A stretch of 64,000 nt of DNA from Lewinella sp. 4G2 (GTDB lineage Bacteria; Bacteroidota; Bacteroidia; Chitinophagales; Saprospiraceae): assembly GCF_001625015.1 (NCBI RefSeq), contig NZ_LVWJ02000019.1, positions 124,001-188,000 of the forward strand, read 5' to 3'. Positions 1 through 64,000 of this stretch are shown piece after piece. The position numbers were made by a program, and so were the translations under genes. The notes under the pieces were generated by a model. The model did not search any database. It was not told where the DNA came from and saw only the letters and a program-made list of their open reading frames with translations. The stretch's first letter is position 1. Every line of letters starts with the position of its first letter.

Positions 1-469
1 CCACATTAGCGATGAGGTTACCGCTAGAAATACCCAAACTCCGGCAGGTCTCGTAGATGATCTTTTTGACGGTATCCGCCAGGAAAATACCTAGCACCAG
101 GACGAGCAGCGCCGTCACCCCGTTCGGGATGTAGGCAATCAGGTCCTTCAAAAGATCCGAAATGATCTTCAGACCCATCGCTTCCACGGCGGCCATGATG
201 AAAATGATCAGGATGAAATAGTACGCGGCGGAAGAAATGGCGGCGGAGGGCACCAGATTGAAATTGGAGGACTGCAACAACTCAATGTCCATCAACTTAT
301 CCGCCAGCTTATCGATGCCCACGGCTTCCAACAGGCGCTTGAGAATATTACGTACTAGTTTGGCCAGCAGGTAGCCGACGAGGATGATCACGAAGGCCTT
401 TAACAGGGCGGGGATGACCTCAAAAAGGAGGTTAAGCTGTGCTTGTAAGGCTTCTAAAATAGCTTCCAT
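1..469 (-). CDS. Mechanosensitive-channel-like membrane protein (partial, C-terminus outside window)
   Basis: An open frame starts at an ATG at 469 and runs leftwards off the window edge without a stop, giving about 156 residues. The N-terminal part has an amphipathic start, a hydrophobic helix around residues 20-40 (LLKAFVIILVGYLLAKLV), a positively charged stretch, then further hydrophobic segments around 80-100 and 115-135. This helix pattern, with the LVGYLLAKL type sequence, is what is seen in the conserved TM-helix/MscS-related small-conductance channel family. It is the last visible gene of a minus-strand group after the sigma factor and a small unknown protein; only 9 bases separate it from the preceding gene, so co-transcription is likely. 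The family call rests on the N-terminal half only; the MscS pore domain, if any, is outside the window. Confidence 0.6.
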   Translation of the reverse strand, partial: MEAILEALQAQLNLLFEVIPALLKAFVIILVGYLLAKLVRNILKRLLEAVGIDKLADKLMDIELLQSSNFNLVPSAAISSAAYYFILIIFIMAAVEAMGLKIISDLLKDLIAYIPNGVTALLVLVLGIFLADTVKKIIYETCRSLGISSGNLIANV

Positions 470-478
470 GGGTGGTCC

Positions 479-769
479 TTAGCGGATGATCTCGTCCCGG
501 TCTTCGGGGCCGGGCAGGCGTTTGGTGGCGGAGTCGTTAGCGGAGGGGTCCTCACCAATGGTGGGGTAATCCTCCTGCCCTTCGATGGCTTCGCCGCCGG
601 CCATTACGGTAAGTGTGTCCGCTAATTTAGGGAAGAAAAGTTCCAGGACGTTACCGATGAACTCCTGCCGGCGCAAGCGCTGCTCCACCTTGGCGCGGAC
701 GCCATCCTGGCGGTGCGCTACGAACTCGGCCATCTCCAGCTCCCGCAGTTGTAAAAAACTGTTGTTCAT
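479..769 (-). CDS. Small hypothetical protein between sigma factor and channel gene
   Basis: A 96-residue acidic, soluble protein that I do not recognise. The N-terminal half (residues 1-50) is predicted helical and rich in Arg, Glu and Gln; a short hydrophobic piece around residues 38-56 is too weak for a membrane segment; the C-terminal 30 residues are low-complexity and polar. It starts 9 bases after the stop of the sigma factor and ends 9 bases before the channel gene, so the three genes look like one transcript. Position directly behind an ECF sigma factor is where anti-sigma proteins are usually found, but there is no zinc-binding ZAS motif and no transmembrane helix, so that role is not supported by the sequence. 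Confidence 0.6.
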   Translation of the reverse strand: MNNSFLQLRELEMAEFVAHRQDGVRAKVEQRLRRQEFIGNVLELFFPKLADTLTVMAGGEAIEGQEDYPTIGEDPSANDSATKRLPGPEDRDEIIR

Positions 770-778
770 GCGTTCGTT

Positions 779-1375
779 CTAAAGTGTTGAAGAGGTAAAA
801 AGCTCTCCGTGGATTTTTTTCGCCTTCTCTTTGGCGCGTTTCAGTTGCATTTTAACGGCGGAGTCGTTCTTTCCGAGCATCTCGGCGATCTCGCGAATCT
901 TGACGCCGTCCTTGTATTTCAGCAGCAAGAGCGTACGGTCGGCGTCACTCAGCTTGGCCAGTACTTTGCGCAGTTCGTTCACCTGCAAAGTGGCCAGTTC
1001 ACCGGGGTCTTCCTCGTCGGCGGCGTGGTCCGGTGGGTTTTCGATCTCGTCCGCGAACAGGGCCCGGCTGCGCTTTTCCTTCCGGATCTTATCGATGCAG
1101 AAGTTATAGGTCACCGAATACACCCAGGTCGAGAACTTCGCCTTCCCCTCAAATTTGCCGAGGTTCAGGAACACCTTCGTAAAGATCTCCTGGGTGGCAT
1201 CCTCTGCCTGTTCCTGGTCGCGCAACATCGTCAGCGCCTTGCTGTAGATCTTGGAGGCATACCGGTCGTGCAGTAAGCGAAAGCAAGTAGCGTGTCGCTT
1301 GGCCCGGTAGGCTACGATGATGTCCAGGTCCTCCATTTCGGAAGTACACCCATTGCTGTAGGCACTAGCAGCCAT
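779..1375 (-). CDS. ECF-type RNA polymerase sigma factor
   Basis: A 198-residue sigma-70 family protein with region 2 at about residues 25-95 (ALTMLRDQEQAEDATQEIF, then FSTWVYSVTYNFCIDKIRK) and region 4 at about 130-185 (LSDADRTLLLLKYKDGVKIREIAEMLGKN, a helix-turn-helix for the -35 element). Regions 1 and 3 are absent, as in group 4 (ECF) sigma factors, and the length is typical. It directs RNA polymerase to a small regulon, often an envelope or transport response. ATG at 1375 gives the longest form; ATG at 1336 (MEDLDI) would remove 13 poorly conserved residues and is equally possible. No recognisable anti-sigma gene follows; a small unknown protein and a channel-like membrane protein do. 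Confidence 0.92.
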   Translation of the reverse strand: MAASAYSNGCTSEMEDLDIIVAYRAKRHATCFRLLHDRYASKIYSKALTMLRDQEQAEDATQEIFTKVFLNLGKFEGKAKFSTWVYSVTYNFCIDKIRKEKRSRALFADEIENPPDHAADEEDPGELATLQVNELRKVLAKLSDADRTLLLLKYKDGVKIREIAEMLGKNDSAVKMQLKRAKEKAKKIHGELFTSSTL

Positions 1376-1514
1376 TGAGAGAAGGTTTCGATATCCACCC
1401 GATTGCGTTGGATACCTTATGGAGACGTTAAGAAATTGTTTGCGTCACAAGATAGGGTACGTATTTGGGAAATTGCCCTATGGAATTGACCAGCCTCCTT
1501 GGTACTTCTTAAAA

Positions 1515-1558
1515 CCCGGACGCTTGGAGACCTTCCTGCGTCAGGCGCTCCAAGATCC
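1515..1558. repeat. REP-like half-unit, TTGGAG type, single copy
   Basis: A 44-base imperfect hairpin beginning CCCGGACGCTTGGAGA and closing with GCGCTCCAAGATCC. The arms CTTGGAG and CTCCAAG pair around a short centre. It is the same kind of half-unit found in pairs at 27.2 kb and 45.3 kb, here alone and diverged. Confidence 0.75.
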
Positions 1559-1624
1559 TAGCAATCTCGGTAGTTAATTAGTTTCCGGCGCCTAAAATCT
1601 GTAATCGAACGTCTAAAGTCCTTT

Positions 1625-1775
1625 TAACCCGGACGCTCGCAGGACCTCCTGCGTCGGACGCTACGAGGACCTAAATATTTTATTAGTTGATTAAGCCGTC
1701 ACCTTCCTTTCAGGACCTCGTAGCGTGGTCAATTCGCGCGCAGCAAGAATAGAGCTCCTGCGAGCGTCCGGCCCT
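1625..1775. repeat. Paired inverted hairpin repeat, CTCGCAG type, copy 1
   Basis: A roughly 150-base element whose two ends are exact inverted copies: GGACGCTCGCAGGA at the left and TCCTGCGAGCGTCC at the right. Inside, CGCTACGAGGACCT and AGGACCTCGTAGCG form a second perfect inverted pair. The whole unit can fold as a cruciform with an outer and an inner 14-base stem. The next copy follows about 20 bases later. Confidence 0.88.
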
Positions 1776-1794
1776 CTACCCATTTAATGTCCTT

Positions 1795-1946
1795 TCAACC
1801 CGGACGCTCGCAGGACCTCCTTCGTCGGACGCTACGAGGACCTATAGATTTTAGTAGTTGATTAAGCCGTCACGTCCCATTAAGGACCTCGTAGCGTGGT
1901 CAATTCGCGCGCAGCAAGAATTGAGCTCCTGCGAGCGTCCGGCCCT
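1795..1946. repeat. Paired inverted hairpin repeat, CTCGCAG type, copy 2
   Basis: Second copy of the element at 1625-1775, in the same orientation and with only scattered base differences (for example CCTTCG for CCTGCG in the left half and changes in the AT-rich centre). Both 14-base inverted pairs are intact, which suggests the stems are maintained while the centre drifts. Confidence 0.88.
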
Positions 1947-1987
1947 CACCGGCCACCGTCTAAAATCCAAAATCCAACCTCTAAAAT

Positions 1988-2881
1988 CTATTCAACCACC
2001 CGCGAAATCCGCGCAACCTCCCCCACATTGAAGAAGCCCAAAATCGGCTCCTGCGTATCCGCATCGAATACGTTGCCCGGAGAGTTCGCTACCGGCAAAT
2101 CGAAGAGGCCACTTTGGCCATTGTTGATCTGCTCCTGCACGATACGGAGGTAGAGGTAAGCTTCCGGGCTGAGGCCGATGATCTCCACCGCCACCGTTTC
2201 GCCGGGTTCGAGTGGGATTGGCCCGCCGTTGTCGTCCGTTTTATTGATGGAGAAACGGATCGGGAAGATGAAGGCCACGCCATCGGTGTTCGTGCCGGGG
2301 CTGAAGGTCGCGTCAAAGGCTATATTCAGTTCGGCGGTACGCAGCAACAGGGTGTCGTTGATCGTGCTGCGGATGAAGTAGGCATCACCCTGCCCTACTT
2401 GGTCGCGGGCGTAGATTTGGGCGTACAGGCCTTCGTCCAGGCCCAGCGATTCTTCCTCGAACTGGAAGGAGAGGGAGTCAATGATGGCCGTCCGGTTGAT
2501 CTGTGAGATGGCAGCATACTGCTGCTCGCCCCGTTGTACGCCAAGACCCATTACCTGGCCAACTTCGCCCAGGGTTTGCCCGGGTTCGGGCGTCCAGACG
2601 TAGCGGCCGGAATCCTGGTATTCAAAGACAAAGATTTCGCCTGTCGGGACGGAGTCCACAATTTCGGAGACGACGACCACCGCGTCCTCCACGTAAGTTG
2701 GCAGGCGGTTATCGTAAAAATCCTGGCTCTCGCTGAGGATGATCGTTTGGGGTTCCGACTCGGTATTCAGCCAGGCTTCTACCACCAGTTCGGCGTTTTC
2801 GAAGCGGCTGTCCAATTCCACCGGGTCCGTGCAGGAGGCCAGTACGCAGAGGAGGGAGAAGAATACTACCAGGTTTTTCAT
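1988..2881 (-). CDS. DUF4249 family lipoprotein
   Basis: A 297-residue exported lipoprotein: the N-terminus MKNLVVFFSLLCVLASC is a lipoprotein signal with the lipobox cysteine at 17. The mature part starts with VELDSRFENAELVVEAWL, the typical opening of DUF4249, followed by beta-rich sequence and the Pro-Gly-Glu segments near the C-terminus usual in the family. DUF4249 proteins are found in Bacteroidota next to TonB-dependent receptors, where they probably act as an outer-membrane surface partner of the transporter; substrate unknown. Here the receptor gene lies directly upstream (stop at 3018) and the gap of 136 bases contains a large inverted repeat that may adjust the expression ratio of the two genes. 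Confidence 0.88.
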   Translation of the reverse strand: MKNLVVFFSLLCVLASCTDPVELDSRFENAELVVEAWLNTESEPQTIILSESQDFYDNRLPTYVEDAVVVVSEIVDSVPTGEIFVFEYQDSGRYVWTPEPGQTLGEVGQVMGLGVQRGEQQYAAISQINRTAIIDSLSFQFEEESLGLDEGLYAQIYARDQVGQGDAYFIRSTINDTLLLRTAELNIAFDATFSPGTNTDGVAFIFPIRFSINKTDDNGGPIPLEPGETVAVEIIGLSPEAYLYLRIVQEQINNGQSGLFDLPVANSPGNVFDADTQEPILGFFNVGEVARISRVVE

Positions 2882-2936
2882 ACGTAGTAATTAGGTTGGT
2901 TCAGGGTTTGGTCCCCAGTGAATGCGAGATCAATTG

Positions 2937-2953
2937 GGCGCTGACGCAGGTGC
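2937..2953 (-). repeat. 17-base dispersed motif, T variant
   Basis: Exact GGCGCTGACGCAGGTGC on the plus strand (GCACCTGCGTCAGCGCC on the minus). Intergenic, and an inverted partner of the copy at 2994-3010. Confidence 0.9.
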
Positions 2954-2993
2954 GAAGCAAGTAGGTCAGGGTATACCCCATCCCCATTACCCG

Positions 2994-3010
2994 GCACCCG
3001 CGGCAGCGCC
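2994..3010 (+). repeat. 17-base dispersed motif, one mismatch
   Basis: GCACCCGCGGCAGCGCC, one change from the G-variant consensus. Intergenic, 40 bases from the opposite-facing copy at 2937-2953; the two can pair over about 15 of 17 positions. Confidence 0.88.
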
Positions 3011-3017
3011 AAAAACC

Positions 3018-5405
3018 TTACTTGAATTTGAAATTGTAACTGACGGATGGGATGAAGTTGCCAACGACGCTCAGCTTGACGCTTTCCGTAGAGATCGGCT
3101 GGCCGAGGATGGGCCGGATATCCGCGTCCTGCCGCCCGGAAACAGTGATCGGGTTGCGGCGGGAATAAAGGTTGTAAACCCCGAAGACCCACTGTCCTTG
3201 CCACCGCTTGTCCGCCTTCTCCTTCTTGGGGTCGAGCGTGAAACTGATGTCCAGCCGGTGGTAATCGGGGATGCGGAAGTTATTGCGGCCCGCCCCCTCG
3301 TTGTTGGGCACGAAATACCCCAATTGGTAGTACCCGGAGCTGGCGAGCGTGACCGGCGTGCCGGTGATGTAGGCGAACGTGGAACTGAAGGTCCACCGAT
3401 CGTTGATCTCGTAAAAACCAGTGACGTTTAAATTATGGGTCTGGTCGAACCGGCTCGGGTACCAATCGTCGTCGTTGATGCCTTCGGTGAGCAATTCGGT
3501 GCGCGCAAGCGTGTAGTTGATCCAGCCGTTGAAACGGCCCTTGACTTTTTTGACCTGCAACTCGAGGCCGTAAGCCCGCCCCTTGCCGGGCAGGATCTGC
3601 CCCTCCACGAGTTCGTTGAGGACAAGGTCGGCTCCGTCGACGTAATCGATGAGGTTGGAGAAGTCCTTATAGTAGGTCTCCGCGCTGGCTTCGTAGGTAT
3701 TGTTTTTGAAGTTGCGGAAGTAGCCGATGGCGTACTGGTCCGCCAGCTGCGGATCGATATTGTTCGTGCTTGGCGTCCAAATGTCGAGGGGGACGGAGGC
3801 CGTCGTATTACTCAGCAGGTGGATGTACTGGGCCGTCCGCTGGTAACTGGCCTTGAGGGAGCTGGACGTATTGAGCTGGTACTGGATCGAAGCCCGGGGT
3901 TCCAGATTGTACCAATCCTTGATCGTCTCCCCCCGGTCGGTAGACGTCGCGTTGGTGAGGGGCCGGGCGATCCCCTGCCGCGGTGCTTCCCCGAATTCGT
4001 AGACGTTGCGCCCACCGAGGTAGGCGAAGTAGCTGAGGCGGAGACCGTAGTTGAGCTTGACGCGCCCCTTGAAAATACTCTGCTCGTTCTCGATGAAGGC
4101 CGCCGACTCGATGGCCCACTGGTTGGCAATGGAAATATCAATCTCGTCACCGTCACTTACCGCAATGGCGTTGGCCGGCTCAAACCGGTAGTAGATCCCC
4201 TGCCCCCCGAAACGAATGACGTTGTCCGGATTGATGAAGTAGCTGAACTCTGGCTTGGCACTGAAGTTGACGATGCTCGCGTCCCAGTCAAAGGCATCTT
4301 GCTCCGGGTCGTCCCCGAAGTTGATGGCGTAGTCGTAATCGGAGTAGTAAAAGGTCAGGTTGCTGAAGAGCTTGTCCGAAAAGAGGTGATTCCACCGCAG
4401 CGTCGTCGTGGTATTTCCCCAGCTGAAGCCGGCCTGGTCACCGGGCGCAAATACGTCGCGGCCGAGGTAGGCGGAGAGAAAGATCTGGTCGCGGTCACTG
4501 AATTTGTAGTTGGTCTTCAATGTGAGGTCGTAAAAGTTGAGGGTCGTCCCCTCCAGGTCATCGCCCAGGAAGGGAGCGGCCAGCACGTCGATGTAGGACC
4601 GCCGCCCCGCTAACAGAAAGGAAGACTTGTCTTTAACGATCGGCGCCTCCACCGAAAGGCGGCTGAAGATGGTACCGATGCCCCCGTCCATTTGAAATTG
4701 CTTCGAGTTACCCTCCTTCATCCGTACGTCGAGGATACTCGAGAGGCGGCCACCGTAGCGGGCCGGAATTCCCCCCTTGTACAGTTTGACGCCCTTCACG
4801 GCATCGGGATTGAAGACCGAGAAGAAACCGAAGAGGTGGCTGGAGTTGAAGACCGGTGCCTCGTCCAGGATGACCAGGTTCTGGTCAATGGAACCACCCC
4901 GGACGTTAAAGCCGGCGGCGCCCTCCCCTACCGTACTCACGCCGGGTAGCAGTTGGATGCTGCGCAGCACGTCCACTTCCCCAAGTAGCGCTGGCAAGCG
5001 TTCGATCTGCCCGATGTTGAGTTGTTCTACGGACATCTGCACGTCGGCTACATTAGCATCTTCCTCTTCGGCGGTGACGACGATCTCCACCAGGTCGGTG
5101 CCGGATTCGGCGAGTTCGAAGTCGGCGGTAAAGTTGCCGATGAACTCAGCTTCCCTAGCCTGGTCTTCGTAACCCAGGTAGCCGGCCACGATGGTGTAGG
5201 TGCCGGGGTCGACGGTCAGGGAGTAGAAGCCGTATTCGTTGGTGGTCGTCCCCTTGGTGGTGCCCTTCAGGTAGATGGTGGCCCCGATCAGGGTTTCGCC
5301 GTTGCTGGCGTCGGTGACGGTGCCCTTCACGGTCACTTTTTCCTGGGCGGCCAGGCCGGTGGCGAGGGCAAGACTCAGGACAAGCGTGAGTAGTTGTTTA
5401 ATCAT
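3018..5405 (-). CDS. TonB-dependent outer-membrane receptor with carboxypeptidase-like domain
   Basis: A 795-residue outer-membrane transporter. ATG at 5405 is chosen because MIKQLLTLVLSLALATGLAAQ is a clean signal peptide; the open frame extends 12 residues further upstream without one. Residues about 25-105 form the CarboxypepD_reg-like beta domain (VKGTVTDASNGETLIGATI), about 125-240 the TonB plug (MSVEQLNIGQIERLPALLGEVDVL, then GGSIDQNLVILDEAPVF), and the rest a beta-barrel ending in an aromatic-rich strand, SYNFKFK. It is smaller than SusC proteins and lacks a SusD partner; instead a DUF4249 lipoprotein follows. That pairing is common in Bacteroidota and its substrate is not established. 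The divergent upstream region to the E1 gene is about 200 bases. Confidence 0.93.
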   Translation of the reverse strand: MIKQLLTLVLSLALATGLAAQEKVTVKGTVTDASNGETLIGATIYLKGTTKGTTTNEYGFYSLTVDPGTYTIVAGYLGYEDQAREAEFIGNFTADFELAESGTDLVEIVVTAEEEDANVADVQMSVEQLNIGQIERLPALLGEVDVLRSIQLLPGVSTVGEGAAGFNVRGGSIDQNLVILDEAPVFNSSHLFGFFSVFNPDAVKGVKLYKGGIPARYGGRLSSILDVRMKEGNSKQFQMDGGIGTIFSRLSVEAPIVKDKSSFLLAGRRSYIDVLAAPFLGDDLEGTTLNFYDLTLKTNYKFSDRDQIFLSAYLGRDVFAPGDQAGFSWGNTTTTLRWNHLFSDKLFSNLTFYYSDYDYAINFGDDPEQDAFDWDASIVNFSAKPEFSYFINPDNVIRFGGQGIYYRFEPANAIAVSDGDEIDISIANQWAIESAAFIENEQSIFKGRVKLNYGLRLSYFAYLGGRNVYEFGEAPRQGIARPLTNATSTDRGETIKDWYNLEPRASIQYQLNTSSSLKASYQRTAQYIHLLSNTTASVPLDIWTPSTNNIDPQLADQYAIGYFRNFKNNTYEASAETYYKDFSNLIDYVDGADLVLNELVEGQILPGKGRAYGLELQVKKVKGRFNGWINYTLARTELLTEGINDDDWYPSRFDQTHNLNVTGFYEINDRWTFSSTFAYITGTPVTLASSGYYQLGYFVPNNEGAGRNNFRIPDYHRLDISFTLDPKKEKADKRWQGQWVFGVYNLYSRRNPITVSGRQDADIRPILGQPISTESVKLSVVGNFIPSVSYNFKFK

Positions 5406-5612
5406 CAGGTGGGTGTTTGGGAGTACTGAGTGCCGGGCCAAGCCGGCCGGTTGTATTCACCCCACCTAATGCGTGAACCACCAAAAGGATTTTACTACAC
5501 CGTTAAACTTGCAAATAAATGATGGACGCCACTTTCGTGCTACCTTGCCGACGTTTTAGTGCCGGGATTAATTAGTCAATTTTACCTGCCGCCAGCCCAA
5601 CCACCACTGACC

Positions 5613-7607
5613 ATGACCACCACGCTTCCTTCCCTCGAATTTGATCAGTTCACTTACTCCGACGCAGACTTACTCCGTTTCTACGAGGCCCTCCTCCGCC
5701 CCCGGCTGATCGAGGAAAAGATGCTGAAGCAACTCCGCCAGGGGGTGATCTCCAAGTGGTTCTCCGGTATCGGCCAGGAAGCCATTAGTGTCGGTTGTGC
5801 GCTAGCGCTGGTGCGGAGCGAATGGATGTTCACCATGCACCGTAATCTGGGGGTGTTCACGACGCGGGAGGTACCCCTCCCCCAACTTTTTGCCCAGTGG
5901 CAGGGGAAGCCGGGTGGGTTCACGAAGGGCCGTGACCGGAGTTTCCACTTCGGCTCACCGGAGCACCACATTGTGGGGATGATCTCCCACCTCGGGCCCC
6001 AATTGGCCCTGGCCGCCGGGGTAGCCCTCCGCCACAAACTGATGGGCGAGCAAAAGGTCAGCCTCGCCTTCACGGGAGATGGTGGAACGAGTGAGGGAGA
6101 CTTCCACGAAGCCCTCAACATTGCCGCCGTGTGGCAACTCCCCGTCATCTTCGTGATCGAAAATAATGGGTACGGACTTTCCACACCCGTCCGGGAACAA
6201 TACGCCTGCGCTAACCTGGCGGACCGAGGTGTGGGCTACGGCATGCGCTCGGTTACCATTGATGGAAACAACATCCTGGAAGTCCACGACACCATCGCCA
6301 AATTGGCCACCGAACTACGTACTAATCCGGAACCCGTCCTGGTCGAGTGCCAGACCTTCCGCGTACGGGGCCACGAAGAAGCATCGGGGGTGAAGTACGT
6401 CCCCAAAGAACAGATCGAAGCCTGGACGGAACGGGACCCCGTCGAACGTTTCGCCGATCATCTGCTGGAAAGAAATATCCTGACGAAGGCGGACCAACAG
6501 GCAATGGCGAAGCGCATCAAGGCGGAGATCACCGCCGGGCTTAAGGCCGCCGATGCACTTCCCGCCGCAACGGGTGATCCCGAGCGGGAGGTGGCCGATC
6601 TTTTCCATCCTTACTCGGCACCTGCGCCAGCGCCCGCTGTAGAGACCAGCACAATGCGCTTTATCGACGCGATTTCGGACGGACTCCGCCAGTCCATGCG
6701 CCGGCACGACGACCTTGTTCTGATGGGCCAGGATATCGCCGACTACGGTGGCGTCTTCAAGATCACGGACGGCTTCATGGATGAGTTTGGTGCCGGCCGC
6801 GTCCGCAACACGCCGCTCTGTGAAAGTGGGGTGATCGGTGTCGGACTGGGCCTCAGCATCGCCGGTGGCAAGGCGATGGTGGAAATGCAATTTGGTGATT
6901 TCGTGACCTGCGGCTTCAATCAGATCGTCAATAACCTGGCCAAACTTCACTACCGGTGGGGGCAACGCGCGGACGTCACCGTTCGCCTCCCCGTTGGTGG
7001 CGGCGTTGGCGCCGGGCCCTACCACAGCCAGACGATGGAAGCCTGGTTCACGGCCGTCCCCGGATTGAAAATTGCCTACCCCAGCTCCCCTGCAGACGCG
7101 AAGGGAATGCTGATGAGCGCTCTGAATGACCCTAACCCCGTCCTCTTCTTTGAACATAAGGCCCTATACCGATCGCTTTCGGAGGAAGTGCCAGCGGGTG
7201 ACCACTTCGTACCGATTGGGAAAGCACGCACCATCCGGGAAGGCACCGCGGCTAGCATCATTACGTACGGGATGGGCGTCCACTGGGCACTGAAGGCCGT
7301 AGAAAAGGCTGACCTGGACGTAGAAATCCTGGACCTCCGTAGCCTCGCGCCGCTGGACTACGATAGTATTCGGGCGTCCGTCAGCAAAACGAGTCGTGCC
7401 CTGATCCTGCACGAGGCCAACCTGACCGGCGGCTTCGGTGGGGAACTGGCAGCGTGGATTGGTGAGCACTGTTTCGAGCAGCTGGATGCTCCGGTGACGC
7501 GCCTTGCGGCCATGGATACGCCGGTTCCATTTGCTGCCGCACTGGAGGCTGACTATTTGCCGGAAGGGCGCTTGGAGCAGTCGTTGGAGAGATTGCTGGC
7601 TTACTAG
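5613..7607 (+). CDS. Fused E1 alpha/beta subunit of a 2-oxoacid dehydrogenase complex
   Basis: A 665-residue thiamine-diphosphate enzyme in which the usually separate alpha and beta chains are joined. The alpha half (to about residue 330) carries the ThDP motif GDGGTSEGDFHEALNIA ending in IENN, near residues 155-185; the beta half starts near 350 (MRFIDAISDGLRQSMRRHDD, then GQDIADYGG) and contains the transketolase pyrimidine-binding and C-terminal domains. It should decarboxylate branched-chain 2-oxoacids or pyruvate and acylate the E2 lipoyl domain; which substrate cannot be told from the sequence. E2 and E3 are not adjacent. ATG at 5613 fits the conserved start; 18 upstream in-frame residues lack conservation. 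The inter-subunit linker (SAPAPAPAVE) is encoded by a copy of the 17-base motif. Confidence 0.92.
   Translation: MTTTLPSLEFDQFTYSDADLLRFYEALLRPRLIEEKMLKQLRQGVISKWFSGIGQEAISVGCALALVRSEWMFTMHRNLGVFTTREVPLPQLFAQWQGKPGGFTKGRDRSFHFGSPEHHIVGMISHLGPQLALAAGVALRHKLMGEQKVSLAFTGDGGTSEGDFHEALNIAAVWQLPVIFVIENNGYGLSTPVREQYACANLADRGVGYGMRSVTIDGNNILEVHDTIAKLATELRTNPEPVLVECQTFRVRGHEEASGVKYVPKEQIEAWTERDPVERFADHLLERNILTKADQQAMAKRIKAEITAGLKAADALPAATGDPEREVADLFHPYSAPAPAPAVETSTMRFIDAISDGLRQSMRRHDDLVLMGQDIADYGGVFKITDGFMDEFGAGRVRNTPLCESGVIGVGLGLSIAGGKAMVEMQFGDFVTCGFNQIVNNLAKLHYRWGQRADVTVRLPVGGGVGAGPYHSQTMEAWFTAVPGLKIAYPSSPADAKGMLMSALNDPNPVLFFEHKALYRSLSEEVPAGDHFVPIGKARTIREGTAASIITYGMGVHWALKAVEKADLDVEILDLRSLAPLDYDSIRASVSKTSRALILHEANLTGGFGGELAAWIGEHCFEQLDAPVTRLAAMDTPVPFAAALEADYLPEGRLEQSLERLLAY
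6618..6634 (+). repeat. 17-base dispersed motif, C variant (in coding region)
   Basis: GCACCTGCGCCAGCGCC, inside the linker joining the alpha and beta halves of the E1 protein, read as Ala-Pro-Ala-Pro-Ala-Pro. Might be a chance Ala/Pro linker, but it keeps 16 of 17 bases. Confidence 0.7.
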
Positions 7608-7954
7608 GTTTAGTACTTTTTTCGACAAGAGGTTAAAGGCGATAAGGAGGATTAAGAGGAAGAGATAGGGTTCTTTTGATTTTACGTGTTCTTTGTGCTT
7701 TTGTGTCCGGCCCGCCCCAGGCGACGTGCTAGTGATTTAGCGCGAGATTTTATTTCGCAAAGAAGTATAAGGCGGAAGAGAGGTTTAAGAAGAAAGCCGG
7801 TTGCTGCGGCTTTACTGCGGATTCTGTGCTTCTGTATCAAAACCGCCACTGGCGACATAACATTTTCGTGCTGTAATCTCCTTTCGCTTTCTTCATCCCT
7901 TCCTGCCAACGAAGCTCTCCAGCGATTACCTTTGCGGCACCAACTAAAACGTAT
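7608..7954. other. Intergenic region with degenerate sequence and a promoter
   Basis: 347 bases between the E1 gene and the DUF5606 gene. It holds GT/T-rich, low-information sequence (around 7680-7700) and a purine-rich stretch at 7640-7670, then a Bacteroidota -7 element at 7926-7935. No credible gene on either strand; the two open frames here show no protein-like composition. Confidence 0.6.
7926..7935 (+). promoter_or_regulatory. Bacteroidota-type -7 promoter element
   Basis: TTACCTTTGC, matching the TAnnTTTG -7 box, 19 bases before the ATG of the DUF5606 gene. No convincing TTTG -33 box at the right distance. Confidence 0.6.
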
Positions 7955-8356
7955 ATGAAACTCAGTCAAATCATTGCCATTACCGGGTTGCCCGGGCTTT
8001 ACTCCGTCATCACCGAACGGAAGGGTGGCTTTATCGTGGAATCCCTGGCCGACGGGAAGCGCCGCTTCGCCCCCCACCGCAAGCACCAATTCGCGCCCCT
8101 GGAAAGCATGGCCATGTTTACCGACGACGGTGAGGCAGAACCACTAGATAAGCTCTTCAAGCGCATGAACGAGCAGGCGGAAGACAACCCCGCGCCCAAG
8201 CCAAAGTCGAGCAAAAACGTCCTCTTCGAATACATCGCGGACATCCTGCCCAACTACGACCCCGAGCAGGTGCACGCCAGCGACATCACCCGCCTGCTGA
8301 AGTGGTACCACTTTATGGTGGCCAACGATCTTTTCGGCGGAGACGAAGAGGAATAA
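7955..8356 (+). CDS. DUF5606 domain protein
   Basis: A 133-residue acidic cytoplasmic protein, recognised by its opening MKLSQIIAITGLPGLYSVI and the later block VLFEYIADILPNYDPEQVH, both typical of DUF5606, a family confined to Bacteroidota. Residues 1-65 look like a small beta-rich domain (GLYSVITERKGGFIVESLADGKR), followed by a charged linker at 70-90 and a helical C-terminus ending in an acidic tail. The molecular role of the family is unknown. It has its own promoter element at 7926 and a strong terminator behind it, so it is a single-gene unit, convergent with the OmpA-family gene. Confidence 0.88.
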   Translation: MKLSQIIAITGLPGLYSVITERKGGFIVESLADGKRRFAPHRKHQFAPLESMAMFTDDGEAEPLDKLFKRMNEQAEDNPAPKPKSSKNVLFEYIADILPNYDPEQVHASDITRLLKWYHFMVANDLFGGDEEE

Positions 8357-8383
8357 ATCTTCCAGACAACCTTTAAATCTAGA

Positions 8384-8415
8384 AAAGCCCTGAGCATTCA
8401 TTTGCTCAGGGCTTT
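8384..8415. terminator. Bidirectional terminator between DUF5606 and OmpA-like genes
   Basis: AAAGCCCTGAGCA and its inverted copy TGCTCAGGGCTTT enclose a short loop. It lies in the gap between two convergent genes and can serve both strands. Confidence 0.85.
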
Positions 8416-8478
8416 CCTGTACCTAGAGGATGCTAAGTTCGATACCGAAGCCTCAATCATATAATCGAGCCTACTTCC

Positions 8479-9663
8479 CTAACTATTCAACCGCAAGATC
8501 TTGATCTCCACCCGTTGGTTCCGGGCGTTACAATCAGCATCCCGCGAAGTACAAACCGGCCGGGTATTGCCGTAGCCCTTCGGGAACATCCGGTTCTTCT
8601 CGATCGCATGGGACCGCAAGTATTTAATGACGCTCCGCGCGCGTTGGGTGCTCAGGTCATTGGCGTAGGTAGAGCTGGCCATAAAACTGGCGTGGCCACC
8701 TACTTCGATGATGATGTCATCGTTCTGCTGCAGGAAACCCAGGATCTCATCCAGGGCCTCTTCGCTACCGTCCGCCAGCTCGTCGCTATCCGCTTTAAAG
8801 GTGATCTTTTCGATGCGGAAGACCTGCCCTTCTTTCAAGGAAGCCGTGGTGTTACCCAGTTTGATCTTCGGTTCGGCTGGAGTGGCCACGGCCGGCTCGG
8901 GTTCTGGTGTAGCGGGTTCTATTTCTCTCCGTACGACCGGTTGCGTTTGGATGTTTTCGTCCGGGTCCACAAAGGTTACGGGGGCATCCATTACCGGGGT
9001 ATCCGTCGGTACGCTCAAGTCTTCGTCGCAGGGGATGGGCTTTAACGCCTGGGCGTTGTCCAGCAGGATGTTACCGTTGTAGGGCAGCATGCTCTGCGGC
9101 TTGTAGTAGACCTCCAGAATAATATGGGTGTACGCTTCGGAAGGTTCCAGTTTAACCCGGTACTCCCGCCAGTCGTAATTGGAGACGATGGCCGATTCAC
9201 CGATTTTCTCGCCGCGTTGGCAGATGGAGTAACCTCCGTAGATCCGCAGTACCGCGGGCGTAACGTAATTACTCGGCAAGTTCGTCCGGCGGCTCCGGCT
9301 CAGGTAGGTTTCGGATCGGGCGAGTTGGACGTTGAGTTCGTAACACTGGCCGGCCACGAAGTCTTCGGAGAGCATTTGCCCCACAGCTTCGTAGGTCTCA
9401 TTCTCGCGCGTCACCATCCCGAGGTAAGTCATCCCGTGTTGGGCCGCCTTCGCTACCTGGAATTCAAAACGGGGGTCTGGATGAACGTCGGGGGGCGTTT
9501 CGCCGGGGAAGCCACAGTTCGTCCAGCCGCGGGGTGGAGCGCTATTCCGGGGCATATCCTCAAAGGAGGGGTTCCGCAATTGGATCTCCCCCAACTCCTG
9601 CGCGCTGGCGACAGTGCCGGCGGTGATCAAAAGAAATGTAAGGAGGGTCAGTGCTCTGCGCAT
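8479..9663 (-). CDS. OmpA family outer-membrane/peptidoglycan-binding protein
   Basis: A 394-residue exported protein with signal peptide MRRALTLLTFLLITAGTVASAQ (ATG at 9663; the frame continues two codons upstream to a TTG). Residues about 30-200 form a beta-sandwich-like module beginning LRNPSFEDMP, similar to carbohydrate-binding jelly rolls; a Pro/Glu/Val-rich linker spans about 220-270; residues 275-394 are an OmpA C-terminal domain with the peptidoglycan-binding pattern EVGGHASFMAS, then LSTQRARSVIKYL and NARNQRVEIKI. Such proteins anchor the outer membrane to the cell wall or, in Bacteroidota, take part in gliding and secretion assemblies. Monocistronic by position. Confidence 0.9.
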   Translation of the reverse strand: MRRALTLLTFLLITAGTVASAQELGEIQLRNPSFEDMPRNSAPPRGWTNCGFPGETPPDVHPDPRFEFQVAKAAQHGMTYLGMVTRENETYEAVGQMLSEDFVAGQCYELNVQLARSETYLSRSRRTNLPSNYVTPAVLRIYGGYSICQRGEKIGESAIVSNYDWREYRVKLEPSEAYTHIILEVYYKPQSMLPYNGNILLDNAQALKPIPCDEDLSVPTDTPVMDAPVTFVDPDENIQTQPVVRREIEPATPEPEPAVATPAEPKIKLGNTTASLKEGQVFRIEKITFKADSDELADGSEEALDEILGFLQQNDDIIIEVGGHASFMASSTYANDLSTQRARSVIKYLRSHAIEKNRMFPKGYGNTRPVCTSRDADCNARNQRVEIKILRLNS

Positions 9664-9802
9664 GTGCAAGGATGCTTCGTTCGGAGGGTTAACGTCTGAA
9701 ACAATAAAGCTGTTGTATCATCCCGGTTCAGTCTGGAGGGCAATCCGAAGAATACTTTGCTAGGCCAAGCGCTCAGGCGAATTATCTAAAATCGGCCAGC
9801 CA

Positions 9803-10264
9803 TTACTCCTTCGGCGCGCCTACTACGGCCCGCACGTTAGCCGGAGCCTCCGCCCGAAAATTATCGAGCAAACTCTTATCCGCCAGGAAGCGCAGTTTAC
9901 GGCCGAAACTGCCAATCCCGTTCAGGTGAATCGTCGCAAAACGGAAGAAAAGGAATCGCGTTTCTGTCAGCTTCTCCACGTCGCTATCCCAACGGTAAAA
10001 GGCCGTCCGGAAGTAATTGCTGATATAGACTTTTTCACCGTCCGTCTCCACCCGCTTCAGGGGCCAAAAAATGAAGAAAAAGCTGACCACCCCAACGACG
10101 AGGGCGAACAGGGTGCCGTAGCGGAAGGACGTTAGCACCGCGCCTTCAAACTGGTTCTCCTTCACGAACCAGGCCACCAGGGTCAGGGCCGTCAGAATGG
10201 TCGTCCAGAAAACCGGGACGAACAGCTTCAGAAACAGGGTAGCATTGGAGGATAGTCGGTACAT
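9803..10264 (-). CDS. Membrane protein with two TM helices and a PH-like domain
   Basis: A 153-residue protein with hydrophobic segments at about residues 10-33 and 48-70, then a soluble part (VETDGEKVYISNYFRTAFYRWDSD) that resembles small bacterial PH-like/YdbT-type domains found behind two-helix membrane anchors. Function unknown. It follows the M23 peptidase gene by 24 bases on the same strand and is probably co-transcribed with hemA and the peptidase. Not a named family that I can place with certainty. Confidence 0.72.
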   Translation of the reverse strand: MYRLSSNATLFLKLFVPVFWTTILTALTLVAWFVKENQFEGAVLTSFRYGTLFALVVGVVSFFFIFWPLKRVETDGEKVYISNYFRTAFYRWDSDVEKLTETRFLFFRFATIHLNGIGSFGRKLRFLADKSLLDNFRAEAPANVRAVVGAPKE

Positions 10265-10288
10265 GCAGTGGTTGGTTCTTCGGCGCCC

Positions 10289-11986
10289 TTAGCGGGTAAA
10301 ATTTCGTTTCCAGACGGTCGTATTTCCCCGGGCGTCGGTTACGGTGAGGGCAAAGGTATGTCGCCCGCGGGCAAGGTTACTATCCCGGAAATTATGGGTC
10401 AGTTTATCGTTCTTGGCGTCGTATTCAAGTAACACCCATTCTCCGTCGACGGTGCCCCGGAACTCTAGTCGGCTACTACCAACGGCGTCTTTCGCGATCA
10501 CACTAAAACCGGCGTAGCGGCTCAGGTTGGTAGGGAAGGAGTTGATCTGTACCGTTGGGGGGATGATATCCAGAAACAGTGCGTAGTCCCCAAAACTCAT
10601 CACCCGGGTTACGTACATCCCGGTTTCTGGATCCAGCGCCGTCACTCCGGCCGCGGAGGTTCCTTCTTCGTCGCAGCGGCCTAAATAAACGTGGCCAGTT
10701 AAGCTGTCTGGAATGATGCGGTTCGGGGCTAGCCCAATTGTCAGTGGTTCCTGCAGCGGTGTCAACGGGTCGTGCAGGTGGTAAGTGGGGCTGAAGCGGT
10801 CGGCCGAGTTATCGTTCAGTTCGGTGAACTGGAAGTAAAGATCTTCGTACAGCGCGCCGTCTGGAAAGAACACCTTGAAGCCCGGCCGCTCAATGATGCT
10901 CTCTTCGTCGGCGGGGATGAAGTACTGGTGGGGGTGCGCTACCCGTGGTTCCTTCCCCGGGCGGTACTTAAGGATGAACTTTTGCTGGCTCACGTTACCG
11001 GCGAAGTCGCTCACGTCCACCGTTACGGTTTTCGGTACGTTAGCCTGGAGTTTGATCCACGAGCCCTCGTTCAGCGCTCCGCCCCCTTTGCTTTGCACCC
11101 GCGGCAGCGCCCACAAACGGTGGAACCAGGAGGTGTTCTTCGTCCACTCGCGGTAGTCCGTCGCGGCGTTGAGGTAGCGGGTGTCTTCGAAGGGAATGCG
11201 GTCGTGCAGAATGCCGGATTGTCGCAGCGTATCCACCGTAAGCGTGGCCGAATAGATACCGTTCCAGTTGGGCATCGCGTCCTGGCGGTCGTAAGTCTTT
11301 ACGGCAATACCGACGTCGGGCACGCTCGTAAAGATAGTATCCGGCAAAGCACGTTGCCCCCGCCCCGGCCGGCCGATCTGGTAGGTGGTTGCGGAGATTT
11401 CGTGGCCGCTCGCTTCGAGTTCGTAAACCCGCAAGCTGCGGATCTGGGGGGAACGTTTATCGGGAATCGAAAAGCCGAAACGCATGGGATTGACCGGCAC
11501 GTCGCCGTCAATTTCCCGCATCTCGAAGTGGAGGTGGGGCCCAAAACTGTGGCCCCGGTTCCCTACCCCACCAATTTTCTGGCCGCGTTCTATGGGGAAA
11601 GCGAGCGAGTCAAATTTCAGATCCTGATCGAAACTGGTATACTGAAATTGCCGGGCGCGCAGCGTATCCAGCAACTCCGGTGCCAGTGTCTCTAGGTGAG
11701 CGTAGACGGAGCGGAAACCGTCCGGATGGTCGACGTAAATGGCCTGGCCGTAACCGCCACCGGTGATCTTAATGCGGCTCACGAAACCGTCCTGCACCGC
11801 ATAAACGGGCGTATTTGTGCCCGCCCGGAAATCAAGCCCGGCGTGGTAGTGGTCGCTCCGCAATTCACCAAAAGTGCCCGTAACGAGCAGTGGCCCCTTC
11901 AGCGGTGGCGCGTAATTTTCCTGCGCTGCCGCGGGTGCCAACAAAAGGGCAAGAAACAGGACCGGGAGGAAACGCAGGATGAACAT
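10289..11986 (-). CDS. Exported M23 family metallopeptidase (LytM-type)
   Basis: A 565-residue secreted protein with signal peptide MFILRFLPVLFLALLLAPAAAQ. The LytM/M23 zinc domain lies at about residues 30-170: the first metal motif is HYHAGLDF, and the second the classical GPHLHFEM. M23 enzymes cut peptide cross-links in peptidoglycan; both metal motifs are intact, so it is probably active. The C-terminal 380 residues are beta-rich Ig-like sequence as in other large Bacteroidota M23 proteins. It starts 3 bases after the hemA stop. A one-mismatch copy of the 17-base motif lies within the coding region (11095-11111), in a Pro/Gly loop. Confidence 0.9.
   Translation of the reverse strand: MFILRFLPVLFLALLLAPAAAQENYAPPLKGPLLVTGTFGELRSDHYHAGLDFRAGTNTPVYAVQDGFVSRIKITGGGYGQAIYVDHPDGFRSVYAHLETLAPELLDTLRARQFQYTSFDQDLKFDSLAFPIERGQKIGGVGNRGHSFGPHLHFEMREIDGDVPVNPMRFGFSIPDKRSPQIRSLRVYELEASGHEISATTYQIGRPGRGQRALPDTIFTSVPDVGIAVKTYDRQDAMPNWNGIYSATLTVDTLRQSGILHDRIPFEDTRYLNAATDYREWTKNTSWFHRLWALPRVQSKGGGALNEGSWIKLQANVPKTVTVDVSDFAGNVSQQKFILKYRPGKEPRVAHPHQYFIPADEESIIERPGFKVFFPDGALYEDLYFQFTELNDNSADRFSPTYHLHDPLTPLQEPLTIGLAPNRIIPDSLTGHVYLGRCDEEGTSAAGVTALDPETGMYVTRVMSFGDYALFLDIIPPTVQINSFPTNLSRYAGFSVIAKDAVGSSRLEFRGTVDGEWVLLEYDAKNDKLTHNFRDSNLARGRHTFALTVTDARGNTTVWKRNFTR
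11095..11111 (+). repeat. 17-base dispersed motif, one mismatch (in coding region)
   Basis: GCACCCGCGGCAGCGCC on the plus strand, antisense to the M23 gene, where it encodes part of LWALPRVQSKGG, a loop in the C-terminal region. Confidence 0.85.
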
Positions 11987-11989
11987 CGG

Positions 11990-13204
11990 CTATCCGAGTA
12001 TGGCTTCACGGGCCGCCTTCATGGGGATCCCGATGCAACGTTTTTCCATGTAAGTGAGCATCCGGTCCATCAATTCGCGAGTGTTGGGGTCGAGGTCGGC
12101 GATCTCCTTAGCAAAGACCTTATCCACGGCATTCTGGCGGACGGCCTTGATCTCAGCAGGAAGGTGGGCCAGGGCCCGCTCGAGCAGACGTTGGCGGTAA
12201 GCGTTCTCGAGCTCTTCCAAGTGCACGTGCAGTAAGCCGTGGCTCCGCTTGATTTCTTCGCGGCGGAAACTCATGTTCTCATCGGCCAGCGCGCGCAGTT
12301 GCTCGATGCCGACGTAGCGGAAGTCGTATTCGGCGACGGTACGTTCGTCCACATCAGCAGGGACGCCGAGGTCGACGACGAGTTTACCCTTCGGCTCATC
12401 CCCGGCCAGCAGCCAGTGGAATAGCGTGGGGGTAACGATGGGCTCAGCCGAGCCGGTACAGGCGATGAGGATATCGAAACCACCTTCGTAGGAGGACAGG
12501 TGCTTAATGCTCAGTGCCTTACCGTTCTCAAAAGTGGAAGCCAGCATCGCGGCCCGGTCCAATGTCCGGTTCACCACCGTAACGTTCTTGAGCCCCTGTT
12601 GGCGCAGGAATTTCCCCACGAGCACGTTGGACTGCCCGGCACCAATCATGAGCACACGGGCATCCGTACTCGGCTTATGGGCGCGTAGCTGCTGCATGGA
12701 GAGGGAAACAACCGAAACGGCTTTCTCCCCGATCCGGGTATTATTGTACACATCCTTGGAGGCCAGGCTGACGCGGTCGCAAATGATGCGCAGGTCGTCA
12801 CCCGTCAGGCCCCACTCCTTACTGCGGGCGTAAGCGTCCCGAAACTGCCCGAGGATCTGCCGCTCGCCAACGACGAGGGAATCGATGGACGATCCAACTT
12901 CAAAAAGATGGTAAATGGCTTTCAGTCCGCGCAAGTGGCGCATATCGGCAACGGCGGGAATGGTGCGGTCACCCAGCAGGCGGGTCCGAAATTTGTCGTC
13001 CACCTCCCTTTGGGTAGTAAAGAGCAACAACAGGCGGTTACAGGTGGACATATAGCAAAGCTCGTCTACGATGCCATCTTCTTTAAGTTGCGTAAGCCGC
13101 TCCCGCAACTGGTCGTCTCCCTCAAAAGCTGCTACCAATTCACCGATGTCCTTCAGCTTGGCGTGGCGGTGGGTAAGCGTTAATAAGTGGACGTGCTGCA
13201 GCAT
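11990..13204 (-). CDS. hemA: Glutamyl-tRNA reductase
   Basis: A 404-residue enzyme that reduces glutamyl-tRNA(Glu) to glutamate-1-semialdehyde, the first step of C5 haem synthesis. The catalytic Cys55 sits in MSTCNR; the family block VGERQILGQFRDAY follows; an NADPH-binding Rossmann domain is at about 165-310 (VLMIGAGQSNVLVGKFLR) and the helical dimerisation domain at the C-terminus. ATG at 13204 (MLQHVHLL) gives the normal start; ten in-frame upstream codons overlap the promoter region. Promoter element at 13231-13239. The next genes, an M23 peptidase and a membrane protein, are transcribed behind it with almost no gap. No other haem genes are in the window. Confidence 0.96.
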   Translation of the reverse strand: MLQHVHLLTLTHRHAKLKDIGELVAAFEGDDQLRERLTQLKEDGIVDELCYMSTCNRLLLLFTTQREVDDKFRTRLLGDRTIPAVADMRHLRGLKAIYHLFEVGSSIDSLVVGERQILGQFRDAYARSKEWGLTGDDLRIICDRVSLASKDVYNNTRIGEKAVSVVSLSMQQLRAHKPSTDARVLMIGAGQSNVLVGKFLRQQGLKNVTVVNRTLDRAAMLASTFENGKALSIKHLSSYEGGFDILIACTGSAEPIVTPTLFHWLLAGDEPKGKLVVDLGVPADVDERTVAEYDFRYVGIEQLRALADENMSFRREEIKRSHGLLHVHLEELENAYRQRLLERALAHLPAEIKAVRQNAVDKVFAKEIADLDPNTRELMDRMLTYMEKRCIGIPMKAAREAILG

Positions 13205-13230
13205 CAAAGACGAACGTGGAGTTGTTGGCC

Positions 13231-13239
13231 GCAAAGGTA
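13231..13239 (-). promoter_or_regulatory. Bacteroidota-type -7 promoter element of hemA
   Basis: TACCTTTGC on the minus strand, about 27 bases before the hemA ATG. Confidence 0.6.
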
Positions 13240-13290
13240 GTTTAGGGGCGGGGGTGGTCTGTCATATTACTGTAGAGTAATGGAGGAGTG

Positions 13291-13360
13291 TACAGTCTGT
13301 AGTCTATAGTGTGCAGTCCGTGGAGGCTGACTACAGACTGCAGACTATAGACTATAGACT
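13291..13360. repeat. Imperfect inverted repeat of CAGACTATAGACT words
   Basis: ACAGTCTGTAGTCTATAGT on the left faces CTACAGACTGCAGACTATAG on the right, with the latter partly duplicated (ACTATAGACTATAGACT). It lies between the hemA promoter and the end of the antiporter gene. The same words recur at 49497-49520. Confidence 0.65.
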
Positions 13361-13368
13361 AATTACTG

Positions 13369-14298
13369 CTATCCTGCATTCTCCGCCAACACCCCAAAGT
13401 ACCAGGCGAAGAACAGGAGCAGCACCATCCCCTCCCACCGGGTGATCTTCTTGTTGTTACTCATCACGCCGAGGAGGATGGTCATAACGATCATGACGGG
13501 CAGGAATATCTCGATGACGTTCTGAGGGATCTCCAACTTGCCGAAGAAGCGGGGGATGGCCATTACGATGAATGTATTGAAGACGTTTGAACCAATGGCA
13601 TTGCCCACCGCGATGGAGGCTTTACCCTTGCGGGCGGCCGCCAGGCTTACGGCTACCTCCGGCAGACTCGTACCAATCGCTACGGCGGAAAGTGCGATTA
13701 CCGTGGGGGCGATGGCCAGGATGCTGGCAATATTTGTGATGGCCTCAATAACATACGTCGCGGAAACACTCACGAGCGCTCCGCCCAGGACGAGATACAG
13801 GTAATCCTTCCAGGAGGCCGTCGGCCGGTCCTTCTTATCCGGCTTATCCTGATCCTTCAGACTGTAGGCCAGGAAGATACAGATGCCAACCAGGAATAAT
13901 ATGGCTTCGTAGATAGACAGGTTACCATCCGATACGGCAAAGTAGAGCAGAAAGGCGCTGCCCCACAGAAAGGGTATATCGATGTGCCAGAGGTTGTACT
14001 CCAGGTCGATGTTTTTCACCACGACGGCCGTCAGCCCCAATACCAACGCAATGTTAGTGATGTTGGAACCGACCACGGCCCCGATCACGATCTCCGGCGT
14101 GCCGTTAAGGACGGCCACGATACTCGTTGCCAGCTCCGGTAGCGAGGTACCGAAGGCGACGATCGTCACCCCAATGATGAAGGGAGAGATGCCAAAGCTG
14201 AGCCCGATCCGCTCGGCGGCCTCCACGAAACGATCACTCGCCCAGAGGAGGGCGGCGATGCTAACGACGAAGATGCCGATCTGAATGAGTAATTCCAT
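13369..14298 (-). CDS. Calcium/sodium antiporter (CaCA family, YrbG-like)
   Basis: A 309-residue inner-membrane protein with about ten hydrophobic helices and the two inverted alpha-repeats that define the cation/Ca2+ exchangers: GTSLPELATSIVAVL followed by VVGSNITN in the first half, and GTSLPEVAVSLAAAR followed by AIGSNVFN in the second. These line the ion path and carry the conserved acidic residues. It should export Ca2+ (or K+) in exchange for Na+ or H+. ATG at 14298 is chosen: it begins the first helix (MELLIQIGIFVV), and the promoter element at 14306-14315 lies between it and the longer frame's start. Confidence 0.93.
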   Translation of the reverse strand: MELLIQIGIFVVSIAALLWASDRFVEAAERIGLSFGISPFIIGVTIVAFGTSLPELATSIVAVLNGTPEIVIGAVVGSNITNIALVLGLTAVVVKNIDLEYNLWHIDIPFLWGSAFLLYFAVSDGNLSIYEAILFLVGICIFLAYSLKDQDKPDKKDRPTASWKDYLYLVLGGALVSVSATYVIEAITNIASILAIAPTVIALSAVAIGTSLPEVAVSLAAARKGKASIAVGNAIGSNVFNTFIVMAIPRFFGKLEIPQNVIEIFLPVMIVMTILLGVMSNNKKITRWEGMVLLLFFAWYFGVLAENAG

Positions 14299-14305
14299 AA
14301 GCGGC

Positions 14306-14315
14306 GCAAAGGTAA
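14306..14315 (-). promoter_or_regulatory. Bacteroidota-type -7 promoter element of the antiporter gene
   Basis: TTACCTTTGC on the minus strand, 8 bases before the ATG at 14298, implying a very short 5' leader and ruling out the longer reading-frame start. Confidence 0.6.
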
Positions 14316-14328
14316 CGAGGGGGGAATG

Positions 14329-14370
14329 AAAAAAGCGCTGGCACGTAATTATCGCGCCAACGCTCTTTTT
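14329..14370 (-). terminator. Terminator behind the 111-residue gene
   Basis: On the minus strand, AGCGTTGGC and GCCAGCGCT form the stem, followed by six Ts; A-rich on the other side, so it may act both ways. Confidence 0.7.
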
Positions 14371-14466
14371 GTTCTTTACGGCATCCACCGCTACGAGCGC
14401 GGACTGCCATTATCTCACCCAAAAAGAAATCGGCTGCGTACCGATTCATTAGTGAGTGGGTCTGCT

Positions 14467-14802
14467 CTATAGCTTACCCGGTGATTCGTACTCAACCCGG
14501 AATTTTTCAATCATCTCTTCGCTGAGGGAATCCGCGTAAACGCCGTAAGCATCTACCAACTGCCCCTTGGTACCGTCGGCCGCCTCAATCGCGTAAAGCA
14601 CGGAATTATCCCCGGCGCTCGACATCCCTTCGAAGCGGTAGGTGTGGCGAATGGTGAAGTCCGCAGGTCCGAAGTTTTTACCGAGTTGCTTGCACTCCAG
14701 GTACTCTTCCCGCTGGTTGAAGTCGTGGGTGTAGCCATCCTCCTTCAGCTTTTCGATGGCGGCGGTAAGGGTGGCATAGGGGTTATCCTGAATGATGGGC
14801 AT
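14467..14802 (-). CDS. Small protein of the family mislabelled phosphoribosylpyrophosphate synthetase
   Basis: A 111-residue cytoplasmic protein. The order of blocks, AIEKLKEDGYTHDFN, then FTIRHTYRFEGMSSAGDNSVL, then LVDAYGVYADSLSEEMIEK, matches a widespread small Bacteroidota family that databases often name phosphoribosylpyrophosphate synthetase; at about 110 residues it has none of the PRPP synthase folds or PRPP-binding loop, so that name should not be taken literally. True function unknown. It is the last gene of the minus-strand group after the histidine kinase, 66 bases downstream, and ends at a terminator. Confidence 0.75.
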   Translation of the reverse strand: MPIIQDNPYATLTAAIEKLKEDGYTHDFNQREEYLECKQLGKNFGPADFTIRHTYRFEGMSSAGDNSVLYAIEAADGTKGQLVDAYGVYADSLSEEMIEKFRVEYESPGKL

Positions 14803-14868
14803 GATGCGGGTACTTTAGTTAAATCTTGCCTCACTAATACCGCGGAAAAGTGCACCGTGTTCGGCCCG

Positions 14869-16260
14869 TCAGCGCCGCTGCTCCGGGAACTGAACCTTGA
14901 ACCGTGTCCAACAATCCGCTTCAGTTGCCAGTGAATAAGTGGCGCGGTGGGCCTCCAGAATTTCCCGGGCCAGCGTCAGGCCAATGCCCTGGCCAGTCGC
15001 TTTGGTACTAAAGAATGGCGTAAAGATGGAGGCAGCGTCCTCCTGGCTGATGCCGGGCCCGTTGTCGGCAATGGTGAACCTTGAAGGGTAAGCCTGAACG
15101 GTTACCTCAATTTGCCCATCGGTTCCAATACTTTGCTGAGCGTTGATGAGGGCGTTAACGATCACCTGCTCGATTTGGGCCACATCCATATCCACTAAAA
15201 CTGGTTTAGCGGCGAGGGCACAGCTACACTCGATCTTATGCTGGCTTAGATGTTGGTGCATGACTTCTACCGTCCGCTGCATCACTTCATTCAAATCAGC
15301 ACTGCGGAGAGCGGGCGCGGGCAGCCGCACCACCCTCGCAAAATTGCGGATGAAGTCCGTCATATTATCCACCCGTTGGATGGCTGCAGGCAGGTAATCC
15401 GTCGTCAATTGCCCCATCTTAGGGTCGTTTTCCTGGGCGGCTTCGAGTAGCGTTTTCAGGATGCTTACCACCCCAGCATTGGTGTTGTTGACTTCGTGGG
15501 CCATCATCCGAATCACCTTACCGTAAGCTTCCTTTTCGGCGGAGAGCAATTCAGCGGTTACGTCCTGAATGACGATGAAGCCCCGCTCAAAGCCCCGGTC
15601 CACAAAACTGGAAAGGTCAACGTGGTAACGTCGGCCGCCGGGGCCGTTTAATACCTGAGTCCGTAAGCCCATCGTGTCATCCGTTGGGCGCTGCCGCAGG
15701 TGCAAAGCAGGTTGGAGGACGGTTTCCCGGAACGCTGGGGACGCACTCTTCTCCTCTAACCAGCCATTTTTACTGGTGACGTTACCGTCAAAATCCAGAA
15801 TAGCGATCCCGAGTTGGGCGGATGCGAGGATGCGATCCAAAAATTCCTCCCGTTGCTTGCCCGAGACGCGTTCCGACCGCAGTTGGTCGATCATCTGGTT
15901 GTACACCGTCACTACGCCGTCCATTTCCTTACTGCCGGTGGGAAGAAGCTTGACGGAAAAATCCTGGTCCTCCAACGCTGCGGCCCCCTGGCTCAGTAGC
16001 CGTACGGGCGCAATGATGGACCGGTAGATGCGAAAGGCGATGTAAGCGGAAAGCAGGAGCGCCGCCTCCGCTACCAGGATATAGATGGGCTCCTCCGTGA
16101 ATGCACGGTACGCCAACACCCCTAACCCGAGGTGAAGGGAGGTGATGTAGAGGATGTATTTGGTGGAGGAGGACAGGGGGGAGGATTTACTATGCTGCTC
16201 TCGTACCGCTGTGTTCCTGTAGTTCCGGGGGGTACCATCCGATGACAAGATCTTTCTCAT
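14869..16260 (-). CDS. Membrane sensor histidine kinase (NtrY/NtrB-like)
   Basis: A 463-residue kinase. Two transmembrane helices lie at about residues 34-52 and 58-78, so little is exposed outside; a HAMP-like linker (82-130) and a PAS-like domain (about 145-245) follow. The phospho-acceptor block is MMAHEVNNTNAGV (His about 256), and the ATPase domain has VIVNALINAQQS, ADNGPGISQ and FFSTKATGQGIGLTLAREI. It probably signals to the sigma-54 response regulator encoded upstream on the same strand. Its start is odd: ATG at 16260 lies inside xisI and the two frames overlap by 71 bases; AAAGGAGG precedes it. No other ATG occurs before the first helix, so the xisHI insertion may have replaced the native start. 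A 17-base motif copy encodes LHLRQRP inside the PAS region. Confidence 0.88.
   Translation of the reverse strand: MRKILSSDGTPRNYRNTAVREQHSKSSPLSSSTKYILYITSLHLGLGVLAYRAFTEEPIYILVAEAALLLSAYIAFRIYRSIIAPVRLLSQGAAALEDQDFSVKLLPTGSKEMDGVVTVYNQMIDQLRSERVSGKQREEFLDRILASAQLGIAILDFDGNVTSKNGWLEEKSASPAFRETVLQPALHLRQRPTDDTMGLRTQVLNGPGGRRYHVDLSSFVDRGFERGFIVIQDVTAELLSAEKEAYGKVIRMMAHEVNNTNAGVVSILKTLLEAAQENDPKMGQLTTDYLPAAIQRVDNMTDFIRNFARVVRLPAPALRSADLNEVMQRTVEVMHQHLSQHKIECSCALAAKPVLVDMDVAQIEQVIVNALINAQQSIGTDGQIEVTVQAYPSRFTIADNGPGISQEDAASIFTPFFSTKATGQGIGLTLAREILEAHRATYSLATEADCWTRFKVQFPEQRR
15687..15703 (-). repeat. 17-base dispersed motif, exact G variant (in coding region)
   Basis: GGCGCTGCCGCAGGTGC on the plus strand; read in the kinase as His-Leu-Arg-Gln-Arg-Pro within a PAS-domain loop. 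Confidence 0.9.
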
Positions 16261-16528
16261 CGATACCGGCCTCCTTTAATTCTCGAAAAACCTCCTGATC
16301 CGTATTGTTTTCGAGCAACGTAACATTACCCGTTGCGCCAATGAGGAAATGAACGAAAACACCATATTCCCACCCATTTTTACCGTGGCCAAATTCAACG
16401 AGCAGTAAGTGCCCATCATTTCCCTCTATGATCTGAAGCGGAACGCCGGTTTGTTCTGACGGGTGATAAGCAATCCAATCGTTAAGGTATTTAGTTACCA
16501 CCTTTCTATTATTGCTCACCTTATCCAT
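16190..16528 (-). CDS. xisI: XisI family protein
   Basis: A 112-residue protein matching the XisI family: opening MDKVSNNRKVVTKYLNDW, a central beta-rich part (VEFGHGKNGWEYGVFVHFLI) and the closing GIDEKDLVIGWYPPELQEHSG, which is the family's most constant segment. XisI was first linked to excision of the cyanobacterial fdxN element together with XisH, but the biochemical role is unclear; the pair is now often seen as an accessory module. It overlaps the end of the xisH frame by 13 bases and the start of the histidine kinase by 71 bases. The region is visibly AT-richer than its neighbours, consistent with acquisition. Confidence 0.85.
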   Translation of the reverse strand: MDKVSNNRKVVTKYLNDWIAYHPSEQTGVPLQIIEGNDGHLLLVEFGHGKNGWEYGVFVHFLIGATGNVTLLENNTDQEVFRELKEAGIDEKDLVIGWYPPELQEHSGTRAA

Positions 16529-16927
16529 TGGTCAATACTTTTAGTGTCTACGTTGTAGACTATCGTACGGATTTTGTTTTTGATTAAAGTATCTCGGTAC
16601 AGTCGTTTATTCAACACCTCTCGGTAGAAAAAGGTAGGGACGGCAAGGAAAATCTCTCTTTGATTCCAGCAACTCAAAAGCCGTTTTGTAAACCAGATAC
16701 TGCCCGATAGCCTTTTCAAACTCATTCATATTGCTGATGCTGATGAAGTTTTTCACCTCGACGGCAAGTTCTTCCATCTGCCCATCAGTTTTACGTTCCG
16801 CGGCTACATCGATGTACATGCGGATGTTGTCAACCTTTAGATAAAATGGATCTCCAGTGATTACCCATCCATCACTTTTAAGCGCTGAAATGAACTGATC
16901 GTGAAAGGCATCTCTTTTTGGCATCAA
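16516..16927 (-). pseudogene. xisH: XisH family protein, split by a +1 frameshift
   Basis: Starts MPKRDAFHDQFISALKSDGW, the usual XisH opening (ATG 16924 or 16927), and continues to ELLESKR; from there the original frame ends at 16607 after a few unrelated residues, while the frame one base ahead continues the family sequence (EIFLAVPTFFYREVLNK, then IRTIVYNVDTKSIDQWI) to a stop at 16516. The break is at about 16652-16662 in the run AAAGAGAGATTTT. Together the two parts give about 136 residues, the normal length. Residues AVEVKNF form an E-x-K signature of PD-(D/E)XK nuclease-like folds, to which XisH is related. Either a recent inactivating indel, a sequencing error, or a programmed shift. 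Confidence 0.8.
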
Positions 16928-16945
16928 TAGGTAAGATAGTACAAA

Positions 16946-18310
16946 CTACCCAATCCCAAACTTCTCCAACCGCCGGTAAAGCGCCGCCCGCGTGAGGCCC
17001 AACTCCTTCGCCGTAGCGGTGATCTCACCGCCGTTGCGGCCAAGGGCGGCTTTGATCATACGTATCTCCATTTCCTCGAGGGTGACACCGCCGGGAGTGA
17101 AGGCGGGGTCGCGGCCGGTGGAGTAGTGGCTTTCCAGATCAACCGGAGTGATGGTGGTCTCGCGGGCGAGGATGGCGACGCGCTCCACCAAATTCTGCAG
17201 TTGGCGTACGTTCCCGGGGAAGGATTGCTTCCGTAACCAGGTGATCGACTCCTTATTATAGCGCAGGCCCGGTCGCTTGTACCGGTTACGGGCACTGGCG
17301 AGAAAATGCTCGGCCAGTCCGGGAATGTCCGCGGGCCGGTCGCGGAGGGCAGGTAAGTGGAGATGGATGAGGTTGATCCGGTACAGTAAGTCTTCCCGGA
17401 AGGCTCCGGCCGTCACTAAACTCTGCAGGTTGCGGCTGGTAGCGGAGAGGATCCGAACGTCGGTTTTCCGTACTTTGGGGTCCCCCAACCGCTGGTATTC
17501 CCGTTGTTGCAGGACGCGGAGGAGCTTTACTTGGGCCGCGAGATCGAGGTCACCAATTTCGTCCAGGAAGAGGGTACCTCCTTCGGCTAATTCGAAGCGC
17601 CCCTTACGGTCGGCGCGGGCGTCCGTGAAGGCACCGGCTTTGTGGCCGAAGAGTTCACTTTCAAACAGGGAGGGAGGGACGCCACCGAGATTAACGGCGA
17701 TGAATGGCCCTTCGGCCCGGTCGCTGGCGGCGTGGATGGCTTCGGCGACCAATTCCTTTCCCGTACCGCTTTCACCGGTTATCAGCACCGAAGCTTTCGT
17801 TGGGGCCACCCGGGCGGCCTGGCCGAGGAGATCCATCAATTCCTGGCTTTCACCGATGATGCCGGCAAAGGCGTCCTCCGGTGCACCCGATCCGGACTTG
17901 GCACCTGCGGCAGCGCCCTGCTCGTTTCGTTCCGCGGCTGGCACCTTGGCCAACTGCGTGGCGATGGCGTTGAGCAGCTCCTTATTGTCCCAGGGCTTGG
18001 CAATGAAATCTTTGGCGCCCGCTTTCATGCCTTCGACGGCCAATTGGACGGTAGCCCAGCCCGTCATTTGGATGACGGGTAGCGAAGGCCGCTCCGCCAA
18101 AATCTCCCCGAGCATTCGCATGCCGTCGCGGCCACTCGTTTCGATCGAAAAATTAAGATCGAGCAGGACCAACGCGGGCTCAAATTCCCGAACGGCCGGC
18201 AGGGCCTCTACCATCCGCGATACCGACCGCACGGTATAGCCCGCCCGGCCCAGCAGGAGTTCAAGACTCTTGGCCACGGTGGTATCGTCGTCGATAATTA
18301 GGATGGACAT
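16946..18310 (-). CDS. NtrC-type sigma-54-dependent response regulator
   Basis: A 454-residue transcription activator. Receiver domain at 1-120 with acidic pocket Asp7-Asp9, phospho-acceptor Asp51 (LLDLNF) and a lysine in FIAKPWD; AAA+ sigma-54 interaction domain at about 150-375 with Walker A GESGTGKE, the loop GAFTDA (GAFTGA in most relatives) and Walker B GGTLFLDEIGDL; Fis-type helix-turn-helix at the C-terminus (ITATAKELGLTRAALYRRL). It should activate sigma-54 promoters when phosphorylated by the kinase encoded downstream. A -24/-12 type site lies before the HlyD gene at the head of this block, so the exporter genes are the likely target. The linker between receiver and AAA+ is Ala/Gly-rich and contains a 17-base motif copy. 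Confidence 0.95.
   Translation of the reverse strand: MSILIIDDDTTVAKSLELLLGRAGYTVRSVSRMVEALPAVREFEPALVLLDLNFSIETSGRDGMRMLGEILAERPSLPVIQMTGWATVQLAVEGMKAGAKDFIAKPWDNKELLNAIATQLAKVPAAERNEQGAAAGAKSGSGAPEDAFAGIIGESQELMDLLGQAARVAPTKASVLITGESGTGKELVAEAIHAASDRAEGPFIAVNLGGVPPSLFESELFGHKAGAFTDARADRKGRFELAEGGTLFLDEIGDLDLAAQVKLLRVLQQREYQRLGDPKVRKTDVRILSATSRNLQSLVTAGAFREDLLYRINLIHLHLPALRDRPADIPGLAEHFLASARNRYKRPGLRYNKESITWLRKQSFPGNVRQLQNLVERVAILARETTITPVDLESHYSTGRDPAFTPGGVTLEEMEIRMIKAALGRNGGEITATAKELGLTRAALYRRLEKFGIG
17901..17917 (+). repeat. 17-base dispersed motif, exact G variant (in coding region)
   Basis: GCACCTGCGGCAGCGCC, antisense to the regulator gene, which reads it as Gly-Ala-Ala-Ala-Gly-Ala in the linker between receiver and AAA+ domains. 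Confidence 0.9.
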
Positions 18311-18333
18311 CGGGTAGTCGGGGAGGTTAAGGC

Positions 18334-18723
18334 CTAATTTGTGATTGGAGGTGGTGGAGGAGCGGGAGCATCATCGATGCCAAGGATACGACGAACAACG
18401 TTGGCCTTCTCTACAGCGGTGGCGATGACGGATTTATCCTCGCCCCTGTATTTGATGCTGATCTTACCACGCTCGGTGTTGAGCATCATCCGGATGCCCT
18501 CGGTGGTTTCTTTGGTCCAAGGCCCCCGGAAATCAGGGTGAACATCAGAATCGGTGATTTCAGCAAAGGCCTCAATGAGTTCGGGAATGCGATCATCGTC
18601 CACGATGGCTGAAAAGGTGAATTTTTTGTTCGTTTCGACTTCCGTTGTAATGGTAGTCTTGGATTGCGCGGTGGCGGGCGCGGCGGCCAGGAAGAGGCCA
18701 AAGGTGAGGAGTAAGTATTTCAT
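18334..18723 (-). CDS. Small exported protein of unknown function
   Basis: A 129-residue protein beginning MKYLLLTFGLFLAAAPATAQ, a signal peptide with a clear AxA-type cleavage site; ATG at 18723 is preferred over the longer open frame, which overlaps the permease gene. The mature part (about 110 residues) is charged, with two alternating halves: KKFTFSAIVDDDRIPELIEAF and later KISIKYRGEDKSVIATAVEKA; it ends in a short proline run. No family recognised. It lies between the last ABC permease gene and the regulator gene, so it is probably part of the same exporter/two-component locus and resides in the periplasm. Confidence 0.72.
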   Translation of the reverse strand: MKYLLLTFGLFLAAAPATAQSKTTITTEVETNKKFTFSAIVDDDRIPELIEAFAEITDSDVHPDFRGPWTKETTEGIRMMLNTERGKISIKYRGEDKSVIATAVEKANVVRRILGIDDAPAPPPPPITN

Positions 18724-18769
18724 GGTAGAAAGTACGAGTGATGAATTGATTGGTTGCTTGTGCGAAGCA

Positions 18770-19951
18770 CTATTCTTCGTGCAAGACCGAAGCCGGCTGC
18801 AACGAAGCGGCCTGTCTACTGGGGACGAAAGCGCAAAGAACAACAATGAGTAAAATAGTTGCGATCGCGCCCAGGATGCCGAAGTAAAAGTACTTGCCGG
18901 GGATGGGCGTCAACTCCAACAGAGGTACCTGTACAGCGAAGAACGCCCCTAAGAGCAGGGCGGCGGAAGTCACTAACAAAATCTCCATTACGAATTGGGT
19001 AGTGATCTGTGAGGGTGTGGCGCCCATCGCTTTACGTAGCCCAATCTCCGCACGCCGCCGATTAATCTGTGTAAAGAGAACCCCGAATAACCCCAGCGCA
19101 ATGTTGATGAGTAGGAAAGCCGAAATGATGGAAAGAATAACGATGGGCACGACAATATCCCGGTTAGCCTTTTTTCGGTCTTTCGCCATATCCCATATCA
19201 CGACCTCCGTGGATTTTACCGCAGCGACTAATTGTTTGTAAATCGTTTCCTCTACGTCGGCTAGGGAACCCGGTTGTAGCCGCAGGATCATCATTTCAAA
19301 AGGGGAGTTATCCTCTTCTTGCATCCTGTGTAATTGGGGATACCATACCAAAGGGAAGTTTTCGGCGAAATTTCCTTTAAATTTAAAATCGCCGGTCACG
19401 CCTACTACCTGATATTCGCCGCCGATATCAAAAACGCTATCGATGACACTGGTGCCGGGGTAGTACCGCTCCTGAAATTCCTTATTAACCACCATGGGCG
19501 GGTATTTACTCGAATAATCTCCGGGCTCGAACCAGCGGCCTTCGATGAGCTCGACTTCCGCCGTTTCCGCGAAATGCTCATCGGTAAACATCATTTGGGC
19601 CATAATATTCTGTCCATTTACTTCGGATCCGTTCATCCACGTGCTGCTGCCAAATGGATTGACCGGCCCCAGCCAGGTAACCCCTTCCACCTGCGGCAGA
19701 TCGAGCAAGTCGCGGCGGATCCGTTCCTGTAGCTGAATAGCGCCGAGGGAATCCAGGTCGTCAGGTAAATCCACCCGCACCCCGATGCTATTTTCGTAAC
19801 TGAAACCGAGAGGTGACGAATACCGCTCAAAACAGTAACCTAGGAACCCATACACGCCGAATAAGACGATGAAGGCAAGCAAAATCTCCAAAAAGATCAT
19901 GCTATTGGCACGCCGCTTATTCCACATTAATTTTAATAGGTGACCGATCAT
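18770..19951 (-). CDS. ABC transporter permease, MacB/FtsX type (second of two)
   Basis: A 393-residue inner-membrane protein: one N-terminal helix (residues about 18-42), a large periplasmic domain (about 50-260), then three helices at about 270-295, 325-345 and 355-378 forming the FtsX core. The cytoplasmic loop RRAEIGLRKAMGATPSQI is the coupling signature of this class. Such permeases move no solute through the membrane by themselves but transmit ATP energy to the periplasm (mechanotransmission), as in MacB. It lies 36 bases downstream of a second, similar permease gene; the two probably form a heterodimer with the ATPase encoded before them. Confidence 0.9.
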   Translation of the reverse strand: MIGHLLKLMWNKRRANSMIFLEILLAFIVLFGVYGFLGYCFERYSSPLGFSYENSIGVRVDLPDDLDSLGAIQLQERIRRDLLDLPQVEGVTWLGPVNPFGSSTWMNGSEVNGQNIMAQMMFTDEHFAETAEVELIEGRWFEPGDYSSKYPPMVVNKEFQERYYPGTSVIDSVFDIGGEYQVVGVTGDFKFKGNFAENFPLVWYPQLHRMQEEDNSPFEMMILRLQPGSLADVEETIYKQLVAAVKSTEVVIWDMAKDRKKANRDIVVPIVILSIISAFLLINIALGLFGVLFTQINRRRAEIGLRKAMGATPSQITTQFVMEILLVTSAALLLGAFFAVQVPLLELTPIPGKYFYFGILGAIATILLIVVLCAFVPSRQAASLQPASVLHEE

Positions 19952-19987
19952 GGCTATATATTTTTAGGCTAATAGATGGGTGAGGTG

Positions 19988-21319
19988 TTAGCGGAGTGAT
20001 TCCGCCACGTTCGCCCTACTCATGCGATAGGCGGGCAGGATACCGGACAGAAACCCGAACAGAAGGATGATGAGCAGGAAATACAGAAAAACGCTGGTGG
20101 AGTAAGACAAGCGTGCCGTACCGAGTAGGTCATTCGCGTTTATGTAGGATATCGCCATCAGCGCCAACGCCATGCCTACGATGCCACCGATAACGGTGAG
20201 GACCATATTCTCAAAAATGAATTGGTACAAAATATCGGTGCTACTGGCGCCGAAAGCCTTGCGCACGCCGATTTCCCCTTCCCGCTCATTGACGCGGCCA
20301 ATATTTAGGTTAACCAGGTTAAGTAGCGGAAGGGCCACAAACAACAGTAACAGGATGGCAAGTGGGATAAATAGTAGCCGGACGGCAGTGGTGTTATCGT
20401 CCGCCCCGATCAGATTACGGGCAAAGCGTTCAAAGAAGGTGGCGCTGTGGATTTTCAGGGAGCGGAAGGGATCATCCGGAGGCAGTTGGTAGTTTTCTCC
20501 GAGGAAGTCCAATTCCGCTTTAATCGCTTCCCGCTTTTCGGGAGTGGAGGCTAAAAAGACGGCCACGAACCCACCCTGCGGCGAGGTTTCGGCCAGCTGT
20601 CGGTTATCGATCGTCGTAATGGGCGCGTAAACGTCTCCAGCAAACAGGCCACTATCCGAGATTGGCCGGCGTACGACACCACGTACCGTATAGGTTTCCC
20701 CGCCCAGGTTCATTTCCTGACCAACCACCGACGCATCCACGGAACCGAAATAGGTCAGGCTTGTCTTGTCGGTAATGACAACCGCCTTGTTCGCTCCGCG
20801 TTCGTCGTCCGCATTGAGGGGGCTCCCGTGGAGAAAATCGAAATCAAATACATTAAAGTATTGGTCGGAAACGTAGTACGTCTGAAAGGAGAACTTCCGG
20901 CCCTCCAGATAGCCCTCAATAAAGTTCCCACTACTAAAAAATGCCTGGTTCTCCACGCTCTCCAAATCCTTGAGGTTATCGTAAGCAAACCGATAGCTCA
21001 TTGGCCCGCTGGACATGTACTTGCTATTGGTCTCCTCCAGCGTTTGGGTAGTATCGTAGCGCACCGCATCCCCTTCTACCTGAATGGTATCAATAGTGGT
21101 AATGGTATCGTAATTCATCGTAAACCGCTCGATGTATGGCACGACCACGAGCCGGTCACGCTCAGACAGCGGTTTATTATCTCCCAAGGATGCGTCATAC
21201 AAAGAAGCAATCAACATTAAGATCATCAACGTAAAACTGATGCCAAATAAACTGACAAACGTATAAAACGGCTTACGTTTCAGGACCTTGAGGGAGAGGA
21301 GGAGGTAGTTTTTGAACAT
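19988..21319 (-). CDS. ABC transporter permease, MacB/FtsX type (first of two)
   Basis: A 443-residue inner-membrane protein with N-terminal helix at about 18-42 (FYTFVSLFGISFTLMILMLI), a periplasmic MacB-like domain at about 50-300, and three C-terminal helices at about 312-335, 365-390 and 405-430. The coupling loop reads REGEIGVRKAFGASSTDIL. It probably pairs with the permease encoded immediately downstream, the ATPase encoded upstream, the HlyD adaptor and TolC to form a tripartite exporter. A 235-base gap with nested inverted repeats separates it from the ATPase gene. Confidence 0.9.
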   Translation of the reverse strand: MFKNYLLLSLKVLKRKPFYTFVSLFGISFTLMILMLIASLYDASLGDNKPLSERDRLVVVPYIERFTMNYDTITTIDTIQVEGDAVRYDTTQTLEETNSKYMSSGPMSYRFAYDNLKDLESVENQAFFSSGNFIEGYLEGRKFSFQTYYVSDQYFNVFDFDFLHGSPLNADDERGANKAVVITDKTSLTYFGSVDASVVGQEMNLGGETYTVRGVVRRPISDSGLFAGDVYAPITTIDNRQLAETSPQGGFVAVFLASTPEKREAIKAELDFLGENYQLPPDDPFRSLKIHSATFFERFARNLIGADDNTTAVRLLFIPLAILLLLFVALPLLNLVNLNIGRVNEREGEIGVRKAFGASSTDILYQFIFENMVLTVIGGIVGMALALMAISYINANDLLGTARLSYSTSVFLYFLLIILLFGFLSGILPAYRMSRANVAESLR

Positions 21320-21365
21320 GACTTTTAGTTTATGTGGGTGGGTATGGTTTGAGAGGGGAAAAATG

Positions 21366-21549
21366 GATTCTCGATACTCGATTCTCGATTAGTGAGGACT
21401 GATTCGTTTCACGGCTACTTCGTGGTGGCTGCCGCACGGCTTTGTCGCACTGCGTGCTCGCTCGAGAGGTTCGGCGGTAGCGGAGCGAAGCGACAGTAGC
21501 AGCGGCAGCAAATCAAGAATCGCCAATCGAGAATCGAGAATCGAGAATC
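21366..21549. repeat. Nested inverted repeat between ATPase and permease genes
   Basis: Outer arms are runs of GATTCTCGAT words on the left (21366-21391) and their inverted form ATCGAGAATC on the right (21528-21549, three overlapping copies). Inside, GTGGCTGCCGC at about 21425 faces GCGGCAGC at about 21502. The unit sits within a presumed operon and is not protein-coding. Confidence 0.7.
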
Positions 21550-21554
21550 AAAAA

Positions 21555-22220
21555 TCAACTCACCCTCTCCCCATCCGAAAGCCTAACCAACCGATGCGTT
21601 TTCTTCGCCATCCGCTCATCGTGCGTAACCATCACAATGGTGGTGCCCAATTCGGAATTGAGGCGCAGAAGAATGTCCATTATTTCGTCGCCCATTTGGC
21701 TATCGAGGTTACCCGTCGGCTCATCGGCGAGGATGATGTTGGGGCGGCCCACAATGGCCCGGGCGATGGCCACCCGTTGCTTTTGCCCCCCGGACAATTG
21801 GTTGGGGAAATGGCCGGACCGGTTACTCAAGCCCACGTGCGCCAGAGCCTCGAGGGAGAGGCGGCGCCGCTCCTTCCCACTCACCTTTCGGTAGAGCAGG
21901 GGCAACTCGACGTTATCCACTACGGAGAGATCATTGATCAGGTGGAAGCTCTGGAAGATGAAGCCCAACTGTTCGTTGCGGAAGCGGGCAATTTTACTAC
22001 CGTTGTAACCGGTGATGTCCTGACCGGCGAGGGATACCGTGCCGGCAGTGGGCTCATCAATCAAGCCCATGATGTTGAGCAGGGTACTCTTTCCACAACC
22101 GCTAGGGCCCATGATGCTGAGGAACTCACCGGAGGGGACGGAGAGATTCATTTGTTGGAGGGCAAGGGTTTCGATGGTTTCGGTGCGGTAGGATTTGGAT
22201 ATGTTTTTTAATTCTATCAT
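21555..22220 (-). CDS. ABC transporter ATP-binding protein (MacB/LolD type)
   Basis: A 221-residue ATPase with Walker A GPSGCGKST, signature LSGGQKQR, Walker B ILADEPTGNLD and the switch histidine in MVTHD, the layout of MacB/LolD-type ATPases. ATG at 22220 (MIELKNISKSY) is the normal start; the longer frame adds 29 residues of repeated KKAEGQ that come from a hairpin repeat upstream and is not believed. It should power the two FtsX-type permeases encoded next. The gene lies after tolC and the HlyD adaptor on the same strand. Confidence 0.94.
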   Translation of the reverse strand: MIELKNISKSYRTETIETLALQQMNLSVPSGEFLSIMGPSGCGKSTLLNIMGLIDEPTAGTVSLAGQDITGYNGSKIARFRNEQLGFIFQSFHLINDLSVVDNVELPLLYRKVSGKERRRLSLEALAHVGLSNRSGHFPNQLSGGQKQRVAIARAIVGRPNIILADEPTGNLDSQMGDEIMDILLRLNSELGTTIVMVTHDERMAKKTHRLVRLSDGERVS

Positions 22221-22244
22221 GGTATATCTTTTTAATTCAATTTG

Positions 22245-22363
22245 GCCTTCGGCTTTTTTTGTTTGGCCTTCGGCCTTCTTATTTCGCCTTCGGCTTTTTT
22301 CCATCACGACTAATGTCGTGGGGGACTTGCGGCGCTGCGCGCCGGGTAAGGCTAAAGCCTTAC
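22245..22363. repeat. Array of small palindromes upstream of the ATPase gene
   Basis: Three GCCTTCGGC words at 22245, 22266 and 22286, spaced about 20 bases and each followed by pyrimidine or T-rich sequence, then three perfect hairpins in a row: CACGAC/GTCGTG (22305-22320), GGCGC/GCGCC (22331-22343) and GTAAGGC/GCCTTAC (22346-22363). The array fills the gap between tolC and the ATPase gene. Confidence 0.75.
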
Positions 22364-22372
22364 GATACGGTG

Positions 22373-23812
22373 TTATTCTCCCAGGGGTTTATCGTTAATG
22401 AAATCCCAGAGGGTTAGGCGGGCCAGGGAGGCGTAGGTAAGCCAGTAGGCCCTCAGGGTGCGGGCGTAGGCGCGCGTGTTCTGGTCGCGAAACTGCTGGG
22501 CCAGGGTTAATTCCGTCAAAGGGATGGCGCCGAGGGTGTAGCTCTCCTGGCTAATACGAAAGCGTTCGTTGGCCAGGTCGCGAATCTCCGTAGCGTACTT
22601 CAGTTCTTGTTGGACGGTGATCCACTGGTCCAGCAACTGAGTGAGTTCGGTGGTCAGGTCGAGGCGGGTGCGGCGGGCAATTTCCAGGGTGAGGTCACGG
22701 TTGGTTTCTGCCTGGCGGCGGAGATTTTTGCGTTGGCCCCAGTCCAGAATCGGCAGGCTGACGTTGACACTCACGATGCGCTCGTTCTGCGGGTCGGTAT
22801 AGATCGGGGGCAGGTTTTCGTCGTTGCGCACGAAGCCAAAACCAGCCTCCAGATTGATTTGAGGGCCCAGGTCCCGCTTCGTCCGTTCCACCTCTCTTTC
22901 CGCCTCGCGAGTGGACTGAGCAGCAGTGAGTAGTTCGGGGCGGCGCTGCAGCATCTTGGCACCCGCTTCGTCGGTGTCGATGGCGATCGCTTTGGCGTCG
23001 GGTAGTTCGGGGATTAACAAATCACCGTCGTAAGCTCGCCCCAGGAGCTGTTGGATTCCGGCGGAGGCCGCCGCCACTTGGCGTTCGGCGCGCAGGGCAT
23101 TTTGCTCGGCGCTCTTGAGTTCGAGGCGCAATTGTACGAGGTCACCCCGGTCAATTTTCCCCAGTTCGTAGCGCTCTTCGGCCACCGTAAACAGTTGCTG
23201 ATTAGCCTCCCGGTTGAGTTCGGCGATCCGGCGTTCCTGGTCGGCGTCCACGAGGTTGAAGAAGCGTTCGGTCGCGACCAGGGCGGCATTGGCGCGGGCG
23301 GCGGTCAGTTCTTTTTCGCTTACCTCCTTAGCGAGCGGCAGCAAATCCCGATCCCATTTCCAGGCATTAAAACCGAGGATGGGCTGGCGGTAAAAAAGGC
23401 GCACCGGCGTCCCGTTATAGCTCTTGCTGTCGAGGGCGAAATTATCCGTCCGTTGCAGCCGGCTTTCGAGGCTCACCGTGCCCCCGGTCGCGGCGATGCG
23501 TTGGTTAGCAAATAGCCCGACGAAGCTGTTGTTCAATTCAATTTCGCGGAAGGCGACCGTGCCATCGTCCTGGGTCACTTCTGTGCTCGTCCGGAAATAA
23601 TTGGGGAGGTTGGCGTTGAGGTCGACCCGCGGTTTCAGGCTGGCCTCGAAGGCAGTCAGCTCGTACTCCGCGCTGCGCAGATCTTGCTCGGCGATCAGTA
23701 CGTTCGTCGCTTCCGCAGCGGCGAGTTGCTGTAGCTCCTGCAACCCAATCACCGTTTGGGCGCTGACGCAGGTACCGGGGAAAAGGGGCAAGCAAATAAA
23801 GAGCACCAGCAT
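22373..23812 (-). CDS. TolC family outer-membrane efflux protein
   Basis: A 479-residue outer-membrane channel. ATG at 23812 gives the signal peptide MLVLFICLPLFPGTCVSAQ; the longer open frame adds 62 residues that read through a repeat (PLPRPLSKREGRR) and is rejected. The mature protein has the two OEP repeats typical of TolC, with long heptad-type helices rich in Ala, Glu, Arg and Leu (for example around 140-260 and 330-460) and a conserved LPILDWGQRKNLRRQAE. It forms the outer-membrane exit duct for the HlyD adaptor encoded just upstream and the MacB-type pump encoded downstream. Its signal-peptide end is encoded by a 17-base motif copy. Confidence 0.92.
   Translation of the reverse strand: MLVLFICLPLFPGTCVSAQTVIGLQELQQLAAAEATNVLIAEQDLRSAEYELTAFEASLKPRVDLNANLPNYFRTSTEVTQDDGTVAFREIELNNSFVGLFANQRIAATGGTVSLESRLQRTDNFALDSKSYNGTPVRLFYRQPILGFNAWKWDRDLLPLAKEVSEKELTAARANAALVATERFFNLVDADQERRIAELNREANQQLFTVAEERYELGKIDRGDLVQLRLELKSAEQNALRAERQVAAASAGIQQLLGRAYDGDLLIPELPDAKAIAIDTDEAGAKMLQRRPELLTAAQSTREAEREVERTKRDLGPQINLEAGFGFVRNDENLPPIYTDPQNERIVSVNVSLPILDWGQRKNLRRQAETNRDLTLEIARRTRLDLTTELTQLLDQWITVQQELKYATEIRDLANERFRISQESYTLGAIPLTELTLAQQFRDQNTRAYARTLRAYWLTYASLARLTLWDFINDKPLGE
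23759..23775 (-). repeat. 17-base dispersed motif, T variant, one mismatch (in coding region)
   Basis: GGCGCTGACGCAGGTAC on the plus strand; the TolC gene reads it as Gly-Thr-Cys-Val-Ser-Ala at the signal-peptide cleavage region. Confidence 0.85.
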
Positions 23813-23911
23813 TCTGAGTGGAAACGCACCACTGAGAAAATGCTCCCTAATCAAAGTATAGGACTGGAAAAGAAGATTTTCACCTCGATCTATGAAACGC
23901 CTATCACGTCT

Positions 23912-23932
23912 CCCCTCTCTTTTGGAGAGGGG
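23912..23932. repeat. Hairpin CCCCTCTC/GAGAGGGG upstream of tolC
   Basis: An 8-base stem with a five-base loop followed by GGGGGAG-rich sequence, between the adaptor gene and the chosen tolC start. The CCCCTCTC-GAGAGGGG-CCGGGGG word is a repeat type met in many bacterial genomes; it forces translation of the unlikely PLPRPLSKREG extension. Confidence 0.6.
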
Positions 23933-23997
23933 CCGGGGGAGAGGGCTACACTGATACCACCTATAATATTCCAATTGCTTCAAAAGACTTCCTTCCA

Positions 23998-25245
23998 TTA
24001 TTCATTAATTGTAAAGGCGGAAACCCGCTCCAATTCCTCCGTATCGGAAATGATGATGCGATCCCCCACCCTAAGGCCACTGGTGATCTCTACGAAATCC
24101 CCGTTCCGCATTCCGGTACCGACCTCAACACGGGTGGCTTCGTTACCCCGGACGACGAAGACCGACTGCCGTACCCCACCCCGGAAGGCAGGTCCGTTCT
24201 TAACCCGGGTAATGCCCTCCCGCCGGCTGGTGATCACGTTGAGTTCCGCCCGGAGATTGGGACGAAGCTGTTCGTGAGCTGCTTCATCCAGCTCCACCCG
24301 GAAGGTGATGGTGTTGTCCTTGATCTCCGGCAGGATGTCCGTCACCTCCCCCGCCAGTCGGACGTTGGCGAGCCGGAGATCAACCTCCTGGCCCACTTTG
24401 AGTTGGTCGGCGTACCGGTCCGAGCAGGTGGCCTCGATCTTGTAGCGGCCAAGGTTGGCGATGCGGGCCAGCGGCGCCCCTTCCGGCACCTGTTGGCCAA
24501 TGGATTCGTTGACCCAGGTGATGACGCCGGGCCGGGGAGCACGGACTTCCGTTTCCCTCAATTTGCGGCTGAGTTGGCGGACTTCTTTTTCCTCGATCCC
24601 CACTTCCAATTGGAGTTGGCGTTTGCGGCCGGCGAGGCTGTTCCGGCTGTAGTTCAGTTCGTTCTCCAACTTATCGCTTTCCAGACGGGTGATTTGGACG
24701 GCCAGTTCGGCGGCTTCTACTTCTTCCTCGGTGGCGCCCCCGACCTTCAGGAGGCGGCGGGCGTCGGCGAGCTGAGCTTCGGCGGAGGCGAGTTCCAGTT
24801 TCTTTATTTGCGCGTTATACCCAAGCGCCTTCAGGTCTCGGTCGTACTCCAGGTTCAGCAGATTAATCTTGTTTTGCTTGACGGAGAGCTGGTCACGGCG
24901 ACCATCGAGTTGCAGACCTACGTAGTCGCGGTCTAGCTTCATCAGCAACTCACCGGCGGCCACTTCACTTCCGGGGAAGAGTAGCACTTCTTCGATGGTG
25001 GTTGCTACGGGTGCGTTGACCTGCTCTTCGAAGGCGGGTAGCACCAGCGCCGTAGCGTTGATCGTATTGGCGATGTCGCCGGTTTCGACGGTGGCAAATC
25101 GCAGTTTGCCCTCATCCGCGGAGGGGGCCAACAGGCGGAGGCCGTAGTAACCGGCACCCAGGATGGCTAGCGCGATGAGGAGCCACTTCAGCAGCTTCCC
25201 ACCTTTCTTCCATCCAGCGTTCGTTTGGTCAATCTGTCGATCCAT
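23998..25245 (-). CDS. HlyD-type periplasmic adaptor of a tripartite exporter
   Basis: A 415-residue membrane-fusion protein. One N-terminal helix at about 18-38 (LLKWLLIALAILGAGYYGL) anchors it in the inner membrane; the lipoyl-like half motif follows (VNAPVATTIEEVLLFPGSEVAAGELLMKLD), then a long coiled-coil hairpin at about 105-225, the second lipoyl half (VRAPRPGVITWVNESIGQQV) and beta-barrel and membrane-proximal domains. It bridges pump and TolC. It is the first gene of a block that runs tolC, ATPase, permease, permease, exported protein, regulator and kinase, and a sigma-54-type promoter lies directly at its start. Confidence 0.92.
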   Translation of the reverse strand: MDRQIDQTNAGWKKGGKLLKWLLIALAILGAGYYGLRLLAPSADEGKLRFATVETGDIANTINATALVLPAFEEQVNAPVATTIEEVLLFPGSEVAAGELLMKLDRDYVGLQLDGRRDQLSVKQNKINLLNLEYDRDLKALGYNAQIKKLELASAEAQLADARRLLKVGGATEEEVEAAELAVQITRLESDKLENELNYSRNSLAGRKRQLQLEVGIEEKEVRQLSRKLRETEVRAPRPGVITWVNESIGQQVPEGAPLARIANLGRYKIEATCSDRYADQLKVGQEVDLRLANVRLAGEVTDILPEIKDNTITFRVELDEAAHEQLRPNLRAELNVITSRREGITRVKNGPAFRGGVRQSVFVVRGNEATRVEVGTGMRNGDFVEITSGLRVGDRIIISDTEELERVSAFTINE

Positions 25246-25256
25246 GCCGAAGGATA

Positions 25257-25273
25257 TGCCAGGATCGTGCCAA
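25257..25273 (-). promoter_or_regulatory. Putative sigma-54 (-24/-12) promoter
   Basis: Minus strand TTGGCACGATCCTGGCA: one base from the TTGGCACG-N4-TTGCA consensus, with GG and GC exactly 10 bases apart. The predicted start of transcription falls one or two bases before the HlyD adaptor ATG at 25245, so the transcript would be nearly leaderless. The same locus encodes an NtrC-type activator. Confidence 0.6.
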
Positions 25274-25402
25274 AAAGTTACCTATTTGGTTTTCAGCCAC
25301 TTATATATATTAACCCGAGCATTCCTGTTCGATTTCGGACACGGACCGTTCAATTTCGCACTTCCAATTATCTGGAGAGTAGGTTCGATTCCCCTTCACT
25401 GA

Positions 25403-25419
25403 GCACCTGCGGCAGCGCC
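25403..25419 (+). repeat. 17-base dispersed motif, exact G variant (intergenic)
   Basis: GCACCTGCGGCAGCGCC in the divergent intergenic region upstream of the DUF4199-like gene. Confidence 0.92.
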
Positions 25420-25571
25420 AAATTGATGTGATCTTTCTCAGCAACAGCTGGGTTATTCTGCACGCAAACACATTGTCGATTTAAAAGCAATGTCATAACA
25501 TCAATTGCAGAATTATCCGAATTAGCTGAACTAAAATTTCAAAATTTAATTTGACATTGAAATACTCTACT

Positions 25572-26048
25572 ATGAAAAATGATCTCTATCGCTACATCTT
25601 CTACTTCGCGGCGTCGCTCGTCGTGATTTTCCTGGTGGCCTACTTTACGGGCATGGCCGACAACTACTACCTGCGGTTCACCAATGGGTTTGCGCACATT
25701 GTGGTGCTCTACTATGGCATTAAAAACCTGCGTTTGCGCCAGCCGGAGACCGTCAACAACTACGTGAGTGGGGTGGCGCGGGGGATGTCCATCGGCGCGG
25801 CCGGCAGCCTCGTATTTGGACTCTTTATTCTGCTGTTTATGCTGGGCAATCCAGCCCTGGTAGCGGAATTGCAAGCCACGACCAACATAGGCGCCAGGCT
25901 CACTCCCTGGGCGATGGCCCTCATCATTTTTGCCGAGGGCGTAGCCGTTAGCCTGATTGGTTCCTACCTGTTGGTCCGCTACGTAGATGCCCGATTAGAA
26001 GCCAAGAATATTGGAGCAAATTATGCCAACCGCGGCGCGCTTTCCTAA
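25572..26048 (+). CDS. DUF4199-like integral membrane protein
   Basis: A 158-residue protein with four hydrophobic helices at about 7-30, 36-54, 73-98 and 117-143, short loops and a polar C-terminus. Size, helix spacing and the sequence GFAHIVVLYYGIKNLR resemble the DUF4199 family of Bacteroidota membrane proteins, whose role is unknown. ATG at 25572 (MKNDLYRYIFYF) is preferred to an ATG seven codons upstream because it directly precedes the first helix. A terminator shared with dusB follows. Confidence 0.65.
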   Translation: MKNDLYRYIFYFAASLVVIFLVAYFTGMADNYYLRFTNGFAHIVVLYYGIKNLRLRQPETVNNYVSGVARGMSIGAAGSLVFGLFILLFMLGNPALVAELQATTNIGARLTPWAMALIIFAEGVAVSLIGSYLLVRYVDARLEAKNIGANYANRGALS

Positions 26049-26085
26049 GCCTAATCAGTGGCTTACCCTCACTGGATGAGCTAAT

Positions 26086-26120
26086 AAAGCCCCTTCACCA
26101 TTGCAGGTGAAGGGGCTTTT
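26086..26120. terminator. Bidirectional terminator between DUF4199-like gene and dusB
   Basis: AAAGCCCCTTCACC and GGTGAAGGGGCTTTT form a 14-base stem around a five-base loop in the gap of two convergent genes. Confidence 0.9.
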
Positions 26121-26144
26121 GGTTTTTTGCCCGTACTGCTTTGC

Positions 26145-27140
26145 CTAGACCATCGCGGGAACGCCGGCGTACACCGTACGCATTTCTTCGAGGGTGGCGA
26201 AAAGTACGTCCGTGTCGTATTCCTGAACCAACTTCTGGCGGTAGTGCTTCACGTTCGGCAGGCCACGGAAGTAATTTGTGTAGTGCCGGCGCATTTCGAG
26301 GACGCCGAGCTTGACGCCCTTCCAGTCGATGCTTCGTTCGAGATGGCTCTTGGCGGCGTTCACCCGTTCGTCGAGGGTCGGGCCGGGTAAGATCTCCCCG
26401 GTCTTGAAGTAGTGTTTGATCTCCCGGAAGATCCACGGGTTGCCGATGGCCGCGCGGCCAATCATGATGCCGTCGACGCCGTACCGGTTCCGGTATTCCT
26501 CCGCCTTGAGTGGGTTATCGATATCGCCGTTGCCGAAGATGGGGATGGAAATGCGCGGGTTATCCTTGATGGCACCGATCAAGGTCCAGTCGGCTTCCCC
26601 CTTGTACATCTGCTGCCGCGTGCGGCCGTGGATGGACAGCGCCTTGATGCCAACGTCCTGGAGCCGTTCGGCGACTTCTTCGATGTACTGGGTCTTGTTG
26701 TCCCACCCCAACCGCGTCTTGACGGTGACGGGCAGGTTCGTCCGGTCCACGATGGCCTTGGTGAGCTTGACCATCTTGGGGATATCCTGCAGAATACCGG
26801 CGCCGGCGCCCTTACAGGTCACTTTCTTGACGGGGCACCCGAAGTTGATATCGAGCAATTCGGGTTGGGCGGCCTCGACGATGTCGGCGGCCTTGATCAT
26901 GCTTTCGATGTTAGCCCCGAAGATCTGAATGCCCACCGGGCGCTCGTAGTCGAAGATGTCGAGCTTTTCCACGCTTTTCGTCGCGTCCCGGATGAGTCCT
27001 TCGACGCTGATGAATTCGGTGTACATCATGTCACATTCCGCTTCCTTGCACAGGGCGCGGAAGGGGGGGTCGGAAACGTCCTCCATCGGGGCGAGGAGGA
27101 GGGGGAATTCTCCCAGTTCTATGTCGGCGATCTTTACCAT
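26145..27140 (-). CDS. dusB: tRNA-dihydrouridine synthase
   Basis: A 331-residue flavoenzyme that reduces uridines in the tRNA D-loop. The FMN barrel shows LLAPMEDVSDPPFR at the start, DINFGCPVKKVTCKGAGAG with the catalytic Cys near residue 108, TVKTRLGW, SIHGRTRQQMYKGEADW, GNGDI and DGIMIGRAAIGNPWIF, in the order of the DusB group. The C-terminal helical domain binds tRNA. A -7 promoter element ends only three bases before the ATG at 27140, so the messenger is probably leaderless. It shares a terminator with the convergent membrane-protein gene. Confidence 0.95.
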   Translation of the reverse strand: MVKIADIELGEFPLLLAPMEDVSDPPFRALCKEAECDMMYTEFISVEGLIRDATKSVEKLDIFDYERPVGIQIFGANIESMIKAADIVEAAQPELLDINFGCPVKKVTCKGAGAGILQDIPKMVKLTKAIVDRTNLPVTVKTRLGWDNKTQYIEEVAERLQDVGIKALSIHGRTRQQMYKGEADWTLIGAIKDNPRISIPIFGNGDIDNPLKAEEYRNRYGVDGIMIGRAAIGNPWIFREIKHYFKTGEILPGPTLDERVNAAKSHLERSIDWKGVKLGVLEMRRHYTNYFRGLPNVKHYRQKLVQEYDTDVLFATLEEMRTVYAGVPAMV

Positions 27141-27143
27141 AGC

Positions 27144-27152
27144 GCAAAGGTA
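27144..27152 (-). promoter_or_regulatory. Bacteroidota-type -7 promoter element of dusB
   Basis: TACCTTTGC on the minus strand followed by GCT and then the ATG; transcription would begin at or next to the start codon. Confidence 0.6.
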
Positions 27153-27238
27153 CGGCGTTCGGATAGGCTGGCTTGGCTAGTGGGTGACGTTTGAGATTTG
27201 GGGTGGGGCCGGGCGTTTGGAGGCCCATCCTGCTAAAC

Positions 27239-27435
27239 CGGACGCTTGGAGGAGCTCCTACGTCGCACGCTCCAAGGTCCTTGATATACTGACTTTTAAG
27301 AAACCCCGCGACTTCTATAGATCCATTGGAGCGTCGCGAAGCGTCCTCTAAGCGTTCGGTATTCGAGGTACCCTGTCTAGATTCTTTAAAGCCGGACGCT
27401 TGGAAAAACTCCTACGTTACATGCTCCAAGGTCCT
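27239..27435. repeat. REP/BIME-like cluster, three half-units
   Basis: Half-units at 27239-27280 (GGACGCTTGGAGGAGCTCC to CTCCAAGGTCC), 27321-27358 (inverted: CATTGGAGCG to CTAAGCGTTC) and 27393-27435 (direct again, diverged). Each folds into a hairpin with CTTGGAG/CTCCAAG arms. The cluster fills the 318-base gap between dusB and the susD gene and contains no gene. Confidence 0.85.
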
Positions 27436-27458
27436 TAGTCGTTAGAAAATCCCCCCTT

Positions 27459-28922
27459 CTACCACCCAGCATTCTGGCTCAACACCCCTTCGCTCAGATC
27501 AATCTCCCCCTGCGGGATGGGAAACAACTCGTGCTTGCCAGCCACGAAATCTTTTCCGAGGGCTTGCATGGCCGTGGCGGCCCGGCCCGTCCGGACGAGG
27601 TCGAACCAACGGTGTTGTTCCAGGGCCAGTTCGGAACGGCGTTCGCGGTAGATGGCGTTGCGTACTTCAGCTTGGTCCAGGGAAGTCACGTCCGGTAGGA
27701 TGCGGCGGAACCCGCCCCGGGCGCGTTCGCGGACGAGGTTCAGCAGCGGCAGCGCTTCGGCGGTCCGGCCAGTTTCGTTGAGGGCTTCGGCGGCGATCAA
27801 CAACAGATCGGCGTACCGGAGGATACGGATATTGCCCGGGCCGTTACCATTACCACCGGGGTGGTCCACCACGAAGGCTTTTTGGTTGAAGCGCTCGCCA
27901 ACGATGTTGTCATCACCCACCACTAGGGCGGACCCATCCGGCAGTACCTCACCTACCGAAAGAATGGTCGCATCCAGCCGGGGGTCACCAATTTCAAAAC
28001 TGCGGAGCAAATCATCACTTGGGTTATTGAACCCCCAACCCAGGTTGGGTTCCCCGCGGACGCCCTGCACTTCGTTGTACTGCGTTCCGCCGCCACCCAT
28101 CGGTAGGGCCGTTGCCTGCACCTCGAACATACTGCCGGGGCCATTCTCGCCTTCGCGGGTAAAGATGCTGCCGTAGCTCGGCGCGAGACTGTACTCGCCC
28201 CCTTCAATCACCTCCAGGGCGGCGGTTGCGGCTTCACTAAAATTTTGTCTGGTCAATTGGACTTTAGCGAGCAATCCCTTCGCGGTACCACGCGTCACCC
28301 GGCCGAGGTCGGCGTCGGCGTACTCCGACTTAGCGGGGAGCACGGCGGCGCCTGCTTCCAGGTCGGCGACGATCTGATCGTAAACGGCATCCACGCCGCT
28401 GCGGGGAATAGCAAAACTGGCGGGGAAGGGTTCCAGCACCAACGGTACCTCCCCAAACCAACGGACCAGGGTAAAGTAGAAGTATCCCCTGAGCACCCGT
28501 GCCTCCGCGATGAGCCGTTCCCGTAATTCCTCGTCCATCTCCGGCACTTCGGGAATCCGTTCAATGGCGAGGTTGGCCCGGAAGACACCATCGTAGTAGC
28601 CGGACCACACGGAAGCCGGCGCGGTATTGGAAGCCGTAAAGGTGAAGTCCTCCACCTCCTGCAGGAAGAAACCGTCCGAGGGGAAGCTCCCCTTTTCGGA
28701 GTCGTCGCTCACGATATCCGTCATCCCAATGAAGCTGAAGACGTGGACTTGCCACTCCCGCAACTGATTGTAGATGGCGTTGACGGATTGCTCCGCCTGC
28801 TCTCCCGTTTGGAAGTAGTTATCAAGGGTAAAGACGCCCTGGGGCTCCCGGTCTAGCACCTCCGTACAGGAAACGAGGCTTACGATCAGACCAAGGGCGA
28901 TGAAGTATTTCTTGAATTGCAT
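27459..28922 (-). CDS. SusD/RagB family nutrient-binding lipoprotein (glucan locus)
   Basis: A 487-residue surface lipoprotein: signal MQFKKYFIALGLIVSLVSC with lipid-anchored Cys19. The TPR-rich SusD fold follows, with VLRGYFYFTLVRWFGEVPLV and the C-terminal ILRYADLLLIAAEALNETG and IYRERRSELALEQHRWFDLVR, all family hallmarks. It forms a lid over the SusC channel encoded immediately upstream (22 bases) and captures oligosaccharides. It is the last gene of the utilisation locus; a REP-like cluster lies behind it. Confidence 0.95.
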   Translation of the reverse strand: MQFKKYFIALGLIVSLVSCTEVLDREPQGVFTLDNYFQTGEQAEQSVNAIYNQLREWQVHVFSFIGMTDIVSDDSEKGSFPSDGFFLQEVEDFTFTASNTAPASVWSGYYDGVFRANLAIERIPEVPEMDEELRERLIAEARVLRGYFYFTLVRWFGEVPLVLEPFPASFAIPRSGVDAVYDQIVADLEAGAAVLPAKSEYADADLGRVTRGTAKGLLAKVQLTRQNFSEAATAALEVIEGGEYSLAPSYGSIFTREGENGPGSMFEVQATALPMGGGGTQYNEVQGVRGEPNLGWGFNNPSDDLLRSFEIGDPRLDATILSVGEVLPDGSALVVGDDNIVGERFNQKAFVVDHPGGNGNGPGNIRILRYADLLLIAAEALNETGRTAEALPLLNLVRERARGGFRRILPDVTSLDQAEVRNAIYRERRSELALEQHRWFDLVRTGRAATAMQALGKDFVAGKHELFPIPQGEIDLSEGVLSQNAGW

Positions 28923-28943
28923 GTCGGTAATAGTTTATGGTGC

Positions 28944-31931
28944 TTAAAATTGAACGTCCAGGCCAAAAGTGATGGTCCGGGCAATGGGGTAGATATTTCC
29001 CCGGTCGATGCCGTTGTCGAAAACGGAACCATTGAAGATCTCCGGGTTATAGCCGCTGTATTCCTGGGAGGTCCATAAGTTCGTGCCGCTGGCGTAGATC
29101 CGTACCCGTTCAAGGAATAAACTACGGGTTACGCCGGCCGGCAGACTGTACCCAACCGTAACGTTACGCAAGCGCACGTAGGAGCCGTCTTCAATGAAGC
29201 GGCTGGACAGGGTTTCAATGTTCTGCCCAGCCAACGTGACGCGGGGTTCACTGTCACTGGTCCCCTCCCCGTTCCAGCGGTCCAGGAAACTGCGCTCGTA
29301 GTTGTAGGCACCGAAACGGGACATTTTCTTGGCATTGATAATCTGATTACCAAACTGTCCGGTAAAATTGAGACTCAGTTCAATCCCGGCGTACTGCACC
29401 GAACCATTGACACCAACGATGGCGTCCGGAATGGCCGATCCAAGCACTACCCGGTCGCCTTCGGGCGTAATGACGCCATCTCCATTCTGATCCCGGAAAC
29501 GCAGGTCGCCCGGCACTTGAGTACCCAACGTCGGCAGCGCGTCCACTTCTTCCTGGGTTTGGAAGACGCCATCCAATTCGTAGCCCCAGAATGATCCTGC
29601 TACGAAGCCGGCCCGGGAGTTCGTACCGAGTTGGCCACCAACGCCAATTCCTCCGGCAAAGAAATCGCTTTGCTCACCGTCGAGCTTCAGCACTTCGTTG
29701 CGGACGAGGCTCAGGTTGCCGCCCAGGCTGTAGCTGAGTTTACCCTTTATTTCCCGCCAGTCCAGGCGCAAATCCACCCCCTGGTTCAGTACCTCGGCGA
29801 TGTTCCGTACCGGCGCGCCGGCCCCGACGAAATCCGGGATGGGCGCGTTGAAGAGCACCCCGCTCGTCACTTTTCGGTAGAAGTCGGCCTCGAGTTGCAG
29901 GCGGTTGTCCAGTAGTCCCAGTTCGAGGCCGAGGTCGGCCTGGGTGGTGGTTTCCCACTTCAGGTCCGGGTTTGAGAGCGTCGTCAGTGTTGAGCCGGGC
30001 ACCAAAACTTCGTCGGGCCCGAATACGGTGTTGATCCCACTGTTGACGAGGGGCGTGAAGCCGAAGTCGCCAATCCGGTCGTTGCCGGTTTGCCCCCAAC
30101 TGGCGCGGAGTTTGAGGCGGCTGATGAAGCCGTCTTCGTTCCAAAACCCTTCCTGGCTGACGTTCCAGCCCAAGCCTACCGAGGGGAAGAAACCGAAGCG
30201 GTTGTTCTCCCCGAAGCGGGAGGAGCCGTCCGCCCGGCCGGAAACCGTCAGCAGGTACCGACTGTCGTAAGTATAGTTGATACGGCCGAAGTAGGAGACC
30301 AGGCCCCAATCCCCGCCGAACGTGCCATTGCCGTTCGTTGCCGTCAGCACGTCGCCGGCGTTAAGGTACCGGAGGCTCTCCGTTTCCCCGATCAGGTCCT
30401 GGCGGCCGCCAGAAATGAACTCCCCGAAGTTATCCTGGGTCGTCGCGCCCAGTAGGCCGTCGAAGCGGTGCACGCCAATTTCTCGTTCGTAATTCAATGT
30501 GTTCTCCCACAGCCAATTTCGGCGGTAAGCATTAAACACATTGATATTGTTGATCATATTTTGCTGGTTCGCCGAGACGAAAAAGACCGGCGTAAAGGCC
30601 CGGTTGCGGGCGTAGGTGAAGTCTAGTCCAAAGCTCGTCCGGACGCTAAACCCGCGCCCCAGGTCAGCCGCGATAAAGGCGTTACCGACGGCGCGGTAAT
30701 CCTGGCTTCTATTGTCATTAAATTCAATCGTCGCCAGGGCGTTGCCCGTATTTCCTCGGATGGCAGTATTTCCAAAATTCCCCAGCGTATCCCGTACAGG
30801 AGTGATAGGGTCCGAGCGGTAAGCATCCAGCAGAATACCACCCGAATTGATATTGTCGGAATTACTCAGGATAAGGCTCAGGTTCGTCCCCACCCGCAAC
30901 CAGGGTTTAATGCGGTGGGCCGCATTGATTCGCCCCGTCAACCGGTCAAAGTCGGAGCCTTGAATGATGCCCTCCTGCCGGAAATAATTGGCACTAATGT
31001 TGACGGAAGATTGCTCATTTCCCGCGGCGAAACCCACCTGCACGTTCTGGATGGCGGCCGTCCGGAAGATCGCATCCTGCCAGTCCGTTCCTTCCCCAAA
31101 TTCTTCGGGGTTCGGGTAACGGCCGGGCCGGCCTTCGTTAATGTCCGCTTCGTTGATCAGCGTCGCGTATTCGGTAGCATTCACCACGTCGATCTTGCGC
31201 ACCACTTCCTGGGTACCGGCGTAAGCGTTCACCGTCACCCGCCCGGCACCTGCGTCAGCGCCCTGCTTCGTAGTGACGATGATGACGCCGTTAGCTCCCC
31301 GCGCGCCGTAAATGGCCGTTGCCGAGGCGTCCTTGAGAACCGATACGCTCGCTACGTCCTGCGGATTAACGAATGAAATATCATTTAAAATCATACCGTC
31401 CACCACGAAAAGTGGGTCGGCATTATTCAGGGTACCGACGCCGCGAATCCGGAAAATAGCGTCCGCCCCCGGCGCGCCCGACCCCGGTATGATTTGCAAA
31501 CCGGACACCTTGCCCTGGAGGCTCTGCCCTACTGACTGAGTGGGTATATCCACTAAATCTTCACTTCCAATCACCGCGACGGCCCCGGTCAGGTCATCTT
31601 TCTGCTGAATACCATATCCGATCACAACCACTTGGTCGAGAATCGCCGAGGCTTCATTCATGGAAACATCGATCTGAGTGCGCTGATTAATGGCCACCTT
31701 ACGCGGCGAAAAACCGATATAGGTAAAAATCAGACTATCGCTTTCAGCCGGTACCCGCAGCGTGTAATTCCCGTCGATATCCGTAACCGTCCCACCGCCA
31801 TTATTTCCGCTGATACTGACGCCAATGAGGGGCTCCCCGTTTCCGGTGACCAGACCAGACACCACGTTTTGGGCGCTGACGCAGGTGCCAAGAAAAAGAC
31901 TGAGTGCACAAAAGAGTAAAATTCGTTGCAT
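28944..31931 (-). CDS. SusC/RagA family TonB-linked outer-membrane transporter (glucan locus)
   Basis: A 995-residue transporter. Signal peptide MQRILLFCALSLFLGTCVSAQ; CarboxypepD_reg_2 domain at about 22-100 (VVSGLVTGNGEPLIGVSI); TonB box region DQVVVIGYG near 110; plug with the SusC motif ATAIYGARGANGVIIVTTKQG near 215; 22-stranded barrel ending in RTITFGLDVQF. It imports oligosaccharides with the SusD lipoprotein encoded next. Located 19 bases after the GH3 gene. Two copies of the 17-base motif lie inside: one encodes the TCVSA cleavage region of the signal peptide and one a Gly/Ala loop (GADAGAG) after the SusC motif. Confidence 0.96.
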   Translation of the reverse strand: MQRILLFCALSLFLGTCVSAQNVVSGLVTGNGEPLIGVSISGNNGGGTVTDIDGNYTLRVPAESDSLIFTYIGFSPRKVAINQRTQIDVSMNEASAILDQVVVIGYGIQQKDDLTGAVAVIGSEDLVDIPTQSVGQSLQGKVSGLQIIPGSGAPGADAIFRIRGVGTLNNADPLFVVDGMILNDISFVNPQDVASVSVLKDASATAIYGARGANGVIIVTTKQGADAGAGRVTVNAYAGTQEVVRKIDVVNATEYATLINEADINEGRPGRYPNPEEFGEGTDWQDAIFRTAAIQNVQVGFAAGNEQSSVNISANYFRQEGIIQGSDFDRLTGRINAAHRIKPWLRVGTNLSLILSNSDNINSGGILLDAYRSDPITPVRDTLGNFGNTAIRGNTGNALATIEFNDNRSQDYRAVGNAFIAADLGRGFSVRTSFGLDFTYARNRAFTPVFFVSANQQNMINNINVFNAYRRNWLWENTLNYEREIGVHRFDGLLGATTQDNFGEFISGGRQDLIGETESLRYLNAGDVLTATNGNGTFGGDWGLVSYFGRINYTYDSRYLLTVSGRADGSSRFGENNRFGFFPSVGLGWNVSQEGFWNEDGFISRLKLRASWGQTGNDRIGDFGFTPLVNSGINTVFGPDEVLVPGSTLTTLSNPDLKWETTTQADLGLELGLLDNRLQLEADFYRKVTSGVLFNAPIPDFVGAGAPVRNIAEVLNQGVDLRLDWREIKGKLSYSLGGNLSLVRNEVLKLDGEQSDFFAGGIGVGGQLGTNSRAGFVAGSFWGYELDGVFQTQEEVDALPTLGTQVPGDLRFRDQNGDGVITPEGDRVVLGSAIPDAIVGVNGSVQYAGIELSLNFTGQFGNQIINAKKMSRFGAYNYERSFLDRWNGEGTSDSEPRVTLAGQNIETLSSRFIEDGSYVRLRNVTVGYSLPAGVTRSLFLERVRIYASGTNLWTSQEYSGYNPEIFNGSVFDNGIDRGNIYPIARTITFGLDVQF
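31246..31262 (+). repeat. 17-base dispersed motif, exact T variant (in coding region)
   Basis: GCACCTGCGTCAGCGCC, antisense to susC, read there as Gly-Ala-Asp-Ala-Gly-Ala in a plug-domain loop. Confidence 0.9.
31872..31888 (-). repeat. 17-base dispersed motif, exact T variant (in coding region)
   Basis: GGCGCTGACGCAGGTGC on the plus strand; read in SusC as Gly-Thr-Cys-Val-Ser-Ala at the end of the signal peptide, as in the TolC protein. Confidence 0.9.
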
Positions 31932-31950
31932 GATCTTAAATATCTAGAGA

Positions 31951-34236
31951 TTATTGAAGACTAATGGTGAGGGCGTTCTGGGTCCGGGAATCTCCCCCGA
32001 CGAAAATGCGGTAAGTACCCGGTTCCGTACCGAAACTCATATCCCGGCGGTGGAAAGAAAGGTCCTCCGCCGTAAGTTGAAAGCTGACGCGCTGCCGCTC
32101 CTGACCATTCAGAGTCACGCGCCGAAATGCTTTTAATTCCCGCAATGGCCGGGTGACGCTGCCAACGACGTCCTGTACGTACACTTGCACCACTTCGGTA
32201 CCGGTGCGCTGACCGGTATTGGTCAAGTCCACCGAAATCGTCACAGTATCGTTAACGGTGAAAGCAGGTTTATCCACCCGCGGCTCACCGTAGGCAAACG
32301 TGGTGTAGGATAGCCCGTAACCGAAAGGAAAAAGCGGCGTATTTTCCTCGTCCAGGTACTTACTGGTATACTTATTATTGACGTCCTTCGGCCGGCCGGT
32401 ATTCTTGGCGGCATAAAAGATCGGTACCTGCCCGATGGAGCGGGGGAAGGTCATCGGCAATTTAGCCGAGGGAGCGTAATCACCAAAAAGTAGATCGGCA
32501 ATCGCATTCCCGGCCTCCGTACCGGGGTACCAGGCCTCAAGGATGGCCCCGGCCTTCTCGTTAAGAGTAGGGATTGACAGTGGCCGGCCGTTGAACAGGA
32601 CGGCCACGAAGGGTTTTCCCGTTTCGCTGATGGCGTCCACCAGCGCATCCTGTTGGCCCGGCAGACCAATATTTGCCCGGCTCGCTGCCTCCCCGCTCAT
32701 GATCCAGGTTTCACCGAGGGCAAGAATGATGGCGTCAGCGTCTCCCGCGGCCTTCACGGCGGAGGAGAAGTCCGGCTTACCCGCACTGGTGGAGACGACA
32801 TCTACGTTGACAAAATCGATCTTTGTGTTCTGGCCAACCGCAGTGCGTAAGCCAGTCAGCAGCGTTACGACGTCTTCCGCTTTCCCATCCGCGTGCCAGG
32901 CACCGATCATATCCGCCTGGCTATCCGCCAGTTGGCCGATCACGGCAATGCGTTTGAGATCTTTACGAAGTGGCAGGAGGTTCTCTTCATTTTTCAGCAG
33001 TACCATACTCTCGCGGGCGATGCGGCGGGCGGCCTCCCGGTGCTCCGCGGTGAGGATATTGTTCTTTTCTCGCTCAGTATTGGAGTAGCGGTAGGGGTCG
33101 TCGAAAAGCCCCAGGGCGAACTTCAGTCGGAGGATCCGGCGGGTTGCTTCGTCCACAAGCTTCATGTCCACTTCTCCCGCCCGGACTTGGTCCTGCAGGT
33201 GGTCGTAATACACAGCTCCCTGCATATCCATATCGACGCCGGCCCGGACGGCCATCTTGCCCGCGTCCGCCAAATCGGCCGCGACGCCGTGGGGGATCAT
33301 TTCGTTGATGCTCGTGTAGTCCGTTACGACGAAACCGAGGAAGCCCCAGGTTTCGCGCAAGATTTCCGTAAGCAGGTAGTGGTTCCCGGTGGCCGGTACG
33401 CCATCCACTTCGTTGAAACTCGTCATGAAGGTTGCCACGCCAGCGTCTAGGGCAGATTCAAAGGGCGGCAGGTAAAGGTCCTTTAGCACCCGCTCGGAGA
33501 TATCGACCGTATGGTAATCGCGCCCGGCCTGTGCGGCTCCGTAGGCAGCAAAGTGTTTGGCGCAGGCAAGCAGGGTAAAGGGATCCGCAAGATCATCCCC
33601 CTGGAAACCCCGGACGCGGGCCGCGGCCATCACGTTGCCGAGGTGGACGTCTTCCCCCGCACCTTCCATCACCCTACCCCAGCGGGGGTCACGGGCGAGA
33701 TCTACCATGGGTGCGAAGGTCCAGTGCAAACCGGCAGCCGCGGCTTCGCGGGCGGCAATCCGGGCGGATTCCTCTGCGGCTTCCGGATTGAAACTTCCGG
33801 CCTCCGCCAGTGGAATTGGAAAAATGGTACGGAACCCATGAATGACGTCATAACCGAACAGCAAGGGGATGCCCAGTCGCGTCTCCTCCACGGCCATTCG
33901 CTGGAGTTTCCGGGTGTAGTCCGCCGTATGGGCGTTGAAGATGGCCCCGAGGCGCCCCGTCTTGATGTCGGCCTCGTACCCCTTACGGATGGTGGGTCCG
34001 GTGACGTCCCAGTCGCTGGTCAGTAAGGTCATCTGGCCTACCTTTTCTTCCAGGGTCATCCTGGCCAGCAGAGCGTCAATCCGCGCTTCGTGTTCCGCGT
34101 TGTACCAATTTGGGATGGTCGTCTGAGCCGAGGCAATGACAGGTAGCATCAGCAAGCCGAAAGCCAGTAGCGAAGCCAGAGGACGTCGCCAAAAGGAGCG
34201 AATTAGTAAAGTGTGGGTAAGCGTACTATGCATCAA
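31951..34236 (-). CDS. Glycoside hydrolase family 3 beta-glucosidase
   Basis: A 761-residue exported enzyme (signal region ending LMLPVIASAQ near residue 38). GH3 N-terminal barrel: MTLEEKVGQMTLL, the substrate-site block FAPMVDLARDPRWGRVMEGAGED, KHFAAYGAAQAGRDY, and the catalytic nucleophile Asp in GFVVTDYTSI near residue 310. The C-terminal sandwich carries the likely acid/base Glu in MSGEAASRANIGLPGQQD, and a fibronectin-III-like domain ends the protein. The order is that of BglX-type periplasmic enzymes that release glucose from beta-linked oligoglucosides; in Bacteroides a GH3 enzyme acts on beta-1,2-glucooligosaccharides. Here it is between a GH144-like gene and susC, which fits that role. 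Confidence 0.93.
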   Translation of the reverse strand: MMHSTLTHTLLIRSFWRRPLASLLAFGLLMLPVIASAQTTIPNWYNAEHEARIDALLARMTLEEKVGQMTLLTSDWDVTGPTIRKGYEADIKTGRLGAIFNAHTADYTRKLQRMAVEETRLGIPLLFGYDVIHGFRTIFPIPLAEAGSFNPEAAEESARIAAREAAAAGLHWTFAPMVDLARDPRWGRVMEGAGEDVHLGNVMAAARVRGFQGDDLADPFTLLACAKHFAAYGAAQAGRDYHTVDISERVLKDLYLPPFESALDAGVATFMTSFNEVDGVPATGNHYLLTEILRETWGFLGFVVTDYTSINEMIPHGVAADLADAGKMAVRAGVDMDMQGAVYYDHLQDQVRAGEVDMKLVDEATRRILRLKFALGLFDDPYRYSNTEREKNNILTAEHREAARRIARESMVLLKNEENLLPLRKDLKRIAVIGQLADSQADMIGAWHADGKAEDVVTLLTGLRTAVGQNTKIDFVNVDVVSTSAGKPDFSSAVKAAGDADAIILALGETWIMSGEAASRANIGLPGQQDALVDAISETGKPFVAVLFNGRPLSIPTLNEKAGAILEAWYPGTEAGNAIADLLFGDYAPSAKLPMTFPRSIGQVPIFYAAKNTGRPKDVNNKYTSKYLDEENTPLFPFGYGLSYTTFAYGEPRVDKPAFTVNDTVTISVDLTNTGQRTGTEVVQVYVQDVVGSVTRPLRELKAFRRVTLNGQERQRVSFQLTAEDLSFHRRDMSFGTEPGTYRIFVGGDSRTQNALTISLQ

Positions 34237-34296
34237 TGTAGAAGGTCTCTTTAAGGTAAGTCCGGTCCTGCCCGGTAAATTTTGCTTGAAGGAATA

Positions 34297-35697
34297 TCAG
34301 CTTTTCTCGTCAGCTACGGTATCCAGCCAGCCACCGGAAAAGCCGGCGCGTTCCAGCCCCCGCCGGACGTATTTGTTGCGCTTCAGCAAGTCCCACACCA
34401 GTCCGGATCGATGGTTTTCGATCTGAATGAGGATGGGCCCTTGATCAATCCCGAGGTAATCCTGGTCGAACCAGCCGGCCGGGCGGTCCGGGTCGGGGTA
34501 GCTCAGGTTGAAGGCATCCTTGAACCCATAGCGTCCGATCAGGCTGTCCTGATAGGTCGTCCACAGGTGCTCGAGGGCGGCGATGGATTCCTCCGGGGCG
34601 AAGGGGACGGACCCACCCGCCGCGGTAGGCGCAATGGTTCCGTCATCGATCTCGTGGAGGGCCGAAGCACCTCGCGCCCGGTAGCCGAAGAACCGGCGGT
34701 CGCGACCGTTTAGCGTTGTATCCAATTGCCCCGGACCGTCACAGGCGGTAAGGCCCCACTGGGTCGAACCGTAACCCGTGAAATTGCCTGGATTATCGAT
34801 ACAGTAGGTCCGATTAGCGAGGGTGGCCTGGCGGCTATTCTCGAAATAATCGCTCTGCCGTTCCCGCATGTATTTATCCTGGATGCCACGGAAGTCCACG
34901 TACATCTGGCTGTATTGATGGCCAAAGAGAGGGCTGAAGTTGAGGTGGTCCTCCCCCCGGTACTCCGCCCATTCGTAGCCATCCGTCCACCTCGCCCAGG
35001 AACCATCCGGAATGGGATGGGTGGGCGAACCGAGCGCGAGAATCAGTAGGACCATCGCTTCGTTGTAGCCATTCCATTCGGCGGGGATGAAGCCCTTTTC
35101 TGGGCGCCAACCCATGCTGAGGCGGCCCTTATCGTTCAGCGCCCAGTCCCATTCCGTGCGGAGGTAAAGGCTATCGGCTAGCGCGCGTATTTTCCGTTCG
35201 TCCTCCTCCGTCCCGTCAAAGTAGGATTGGACGGAGAGTACACCTGCCATCAGCAGGCCACTATCGATGGTGGAGAGCTCGACGTTGCGGTGGCGGAGAG
35301 CGTTGTCATTCGTCAGGAAGTGGTAGTAGAGACCGCGGTAGCCCGCAACGCCCTGCTCCGCATCTCCTTGGGGTAGGTTCCACAGTACCTCCAGTGTCCG
35401 GCGGGTACGGTCAGCGGCATCGGCCCGGCTGACGAATCCGCGTTCGGAGCCGATGGCGTAAGCGGTCAACCCAAAGCCCGTCGCGGCGATGGAACTGAAG
35501 TGCTCCGTTGGCCACCGGTCGGGAATCTGGTAGTTTCCGGGCAGGGCCGTCTCCCAGAAGAAGTCAAAGGTTCGGCGTTGTACCTCGTCGAGGCTGAAGG
35601 CCGTCTCCACCGGCGGGGCCACCTCCCCCAACGGAGAAGGTGGGCCCTGGCAGGCAAACAGTATGGCCAGGCAACAACACATCAGTTGGCGGTGCAT
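34297..35697 (-). CDS. GH144-like endo-glucanase, lipoprotein form
   Basis: A 466-residue protein of the glycoamylase-like family (PF10091), which includes the GH144 endo-beta-1,2-glucanases of Bacteroidota. N-terminal signal MHRQLMCCCLAILFAC suggests a lipid anchor at Cys16. The (alpha/alpha)6-type catalytic domain spans about 35-455: TFDFFWETA, ATGFGLTAYAIGSERGFVSR, VELSTIDSGLLMAGVL, WNGYNEAMVLLILALGSP, DDGTIAPTAAGGSVPFAPE and IDQGPILIQIENHRSGLVWD. Acidic residues in STIDSGLL and GYNEAM are candidate catalytic ones. It should cut beta-1,2-glucan at the cell surface before import by SusCD. Gene 2 bases before the next upstream gene's stop, clearly one operon. Confidence 0.85.
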   Translation of the reverse strand: MHRQLMCCCLAILFACQGPPSPLGEVAPPVETAFSLDEVQRRTFDFFWETALPGNYQIPDRWPTEHFSSIAATGFGLTAYAIGSERGFVSRADAADRTRRTLEVLWNLPQGDAEQGVAGYRGLYYHFLTNDNALRHRNVELSTIDSGLLMAGVLSVQSYFDGTEEDERKIRALADSLYLRTEWDWALNDKGRLSMGWRPEKGFIPAEWNGYNEAMVLLILALGSPTHPIPDGSWARWTDGYEWAEYRGEDHLNFSPLFGHQYSQMYVDFRGIQDKYMRERQSDYFENSRQATLANRTYCIDNPGNFTGYGSTQWGLTACDGPGQLDTTLNGRDRRFFGYRARGASALHEIDDGTIAPTAAGGSVPFAPEESIAALEHLWTTYQDSLIGRYGFKDAFNLSYPDPDRPAGWFDQDYLGIDQGPILIQIENHRSGLVWDLLKRNKYVRRGLERAGFSGGWLDTVADEKS

Positions 35698-35699
35698 AC

Positions 35700-38399
35700 T
35701 TAATTACGGACGATACGGGTACGGGCCACGAGGAGGCCATTCGCGTTCCGGGCCGTCAGTACGTAAGTACCACGGGGCACATCCGCCACATTCCATTGCA
35801 CCTGCGTCCGCGCCTGATCTACCGTAAGGGTCCGTACGCGTTGGCCGGTCATGTTGATGAGCTCGAAGGTATTCGCGCCGGCACCGTTATCGATGTTCAG
35901 GATCTCGTTGACCGGGTTCGGGTACACGCTGATGTTCTCGAAATTGACCGGGTTAAAGAGACCGACCGTACCACATGCAGCATCACCGACAACAATATCA
36001 TCGAAGAAATACGTAGCATTTTCTGCAACTACGGCGCTATTAAGGATGAGTACGAAACGATCATACCGCGTATCATCGGGTAGAACGCTCATATCGAAGG
36101 TGAGCTCTTGCCACTCATTGGGGGTGGTGTACATGGCAATAATATCGCCGGACTGGGGCATTTCTTCGGGCCCGCCTTCGAGCTTAAAGACTACTTCACC
36201 GGCCACGTCCATGAGTACTTTCATCTTGACGAATTTATTACCCGCCATAAAGACGACCGGCGCGCGGGAGTCCGCGAACATGCCGGCAAAGAATTCACCA
36301 TCAGCCGCTTTTTCGAAGGTACCTACCTTTGCACTGGGGTTACCGGGGCCAACACGGGGGTTATCCGAAATGATGAAGTCATTTCCCTCCAGCATACCGT
36401 TGGCGAAGTACTGCCAGGAAGTGATCGTCAGGTCTTCTTCCTCGAAGGTGACCACGCAATCGTTGACGTACGGGGCCCGCGCGAACTGCAGATCGTCGAG
36501 GAAGTATGTATTGGGTGCGGCGTTATCCGTACCGGCGCCAAAGAACATCACTAGGCGGGTGTAGCCACCACCTTCGCTGGCGCTGAAATCAATTTCGTAG
36601 TCCACCCATTCCATCGTGGCGGGGATGTCCACGAAAGTCTCCACGTCGCCGGCGGTGCCCCCTTCAAGTTTGAAGAGGATCTGACCCTCGACGGGTGCCC
36701 AGATCTTGGCCTGGAAACGGTTGTTAAGGCTGAGGTCAATCGGCGCACCGAAGTCCACTACCAAAGCATTGAAGGCGCCGGGTGGGTCCACGAATTCACC
36801 CACTCCGGTGCTGGTGTTTGCGGGGGTGAGGTCGGGGTTGTTGATTGCGTTCACCGTTCCCACCGTGTAGTTGGCGTTGCGCTGGCACTCGAAATTATCG
36901 AGAATAGTATCGTCCAGCGGCACATCGGCGCAGGCGTCCACCGTGCTCTGGCCCTGGACTAGGTTGTCGAAGTAGTACAGGCCGGTTCCGGTTGTTTCGG
37001 GGTCGAAGAGGATGCTGATGCTGCCGAAATCCTCCACGTCGGCGAATTCCTCAAAATTGAAACTGAGGGTCTGCCAGGTCATCGGATCCTTGATATTGGC
37101 GGAGATGGAACGGGGGCCATCAATCGCGCTGCGTAGCTGGAGGGTAACACTGCTCGCCCCTTCCGGCGCCCACACGTCGAGATTCAACTGTGGGTTGGCG
37201 CTCAGATCCAGGCCGTCCAGCAAAAAGGCCGTCAGCGTTGAAAAGTTGGAGCTGCCTCGAACGTAGCTACCCACGTTGGCGGACGAGTTCCCTTCCATAT
37301 CGGGGTTAGGGATGGGGCCGTTGAAGGTGCCGTGGAGCGCGGTATTGTTGTTCAGTGGGGCCCAGCCGAGCAGGGCACCATCCTCAAAGTCCTCCAGTGC
37401 CTGGGCCGGTGGCGCGGGCGCAAGCGTTAGGTCGTCGATGTAGTAGATGTCACCAGCCGCTTCGTCGACGCCGACGTTAAAGAAGAGCACGAGATTTTCG
37501 TGATCGGCGGCCGCCTGGCTGCTGAAGTCACCGCAGACTTCCACCCAGGTCATGATCTCATCCTCGGCAATCGCTACCCGGGGTGCTTCAAATGGTGGAG
37601 AAACGCCGCCCTCCAACTTGAGGAGGATCTCACCCGCGACGGGCGCCCAGACCTTCATGCAGAAGCGGTTGTTAACCGATAGATCGATGCCATCGTTGTA
37701 GTCAATAATCAGAGCGTTAAATCCACCGTCGCGATCCGTGTACTGACCAACTTGCGGGCTGGTATTAATTCCGGAAGCATCGGGGTTGTCAATCACCACG
37801 ACGTCGTCAAAACCAACGCTGTAACTCACGTTGCGCTGGCATTCGAAGTTATCCAGGATGATTGGGTCCGCGACCGTTCCGGCACAGCGGCCGGCGGGGT
37901 TAGCGGTAATGTTATCAAAGAGGTAAGTATCCGCGCTCTCCTCCACGCCGGGGTCGAAGAATAGCACGATGCGGTTAATGCCCGTAAAGCCAGCGGCAGC
38001 GGAGAAATCAAAGGTGTAAGTCCGCCACTGATCGGCCAGGGGGATGTTGACCATCCGCTCAATACTTTCCCCGCCGCCCTCAAGTTTCATGAGCAGTTGG
38101 GTAGCGGCACCGGCGTTGACCTGGATGGAGAATTCATTGTTCACGCTGAGGTCCAGCGGCTCGGCCAGATCGGCAAAGAATAGGCTGAAGCCGGTAGTTC
38201 CGGCCTTCGTGTATGAACCGACGAATGCGCTGGGGTTGCTCGTCGAGTCATTTGGGTTGGTGACGGAACCATCGAAGATGCCGTCGACGGCCGTCCACGT
38301 AAGGTCCGGACCGCCGTCCTCAAAGGTTTCCAGGACAACCTGGGCGTTGACGGCCACTGCGCCAAAAACGAGGGCCAGAAGGAGTAAAAGTTTGTGCAT
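35700..38399 (-). CDS. T9SS-secreted protein with five repeated beta-sandwich modules
   Basis: An 899-residue secreted protein with signal peptide MHKLLLLLALVFGAVAVNAQ. Five homologous modules of about 145 residues follow (approximately 23-165, 183-328, 338-485, 503-645, 655-803). Each opens with a FE(D/C) motif (ETFEDGG, DNFECQRN, EDFEDGA, DNFECQRN, VTFEEED), then VG.Y, a LDLS.NN.F strand, LLKLEGG and a closing (Y/T)(Y/F).(F/L)D(D/N) strand. Modules 2 and 4 are the most alike. A type A T9SS sorting domain ends it (VYPNPVNEILNI to LVARTRIVRN). No catalytic motif is seen; the modules look like carbohydrate-binding jelly rolls and the protein is probably a secreted glucan-binding factor of this locus. 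Confidence 0.85.
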   Translation of the reverse strand: MHKLLLLLALVFGAVAVNAQVVLETFEDGGPDLTWTAVDGIFDGSVTNPNDSTSNPSAFVGSYTKAGTTGFSLFFADLAEPLDLSVNNEFSIQVNAGAATQLLMKLEGGGESIERMVNIPLADQWRTYTFDFSAAAGFTGINRIVLFFDPGVEESADTYLFDNITANPAGRCAGTVADPIILDNFECQRNVSYSVGFDDVVVIDNPDASGINTSPQVGQYTDRDGGFNALIIDYNDGIDLSVNNRFCMKVWAPVAGEILLKLEGGVSPPFEAPRVAIAEDEIMTWVEVCGDFSSQAAADHENLVLFFNVGVDEAAGDIYYIDDLTLAPAPPAQALEDFEDGALLGWAPLNNNTALHGTFNGPIPNPDMEGNSSANVGSYVRGSSNFSTLTAFLLDGLDLSANPQLNLDVWAPEGASSVTLQLRSAIDGPRSISANIKDPMTWQTLSFNFEEFADVEDFGSISILFDPETTGTGLYYFDNLVQGQSTVDACADVPLDDTILDNFECQRNANYTVGTVNAINNPDLTPANTSTGVGEFVDPPGAFNALVVDFGAPIDLSLNNRFQAKIWAPVEGQILFKLEGGTAGDVETFVDIPATMEWVDYEIDFSASEGGGYTRLVMFFGAGTDNAAPNTYFLDDLQFARAPYVNDCVVTFEEEDLTITSWQYFANGMLEGNDFIISDNPRVGPGNPSAKVGTFEKAADGEFFAGMFADSRAPVVFMAGNKFVKMKVLMDVAGEVVFKLEGGPEEMPQSGDIIAMYTTPNEWQELTFDMSVLPDDTRYDRFVLILNSAVVAENATYFFDDIVVGDAACGTVGLFNPVNFENISVYPNPVNEILNIDNGAGANTFELINMTGQRVRTLTVDQARTQVQWNVADVPRGTYVLTARNANGLLVARTRIVRN

Positions 38400-38443
38400 G
38401 ATTCGAGATGTTTTAAGCGAAAATTTGAGATAGTGTGAATAGC

Positions 38444-40330
38444 CTACCGCCCACCCACGATTAGTGGTTGCGTCACCGCGGCACCCGGGCCGTTGATCTT
38501 CAGGTAGTAGAGCCCGGCGTTCAGGCGCGGCCGCAGGTGCAGGGGAAGTTGGTGCGCGCCCGCCCCCAATGTTCCGGGGGAGGTGATCCGGCGAATCACC
38601 CGCCCCTCCCCACTGAGGAGGTCGATGGTAATGGACGCGGGCGCGGCGAGGTCAAGGCTGAGGGTAACCCACTCGGTAGCGGGGTTAGGGTAAACGCTGG
38701 GTTGATCCCGCAGAAAAGCGGGAAGGGGGGCTTCGACGGAGGTGCTCAGGTCGTCAACGAACCCTACCCTCTCGATGATGCGTTCGGCTTCGGGGCCACT
38801 CATGAAGAGGTCCCACAGCAAACCGGAACGATGGTTCTCAATCATACAGATGATGGGCCCCTGGTCAATGGCCAGGTAGCTATCCGCGTACCAGTTGCGG
38901 CTGACGTTGAAGGCATCATAAAAACCGAAGGGGCCCCACATCCGGTCGCCAAGGTCTCGATAGAAGTGCTTGAGGGCGGCCATGCTTTCGTCCGGCGTGT
39001 ACGGCATGCTACTGAGGGCGGCCGTTGGGGCGATGGTACCGTTATCGACGGTAGGGTTATCCGGCGCGTGGGCGAGGTAGCCGTCGGGGTCGTCACTCGC
39101 AGTAAGTCCCCAACAGTTTTCTCCGTAACCGGCGTGGTTGTATGGGTTTTCGATACAGTGGGCCTGGTCGATCAGCGCGTGGTTGCGCCCGACGTTGAAG
39201 TAGTTGGCGTAAGCATCCTTCTTCTCCCGCGGGTCGAAGGCGATGTAGCTGTAATGGGTGTAAAACAACGGGCCTCCCTTACCCCGCCCCACCAGGAGTG
39301 GGATGCCATTAAACCTGAGGGAGTTGAGGTAATTACCGCCGACCCAACCGGAGTCGTAGAGGGAGCGCGGAATGGCAAAATCAGGATTGGGGGCAGCGAT
39401 GGCCAGCAAGTAGACGATGTGGGTTTCGTTAAAGCCCCGTACGTCCAGGTCGATGTCGAAACCGAAGTTGGGCGACCAGTGCCACGTCAACACCGTAGGG
39501 TCAAGTTGGCGATACCAGTTCCAGTTCACCTCGGCGTACAGTTGGCTGATGTTGTCGCGCAGGGCCTTTTCCTCCGCGTTATCCCCCGTGTAGTAGGCTT
39601 TCGCGGTGAGTAGCCCCTGTAACAGGAGGGCCGTTTCCACGATGTCTCCCCCGTCATCCGTAGGGCTAAAGGGAATCACGGCTCCCGACCGCCCGTTCAA
39701 CCAGTGGGCGAACGCCCCCTGAAAGCGGGGGACGGTCATTAGGAAATCTACGATCCTACTGGTTCGTTCCCGGGCCTGCTCGTAGGTGATGAAGCCGCGT
39801 TCCGCCCCTACAATTAGGGCCTGGACGCCGAAGCCCGTGCCGCCCGTCGTGACGAAACCAGCCGTGTTTCGTTCCCGGGCCATCCCTGACGTAGGGTGGC
39901 CGAATTCAAAGAAGTAGCGGAGGGTGTATTCCTGGACCATATCCAGCAACATCGAATCACTCATCTCGAAGGTGGAGACGGCTACCGTATCGGAAGCATC
40001 CCCCAACTGCCCGCTAGATCCGATCGCCCGGACGAAGTAACGCCGATTCTCATCCTGGGCTCCTACAAAATCGATCAGCCGCCCGTCGAAATTAGCGGCG
40101 GTACCGACCAAAGAGAATGGCCCGTCATCCGTGGCGCCAAAAACGCGGACGTTACCCACGAAAGGGTTAGGTGAAGGTTCCCAGTTGATCTCGACGTGGT
40201 GGTCGAAGGCACGGGCGGCCACTCCTGTGAGGGCATCCGGTTGCCCGGTCAGTACCCCGCCGGCAGTGGATACCAGGACGAGCACTAGCAAGAAAAAACG
40301 GGAAAAGGTCATTTGCATGATTTGATTCAT
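38444..40330 (-). CDS. GH144-like endo-glucanase, T9SS-secreted form
   Basis: A 628-residue secreted enzyme; start at 40330, with ATG 40318 or 40312 also possible before the hydrophobic signal FSRFFLLVLVLVSTAGGVLTG. Residues about 35-120 are a fibronectin-III-like domain (ALTGVAARAFDHHVEINWE), 125-540 the glycoamylase-like/GH144 domain (TLRYFFEFGHPTSGMARERN, GGTGFGVQALIVGAERGFIT, DDGGDIVETALLLQGLL, GFNETHIVYLLAIAAPNP, DNGTIAPTAALSSMPYTPDE, IDQGPIICMIENHRSGLLWD), and 550-628 a T9SS type A sorting domain (VYPNPATEWVTLSL to VTQPLIVGG). It shares the fold but not the anchoring of the lipoprotein enzyme of this locus, suggesting one released and one surface-bound cutter. Confidence 0.85.
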   Translation of the reverse strand: MNQIMQMTFSRFFLLVLVLVSTAGGVLTGQPDALTGVAARAFDHHVEINWEPSPNPFVGNVRVFGATDDGPFSLVGTAANFDGRLIDFVGAQDENRRYFVRAIGSSGQLGDASDTVAVSTFEMSDSMLLDMVQEYTLRYFFEFGHPTSGMARERNTAGFVTTGGTGFGVQALIVGAERGFITYEQARERTSRIVDFLMTVPRFQGAFAHWLNGRSGAVIPFSPTDDGGDIVETALLLQGLLTAKAYYTGDNAEEKALRDNISQLYAEVNWNWYRQLDPTVLTWHWSPNFGFDIDLDVRGFNETHIVYLLAIAAPNPDFAIPRSLYDSGWVGGNYLNSLRFNGIPLLVGRGKGGPLFYTHYSYIAFDPREKKDAYANYFNVGRNHALIDQAHCIENPYNHAGYGENCWGLTASDDPDGYLAHAPDNPTVDNGTIAPTAALSSMPYTPDESMAALKHFYRDLGDRMWGPFGFYDAFNVSRNWYADSYLAIDQGPIICMIENHRSGLLWDLFMSGPEAERIIERVGFVDDLSTSVEAPLPAFLRDQPSVYPNPATEWVTLSLDLAAPASITIDLLSGEGRVIRRITSPGTLGAGAHQLPLHLRPRLNAGLYYLKINGPGAAVTQPLIVGGR

Positions 40331-40486
40331 CGACTTGGATGTAATTATCCGGGAATAGCCCCGGGGAACCTAAAATGTGACCTCACTACGACTACGCCAC
40401 CACACCATTTCGCTACTCCTTCAGGTGTAGAGGTAAAGCTTAAATCACTATTCATCAATAAGTTAGCTTTCGCCCCGCGATGCACC

Positions 40487-40511
40487 AGGTGAGCGTAGCA
40501 CTACGCCACCT
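40487..40511. promoter_or_regulatory. Short inverted repeat, possible operator
   Basis: AGGTG-A-GCGTAG and CTACGCCACCT face each other with a two-base centre and one bulged base. It lies in the 253-base gap between the regulator stop and the first enzyme gene, and CTACGCCACC recurs nearby at about 40390. Could be a binding site or merely an RNA hairpin. Confidence 0.35.
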
Positions 40512-40583
40512 AAAAAAGGTCTTTGGGCTGACGGCGAGGCTTAACAATAAGGGCACGCCCTCAATCAAACTGCCTGCCCTGAC

Positions 40584-43343
40584 TTAAAAGTCGAGTAAGT
40601 AAGTATTTAGGTCGCCCCCGCTTTCCAGCCCGAGTTTCTTTCGGAGTCGGTAGCGTTTATTCTCCACCCCGCGGACGGAGATGTGCAAGAGCGGGGCGAT
40701 TTCTTTTGAGCTCAGGCCCATGCGCAGGTAGGCGGAAAGGCGGAGATCACCGGTAGTCAGGTTAGGATAGGTCTTCCGCAGGCGCTTCAGGAAGGCCTCG
40801 TGCACCTCGTTGAAGTGAGATTCGAAAATGGCCCAGTCTTCCTCATTGTTGAGGTTCCGGTCAATGAGGTGTTGCATCTTGCGGTGGTCCAATCTTTTCT
40901 CCGGGGTTCGGCGTGATCGTTCGATTTCCTCCTTCAACACCAGTAGCATCTCATTCTTCTTGGCGAGCGTCAGGGTCGTATTCGCCAGTTCCTCAGTTTT
41001 CCGCCGGACGTTCGCGTTCAGCTCCTGATTCCGGGCCAGGACACGCTGTTGTTGCAATTCCCGTTGCCGGACGATCTCCAACCTCCGGGCTTGAGCACGA
41101 AGACGTTGGAGGTGCAGCAAGTAGAGCAAGTACAACAAGGCAACCAACAGAACCCCGTAGAGTAGGTAAGCGAGCTTAGACCGGTACCACGGCGGCGCGA
41201 TGGAAAAGTGCAGGGCATTCCCAGCGTCGAACCAGTTCGCTTCCACTTCAAAACGGTAATCGCCGGCGGGTAAACTAGTGAAGGACCGCGTTCCCGTCGG
41301 TGACCAGTCGGACCACTGCCCACCCGCGTAACCGACCAACCGGCTCCGGTAGCTAACGGGCCGGTCGTAAACGGGGAGAGCGAAGCTAAAGCGTACGTCG
41401 TTTTCCCCGTAGGAAAGCTCAATCGGCTGGTCAGATTGCTGGTTAATGGAGTGGCTACCAGCCGCCAGTTGTTGCCATCCCCGTTGATTGGCGGTTTCCG
41501 CGTTGAGCAGCATATTGGCAACCGGCCGGCGTTCGGCCTGCACGCTGACCCGCGCGTAACCCTGGTCTAACAGAAAGAGATAATCGTCATCCGCCCAGGG
41601 GATAATGATGGGAAAGGGGAATCGTAGCCGCAAGGGAAGGTTCGTAACAAAATCCCTACCCCGATAAACGCCGATCCGGTCCGCTGCGTACAGAAACCAC
41701 TCAGAACTATCCCGCCCGACCAGACACTGGTTCCCCGATTGCAGCGGTACGCCCCGAAATTCGGTAATTGACCGCAGTACCCCGTCAGCGTACTCATACA
41801 AGGAGTCTTGCGTCTGCACGAGCAGCGTTTCCCCAAAATCGGCGGGGCTGGCTTTGATCAGGCCGGGCGCATTGATGGTGTCCAATTGGACTATTGAGCG
41901 GTAGTCGTCACTAAGTTTGACTCGGTAGCCACCGCGTGAGCCGTGGAGGGCAAGAAACTCTCGGTCACCAGTACGAGTAAGATAGCGGATTGGCGCATCG
42001 AGGCCGGCAATTCCGTGGGTGACGTAAACACCATCCTCTTTTTGTAAGAGTTGCAGCCCCGTGTAGGTAGCCTGTATTAACGTTCGCGGCTGATCTGGCA
42101 GGGGCAAGGAAGCCCAGCCTCCGGAGCGGTCCGACACGATTTTCGCAACGTCACCCTGCACCGCGTAGGTACCATTGTTGTGTCCACAGAGTAACTCACC
42201 ATCCAGTACCCGGAGCTCCCAGACTTGTCCGGAAGTACCCCGTACTAACTCGTAGCGTTCCCGGGCATTGTCCCATCGGTATAGCCCCTGGTTAGTGCCC
42301 ACGTAAGCCTGGCCACCGTGTTTGATGGCTGCGTATACGGCTCCGGGAGGTCGATCATTACCAACGTGGTACCGGATCAACTTGGAACGATCAATCATGT
42401 CCAGGCCCCGGTCCAATCCGAGCCAAACGTTTCCCCATTGGCTTTCGGAAAGTGCGAGAACGGTATTATTGCTCAGCCCGGTCGTTTCGTTGAGTTGGCT
42501 GAAGGTGCCGGCCGTTTGTTGGTAAAAGAAAACTCCGCTGGTGATGGTCCCGATAGCAAGGGTTCCGTCCCGCAACTGGAGCAACCGATTGATCTCACTC
42601 CCACCCAGCAATTCGTTGAGTTCGGCCGACCAGCTATCCAGTTTATCCTGCCGCAATACGTAGATGCCGTCGCCGGTGGCCACGAGCAGACCGTCCGGGC
42701 GTTTCACCATCCCGACGACTTCACGCTCCCCTAATTCTTCTGAACCGGGCAGAAAGCGGAAACCCGACTCCGCCGTCCAGCGGTAAAGGCCGGCGCCGGT
42801 AACGGGCACGATCAACTCGTTGCCATCCGCGCGGGCGAACATCATTACTCCGGGGGGGCTGACCTTCGTGATGGTTTCCCCCTCCAGCATAAAGAACTTG
42901 CCGAATGACTGAAACATCACCCGGCCATCCGCCAAGCGTTCGATGTGCCAAATCTCTTCGTTACGGTCGGCCACACTAAGCTGCGCGGCCAGGGAGTGCC
43001 ATTCCGCACCGCCGTGATCGCTCAGTTGAAAGTAGCCAAATTCTCCGTAGCCGCCGGCGTAGACTCGGTTGCCATCCGCCAGCACCGCGCGTACCGTCGG
43101 GCTTCCGGGTAGCGGTAACGTTAGCCACTTTACCCCATCGTAACGTAGCACTCCGGCGGGGTTCGCTACGTAAATTCTGCCGGCGGCATCCTGGGTGACG
43201 GCCCAGTTTTGCACCCCACCACCGTGGTCCTCGGCCGTGAAACGGTGGATACGGGGAACGGGGGCATCCGACTGTCCGGGCAAACGCCCAGCGCAAGAGA
43301 GCACGCCGAATAAAACCAATAGTAGGTAGCGTTTCAATAGCAT
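40584..43343 (-). CDS. Propeller-type membrane regulator with LuxR-family DNA-binding domain
   Basis: A 919-residue one-component regulator. Signal sequence MLLKRYLLLVLFGVLSCAG; a periplasmic beta-propeller of the two-component-regulator type at about 30-640; a Y_Y_Y domain at about 650-725 (VSYRSRLVGYAGGQWSDWSP); a transmembrane helix at about 737-758 (LAYLLYGVLLVALLYLLYLL); a cytoplasmic coiled coil at about 760-845; and a LuxR-type helix-turn-helix at the C-terminus (LSSKEIAPLLHISVRGVENKRYRLRKKLG). It resembles SusR-like and hybrid sensors that bind an oligosaccharide in the periplasm and switch on a polysaccharide locus, but has no kinase. It lies at the head of the glucan genes on the same strand. 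Confidence 0.9.
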   Translation of the reverse strand: MLLKRYLLLVLFGVLSCAGRLPGQSDAPVPRIHRFTAEDHGGGVQNWAVTQDAAGRIYVANPAGVLRYDGVKWLTLPLPGSPTVRAVLADGNRVYAGGYGEFGYFQLSDHGGAEWHSLAAQLSVADRNEEIWHIERLADGRVMFQSFGKFFMLEGETITKVSPPGVMMFARADGNELIVPVTGAGLYRWTAESGFRFLPGSEELGEREVVGMVKRPDGLLVATGDGIYVLRQDKLDSWSAELNELLGGSEINRLLQLRDGTLAIGTITSGVFFYQQTAGTFSQLNETTGLSNNTVLALSESQWGNVWLGLDRGLDMIDRSKLIRYHVGNDRPPGAVYAAIKHGGQAYVGTNQGLYRWDNARERYELVRGTSGQVWELRVLDGELLCGHNNGTYAVQGDVAKIVSDRSGGWASLPLPDQPRTLIQATYTGLQLLQKEDGVYVTHGIAGLDAPIRYLTRTGDREFLALHGSRGGYRVKLSDDYRSIVQLDTINAPGLIKASPADFGETLLVQTQDSLYEYADGVLRSITEFRGVPLQSGNQCLVGRDSSEWFLYAADRIGVYRGRDFVTNLPLRLRFPFPIIIPWADDDYLFLLDQGYARVSVQAERRPVANMLLNAETANQRGWQQLAAGSHSINQQSDQPIELSYGENDVRFSFALPVYDRPVSYRSRLVGYAGGQWSDWSPTGTRSFTSLPAGDYRFEVEANWFDAGNALHFSIAPPWYRSKLAYLLYGVLLVALLYLLYLLHLQRLRAQARRLEIVRQRELQQQRVLARNQELNANVRRKTEELANTTLTLAKKNEMLLVLKEEIERSRRTPEKRLDHRKMQHLIDRNLNNEEDWAIFESHFNEVHEAFLKRLRKTYPNLTTGDLRLSAYLRMGLSSKEIAPLLHISVRGVENKRYRLRKKLGLESGGDLNTYLLDF

Positions 43344-43527
43344 GAAACCTGAGCGCTAATCGGATTAGGGGTGAAAAGACTGCAGCCGCCACCGGGCACG
43401 GTAGCAGCTGCAATGTAAGGGGCTTGGTGTAGAAGCTTAATACAATAAGTGTTGGTTCAAGAATTGCTTACGCAAAGTGTCACGGCCACACCATAACGGT
43501 GGTTGATGCAGCCGCAAAAGAAAGATT

Positions 43528-45063
43528 TTAGTGCACAATGAATACGGAGTTGACCCGCTGCTCATCCGTCATTCTAAGGAGGTAAGTACCACGAGCTGCC
43601 GTCGCGGGAAAGGCGATTGAAACGCTGTTCGCTCCCTTCGCCACCTGGACTTGTTTCCGTAGCACCACTCTCCCGGAAAGATCCACCAACTCCACCAGTG
43701 ATTCCCCGTCGACCGGCGAGGTGAAGGCTAAGGAGAATTGATCTTCCACCGGGTTAGGTGATACGGTCAGGCCTGCCTCCGTACGTACGATATTAGCTGA
43801 GCGCACGGGAGAGTATTCAAGGCTACCGTCCAGGTCTTCCATCCGTAGACGGTAGAGGTGTTGGCCACTCCCCGCGCCGTGGAGAAAGGTGTAGGGGCGG
43901 GTGCCTTCACTGTTACCGGCCGCAGCGATTTCTCCCACTTCGGACCAATTGGACCGGTTCGTTCGGTGCTCGACGACGAAGCGGCGGGAGCCTTCCTCCA
44001 GGGAGGTTTCCCAGTCGAGCCGCACCGCCTCTTTCACTACTGATGCCGTAAAGTCGACCAGGCTAACCGGAAGTACCGCTTCGAAAGCAATGTCATCAAG
44101 GAAGTACTTGTCGTTAGGGCCAGGTACGTTACCCGAGTTGAAGAAGAGGACCAGACGGGTATGATTTTCGTTGGCCTGAGCCGAAAAATCAACCGCGATG
44201 GTTTCCCAGGTGCTGGTACCCATCACTGTGGTATTGACCTCAATGCTGGGCGACGTCCCTCCCTCTAACTTGACGATCAAATTTCCGGGAGTGGCGGAGT
44301 TGACCTTCATCGAGAACTGGTTATTCGTAGTCAGGTCAATCGGTCCGTCAAACTGAATAAAGATGTTATCAAATTCGGCACCGATATCCTGAAAGCAGCC
44401 CACCCGGTCGCTGGGGTTATCTGCGTTCACCAGCGGATTAGCGACAATGGGGAAACAAGTCTGGAAGGGCTCATTCTGTTGGCACTCAAAGTCATTTAGA
44501 ATGGAGGGATCCGCCTCCACGTTGGAACAGGGATCGGTGGCCCCGGCGTCGGCCGCAAAACGCACGTCGTCCAGGAAGTAGGTTTCCGGTCCGTTTGTTC
44601 GGGTAATGTCAGCGTTAAAGATCAGGATGAGTTCCGAGTGGTCGGCGCTGGCTTGGTCGGAAAAGTCGAAGACATACTCCGTCCAGACCCCGCTCGTCAT
44701 GGACGCCACCTGCTTTTCACTCGAGGGAGAAGTACCACCCTGTAGGATCGCCAAAAAGCGACCGGCGGGCATGGCGTCGGTGTACACCTTGATGCGGAGC
44801 TGGTTAAAAATGGTCAGGTCCAGCGGGCCGCGAAAGTCCGTGAAGAGGCCATCGTAGGCATCGTTCTGGTCTACGTACTCACCGACCATTGTGCTGCCGT
44901 TCACGTCATCAGGTGCGGGGTTGACGACCGCAGGTAAACCGATATAATTGGTTTGGCACTCAAAGTCGTTAAGGATGTTACAATCGGGGTTCACATTCTC
45001 GCACTGCGCCCGTAATACGGAGCCACTGACGAGCACGAGGAAAAAGAGTAGCGTCTTCTGCAT
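43528..45063 (-). CDS. T9SS-secreted protein with two repeated beta-sandwich modules
   Basis: A 511-residue secreted protein; ATG at 45063 begins the signal peptide MQKTLLFFLVLVSGSVLRAQ. Two modules (about 26-170 and 178-320) have the same build as those of the 899-residue protein of this locus: LNDFECQTN and LNDFECQQN, VG.Y/VGCF, LDLT.FNQL/IDLTTNNQF, LQGG/KLEGG, a DFS(D/A)QA segment and YFLDDV/YFLDDI. A fibronectin-like stretch (330-430) and a T9SS type A sorting domain (LTVSPNPVEDQFSLAF to RVNSVFIVH) follow. No catalytic motif visible. It precedes the regulator and is probably a secreted glucan-binding protein of the same system. Confidence 0.85.
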   Translation of the reverse strand: MQKTLLFFLVLVSGSVLRAQCENVNPDCNILNDFECQTNYIGLPAVVNPAPDDVNGSTMVGEYVDQNDAYDGLFTDFRGPLDLTIFNQLRIKVYTDAMPAGRFLAILQGGTSPSSEKQVASMTSGVWTEYVFDFSDQASADHSELILIFNADITRTNGPETYFLDDVRFAADAGATDPCSNVEADPSILNDFECQQNEPFQTCFPIVANPLVNADNPSDRVGCFQDIGAEFDNIFIQFDGPIDLTTNNQFSMKVNSATPGNLIVKLEGGTSPSIEVNTTVMGTSTWETIAVDFSAQANENHTRLVLFFNSGNVPGPNDKYFLDDIAFEAVLPVSLVDFTASVVKEAVRLDWETSLEEGSRRFVVEHRTNRSNWSEVGEIAAAGNSEGTRPYTFLHGAGSGQHLYRLRMEDLDGSLEYSPVRSANIVRTEAGLTVSPNPVEDQFSLAFTSPVDGESLVELVDLSGRVVLRKQVQVAKGANSVSIAFPATAARGTYLLRMTDEQRVNSVFIVH

Positions 45064-45251
45064 ATTAATGTTTACTTGCATGATATCGATGTGGACAATA
45101 TGCTCTGCCACATAAGCTACCAGCAAGAAAACGACCTCACCAAGAGTACACCATATACGTAAGTACTTGATTTTCAGGCTACTATTTTAGGCTGGGCGTT
45201 TACAGGCGCTGCGTACGGTAATCGAGGTTGTCCATCCCACTCTTAAAAAGC

Positions 45252-45597
45252 CGGACGCTTGGAGGAGCTCTTGCGTCGCACGCTCCAAGGTCCTTGATAT
45301 GCTGACTTTGAATAATCCCCGGGACTTCCATAGATCCTTGGAGCGTCACGAAGCGTCCTCCAAGCGTTCAGTAATCGAGGTAATCCGTCAAACTCCTTGA
45401 GAACGGACGCTTGGAGGAGCTCCTACGTCGCACGCTCCAAGGTCCTTGATGTACTGACTTTTAAAATACCCCGCGACTTCCAAGATCCTTGGAGCGTCGC
45501 GCAGCGTCCTCCAAGCGTTCGGTAATTAAAGTAGTCCGTCCAACTCCTTTAGAACGGACGCTTGGAGGAGCTCCTGCGTCGCACGCTCCAAGGACCT
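45252..45597. repeat. REP/BIME-like cluster, five half-units
   Basis: Half-units at 45252-45294, 45334-45370 (inverted), 45403-45444, 45486-45522 (inverted) and 45554-45597, alternating in orientation about every 80 bases. Direct units read GGACGCTTGGAGGAGCTC to CGCTCCAAGG; inverted ones CCTTGGAGCG to CTCCAAGCGTTC. The spacers are also similar between repeats (TTGATATGCTGACTTT, TTGATGTACTGACTTT). They fill the divergent gap between the T9SS gene and the ABC-F gene. Confidence 0.9.
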
Positions 45598-45655
45598 AAA
45601 GATGTGAGTGAACCCAGAAACCCGTACCTTCGCCGCCTCAAAATCCCCCCTCCTG

Positions 45656-47584
45656 ATGCTCAGCGCAACCGGTATCTACCAACAGTACGGCGATCGTGTA
45701 CTTTTCAACCACGCCACCTTTGTCGTCATGCCGCGGGATAAGGTCGGATTAGTGGGCCGCAACGGCGCGGGTAAGTCCACTATGCTGAAGATCATTGCCG
45801 GGGATATCGGCTCCGATCAGGGCACCGTCACCCGGCCTAACGGGACGACGCTCGGCTTCCTGCACCAGGAAATGGACCTCCCTACGGGCAACACCGTCAT
45901 GGAGGAAACGCTGACGGCCTTCGCCCACATCCAGGAGATGGACGACCGCATCCAGGCCATGACCAAGGAGCTGGAGACACGGATGGACTACGAGACAGAC
46001 GCATACGCCGACTTCCTCGAAGAATTCACCTCCCTCACCGAGCGGTTCGCCGTCATTGGAGGGATCACCATGGAAGCCGAAGCCGAACGGGTGTTGAAAG
46101 GACTGGGCTTCGAGCAGAAGGACTTTTCCCGCCAAACCACCGAATTCTCGGGCGGCTGGCAAATGCGGATCATCCTCGCCAAAATGCTCCTCCAACGGCC
46201 AGATTACCTGCTGCTTGATGAGCCAACGAACCACCTCGACATCGAGTCAATCATCTGGCTCGAAGAATTCCTGGCCGGCTACTCCGGCGCTGTCATCACG
46301 ATCAGCCATGACAAACAGTTCCTGGATAACGTCACCAAGCGGACGCTCGAAATTGAACTGGGGAAGGTCTACGACTACAAAGCCAGCTACTCCGAGTACG
46401 TCATCCTGCAAGCAGACCGGCGGGAAAAGGCCGAAGCGGCCTACGAAAACCAGCAAAAGGTGATCGCCGACAAGGAACGGACCATCAGCCGCTTCATGGC
46501 TAAGGCGACGAAGACCAAGATGGCCCAGTCCATGCAAAAGCAACTCGACAAGATCGAGCGGATCGAATTGGACCAGACGGACACATCCGTCATGAACCTG
46601 CGCTTTCCCAAAGCCCCGCGCTCGGGTGCCATCACGCTAGAATGTAAGAACCTGACCAAGAGCTACGGCGACCTCAACGTCCTCCGCGGCGTGGACCTGA
46701 AGGTGGACCGCGGAGACCGCGTCGCCTTCGTCGGCCAGAACGGGCAGGGTAAGACGACATTGGCCAAGATCCTGATCGGACTCATCCCCGCCACGGAAGG
46801 GGAGGCGAAATTGGGCCATAACGTCACGGTTGGGTACTACGCCCAGAACCAATCCGACGAACTGGACGGCAAGAAAACGCTGCTGGAAACGATGGAGGAA
46901 GCCAGCCCGCCGGAGATGCGGACCCGCCTGCGGGCCATGCTCGGTGCCTTCCTGTTCAGCGGGGAAGACGTTGAGAAGAAGGTAAGCGTCCTGAGTGGCG
47001 GGGAACGAGCCCGCCTCGCGCTGGCCTGTATGCTGCTGCGCCCCTTCTCCCTGCTGGTGCTCGATGAACCGACGAACCACCTCGACATGGCCAGTAAGGA
47101 CATGCTCAAGAACGCCGTCATGGAGTACGACGGCACCCTCGTCGTCGTCAGTCACGACCGGGAATTCCTTGGTGGGCTTACGGACCGGACCATTGAATTC
47201 CGGGACCACAAACTGTACGAGCACCTTGGTGACGTCAACTTCTTCCTCGAACGGCGCCAATTGGATAATATGCGGTCCGTTGAGCTGGAGAAGTCCAAAG
47301 CGGATAAGCCGGCCCCTCCTACATCCACCGCACCTGCGGCAGCGCCCAAGAAAGAATTGAGTTACGAAGACCGCCGCCGCCTCGAAAAGAACGTCGGCAA
47401 CGCCGAGCGGAAGATCGAAAAACTGGAGAAGGAGATCGCCAAGATCCACCTCACGATGGCCGACCCGAATTTCTACAACGACCAGGCCAAAGTGGACAAG
47501 ACAACCGCCAGCCTGCAACGGAAGCAGCGGGAACTGGACGAGGTGATGGAGGAATGGGAAGTGGCGAGTGAGGAGCTGGGATAG
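45656..47584 (+). CDS. ABC-F family ATPase (ribosome-associated)
   Basis: A 642-residue soluble protein with two ABC cassettes and no membrane segment. First cassette: GRNGAGKST, SGGWQMR, LLLDEPTNHLD; second: GQNGQGKTT, SGGERAR, LLVLDEPTNHLD. The inter-cassette linker at about 240-300 (ISRFMAKATKTKMAQSMQKQLDKIERI) is the P-site tRNA interaction motif region. A C-terminal coiled coil (about 565-642) follows a linker (TSTAPAAAPKKELSYEDR). ABC-F proteins act on stalled or initiating ribosomes; this one is of the housekeeping Uup/ABCF3-like layout rather than a known resistance protein. ATG at 45656 (MLSATGIYQQYG) is the family start; a GTG 16 codons upstream is also in frame. A 17-base motif copy encodes the Ala/Pro linker. 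Confidence 0.93.
   Translation: MLSATGIYQQYGDRVLFNHATFVVMPRDKVGLVGRNGAGKSTMLKIIAGDIGSDQGTVTRPNGTTLGFLHQEMDLPTGNTVMEETLTAFAHIQEMDDRIQAMTKELETRMDYETDAYADFLEEFTSLTERFAVIGGITMEAEAERVLKGLGFEQKDFSRQTTEFSGGWQMRIILAKMLLQRPDYLLLDEPTNHLDIESIIWLEEFLAGYSGAVITISHDKQFLDNVTKRTLEIELGKVYDYKASYSEYVILQADRREKAEAAYENQQKVIADKERTISRFMAKATKTKMAQSMQKQLDKIERIELDQTDTSVMNLRFPKAPRSGAITLECKNLTKSYGDLNVLRGVDLKVDRGDRVAFVGQNGQGKTTLAKILIGLIPATEGEAKLGHNVTVGYYAQNQSDELDGKKTLLETMEEASPPEMRTRLRAMLGAFLFSGEDVEKKVSVLSGGERARLALACMLLRPFSLLVLDEPTNHLDMASKDMLKNAVMEYDGTLVVVSHDREFLGGLTDRTIEFRDHKLYEHLGDVNFFLERRQLDNMRSVELEKSKADKPAPPTSTAPAAAPKKELSYEDRRRLEKNVGNAERKIEKLEKEIAKIHLTMADPNFYNDQAKVDKTTASLQRKQRELDEVMEEWEVASEELG
47330..47346 (+). repeat. 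17-base dispersed motif, exact G variant (in coding region)
   Basis: GCACCTGCGGCAGCGCC, read in the ABC-F protein as Ala-Pro-Ala-Ala-Ala-Pro in the linker before the C-terminal coiled coil. Confidence 0.92.
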
Positions 47585-47634
47585 TTTCTAGTTGGAGAGC
47601 ACATTCTATACTCTCCAACGAGGAACTAGAAACT
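47583..47634 (+). other. Long hairpin overlapping the ABC-F stop codon
   Basis: AGTTTCTAGTT-GGAGAG is followed by CTCTCCAAC-GAGG-AACTAGAAACT: 17 paired bases with one seven-base bulge and a 14-base loop, starting in the stop codon. There is no T-run behind it, so it may stabilise the 3' end rather than terminate. Confidence 0.5.
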
Positions 47635-47796
47635 ACGCAACTAAATACTCCCCAACCGTCGCCACGCCGTTAATAAAATTAGAAACACGGCTTCGCCGCC
47701 ATACTTTTATTTGCTTCATAGCGTATATTGAGTACACATTATCCGAGACGTCAACCCTAGCATACATCTCAGGTCTTTCACTACTTAAGTTGACGC

Positions 47797-48999
47797 ATGA
47801 AAACGATTTCCCTGCAGGTTTTCGCCCTGCTCACCATATCTATCCTATTGACGGGCACCAGCCCTAACAATCTGGGCACGCCTGCTAATTATCAGCGCTT
47901 TGATCTTTCGTTCTATGCGGAAGAAGTACCGATCGTGTACGACCCTGCGATGAAGATTGGTGAGCCTTCCGTGATCAGTAACCGCAACCTCGCCGCTGCT
48001 CACCGCTTGCTGGAAACCAAACCCACCCGGGTGTTGCTCAACAGCCTGCTGGACGCGAAGGAGACCTACGAACTGAACGACTTCCTCTTCTACAAGCTGG
48101 CGCGCCAGACCCTGAGCGTAGTATACGGCCCGGCCGAAAACAACGCGCGGAACATCACGCTTTACGCCCTCCTCGCTGACGCTGGTTTCGACAGCAGATT
48201 GACCTTCCGTGGTGACCAGGTTTTTGTGAATGTATTTACCAGCGAAGATCTGTTTGAAGTACCCATCATTGACGCCAATGGCCGGCCCTACGCCAACCTG
48301 AGCTGTATTGACGGTGAGTGCGGAGATGGTGCCGGCAAACTGTACATCCACCCTCCGCGGCCGAATGCGCGTGGCCGCTCTTTCGGTTTTCAGTTACGGA
48401 GTTGGCCCAATTTAGGCGTGCAACCCATCGCTAAAAACCTGAAATTCAGTTACCACGGCGTCGAACAAGACCTGGACGTCACCTTCGACGCAACGATGGT
48501 GGACATCATGCGGGACTACCCCTTCATCCACGAATACTGCTACCTGGAGACGCCCCTCTCCCCCACCCTGCAGGAAAGCCTCATCCCGCAACTCCGCCAG
48601 CTGACGGAAAATCTCGACGAGCAACAGGCGCTCGAATTACTGGTCAGTTTCACCCGGTCCGGCTTCGACTACAAGGAGGACAACGAAAATTTCGGCCGCT
48701 CCAAGCCAATGGTTCCCGAAGAGCTTTTCGGCTATTCCTTCTCCGATTGTGAGGACCGCTCCGCCCTATTTTTCGCCCTCGTGCGGGAAGTTTTGGACCT
48801 GCCCATGGCCGTTCTGGCCTACCACGACCACCTGACGATCGCGGTACACAGCGAAACCATTCCGGGAGACCACTTCAATTTTGACGGCAAGCGCTTCGTC
48901 TTTTGTGACCCGACCGGGCCGAAGAATTCGAGCACCATTGGCCGCATTCCGCCGGGTTACGAGGAGCAGGAATTTCACGTCATCGGCACCTATAAGTAA
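47797..48999 (+). CDS. Exported transglutaminase-like protein
   Basis: A 400-residue protein with a hydrophobic N-terminal signal (MKTISLQVFALLTISILLTG). The C-terminal third shows a transglutaminase-like/cysteine-protease triad: Cys in YSFSDCEDRSALFFALVREVL (about 322), His in YHDHLTIAVH (about 347-355) and Asp in FVFCDPTG (about 372). The N-terminal two thirds are not recognised, except that residues 80-150 (FLFYKLARQTLSVVYG, ITLYALLADAGFDSRL) also look like a degenerate transglutaminase-like stretch. Such proteins in Bacteroidota are periplasmic or surface exposed; substrate unknown. It stands alone between the ABC-F gene and the DUF2795 gene. Confidence 0.75.
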   Translation: MKTISLQVFALLTISILLTGTSPNNLGTPANYQRFDLSFYAEEVPIVYDPAMKIGEPSVISNRNLAAAHRLLETKPTRVLLNSLLDAKETYELNDFLFYKLARQTLSVVYGPAENNARNITLYALLADAGFDSRLTFRGDQVFVNVFTSEDLFEVPIIDANGRPYANLSCIDGECGDGAGKLYIHPPRPNARGRSFGFQLRSWPNLGVQPIAKNLKFSYHGVEQDLDVTFDATMVDIMRDYPFIHEYCYLETPLSPTLQESLIPQLRQLTENLDEQQALELLVSFTRSGFDYKEDNENFGRSKPMVPEELFGYSFSDCEDRSALFFALVREVLDLPMAVLAYHDHLTIAVHSETIPGDHFNFDGKRFVFCDPTGPKNSSTIGRIPPGYEEQEFHVIGTYK

Positions 49000-49097
49000 T
49001 CCTTTCACGGGGAATTTTTCGCCAGCCGCCCAAAATTATCCGGGCCCACGGCTTGCGTAATTCATTGATTATCAGTTTGATTTTGGCCGCAAGTGAC

Positions 49098-49134
49098 TTG
49101 TTGGCGCGTCTTCGCGTCAGAATGTTACTTTTGC
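49098..49134 (+). promoter_or_regulatory. Promoter of the DUF2795 gene
   Basis: TTG at 49098-49103 (TTGTTG) and TTACTTTTGC at 49125-49134, about 21 bases apart, matching the Bacteroidota -33/-7 arrangement. The 5' leader to the ATG at 49203 would be about 60 bases. Confidence 0.6.
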
Positions 49135-49202
49135 GGCCCAAGCGGGACGAAACAAATGTTCCGCTGGCGGCCTTCTTAAATCAGACAAATTAATCTCCCC
49201 GT

Positions 49203-49424
49203 ATGTACTGGACCCTCGAACTTGCTTCCCACCTCGAAGATGCCCCCTGGCCCGCCACGCGTGACGAACTCATCGACTACGCCATCCGCTCCGGCTCTCC
49301 CCTGGAAGTGATCGAAAACCTACAGGCCATGGAAGACGAAGGCGAATCCTACGAAGCCATCGACGACATCTGGCCCGACTACCCCCGCAAGGACGACTTC
49401 CTCTTCAACGAGGACGAATACTAG
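49203..49424 (+). CDS. DUF2795 family small protein
   Basis: A 73-residue acidic protein (MYWTLELASHLEDAPWPATRDELIDYAIRSG...) whose central part, PATRDELIDYAIRSGSPLEVIENLQ, matches the DUF2795 domain, a small helical fold with a PATKEEL-type opening. The C-terminal 25 residues are strongly acidic with several aromatics (DDIWPDYPRKDDFLFNEDEY), usual in the Bacteroidota members. Function unknown. Own promoter at 49098-49134 and a strong terminator at 49445; high translation is likely from its isolation and clean flanks. Confidence 0.85.
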   Translation: MYWTLELASHLEDAPWPATRDELIDYAIRSGSPLEVIENLQAMEDEGESYEAIDDIWPDYPRKDDFLFNEDEY

Positions 49425-49444
49425 CGCAATAACCCTAAAAAATT

Positions 49445-49479
49445 AAAGCCGACGACTATCAAGTTGTCGGCTTTTTTTT
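49445..49479 (+). terminator. Terminator behind the DUF2795 gene
   Basis: AAAGCCGAC and GTTGTCGGCTTT pair around a short loop, followed by a run of eight Ts. Confidence 0.92.
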
Positions 49480-49496
49480 GGGTCGACCGAAGCCAC

Positions 49497-49520
49497 ACTA
49501 CAGACTATAGACTACAGACT
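49497..49520. repeat. CAGACTATAGACTACAGACT words upstream of cmk
   Basis: A short repetitive stretch made of the same words as the inverted repeat at 13291-13360, ending four bases before the cmk ATG. Confidence 0.55.
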
Positions 49521-49524
49521 AAAA

Positions 49525-50193
49525 ATGCCTCACACCATCGCCATTGACGGCTATAGCGCCTGCGGAAAATCCACCCTCGCCAAGGCCATGGCCCGCCAAC
49601 TCGGTTACCGCTACATCGATACCGGCGCCATGTACCGGATGGTGACGCTCTATTTCCAACGCAACGACATTGACATTTCGGACGAGGGCGCTATCGCAGG
49701 TGCCATGGAACGGATCAAGATTGACTTCGTGCCGGGCTCCAACGACGCATTGCTGAACGGTGAAAATGTGGAGGACGAGATCAGGGGATTGGCCGTCAGC
49801 AACTTCGTCTCCCCGGTTGCGGCGCTATCGGCGGTTCGTTCCGCGATCGTCCCCCAACAACGGCGGATGGGCGAGGAAGGCTCCGTCGTAATGGATGGCC
49901 GGGATATCGGTACCGTCGTCTTCCCCAACGCCGACCTGAAGATCTTCGTCACGGCGGATATGGACGTCCGCACCGACCGCCGCCTCGCTGAACTCGAAGC
50001 CGCCGGGCAAATGGCCGACCGCCAATCCGTAGCCGACAACCTCCGCGAACGGGACTACATCGACTCGAACCGCGCCGACAGCCCCCTGCGCCAGGCGGAG
50101 GACGCCGTGGTGCTGGATAATTCCAACCTTAATCTGGAGCAGTTCATCGCGCGGGGGATGGAACTGGCACGGGCGATACCTAAACAATCGTAA
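49525..50193 (+). CDS. cmk: Cytidylate kinase
   Basis: A 222-residue nucleotide kinase phosphorylating CMP and dCMP. P-loop GYSACGKSTLAKAMA at residues 8-22 (most relatives have GPSGSGKST), the conserved RYIDTGAMYRMVT block, VVMDGRDIGTVVFPNADLKIFVTA with the CMP-binding DGRDIGT, the lid region with DRQSVADNLRERDYIDSNRADSPL, and the terminal AVVLDNSNLNLEQ. Length is normal. ICMT-family gene follows after 3 bases and is probably co-transcribed. Confidence 0.96.
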   Translation: MPHTIAIDGYSACGKSTLAKAMARQLGYRYIDTGAMYRMVTLYFQRNDIDISDEGAIAGAMERIKIDFVPGSNDALLNGENVEDEIRGLAVSNFVSPVAALSAVRSAIVPQQRRMGEEGSVVMDGRDIGTVVFPNADLKIFVTADMDVRTDRRLAELEAAGQMADRQSVADNLRERDYIDSNRADSPLRQAEDAVVLDNSNLNLEQFIARGMELARAIPKQS

Positions 50194-50196
50194 CCG

Positions 50197-50661
50197 ATGA
50201 ATAATCAGAAGGGGGTTCGTGATTACGTTTTCGTCGGGATTCAAGCAGTCCTTTTTGGGCTCTACTTTTACTATTTACAGTTTTCTCCGTTGGAAGCTAA
50301 CCTACCAACGATTGGTGGATTGGGTTTGGCAGCCATCGGTAGTAACCTGATCGTGATGGCCATTTTGCAATTGCGGACTACGCTTTCCCCCTTCCCCACT
50401 CCGGTGGCGGACGGGCAGTTGATCACTACGGGTGTTTATAGCTTAGCCAGGCACCCAATCTACGTAGGAGTCTTACTGATGGGCGTCGGCTACGCCTGGT
50501 ACGCTCACTCTTCCCTTCACTACTTACTGACGCTGGCCCTGGCGATCCTCTTCTACTTCAAATCGAGTTACGAAGAGAAACTGCTCCTGTCCGTCTACCC
50601 GGAGTATGCAGCCTACCGCCAACGCGTTGGTCGCTTTCTGCCGTGGAGTTTTACGGCTTAG
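50197..50661 (+). CDS. Isoprenylcysteine carboxylmethyltransferase-like membrane protein
   Basis: A 154-residue membrane protein with four hydrophobic segments (about 10-28, 38-58, 85-105, 110-125). The C-terminal block LITTGVYSLARHPIYVGVLLMGVGYAW and the closing EEKLLLSVYPEYAAYRQRVGRFLPW are the S-adenosylmethionine-binding signature of the ICMT/phospholipid methyltransferase (PEMT) superfamily. In bacteria the substrates are mostly unknown small lipids or quinone-like molecules. The gene is 3 bases behind cmk and its last 11 bases overlap the end of the convergent gene on the other strand. Confidence 0.85.
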   Translation: MNNQKGVRDYVFVGIQAVLFGLYFYYLQFSPLEANLPTIGGLGLAAIGSNLIVMAILQLRTTLSPFPTPVADGQLITTGVYSLARHPIYVGVLLMGVGYAWYAHSSLHYLLTLALAILFYFKSSYEEKLLLSVYPEYAAYRQRVGRFLPWSFTA

Positions 50662-51988
50662 TCAGATCCAGTTCCCTAACCATACTGAGGTAGCTACGGC
50701 CAAAATCGACGACGTTATCAAAACTCAGCTGACTGGTGGCTGGGCGCAGGCGGGGGTACTCATCCCGAAACTGATCGGTGATGTCGCTGATGGCGGCCCG
50801 GATAGCTCGGCGCTCTGGCCGTCCATTCTGGTCCAGGAATAATTGCTGGTAGCCCAGCTTGCGGAAGTAATCATCCTCCACCACCCGGTAGTACAATTCG
50901 AGTAGTTGCTTGTCCGGCGGCGGAACGGAATAATTGAATAGGGCGTATCCGGCGATGTAGCCGGGTACGGCGCTGGCAACTTCCGCGTAACCATTGTCCT
51001 GGTACCAATCCATATTCGGTAGTTCGCTATCGATGAGGGAGACCAGACGGTCATGGTTCGCGGGCAGCGTGATCCCGAAGGTGGACTTCCCCGCGTATAG
51101 TTCTTCGTTAAAGGACTCCGGCGCGCGGCGCATGAGGTGTTGCAGTTCCCCCAGCAGTCGGATATTCTTGTAGGTGACGGGCTGATCGGCTTCCCGGCTG
51201 AAGTACATCCGGTGCATTCGCTCCAGGGCTTCCATGGTGTAGCCTTCGGGGATGAGGAGGTAGTCCAGCCGGTATACGAGGTCCAGCAATAGGTAGGCGA
51301 CGGCTCCAGGTTGCTCTTCGGGGTTGAGTAAGTCCTGGCTGAGGTAGTCAATCACGCCCTGGATGTGGCCCGTTAGAAAATCTAGCTTAAGGGCTTTGTC
51401 GGCGGGAGCCACCTGCTGCAGGTGGGTGATCTCCGTTGGGAGGAGGCTTTCACCGAACTCGTCAATCAGGAGGTCATCCTGTTTATCGGCGTTCATCGCC
51501 AGTTCCTTCAGCGCGTGGTACAGCTTATGTGGGCTGGCGTCGTTGACGGGTGTATCGAAGACGATGGCCAGGCAATTGGTGTCGTTGATGGCGAAGCGGC
51601 TGTACTTCATTTCGTAGTTCATCCCCAGTAAGCGCTGGAGGAGGTCCGCCCGCGGCTCCTTCAGCTCGGCGATGCTGGCGGAGGCCCGTAGTTGCTGCTC
51701 ATCCGCGAACCCGGTGATCCGCTTGCTGCCCTGGTAGAATTCGAAATACAACTTCCCTTCCGCTAATTGGAACTGTACGTTGTCCTCCCGCTCGTCGAGC
51801 AGGTAGCGCATGAAGGCTTCGGCGCTTTCCAGGAATTTCCCTTCTTCGAAGTAATGGAGGGACTCATCCCACGCCGCGTAGTTAGCCGGGGTCTTGTAGG
51901 CATCCGTGTAGCGCCCGAACCGGAAGTCAGGGTCGCCCGTCGGGTCGTAGCCCCGGGTGCGGCCAAAGAGGGAATCCCAAATGCTCAC
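50651..51988 (-). CDS. Conserved hypothetical protein, 445 residues
   Basis: I do not recognise this protein. It has no signal peptide and no clear membrane segment, is acidic and rich in Leu, Tyr, Glu and Asp. Residues 1-45 are polar; 60-135 (FAEE..FLESAEAFMRYLLDEREDNVQFQLAEGKLYF) have the look of a small alpha/beta module similar to type-III-secretion-chaperone/YbjN folds, and a second similar stretch seems to occur at about 150-230 (NDTNCLAIVFDTPVNDASPHKLYHALKELA). The C-terminal half is helical. Monocistronic, overlapping the convergent methyltransferase gene by 11 bases; probably a Bacteroidota-restricted cytoplasmic protein. Confidence 0.75.
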   Translation of the reverse strand: MSIWDSLFGRTRGYDPTGDPDFRFGRYTDAYKTPANYAAWDESLHYFEEGKFLESAEAFMRYLLDEREDNVQFQLAEGKLYFEFYQGSKRITGFADEQQLRASASIAELKEPRADLLQRLLGMNYEMKYSRFAINDTNCLAIVFDTPVNDASPHKLYHALKELAMNADKQDDLLIDEFGESLLPTEITHLQQVAPADKALKLDFLTGHIQGVIDYLSQDLLNPEEQPGAVAYLLLDLVYRLDYLLIPEGYTMEALERMHRMYFSREADQPVTYKNIRLLGELQHLMRRAPESFNEELYAGKSTFGITLPANHDRLVSLIDSELPNMDWYQDNGYAEVASAVPGYIAGYALFNYSVPPPDKQLLELYYRVVEDDYFRKLGYQQLFLDQNGRPERRAIRAAISDITDQFRDEYPRLRPATSQLSFDNVVDFGRSYLSMVRELDLTKP

Positions 51989-52209
51989 GTATGGATTGGA
52001 CTTTGAAAGATGAAGTTATCCATGACCAAGGTAGGAACTTGGACCTAGATGGTGGTGGGAAAATCACAAATTCGCCGCCCTGCCCATTGTCTAATCTATC
52101 AAATCAGTTGACAAATGCTTTTGTAGTAGTGGAGCTTTTAACAATAGGACCTCTGTTCTTGGTAAATTTCATTCCCGTAACTTTCGATAGCAAATAAGGT
52201 GGCGCAAGT

Positions 52210-52845
52210 ATGGGAATCGAAAATTTGAAGAACAATACATACGGATTGTTAAGTGTTGTCGGCCCGGTCGAAACGCTACTCCCTATGAGCCTGGAGGAGT
52301 TTACTCAATTCTGCGAAACGTACCCACACATCATTGCGGAACGAGAATCTTCTGGAAAAGTAATCATCGCGACGCCCGTCAAATCTGCCTCTGGAGAAAA
52401 TGAAGGTCACGTCTCCGGCTACCTCTACGCTTGGAACCTTACCAATGGTAAACCAGGGAAAGTGTATAGCCCATCTACCGGATTTTTATTAGCCGGGGAG
52501 CAAATACGTTGCGGCGATGCCGTATGGGTGTCCAACGAACGGCTAAAGGATTTTCTGGGTAAGCCCGATCATCAATCAAAGTGGGTGACGGCAGTACCCA
52601 ACTTTGTTGCCGAAATAAGATCGGGTAGTGATCGCCTGGTCAACCTAAAAGACAAGATGGAAAACGTATGGATGGCAAATGGGGTCTCGCTAGCGTGGCT
52701 GATTGACGTCATCGAAGAAGTAGTCTACATCTATCGCCCAAACCAAGCCGAACCCGAAGTAGTCCGCAATTTCGATGGTTCAATTCTACAAGGGGAAGAT
52801 GTACTTCAAGGCTTCCAGTTTCCCTTAGTAGAATTGAACCTGTAG
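52210..52845 (+). CDS. Uma2 family PD-(D/E)XK nuclease-like protein
   Basis: A 211-residue protein with the Uma2 (DUF820) signature: MSLEEFTQFCETYPHIIAERESSGKVIIATP at the start (the family usually opens a little like MTLEEFL), a middle DAVWVSNERL block, PNFVAEIRSGSDRLVNLKDKMENVW with the E-x-S/K-type nuclease residues, GVSLAWLIDVIEEVVYIYRP and the closing LQGEDVLQGFQFPL. Uma2 proteins are very abundant in cyanobacteria and some Bacteroidota, often in many copies; their target is unknown. The gene and its upstream 200 bases look AT-richer than the flanks, suggesting acquisition. Start codon ATG 52210. Confidence 0.88.
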   Translation: MGIENLKNNTYGLLSVVGPVETLLPMSLEEFTQFCETYPHIIAERESSGKVIIATPVKSASGENEGHVSGYLYAWNLTNGKPGKVYSPSTGFLLAGEQIRCGDAVWVSNERLKDFLGKPDHQSKWVTAVPNFVAEIRSGSDRLVNLKDKMENVWMANGVSLAWLIDVIEEVVYIYRPNQAEPEVVRNFDGSILQGEDVLQGFQFPLVELNL

Positions 52846-52929
52846 CGGATCAACAGCTACGGCAGTCCATTCTACAAAATAGTTTTCCCCAACGTAGTCG
52901 ATACCACCATCTACTCGCTCACTTCCTTT

Positions 52930-52946
52930 GCACCTGCGGCAGCGCC
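52930..52946 (+). repeat. 17-base dispersed motif, exact G variant (intergenic)
   Basis: GCACCTGCGGCAGCGCC between the Uma2 gene and the end of rlmD, in the 128-base convergent gap. Confidence 0.92.
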
Positions 52947-52973
52947 CACCGATACGTGCGATGGTAACGTGAA

Positions 52974-54431
52974 CTATTCCTCAACGAGTTCGGGAGCAGC
53001 AGGTACAGTTTTACGTAATTCCAACCGCACCACACTTTCGCAGTGGCTAGTCTGGGGGAACATATCCACCGCGCGGGCTTTGACGACGTCGTACTTTTCG
53101 GCGAGGAGGGCCAGATCGCGCGCCTGGGTTGCCGGGTTACAGCTAACGTAGACGATGACGGGTGCCTCCAGCTGGAGCAGCATGGGGATCACCTTCGGGT
53201 GCATGCCGGCGCGGGGCGGATCAGTAATGAGTACGTCCGGCCGGCCGTGCTTGGCGGCGAACTCGGGGGTGAGGATGTTCTCCGTCCGGCCCGCGTACCA
53301 ACTACAGTTACGGATGCCATTGAGCTCAGCGTTGATCTTGGCATCTTCGATGGCGGCAGCAATTTCCTCAATTCCGACGATGCTCCCCGCATCCTTCGCA
53401 ACGTACTGCGCAATGGAACCGATACCGGTGTACAGATCGTAAACGTTTTCATTGCCCGTTAGGCCGGCGTACTCCGCCGTGATGTCGTAGAGCTCTTTTC
53501 CCTGCCGCGTGTTGGTCTGAAAGAAGGACTTCGGTCCGATGTGAAACTTGACGTGCCCGAGGGTTTCGCGAATGGTGGAGGTGCCCGCAAAGAGGTGCAT
53601 CTCCAGGTCCATCATGTACTCGTTCACCTTACCGTTGATGCAGTAGTACAGGCTAGTAATGTGTTCCCCGAACTCCGCCATTACGGCCTCGAGGAAGGGC
53701 TTGATGGTATCCTGATCATTTTCGAAAAAGGCCAGCACGAGCATACACTCACCGGTAGTCGTCGTCCGGATCATGAACTGGCGAAAGAGCCCGGTGCGAT
53801 CCCGCATATCAAAGAAGGGAACTTCCATCCGTACCGCGAGGTCACGAATACCGTTGCGCAATTCGTTGCTCGGCCCGTGCTGGAGGTGGCACTTCTCGAT
53901 GTCGATGAGCTTGTCGTAGGCGCCGGCCTTGTGAAAGCCGATCACGTTGGCTTCGTTGGTGACGGCCTCGTCGGTGACCTCGTCGGCCGTAAGCCAGCGG
54001 CGGTTAGCGACGCCAAACTCCAGTTTGTTTCGGTAAAAACTTTGGCGTTCACTTCCGAGGATGGGTTCCCATTCGCCTACTTCCACCTTACCGATGCGGG
54101 CGAGGGCATCGCGGACAATCCGGTCCTTTTCCCGTAGTTGACCCGCGTAGCTGAAGTTCTGCCATTTGCAGCCACCGCAAACACCGAAGTGTTGGCAGAA
54201 GGGTTCCACCCGGTCTTCACTCATCGAATGAAAATGGAGGGGAGCTGCGTAGAGTAACTTCTTTTTCTTGCGGAAAGGCCGCACGTCAACAACGTCGCCG
54301 GGGACGACCTTTTCTACGAATACGACCTGCCCTTCCGGGGTGCGGCCTACGCAAAAGCCCTTGTCGGCCAGGCCGGTAATGCTTACGTTCTCAATGCGTT
54401 CGGGGAATCTGTTCCTGCGGTTTCTTGCCAT
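52974..54431 (-). CDS. rlmD: 23S rRNA (uracil-5-)-methyltransferase RlmD
   Basis: A 485-residue SAM-dependent methyltransferase of the RumA/TrmA family. TRAM domain at about 1-65 (NVSITGLADKGFCVGRTPEGQVVFVEKVVPGDVV); iron-sulfur cysteines in CQHFGVCGGCKWQNF near 95-110; SAM site NVYDLYTGIGSIAQYVAK; DPPRAGMHPKVI; catalytic Cys in YVSCNPATQARDLALL. It methylates a uridine of 23S rRNA to m5U. ATG at 54431 (MARNRRNRF) is chosen; a -7 promoter element lies five bases upstream, so the longer frame is not used and the messenger is close to leaderless. Stand-alone gene. Confidence 0.92.
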   Translation of the reverse strand: MARNRRNRFPERIENVSITGLADKGFCVGRTPEGQVVFVEKVVPGDVVDVRPFRKKKKLLYAAPLHFHSMSEDRVEPFCQHFGVCGGCKWQNFSYAGQLREKDRIVRDALARIGKVEVGEWEPILGSERQSFYRNKLEFGVANRRWLTADEVTDEAVTNEANVIGFHKAGAYDKLIDIEKCHLQHGPSNELRNGIRDLAVRMEVPFFDMRDRTGLFRQFMIRTTTTGECMLVLAFFENDQDTIKPFLEAVMAEFGEHITSLYYCINGKVNEYMMDLEMHLFAGTSTIRETLGHVKFHIGPKSFFQTNTRQGKELYDITAEYAGLTGNENVYDLYTGIGSIAQYVAKDAGSIVGIEEIAAAIEDAKINAELNGIRNCSWYAGRTENILTPEFAAKHGRPDVLITDPPRAGMHPKVIPMLLQLEAPVIVYVSCNPATQARDLALLAEKYDVVKARAVDMFPQTSHCESVVRLELRKTVPAAPELVEE

Positions 54432-54435
54432 GGGC

Positions 54436-54444
54436 GCAAAGGTA
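54436..54444 (-). promoter_or_regulatory. Bacteroidota-type -7 promoter element of rlmD
   Basis: TACCTTTGC on the minus strand, four bases before the ATG. Confidence 0.6.
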
Positions 54445-54631
54445 GCTTTTCGCGGCGGAGGGAAACCCTTTGGCCTTTGAGTAATTGGCTTCACGGTATC
54501 ACCGCTACACTCGCGTTCGTCGGGTTTCCTTCTTCGTTGGTCGGGTTACGTTGCGGCTTGTTACTATGCCGCGTAACGTTGCTGCGAGTCCAGTCATAAA
54601 CACCCACACACCACATTAAACAACACTAGTA

Positions 54632-55117
54632 ATGAAGAATTTAATCACGCTCCTCTTCCTGGCCATCCTCGCCGCCGCCCTCAGTTCCTGTACGCAGGAC
54701 GGCGCAGTGGACACGGACGCGCTACGCGAGTACGCCGACAAGATGGAAGCCAAAATCCCCACCAAGGCCGAATTCAAAGAATTGGCCGAGAAACGCATTG
54801 CCCAACTACCCGCAGAGGACCAGAAGGAGGCCCGCCGCGAACTGCAGAAATTCCTGGACGACTACCCCAGCGAGCAAGAAATAAGCAACTCATTGGATGA
54901 AGCCATCGACGAGATCGCCCGCGAGATGCCCAACCGTGCAGAAGTAGAGGAGATCCTAAATGAAGTAACCGCAGAGCTGCCCACCAAGGAAGAGCTGCAC
55001 GAACTCATCGAAGAGCTACCCGAAGGCGAAGAACTCGAACAAGCCATCAACAAAGGCCTGAATGGTTTCTTTGAAGCGATGGATTCCCTGGCTACGGAGA
55101 TTAAAAAAGAGCAGTAA
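54632..55117 (+). CDS. Acidic helical lipoprotein of unknown function
   Basis: A 161-residue lipoprotein: MKNLITLLFLAILAAALSSC with anchor Cys20. The mature part is almost all amphipathic helix, strongly acidic, and built from repeating segments that begin with a proline and are followed by TK/NR-x-E and Glu-Leu pairs: IPTKAEFKELAEKRI, YPSEQEISNSLDEAI, MPNRAEVEEILNEV, LPTKEELHELIEEL. Proline marks a regular helix break, about every 18-30 residues, as in apolipoprotein-like or spectrin-like surface helices. No family recognised. A strong bidirectional terminator follows. Confidence 0.75.
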   Translation: MKNLITLLFLAILAAALSSCTQDGAVDTDALREYADKMEAKIPTKAEFKELAEKRIAQLPAEDQKEARRELQKFLDDYPSEQEISNSLDEAIDEIAREMPNRAEVEEILNEVTAELPTKEELHELIEELPEGEELEQAINKGLNGFFEAMDSLATEIKKEQ

Positions 55118-55149
55118 CGGCGAAAGTCTTTCTTCGTTACCACCAATGC

Positions 55150-55188
55150 AAAAGCCCCCGCCCATCAGTTGATGAGCGGGGGCTTTTT
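55150..55188. terminator. Bidirectional terminator between lipoprotein and SusD genes
   Basis: AAAAGCCCCCGC-CCATCA and its inverted partner GATGAGCGGGGGCTTTTT around a three-base loop, between two convergent genes. Confidence 0.93.
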
Positions 55189-55219
55189 GGCATTTAAAAC
55201 AAGCGATGTAGTAATCAGC

Positions 55220-56569
55220 TTAATTGAATACGGCGGTCGGAGTATCAAGATCCTTCGTACCTGGGAAGTTGCTGTTGGAAGACTCCTCGGTAGAAGGGTA
55301 AAGAAAGCGCTGGGCCGGCGTGTTACGTGTATCCATATCAGCACCGATCAGGTTGTCCGTGCGAATAATATCGTAAAACGTTGGCAGGCCGAATACAGAG
55401 ACGAATTTTTCCACGAGGATGGCTTCAAGGAGGTCATCATCATTGTCGAAATCATCGTCGTCCAAATCGCTGTAGGAATCCGTACCCGTTAAGGTATCCC
55501 AGTAGTTACGTGCCTTGTTGAGTGCAGCAATGGCTGCATCGTCATCACCCGTACGAGCCGCGGCTTCAGCAATAATGAGTTGTACTTCGGGGTAACCGAT
55601 TACCGGAAAGCTAGCGTCAGCGGCGAAGAAACCACCGGGCAATACATTAAGGCGGTAGAAACCACCCGCGGGACCGGAAGATAGCAGAGCCAGGCGTGCG
55701 GCATCATCCGTATCATCATCACCACGGCTCATCGCCGTCGTATCCGAAAGGATATTGAAAAGAGTACTCTGTACCGTACCTACGTTACCGAAGGTGAGGT
55801 AATCCGTCCGCTGCTCGGCCTCGAACTGGAAAAAGAGATTTTCCTGGAAGTTAGTCGTCGTATGAATGATTGAAACGTCGTCAGAAGTATCCTCAAAGTC
55901 AGCGGCGCGCGCGGCAGTGAGGGCGCTGGGATAATCACCCTGAGCGAGGTAATAACGTGCAAGCAGTGCATTACCGAATTCACCCCAGGTAGCGGTGCCC
56001 GTATACACTTCATTAGCAGTGGAAACAGAATTACCTGCACCCGTACCACCGGTAGCCGTCTGGATCAGGTTAATCGCAGCGCTCAACACGGATTCCTGAT
56101 CATCATAAGCAGGGTCAGCAATTTCAAGGTCGTTCACTTCATTGAAAGGAACATCACCAAACATTAGTGCGGCTTCAGCGGCATAGTAGCCCTCGAGCAA
56201 AGAGGCATAGTTCGCGATGGCGTTCTGCCCGGATGCCGTAGCACTTTCCTGAGCCAGCTGAGCCTGAGAAATACCCTGCTGATAAAGATCGCCCCAGATC
56301 TCGTCAAAGATGGCGGGGTTCACTTCGAAGCGGTCCTGTACGATGTACTGGCGGTCAGTACCAGCGAACTGATCGGACCACATACCCGCAATTCGTGCCG
56401 GCTCGGCTTCAGCGATGGCAGCGGTGTTAAGTACAGTTTGATTGAAGAGTAGTTGAGCGGGGACCTCGGTAAACTCATTGGGGTTCACGTTGAGATCGTC
56501 AACGACGCTCTCACACCCTGTAAATAGAGCGGCGGAAGAAAGCAGCGCCGCGTATAGAATCTTTTTCAT
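55220..56569 (-). CDS. SusD/RagB-like nutrient-binding lipoprotein (second pair)
   Basis: A 449-residue lipoprotein with signal MKKILYAALLSSAALFTGC (Cys19) and the SusD-like_2 layout: VVDDLNVNPNEFTEVPAQLLFNQTVLN at the start, DQFAGTDRQYI, a helical GYYAAEAALMFGDVPF and AALNKARNYW. This subgroup is more often associated with peptide or amino-acid import than with glycans. It is the second gene of a two-gene unit behind the SusC gene at 56698; no enzyme or regulator gene accompanies the pair. A terminator shared with the convergent lipoprotein gene follows. Confidence 0.93.
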   Translation of the reverse strand: MKKILYAALLSSAALFTGCESVVDDLNVNPNEFTEVPAQLLFNQTVLNTAAIAEAEPARIAGMWSDQFAGTDRQYIVQDRFEVNPAIFDEIWGDLYQQGISQAQLAQESATASGQNAIANYASLLEGYYAAEAALMFGDVPFNEVNDLEIADPAYDDQESVLSAAINLIQTATGGTGAGNSVSTANEVYTGTATWGEFGNALLARYYLAQGDYPSALTAARAADFEDTSDDVSIIHTTTNFQENLFFQFEAEQRTDYLTFGNVGTVQSTLFNILSDTTAMSRGDDDTDDAARLALLSSGPAGGFYRLNVLPGGFFAADASFPVIGYPEVQLIIAEAAARTGDDDAAIAALNKARNYWDTLTGTDSYSDLDDDDFDNDDDLLEAILVEKFVSVFGLPTFYDIIRTDNLIGADMDTRNTPAQRFLYPSTEESSNSNFPGTKDLDTPTAVFN

Positions 56570-56697
56570 TATTTGATTTTAGAAAAGTAAAGTAGACTAG
56601 CCTGGCATGAAATTGGCGCCTAGGGTGATGCTATAGTGACCACCCTTAGGCGCGATAATTTTCAGCAAGAAGATTTCATCTTGGAAATCCGTTTTGG

Positions 56698-59600
56698 CTA
56701 GAAACCAAACTTAAGGTTGAACAATACGGAGCGGCTACCGGGGTTGTTGAAGTAGTTCAAACCACGGCCACGGGAAGCACCAGTGAGGTTCGTATCGGGG
56801 TCAGCACCAATGAAGGGGCTCCACAAGATCAGGTTACGACCGGTCACACCAACGCTTACGTTGCTAAGGCCAACTCCATCCAACAGCGTGGAAGGCAGGG
56901 CGTAGCTCAGGGTAACTTCACGGAGGCGCGTCCAGGATGCGTCCTGAACGAACTGCTCGTCGATCTCACCGAAACCACCACCGTTACCGAGGTACCACTC
57001 AGCGTCAGCCGCTACGGGGCCACCACCGAAATCGATGACGTTTCCACGGAACTGCGTACCAGCGGGTACAGTCTCACCGAGGGCGTTAACGATATCCTCC
57101 GGAGCAGTTGAAATGTTAGCTGTTTCCGGGGCAATACCGAAAAAGTGAAGAACACCGTAGGTTCCGTTCCACATGTCCTGACCCTGAGCCGTTTCGAAAA
57201 GAACGCTCAACGAGAGGCCTTTGAACGTAAATTCAGAACCGAGGCCACCACGCCAATCGGGGTTTGGATCACCGATTACTCCCTGAGGGGCATTGAAAGG
57301 GAAACCGTTCTCATTCAAGGCAAGGGTGCCGTCGTCATTCCGGGCGTAAGTACCACCGTAGATGGCTCCGAAAGTTTCGCCTTCCACAAGGGCGGAAGAA
57401 GTAGAGGTAAATCCATTAAGGATTTTACGGCTAACGTCCGGAAGCTTGGTCACGATATTCTCGTTGTGGCTTACGTTACCGAAGATGCGAAGGCTCTTGT
57501 CAGCATCAGCAAACAGACGGTAGCCAAAATCGATCTCGATGCCTTCGTTCGTGATCTCGGCAGCGTTCCGGTAGATTGTAGCGAAACCGGTGCTCGGTGG
57601 GGCTTCAATATCAAGGAGAGCATCCTCCGTCACGCGATTGTAGTAGGTTGCACCCAAGCTCAAACGGTCCTGGAAGAAGCGGAAGTCACCACCAATTTCG
57701 AATTCCTTTACGCGCTCAACCGTGAGGTTAGGGTTACCCTGAATGGAGCTACGGGCGTAGGAACCACCGTAGTTGAGGCCATCAAGCACGTCACCCCAAC
57801 CACCGGAACCGGGAGTCGTGGAAACGAAGGTAGAACGGTTTACGTATAGTGGCGGCTCGATACCTACTTGGCCGTAGCTGGCGCGCAGCTTAGCAAAGCT
57901 GAGACCTTTTGTATCGTCGTCCACGAGTTTGTAACCGAGGCTGGCACTGGGGTAGAAGAACAACTCGTCGGGCAGGGAAGCGGTACGCTCCAAACGGCCA
58001 CTCAACTCAATCAGCAGGCGATCGCCGATGGTACTGTTCAGGACACCGAAGACACCGTTCTTACGGTTGCGGCTCAGGAACTGTGAAGAACCGTTGTTTG
58101 CCGCGATGGCGTTGCCCAGGTTAAACTCATCGGAAGGGACCAGGAGGTTGGTCGCAGAACCGGAGAGGCGCTGGTAATCATTGTCGAAGTAGTTGTAACC
58201 AAAGGTGTAGTCCAGGTTAAAACCGTCAGTAATATCGCTGTTACCGTTCAGGATCAGGAAGAGGTTCTGAGTCTTCTCGGTGATCTCATCACGGAAAAGG
58301 CCACCCTGGCTGAAGTCACCAGCGGAGTTGACGGGAAATACCGTCCGGCGCTCGTCCGTGTAGTAATCCAAACCGTAGCGAGCGGTAAACTTGAGGTTAG
58401 GGAGGATCTGGTAGTTGACCTCAGGAGCGACCAGGAAACGATCTACTTCGGAGGGGTTTACCTGGCGGTTGATCGTCCAACCCGGGTTGTTGTAAACGGG
58501 GGCGCTCTCACCGAGGTAACGGCGGTAACCACGGTGGCCAGGGCGCGTCAGACCATCCGTACCGGTGTAGGTTCCGGAGTAATCCGTGTTATCAAAATCA
58601 GGAGAAGTACGGAGGTAACCCAGGTAAAGGCCAGCGAGGTTGGAACCGGTCTGTACGCGATTGGATTCTACGCCAGAGTAGCTACTGTTCACACGGATGT
58701 TGACCTTGTTCGTCAGGTCAAAGTCCTGGTTGATTCGGATGGTGCTCCGGTTGTAGTCGGAGTTACCGCGAAGGAGACCTTCCTGTGCCAGGTTGGAAAA
58801 GCTGACGTAGGTGCGGCTATTGTCACCACGGAAGTTTACGCTCACGTTCATATCCACGGTGTTACCCGTCTGGAATACCTGGTCGCGGTTGGTTTCATTG
58901 TAAATGGTTTGGTCACCCTTGTCCGTGATGGTACCGTAGACGGTACCGGTCTGGTCACCCGTGAAGGTGGCGCCGGCGTCGTCGATGACGTCCGTACCAC
59001 TACGGTCGGCAATGCGGTCACCCCAGCTGAGAGAGGTATTAGGAACCCAGTAACCGTAGGTGTCAAAGTCGGAACCGTTAAAGGTATTCGGGAAGCCCTG
59101 GCCAAATTGGTCCTGCTTCTCGTACTCGCGGTTAACGTTGTCAAGACCGTAAGAAACACCGGCGTTAACGCTGAATTTCTTACCACCCGTACGGCCACGC
59201 TTGGTGTTGATGACGAGTACCCCGTTAGCGGCGCCCGTACCGTATACAGCGGCGGCGGAAGCACCTTTGAGTACGGTGATGCTCTCGATATCCTGTGGGT
59301 TGATGTCGTTGAGGCGGCTCTGCTGTACAACGCCGGCGGTACCACCACCGATGTTAGAGTTAGAGATCGGCACCCCGTCCAGAATGATCAGCGGCGAAGC
59401 GTCACCAAGGATGGTGTTCTGGCCACGGATCTGGATGTAGGCACCCGCACCTGGGTCACCAGAGTTACGGGTAATGTTAATGCCGGAAGTCTTACCGGCC
59501 AGGCCCTGTACAACACCCGTTTCACCGGAGCGTTGGAGCACGTCGGATTTGATCAGGGTGGCGGAGGAAAGATCCTCATCACGGCGGCGCTCAATACCGA

Positions 59601-59922
59601 GCGCGGTAACGACGACCTCACCCAACTGAGCGGCATTTTCTGCCAGGGTGATGACGTAATCCGTCTTGCCCGCTACAATGGGCACGGTTTGCGTGGAGAA
59701 GCCGGTGTAGGAAACCACGAGGGTCTCGGCGTTGGCGGGGACGGCCAGGGAGAACTTGCCGTCAATGTCGCTGACGGTACCCGAGGTGGTACCGCGGACC
59801 AGGACCGAAGCCCCGATCAGGCTTTCACCGGACTCATCGTAGATGGTGCCAGTGATTGTTTGCGCGAAGGCCGCCGAGAAACTCAGGCAGACAGCGGCAA
59901 TCAAGAGTGAAAATCTCTTCAT
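56698..59922 (-). CDS. SusC/RagA family TonB-linked outer-membrane transporter (second pair)
   Basis: A 1074-residue transporter. Signal MKRFSLLIAAVCLSFSAAFAQ; CarboxypepD_reg_2 domain at 22-100 (ITGTIYDESGESLIGASVL); TonB-box region LGEVVVTALGIERRR near 105; plug with GIERR and the SusC motif VLKGASAAAVYGTGAANGVLVINTKRG near 215; then the barrel, ending in RSVLFNLKFGF. The SusD lipoprotein gene is 128 bases downstream. A complete -33/-7 promoter lies at 60145-60175, about 213 bases before the ATG, so the leader is long. Substrate cannot be told; the SusD subtype and absence of hydrolases argue against a glycan locus. Confidence 0.95.
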   Translation of the reverse strand: MKRFSLLIAAVCLSFSAAFAQTITGTIYDESGESLIGASVLVRGTTSGTVSDIDGKFSLAVPANAETLVVSYTGFSTQTVPIVAGKTDYVITLAENAAQLGEVVVTALGIERRRDEDLSSATLIKSDVLQRSGETGVVQGLAGKTSGINITRNSGDPGAGAYIQIRGQNTILGDASPLIILDGVPISNSNIGGGTAGVVQQSRLNDINPQDIESITVLKGASAAAVYGTGAANGVLVINTKRGRTGGKKFSVNAGVSYGLDNVNREYEKQDQFGQGFPNTFNGSDFDTYGYWVPNTSLSWGDRIADRSGTDVIDDAGATFTGDQTGTVYGTITDKGDQTIYNETNRDQVFQTGNTVDMNVSVNFRGDNSRTYVSFSNLAQEGLLRGNSDYNRSTIRINQDFDLTNKVNIRVNSSYSGVESNRVQTGSNLAGLYLGYLRTSPDFDNTDYSGTYTGTDGLTRPGHRGYRRYLGESAPVYNNPGWTINRQVNPSEVDRFLVAPEVNYQILPNLKFTARYGLDYYTDERRTVFPVNSAGDFSQGGLFRDEITEKTQNLFLILNGNSDITDGFNLDYTFGYNYFDNDYQRLSGSATNLLVPSDEFNLGNAIAANNGSSQFLSRNRKNGVFGVLNSTIGDRLLIELSGRLERTASLPDELFFYPSASLGYKLVDDDTKGLSFAKLRASYGQVGIEPPLYVNRSTFVSTTPGSGGWGDVLDGLNYGGSYARSSIQGNPNLTVERVKEFEIGGDFRFFQDRLSLGATYYNRVTEDALLDIEAPPSTGFATIYRNAAEITNEGIEIDFGYRLFADADKSLRIFGNVSHNENIVTKLPDVSRKILNGFTSTSSALVEGETFGAIYGGTYARNDDGTLALNENGFPFNAPQGVIGDPNPDWRGGLGSEFTFKGLSLSVLFETAQGQDMWNGTYGVLHFFGIAPETANISTAPEDIVNALGETVPAGTQFRGNVIDFGGGPVAADAEWYLGNGGGFGEIDEQFVQDASWTRLREVTLSYALPSTLLDGVGLSNVSVGVTGRNLILWSPFIGADPDTNLTGASRGRGLNYFNNPGSRSVLFNLKFGF

Positions 59923-60144
59923 GCTGATATAAATTAGTTGATTACTAGTTTCAAAAAAGTGTTTAGAGTATAGTTAGCGTGTCGCACGGGGTAGCCCCAG
60001 CGCGATGGCTTTGAATTCTTGCGGTGCCACGCAAATGTGACGCCGAAACCGGGCTTGCTTAATTGGTTAATGTTCTACCGCGTGTGAAAGTAAAGTACCG
60101 TAAACTGAGTGTGAGGACACTTAAGGTTTGTTAACGTGTACCGG

Positions 60145-60175
60145 CAAAGTTAGAATATTCTGCGGTATCCCCAAA
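60145..60175 (-). promoter_or_regulatory. Bacteroidota -33/-7 promoter of the second SusC/SusD unit
   Basis: On the minus strand TTTG (60172-60175), a spacer of exactly 19 bases and TAACTTTG (60145-60152). This is a full match to TTTG-N19-TAnnTTTG. The transcript would have a leader of about 210 bases. Confidence 0.75.
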
Positions 60176-60373
60176 CTTGAGAAACTTTCGCTAAGTCTGT
60201 GGTCGTTGAGTTTACTGCTTACAAACGTCGGATTGAGGGTGAGTTACAAGTAGTTATAACAGATTACTTCCGCCGCAACTTTGCTTCCGGGCCAATTCTT
60301 TCGCTAACTGAATAGGTATATCCTAAGCTCTAAAATGGAATCGCCCCATTGCTGGTTAGAGCCGTTGCTGGAC

Positions 60374-60407
60374 AAAAAAAAGACCGGAGTGCAGAGCACA
60401 GCCGGTC
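60374..60407 (-). terminator. Hairpin with T-run on the minus strand
   Basis: GACCGGC/GCCGGTC outer stem and GTGC/GCAC inner stem, followed on the minus strand by eight Ts. No gene is known upstream of it on that strand, so it would end a short unassigned transcript or act in antisense to the BASS leader. Confidence 0.6.
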
Positions 60408-60444
60408 CAGAAATAAACACCTAAAACCCTATTAACATCTTGGC

Positions 60445-60474
60445 AACGCGGCCATTCGGCGGCGTTCTTTTTTT
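60445..60474 (+). terminator. Hairpin with T-run on the plus strand
   Basis: AACGC-G-GCC, loop ATTC, GGC-G-GCGTT, then seven Ts. It points to the plus strand, where no annotated gene lies upstream; it would end an unassigned transcript. Confidence 0.6.
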
Positions 60475-60548
60475 GCGGCGGGCGGTAACCTTTTTACCGT
60501 GAATACGCTACTAGGATAGCGCAACTGCCGTAATGCGAAAGTAACGGC

Positions 60549-60556
60549 TATATTTG
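60549..60556 (+). promoter_or_regulatory. -7 promoter element of the BASS gene
   Basis: TATATTTG matches the TAnnTTTG box; it lies 26 bases before the ATG at 60583. No clear -33 TTTG. Confidence 0.5.
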
Positions 60557-60582
60557 ATTAACCAAAGAAAGGTCTAAATAAA

Positions 60583-61470
60583 ATGATCGACGTACTAATC
60601 GGGGTGATCCTGGCGTTGATCATGTTTGGGATTGGCCTTAGCCTCCGGCCGGCCCACTTTCGGGCGCTGGCCCGCCATCCGCGGGTGGTCTTCTTAGGTT
60701 TGTTTTTACAGCTCTGTCTGTTGCCGCTTACAGCGTTTGCCGTGGCGACTTTATTGCGGCTGCCACCGGAATTCGCCGCGGGTGTCGTCATCCTGTCAGC
60801 CTGCCCCGGAGGTCTGACGAGCAACTTCGTCAGCTATCTCCTCAAAGCCGATACCGCGCTGGCCGTTAGCCTGACGATCTGCAATACTTCCCTCTCCCTC
60901 ATCACCATTCCGCTCATCGTGAATCTGGGTTTACGGACCTTTAATTCCGGTGGCACCGTCGATCACCTCCCCGTATTGCCAACGGCGGCGACCATCTTTT
61001 TGGTGGTGCTCGTCCCGGTACTATTGGGGATGTTCTACCGCAGCAAGCGCGAACAAGGTGGCCAGCGGTTACAACAAAACTTGCGGTGGATCAGCGTCGT
61101 CCTCCTCGCCGTCCTGTTTGCCCTCAAACTGTTTGCCCCGGCGGATGTGGGGGGGAGCGAACTGAGTTTGCGCGACGTGCAGATCATCCTGCCGGCATCC
61201 GTCCTCATCAATATTATGGCCTTATTATCCGGGCGAATCTTTGGTAAGTGGTTCGGCTTTGGCCGCAACGCCCAGCTTACGCTCGGGGTGGAGGCCGGCA
61301 TTCAGAATACCAGCCTGGCCTTCATGATCACTTCTACCCTGCTGATGAACGAAGAGATGCTCAAACCCGCCCTCGTTTACGCCATGTTCACGTTCTTTAC
61401 GGCCCTTGCTTACGGCACCCTCCTCAAGCCCGGTGCCTGGCGCAACCTCCTCAAAAGCCGCCCGGAATAA
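60583..61470 (+). CDS. Bile acid:sodium symporter family protein
   Basis: A 295-residue inner-membrane transporter of the BASS/SBF family, with about nine or ten helices. Hallmarks are LIMFGIGLSLRPAHFRAL at the start, LSACPGGLTSNFVSYLLKADTALAVSLT (the conserved cross-over segment) and LTLGVEAGIQNTSLAFMI in the second half. Family members co-transport organic anions such as pantothenate, 2-keto acids or bile acids with Na+; the substrate here is not predictable. The stop codon overlaps the ATG of the pseudouridine synthase by one base, so the two genes are translationally coupled. Confidence 0.9.
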   Translation: MIDVLIGVILALIMFGIGLSLRPAHFRALARHPRVVFLGLFLQLCLLPLTAFAVATLLRLPPEFAAGVVILSACPGGLTSNFVSYLLKADTALAVSLTICNTSLSLITIPLIVNLGLRTFNSGGTVDHLPVLPTAATIFLVVLVPVLLGMFYRSKREQGGQRLQQNLRWISVVLLAVLFALKLFAPADVGGSELSLRDVQIILPASVLINIMALLSGRIFGKWFGFGRNAQLTLGVEAGIQNTSLAFMITSTLLMNEEMLKPALVYAMFTFFTALAYGTLLKPGAWRNLLKSRPE

Positions 61471-62114
61471 TGCCCCCACCCCTCAGTATTCTGCACGCCG
61501 GCCAGGGCTACGTGGTCATCAATAAGACCGCTGGCCTCACCGTGGAGGCTTACCGCGACCACGACACCATCGAAGCCCGGGCCTGGGCACATTTTCAGCG
61601 GCCGGGCAGCCCCAAGCGGCCGTTCGTCGGCATCGTTCACCGCCTGGATCGCCCCGTTTCGGGTGCTCTTTTGCTGGCGAGAAATAAATCCACCCTCCGG
61701 CGGCTCAACGAGGCATTCGCCCAGAAAAAGGTACAAAAGACCTATACGGCGCTGACGCAGGTGCCATTGCCGGACGAACGGGGCACCCTCGAACACTATC
61801 TGGTCAAGGACAACCTGGAGAAGCGCGCCCGAGTAGTGGATGGGCCCGCTAAGGGAGCCAAGTTAAGTCGGTTGGAGTACGAACTGCTATTGAAGGAACC
61901 GGACGGATACCGATACGCCGTAACCCCCATCACCGGCCGTTACCACCAGATCCGCGTCCAATTGGCGACGGCCGGGGCGCCGATTGTGGGGGATGCTAAA
62001 TATGGCTCCCCCGTTCCCTACCTTACCGATCAAATCAAACTCCACGCCAGCCGCTTGGTGTTCCCGGACGTTGATGGTAGCCCCGTCACCGTCGATTGCC
62101 CACCGGATTGGTAG
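61470..62114 (+). CDS. RluA family pseudouridine synthase
   Basis: A 214-residue enzyme of the RluA group: the active-site block is FVGIVHRLDRPVSGALLLARN with the catalytic Asp in HRLD, followed by KTYTALTQV, KLSRLEYELLL and the RYHQIRVQLATAGAPIVGDAKYG signature. It isomerises uridine in rRNA or tRNA; it lacks an S4 domain and is short, similar to RluA/RsuA-like single-domain members. ATG at 61470 (MPPPLSILHAG) shares its A with the TAA of the upstream gene. A longer frame from 61248 runs antiparallel to nothing conserved and overlaps the transporter gene in another frame; it is rejected. A 17-base motif copy encodes TALTQV. Confidence 0.92.
   Translation: MPPPLSILHAGQGYVVINKTAGLTVEAYRDHDTIEARAWAHFQRPGSPKRPFVGIVHRLDRPVSGALLLARNKSTLRRLNEAFAQKKVQKTYTALTQVPLPDERGTLEHYLVKDNLEKRARVVDGPAKGAKLSRLEYELLLKEPDGYRYAVTPITGRYHQIRVQLATAGAPIVGDAKYGSPVPYLTDQIKLHASRLVFPDVDGSPVTVDCPPDW
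61748..61764 (-). repeat. 17-base dispersed motif, exact T variant (in coding region)
   Basis: GGCGCTGACGCAGGTGC, read in the pseudouridine synthase as Ala-Leu-Thr-Gln-Val-Pro, at the end of a strand near the active-site fold. Confidence 0.88.
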
Positions 62115-62138
62115 GTACGTCCCTATCCCACTTACCCC

Positions 62139-62155
62139 GCACCTGCGGCAGCGCC
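62139..62155 (+). repeat. 17-base dispersed motif, exact G variant (intergenic)
   Basis: GCACCTGCGGCAGCGCC in the 91-base gap between the pseudouridine synthase and the CpcT/CpeT-like gene. Confidence 0.92.
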
Positions 62156-62205
62156 ACGTAGTAAGTCCCGTACTCAGTCGGGGCGCCCGCTAAACTGACT
62201 CCCCT

Positions 62206-62835
62206 ATGCTAAAAACTACCGTACTCTATAGCAGTCTTCTTTGCCTGATCCTACTTTCCGCCTGTACCCCAAAAGCGAGCTCCGGCGTGAGTGCGGACCC
62301 CAAACTAGCCGCCCTCAAGGAAGTGATGACGGGCAGCTTCAGCTCCGCCACCCAGGCGAAGATGGACGAGACTTATTACGATATTGACCTCCACATGCAA
62401 CCCATTTGGGAGGACAAAGGCCACTACCTCTACGTGGAGCAAGCCGTAGCCAGCGCGCCGGACGAACCCTACCGCCAACGCGTGTACCAACTCGAACGGA
62501 AGGGCAAAAAATTACTCAGCAAAGTGTACGAACTACCCGACCCCGCCGCCGTGGTGGGTGGCCACGATAACCCGGCTCTGTTTGCCGACATCAGCCCCGA
62601 CGACCTCGTGGAACGGGAGGGCTGTACCGTGATCCTGAAGCAGCAACGCGACGGCACTTACCGGGGCAGCACCAAAAAGAATGCGTGCAAAAGCAGCCTC
62701 CGTGGAGCTTCCTACGCCACCAGCCGGGTGACGGTAAGCGGTAGCTTCATCAACAGTTGGGACCAGGGTTTCGACGCCGACGGCAACCAGGTTTGGGGCG
62801 CTACGGAAGGCGGCTACATGTTCCTCAAGGAATAG
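62206..62835 (+). CDS. CpcT/CpeT family lipoprotein
   Basis: A 209-residue protein starting with lipoprotein signal MLKTTVLYSSLLCLILLSAC (Cys20). The mature part matches the CpcT/CpeT family throughout: MTGSFSSATQAK, YYDIDLHMQPIWEDKGHYLYVEQAVASAPDEPYRQRVYQL, EREGCTVILKQQRDGTYRGST, SSLRGASYATSRVTV, SWDQGFDADGNQVWGATEGGYMF. In cyanobacteria these enzymes attach phycocyanobilin or phycoerythrobilin to phycobiliproteins; in a non-phototrophic Bacteroidota the ligand must be something else, perhaps another tetrapyrrole or hydrophobic molecule. Here it is exported and lipid-anchored, unlike the cyanobacterial enzymes. Alone between the pseudouridine synthase and rpsO, with a terminator at 62859. 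Confidence 0.9.
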   Translation: MLKTTVLYSSLLCLILLSACTPKASSGVSADPKLAALKEVMTGSFSSATQAKMDETYYDIDLHMQPIWEDKGHYLYVEQAVASAPDEPYRQRVYQLERKGKKLLSKVYELPDPAAVVGGHDNPALFADISPDDLVEREGCTVILKQQRDGTYRGSTKKNACKSSLRGASYATSRVTVSGSFINSWDQGFDADGNQVWGATEGGYMFLKE

Positions 62836-62858
62836 GAAGTTAAGTCCGTACCAAGAAA

Positions 62859-62890
62859 AAAGCCCCGCTCGCAGTTGCGAACGGGGCTTT
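62859..62890. terminator. Bidirectional terminator between CpcT/CpeT-like gene and rpsO
   Basis: AAAGCCCCG-C-TCGCA and its inverted partner TGCGA-A-CGGGGCTTT with a two- to three-base loop, in the convergent gap. Confidence 0.92.
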
Positions 62891-62911
62891 CTTTATTCGG
62901 AGAGTGACCGA

Positions 62912-63187
62912 TTACTTACGGATGCCGAGTTTGGCGATCAGTGCACGGTAACCGTTGAGGTCCTTCTTCTGCAGGTAAGCAAGGTGGCGGCGGCGCTGGC
63001 CTACGAGACTGAGCAGGGCCTTACGGCTGCTGTGGTCTTTGCGGTGGCGCTGCAGGTGCTCGCTGAGCTGCTGGATGCGGTAGGTGAAAAAGGCGATCTG
63101 GCCCTCGGTGGAACCAGTGTTTTTCGCGTCGCCGGCGTACTCGGCGAAGATCTCTTCGATCTTTTCTTTAGCAAGGTAAACTGCCAT
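62912..63187 (-). CDS. rpsO: 30S ribosomal protein S15
   Basis: A 91-residue protein of normal S15 length. The helical core reads [33 protein letters not shown], followed by the rRNA-binding [51 protein letters not shown] at 63187 (MAVYLAKEK) is chosen; a 17-residue upstream extension has no counterpart in S15 proteins and falls in the leader. S15 helps fold the central domain of 16S rRNA. A promoter element at 63258-63266 gives a leader of roughly 60-70 bases, the place where S15 autoregulation usually acts. Confidence 0.97.
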
Positions 63188-63257
63188 AATCAATAAGCTT
63201 TGTGGGATCGCTTGGATCGGGTGAAGCAAAACCGGCAACGTGCCGGCTTAAAGGGCC

Positions 63258-63266
63258 GCAAAGGTA
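63258..63266 (-). promoter_or_regulatory. -7 promoter element of rpsO
   Basis: TACCTTTGC on the minus strand, 71 bases before the rpsO ATG. Confidence 0.6.
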
Positions 63267-63311
63267 AGTAATCTCTACGAGATTTGCTACCCCGCTACCA
63301 AAAGGACAAAG

Positions 63312-63347
63312 AAAAAGCCCCGAACGCTGGGCGAACGGAGCTTTTTT
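63312..63347 (-). terminator. Terminator behind tRNA-Lys
   Basis: On the minus strand AAAAAAGC-CCG... pairs imperfectly with CGG-GGCTTTTT about 3 bases after the tRNA end; the stem GCTCCG/CGGGGC has one bulge and the flanking A and T runs are typical of these terminators. Confidence 0.65.
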
Positions 63348-63350
63348 CAG

Positions 63351-63424
63351 TGATTCCTCTGGGGCTCGAACCCAGGACCCTCTCATTAAAAGTGAGATGC
63401 TCTAGCCAACTGAGCTAAGGAATC
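63351..63424 (-). tRNA. tRNA-Lys(TTT)
   Basis: Minus strand. Acceptor stem GATTCCT/AGGAATC with discriminator A at 63351; D-arm TAGCTCAGTTGGCTAGAGCA; anticodon stem TCTCA/TGAGA with loop CTTTTAA, giving anticodon TTT; T-arm CTGGGTTCGAGCCCCAG. 74 bases; the 3' CCA is not encoded. Promoter element at 63450 and terminator behind it, so transcribed as a single gene. Confidence 0.97.
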
Positions 63425-63449
63425 GTGGCAACTTTATTGCTAAAGCGAC

Positions 63450-63458
63450 GCAAAGGTA
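63450..63458 (-). promoter_or_regulatory. -7 promoter element of tRNA-Lys
   Basis: TACCTTTGC on the minus strand with a TTG about 21 bases upstream, 26 bases before the tRNA 5' end. Confidence 0.65.
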
Positions 63459-63529
63459 GAATGGTTCGGCAAACTACACAAGGGTTCCAATCTTTTTTTC
63501 TTCTGGTGGCTTGGGCGCTTAGAAAAGGT

Positions 63530-63559
63530 AAAGCCGATCCACTTGCGTGAATCGGCTTT
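63530..63559. other. Hairpin AAAGCCGAT/ATCGGCTTT
   Basis: AAAGCCGAT-C-CAC, loop TTGC, GTG-A-ATCGGCTTT: a 12-base stem, the same form as the terminators in this window but with no downstream T-run except a short TTTTC on the minus side. Possibly ends a minus-strand transcript from the region to the right. Confidence 0.5.
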
Positions 63560-63934
63560 GGGCTGGATTGTCATGGTATGAACTACCAAATTCGATTGTC
63601 GAAACAGGTGGTTTTGGTAGTAAAATCAAATCACATAGAAAAGACGGATATAACACTGAAAACACTTCATGAGAAACGGTGATGTTGGGCAACGCCAATA
63701 TCTGTACTAATGAGAAACGTAAAAAGCGTGAAAACTGGTCGTATACAAAGTACTATCGTCGAGATTACGGGTGTTCGTGCCGTGTGTAAGTGAAACTGAG
63801 TAAAGTGCCGGAGTAATTTCGTGTTCGGGTTGTTACAAATGTACATAACCACCAACTAGGAGTGCATAAGTAAGCAGATTTTTTTGGAATGGATTGTGTC
63901 CGCGCTCCGTTAACGGGGTAGTTTCATTCCCGCC

Positions 63935-63999
63935 TACCTTTGTGGTGGCCAAAAGTCTCCCGACCGTTTTTCAGTTAAGGGAGGTTACGGCTTTTGACC
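63935..63999 (+). ncRNA. Promoter followed by a hairpin-rich RNA start (truncated by the window)
   Basis: TACCTTTG at 63935-63942 matches the -7 box; the sequence right after it forms a long stem, GGCCAAAAGTC and CTCCC (63947-63961) with GGGAG (63979-63983) and GGCTTTTGACC (63989-63999). A transcript starting at about 63948 would begin inside this hairpin. I do not recognise the RNA; it may be a structured leader or a small RNA. Confidence 0.4.
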
Positions 64000-64000
64000 G

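Follow-up and report, generated by a model that had tools for sequence, protein, structure and literature searches.

The 64,000-nucleotide stretch of DNA analyzed here (the window; Lewinella sp. 4G2, contig NZ_LVWJ02000019.1, positions 124,001 to 188,000) repeats one 17-bp word, GCACCTGCGKCAGCGCC, in genes of unrelated function and in the gaps between them, which raises the question of what kind of signal or element the word represents. The first-pass annotation had listed 14 copies, ten of them exact (six with G and four with T at the variable base), and a pattern scan of the window reproduced all 14 coordinates and strands as well as both counts of exact matches. Four copies absent from that list, at 11922(-), 35798(+), 38524(-), and 49687(-), were also identified, bringing the cumulative numbers for either variant to 10 exact, 16 when one change is allowed, and 18 when two are.

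The exact copies with G lie in a gene whose product has HAMP and histidine-kinase ATPase domains (15687..15703, minus strand), in a response regulator gene (16946-18310, minus strand) at the linker between the receiver and sigma-54 domains (17901..17917, plus strand), in an ABC protein gene that encodes two ABC stretches, just ahead of the C-terminal domain (47330..47346, plus strand), and in intergenic DNA (25403..25419, 52930..52946, and 62139..62155, all plus strand). Those with T are found in an intergenic region (2937..2953, minus strand), within a TonB-dependent receptor gene (31246..31262, plus strand), within a pseudouridine synthase gene (61748..61764, minus strand), and at 31872..31888 (minus strand), which is near an N terminus (APASAQ) if the open reading frame starts at 31931 and is intergenic according to the gene caller. 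Six copies carry one change. One is intergenic (2994..3010, plus strand), 57 bp from the copy at 2937 and on the opposite strand; the others lie in a dehydrogenase gene (5613-7607) at the linker that joins its E1 and transketolase domains (6618..6634, plus strand), within an M23 peptidase gene (10289-11986, minus strand; copy at 11095..11111, plus strand), toward the N terminus in a gene for an outer-membrane efflux protein (23759..23775, minus strand; one change relative to the K consensus), within a protein's C-terminal sorting domain (35798..35814, plus strand), and in a glucoamylase-like gene past the domain (38524..38540, minus strand). The two copies with two changes are located near the N terminus of the same M23 peptidase (LLLAPAAAQ; 11922..11938, minus strand) and in the cytidylate kinase gene (49525-50193; copy at 49687..49703, minus strand). 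Some copies occupy interdomain linkers (6618, 17901, and 47330), and others lie near N termini with the look of signal peptides (11922, 23759, and 31872).

Other repeats were noted in the window. A separate intergenic repeat (1518-1990, 27240-27460, and 45253-45600) is built of units such as CCGGACGCTTGGAGGAGCTCCTACGTCGCACGCTCCAA, spaced approximately 150 to 170 bp apart within each gap. For this repeat, TCCAAGCGTCC was counted six times in the window, always outside called genes, and twice in 400 kb of contig C14. CGCAAAGGTA occurs seven times in the window (7927, 13230, 14305, 27143, 54435, 63257, and 63449), again never within a called gene, and its complement, TACCTTTGCG, is similar to the Bacteroidota promoter -7 element, TAnnTTTG.

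Markov chains of order 2, 3, and 5 (40 chains per order) produced no exact or one-change copies of the 17-bp word and no more than a single copy when two changes were allowed, in agreement with the first-pass view that the window copies are not due to chance. A count over the complete genome, which the annotation had called for, gave 468 exact copies in 5.21 Mb (21 contigs), 236 on the plus and 232 on the minus strand, with the reversed pattern absent; allowing up to two changes, there were 1,234 copies versus 15 for the reversed control, or approximately one per 4.2 kb. With these excesses over the controls, the word is neither limited to a few genomic copies nor present at a frequency expected from composition, the two outcomes named as counting against its significance. 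A specific word so far above expectation is a mark of uptake sequences.

The balance between strands seen genome-wide was repeated in 400 kb of contig C14 (42 and 48 copies) and among the 39 copies listed for contig C11 (19 and 20). A polarity of the Chi or KOPS type, which had been suggested earlier, was therefore not borne out, the origin of replication being unmapped; as GC skew in the 400 kb of C14 is near zero and changes sign, replichore polarity is unreadable there. Spacing in this region was slightly more even than random (coefficient of variation of 0.84 versus 0.98), and even spacing was rejected as a property of the word because the difference was not significant (P = 0.057). Close pairs in any orientation were not enriched, with two gaps below 100 bp among 90 copies versus 2.0 expected; both of these pairs are inverted. 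The near-palindromic core gave no significant hairpin in any of three copies folded as DNA (z of 0.76, -0.93, and 0.76 relative to shuffles), and with folding no better than that of shuffles and no enrichment of close pairs, a role as hairpin or terminator was dropped.

Three giant open frames of 18 to 29 kb are present in C14, at 91829-110834 (L164-L165), 288948-306816 (L174-L175), and 359653-388966 (L177-L179). Two of the three have the stretch QLGLSFVRTSAPASAQQNAL in common. Together the frames hold 5 of the 90 copies, a depletion relative to all sequence (P = 0.0016); within coding sequence only (5 of 45 copies), the depletion is not significant (P = 0.11), so a preference for the core genome is not established.

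An alignment of 138 copies, comprising 108 from 464 kb, with two changes at most, and 30 exact ones from contig C11, revealed that the 17-mer is the core of an asymmetric motif of approximately 40 bp. Information runs from -18 to +21 around the core, and nothing further out is shared. The motif consists of a pyrimidine-rich stretch with preferences for CC, TT, and C, followed by the core and then by C and A/T-rich bases. Using a simple gene caller, which places the copy at 31872 outside genes although it is coding if the upstream start is used, 51 of 108 copies were found in the 14.3% of the sequence that lies outside called genes (P = 3e-16), an over-representation of approximately three times. 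The remaining 57 run with the gene in 28 cases and against it in 29, and they are spread over the six frames as 15, 14, 14, 9, 5, and 0. Translated by the genetic code, the frame without copies would read RCRRC, and the T variant would introduce a stop there. In the Cys frame (from CCTGCG), T is kept in 2 of 9 copies versus 32 of 51 intergenic copies (Fisher P = 0.03). As T is mostly replaced in the Cys frame, the frame giving RCRRC or a stop is empty, and the other five are all used, the DNA word is primary and the proteins tolerate it. The first-pass annotation had described copies in gaps, in unrelated genes, and in several frames, and had excluded a protein-level cause from the frames; both statements hold in this larger set. 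Absence of strand bias, occurrence in and between genes, and an excess in permissive places are likewise features of uptake sequences.

To define how widely the word is distributed, 60 genomes were compared. Exact own-type copies were identified in 16 of 21 genomes of the genus and in none of 39 genomes outside it. When as many as two changes were allowed, 18 of the 21 had between 75 and 1,374 copies, approximately 4.7-fold or more above the reversed control. No enrichment was seen in G001 (14 versus 11) or G011 (8 versus 9), and that in G007 was marginal (38 versus 20), because samples from these genomes show other words, either with a longer spacer or unrelated. From these sequence counts, we take the word to be confined to one genus of the Bacteroidota, Neolewinella-like/Lewinella. 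The name is assigned because, among the matches listed, eight named Neolewinella/Lewinella loci are denser in copies (14 copies or dialect copies with up to one change in approximately 60 kb) than the other 72 loci (77 copies in 550 kb, little above the one copy by which each was fetched) and because one of the eight, L090 (an uncultured Lewinella MAG), matches genus member G010 without a difference over 3,534 bases.

Within the genus, the word exists as dialects: GCACCTGCGKCAGCGCC in the own genome, GCACCTGCGKCCGCGCC in G002 and its kin, GCACCCGCG.CCGCGCC in G019, and GCTCCCGCGTCCCCGCC in G004. Several consensus strings of the single-base dialects, drawn from 3 to 13 sites, are rough, and two genomes had fewer than 3 sites. 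A dialect whose spacer is longer by two bases, CCYGCGCTCCGNCGC, has 509 exact copies in G001 and 390 in G007 (controls, 1 and 0) and at most 88 in any other member of the genus; outside the genus, one genome of 39 had four matches, forming two adjacent pairs. In a two-protein tree, drawn with an assumed root on G011 (the longest branch), G001 is sister to G007, and G000 pairs with G019. The one clear dialect pair, that with the longer spacer, is a clade, and dialects thus follow phylogeny as those of uptake sequences do, as far as this clade, a tree of two genes, and several dialects from few sites can tell. G011 (L187-L193, L268, and L378) harbors an unrelated dense word, CAAAGTAGCAATG, with an TTTTGGCT flank and a longer form, TTTTGGCTNNCAAAGTAGCAATG. 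There are 393 exact copies of CAAAGTAGCAATG in G011 (control, 1), and none of the other 59 genomes has more than one; in G011 most copies stand alone and are scattered, and a few form inverted pairs 120 to 210 bp apart. Two further repeated words, GAGCTGGAGCTCCAGCTC in G001 (L180-L186) and GACTCCCGACTCCCGA in G011 (L187-L193), are probably clustered repeats, as they left the top of the list once copies within 150 bp were merged.

Orthologous genes with and without the motif were compared, as the first-pass annotation had proposed. At the cytidylate kinase site, read by eye in 21 genomes, the motif or a close variant is present in 12 and missing in 9, with no indel at the site; 20 of the 21 genomes align gap-free with the window protein, and the sole gap, in G011, is 12 residues from the site. 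The site in the E1/transketolase gene lies in a length-variable linker, which is found with and without the motif and with gaps of varying length. A wider survey of 431 comparisons at 58 sites yielded 199 orthologs with the motif, 204 without, and 28 in between. When all 431 were pooled, gaps lay within 8 residues of the site in 33% versus 0.9% at control positions, a rate that, taken alone, would favor insertion; 388 of the 431 comparisons start at window sites or at loci fetched for the cytidylate kinase and E1/transketolase genes. Among motif-lacking orthologs, 125 of 204 were gap-free. The other loci contributed 43 rows, and 12 of the 14 without the motif (10 sites) were gap-free within 8 residues. 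Identity near the sites in motif-lacking orthologs was 0.38 versus 0.65 in the flanks (control, 0.74 versus 0.74), a divergence that agrees with the permissive locations described for neisserial DNA uptake sequences (DUS; PMC2397512).

Of the three readings in the first-pass annotation, that of an uptake sequence was strengthened by strand symmetry, dialects, and turnover in cytidylate kinase, while the other two lost ground. A short mobile or amplifying repeat of the MITE, REP, or palindromic-element type, inserted as a unit, would explain why copies lie in variable, often length-variable protein stretches and why the pooled gap rate is raised near them. Such an insert is nonetheless disfavored, because orthologs lacking the motif show no gap at the site in cytidylate kinase, nor within 8 residues in 12 of 14 rows from other loci, and no conserved DNA extends past the -18 to +21 interval; gap lengths in the E1 linker vary, and the hallmarks of unit insertion, namely empty sites, defined ends, or a target duplication, were not seen. 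We regard this origin as improbable. A Chi-like or KOPS-like recombination or segregation signal would be in keeping with the high copy number across the whole genome, yet it fits poorly with balanced strands in the genome, C11, and C14 and with the length of the motif; the strand bias along the replichore by which such signals are recognized was not found, with the origin unmapped, and we give this reading very little credence. That composition or protein repeats (Ala/Pro linkers and signal peptides) make the word common could be argued from the copies that encode APAAAP linkers or N-terminal APASAQ-like ends, but the idea is refuted by the reversed control (0 versus 468 copies), by Markov chains to order 5, and by the use of five frames together with many intergenic copies, and its probability is negligible.

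The word could also mark the sites of an abundant intracellular DNA-binding protein active in nucleoid organization, segregation, or global regulation, with the sites kept by selection. Such a protein could use a motif that is long, specific, and asymmetric and that occurs on either strand, both within genes and outside them. Against this, selection alone would have to bring approximately 1,200 sites into line whenever specificity changed, in several clades with their own dialects, and the copies show neither a relation to gene strand (28 versus 29) nor a polar bias. An intracellular protein is less apt since it offers no ready way to rewrite all sites in each clade, and we consider this explanation unlikely. 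Drive by biased import is preferred because the copies are dense, free of strand preference, permissively placed, and bound to one genus and because dialects shift together at hundreds of places.

On these comparisons of sequence, the word is probably the core of a signal resembling a DNA uptake sequence and kept by transformation drive. A surface receptor would bind the motif on free DNA, which would cross the outer membrane and then the ComEC channel before recombining into the chromosome. Because fragments with a good copy would be imported and recombined more often, copies would accumulate by molecular drive on both strands wherever they are harmless, such as between genes, in linkers, and in variable protein stretches. 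A shift in receptor specificity would then be followed by the whole genomic set, giving rise to species dialects. No uptake or transformation in the genus is reported in the open-licence literature surveyed.

The machinery for such uptake was sought by profile searches. ComEC is present in all 21 genomes of the genus. The own genome gave a single, below-cutoff match to PF00437 (T2SSE/PilB-type ATPase), and a type IV pilus with a pilin receptor, as judged by this ATPase only, was not detected in it. Matches over the cutoff in 11 of the 21 genomes are partial (model positions of approximately 139 to 222 of 370) and lie in frames of approximately 940 to 1,070 residues; by their sequence, we read them as other P-loop proteins. 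In the Bacteroidota genus Riemerella, transformation is reported to involve ComEC, DprA, ComF, RecA, and others, including a co-encoded outer-membrane protein/DUF5689 pair that is essential in R. anatipestifer (PMC8459023), and R. columbina is described in a further report as preferring its own DNA (PMC7965970). Of the 39 genomes outside the Lewinella-like genus, 30 have DUF5689, and among the 21 members only G011 does; profile searches gave no match in the own genome or in 19 further members. The DUF5689 gene of G011 adjoins that of an outer-membrane-type protein with weak, below-cutoff carboxypeptidase-regulatory-like and plug matches, and neither protein has a relative in the PDB by sequence.

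The only member of the genus with an unrelated word is thus also the only one with the DUF5689 pair. This single coincidence is a lead only, since it is limited to one branch and samples of 40 to 80 kb from six genomes of other genera that also bear DUF5689 revealed no clear word. A seventh such genome, that of G033 (L228-L231; 11.2 Mb), contains the repeated words AACTCAAGTGCCAGATCA and GTGGAGCTGG. A search of the 20 other genomes with the G011 outer-membrane protein found no receptor for the motif. Nearly all of the matches listed cover its N-terminal part, to approximately residue 223, and we take these, from sequence, to be SusC-like receptors. Matches in G003 and G018 (residues approximately 118 to 339) were dropped as competence candidates because they are TonB-receptor-like and adjoin genes read as transporter- and nucleotidyltransferase-like. 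Among the comEC neighborhoods of G000, G019, G007, G001, and G011, only comEC was common to all five, with neighbors shared within the close pairs G000/G019 and G007/G001. A tentative proposal, which we hold as possible rather than probable, is that uptake in these Bacteroidota is sequence specific and pilus independent and that the receptor was swapped within the genus: the outer-membrane/DUF5689 pair of G011 would read TTTTGGCTNNCAAAGTAGCAATG, and a different, putative receptor would recognize GCACCTGCGKCAGCGCC with its dialects in the 20 remaining members, each receptor imposing its word on the genome.

Should the word be an uptake tag, it would give a third, distant group of bacteria such a tag, besides those of Neisseria and Haemophilus. 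Uptake sequences have so far been a curiosity confined to two proteobacterial families, with type IV pilins regarded as the readers in each. A 2025 report (PMC12616744) names the Neisseriaceae and Pasteurellaceae as the only families known to have them, and no such word is described in the listed titles and abstract openings of open-licence literature on uptake sequences or transformation in Bacteroidota, Lewinella, Neolewinella, Riemerella, or Flavobacter. An independent case in the Bacteroidota, with no pilus motor ATPase detected, with many dialects, and with one wholesale replacement of the word within a genus, would allow tests of whether such words spring from selfish drive caused by receptor bias, of how receptor and word evolve jointly, and of whether species become genetically isolated by them, and it would point to a DNA receptor in a phylum for which none is established in the surveyed literature.

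KOPS, Chi, and HIP1 likewise place many copies of one word in a genome but are shorter and either polar or fully palindromic, whereas the motif described here is asymmetric, long, and unbiased. Riemerella belongs to the same phylum and shares ComEC, and an outer-membrane/DUF5689-type pair like its own is found in G011; it differs in that only A/T-rich k-mers are given as putative signals in the Riemerella report and in that the own genome and 19 further members of the genus are without a DUF5689 match. Neisserial DUS (PMC3630211 and PMC2397512) are alike in having many copies on both strands, many of them intergenic, in permissive places, and with dialects that follow the tree. They differ in their unrelated sequence and in length, 10 to 12 bp versus a 17-bp core in a motif of approximately 40 bp, and their frequent inverted terminator pairs have no counterpart in the close pairs counted above, which show no excess. 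The DUS reader is reported to be the pilin ComP, while no type IV pilus ATPase over the cutoff was found in the own genome. The Pasteurellaceae USS (Hin and Apl types) share with the motif a core with a weaker one-sided flank, and their two types differ inside the core (PMC12616744); their sequence and phylum are unrelated, their predicted receptor is a type IV minor pilin, and between the dialects described here spacer length varies as well. The core, GCACCTGCGKCAGCGCC, does not correspond to GCCGTCTGAA, AAGTGCGGT, ACAAGCGGT, or a near dialect of these, and we file the motif as working like an uptake sequence, outside the DUS and USS families.
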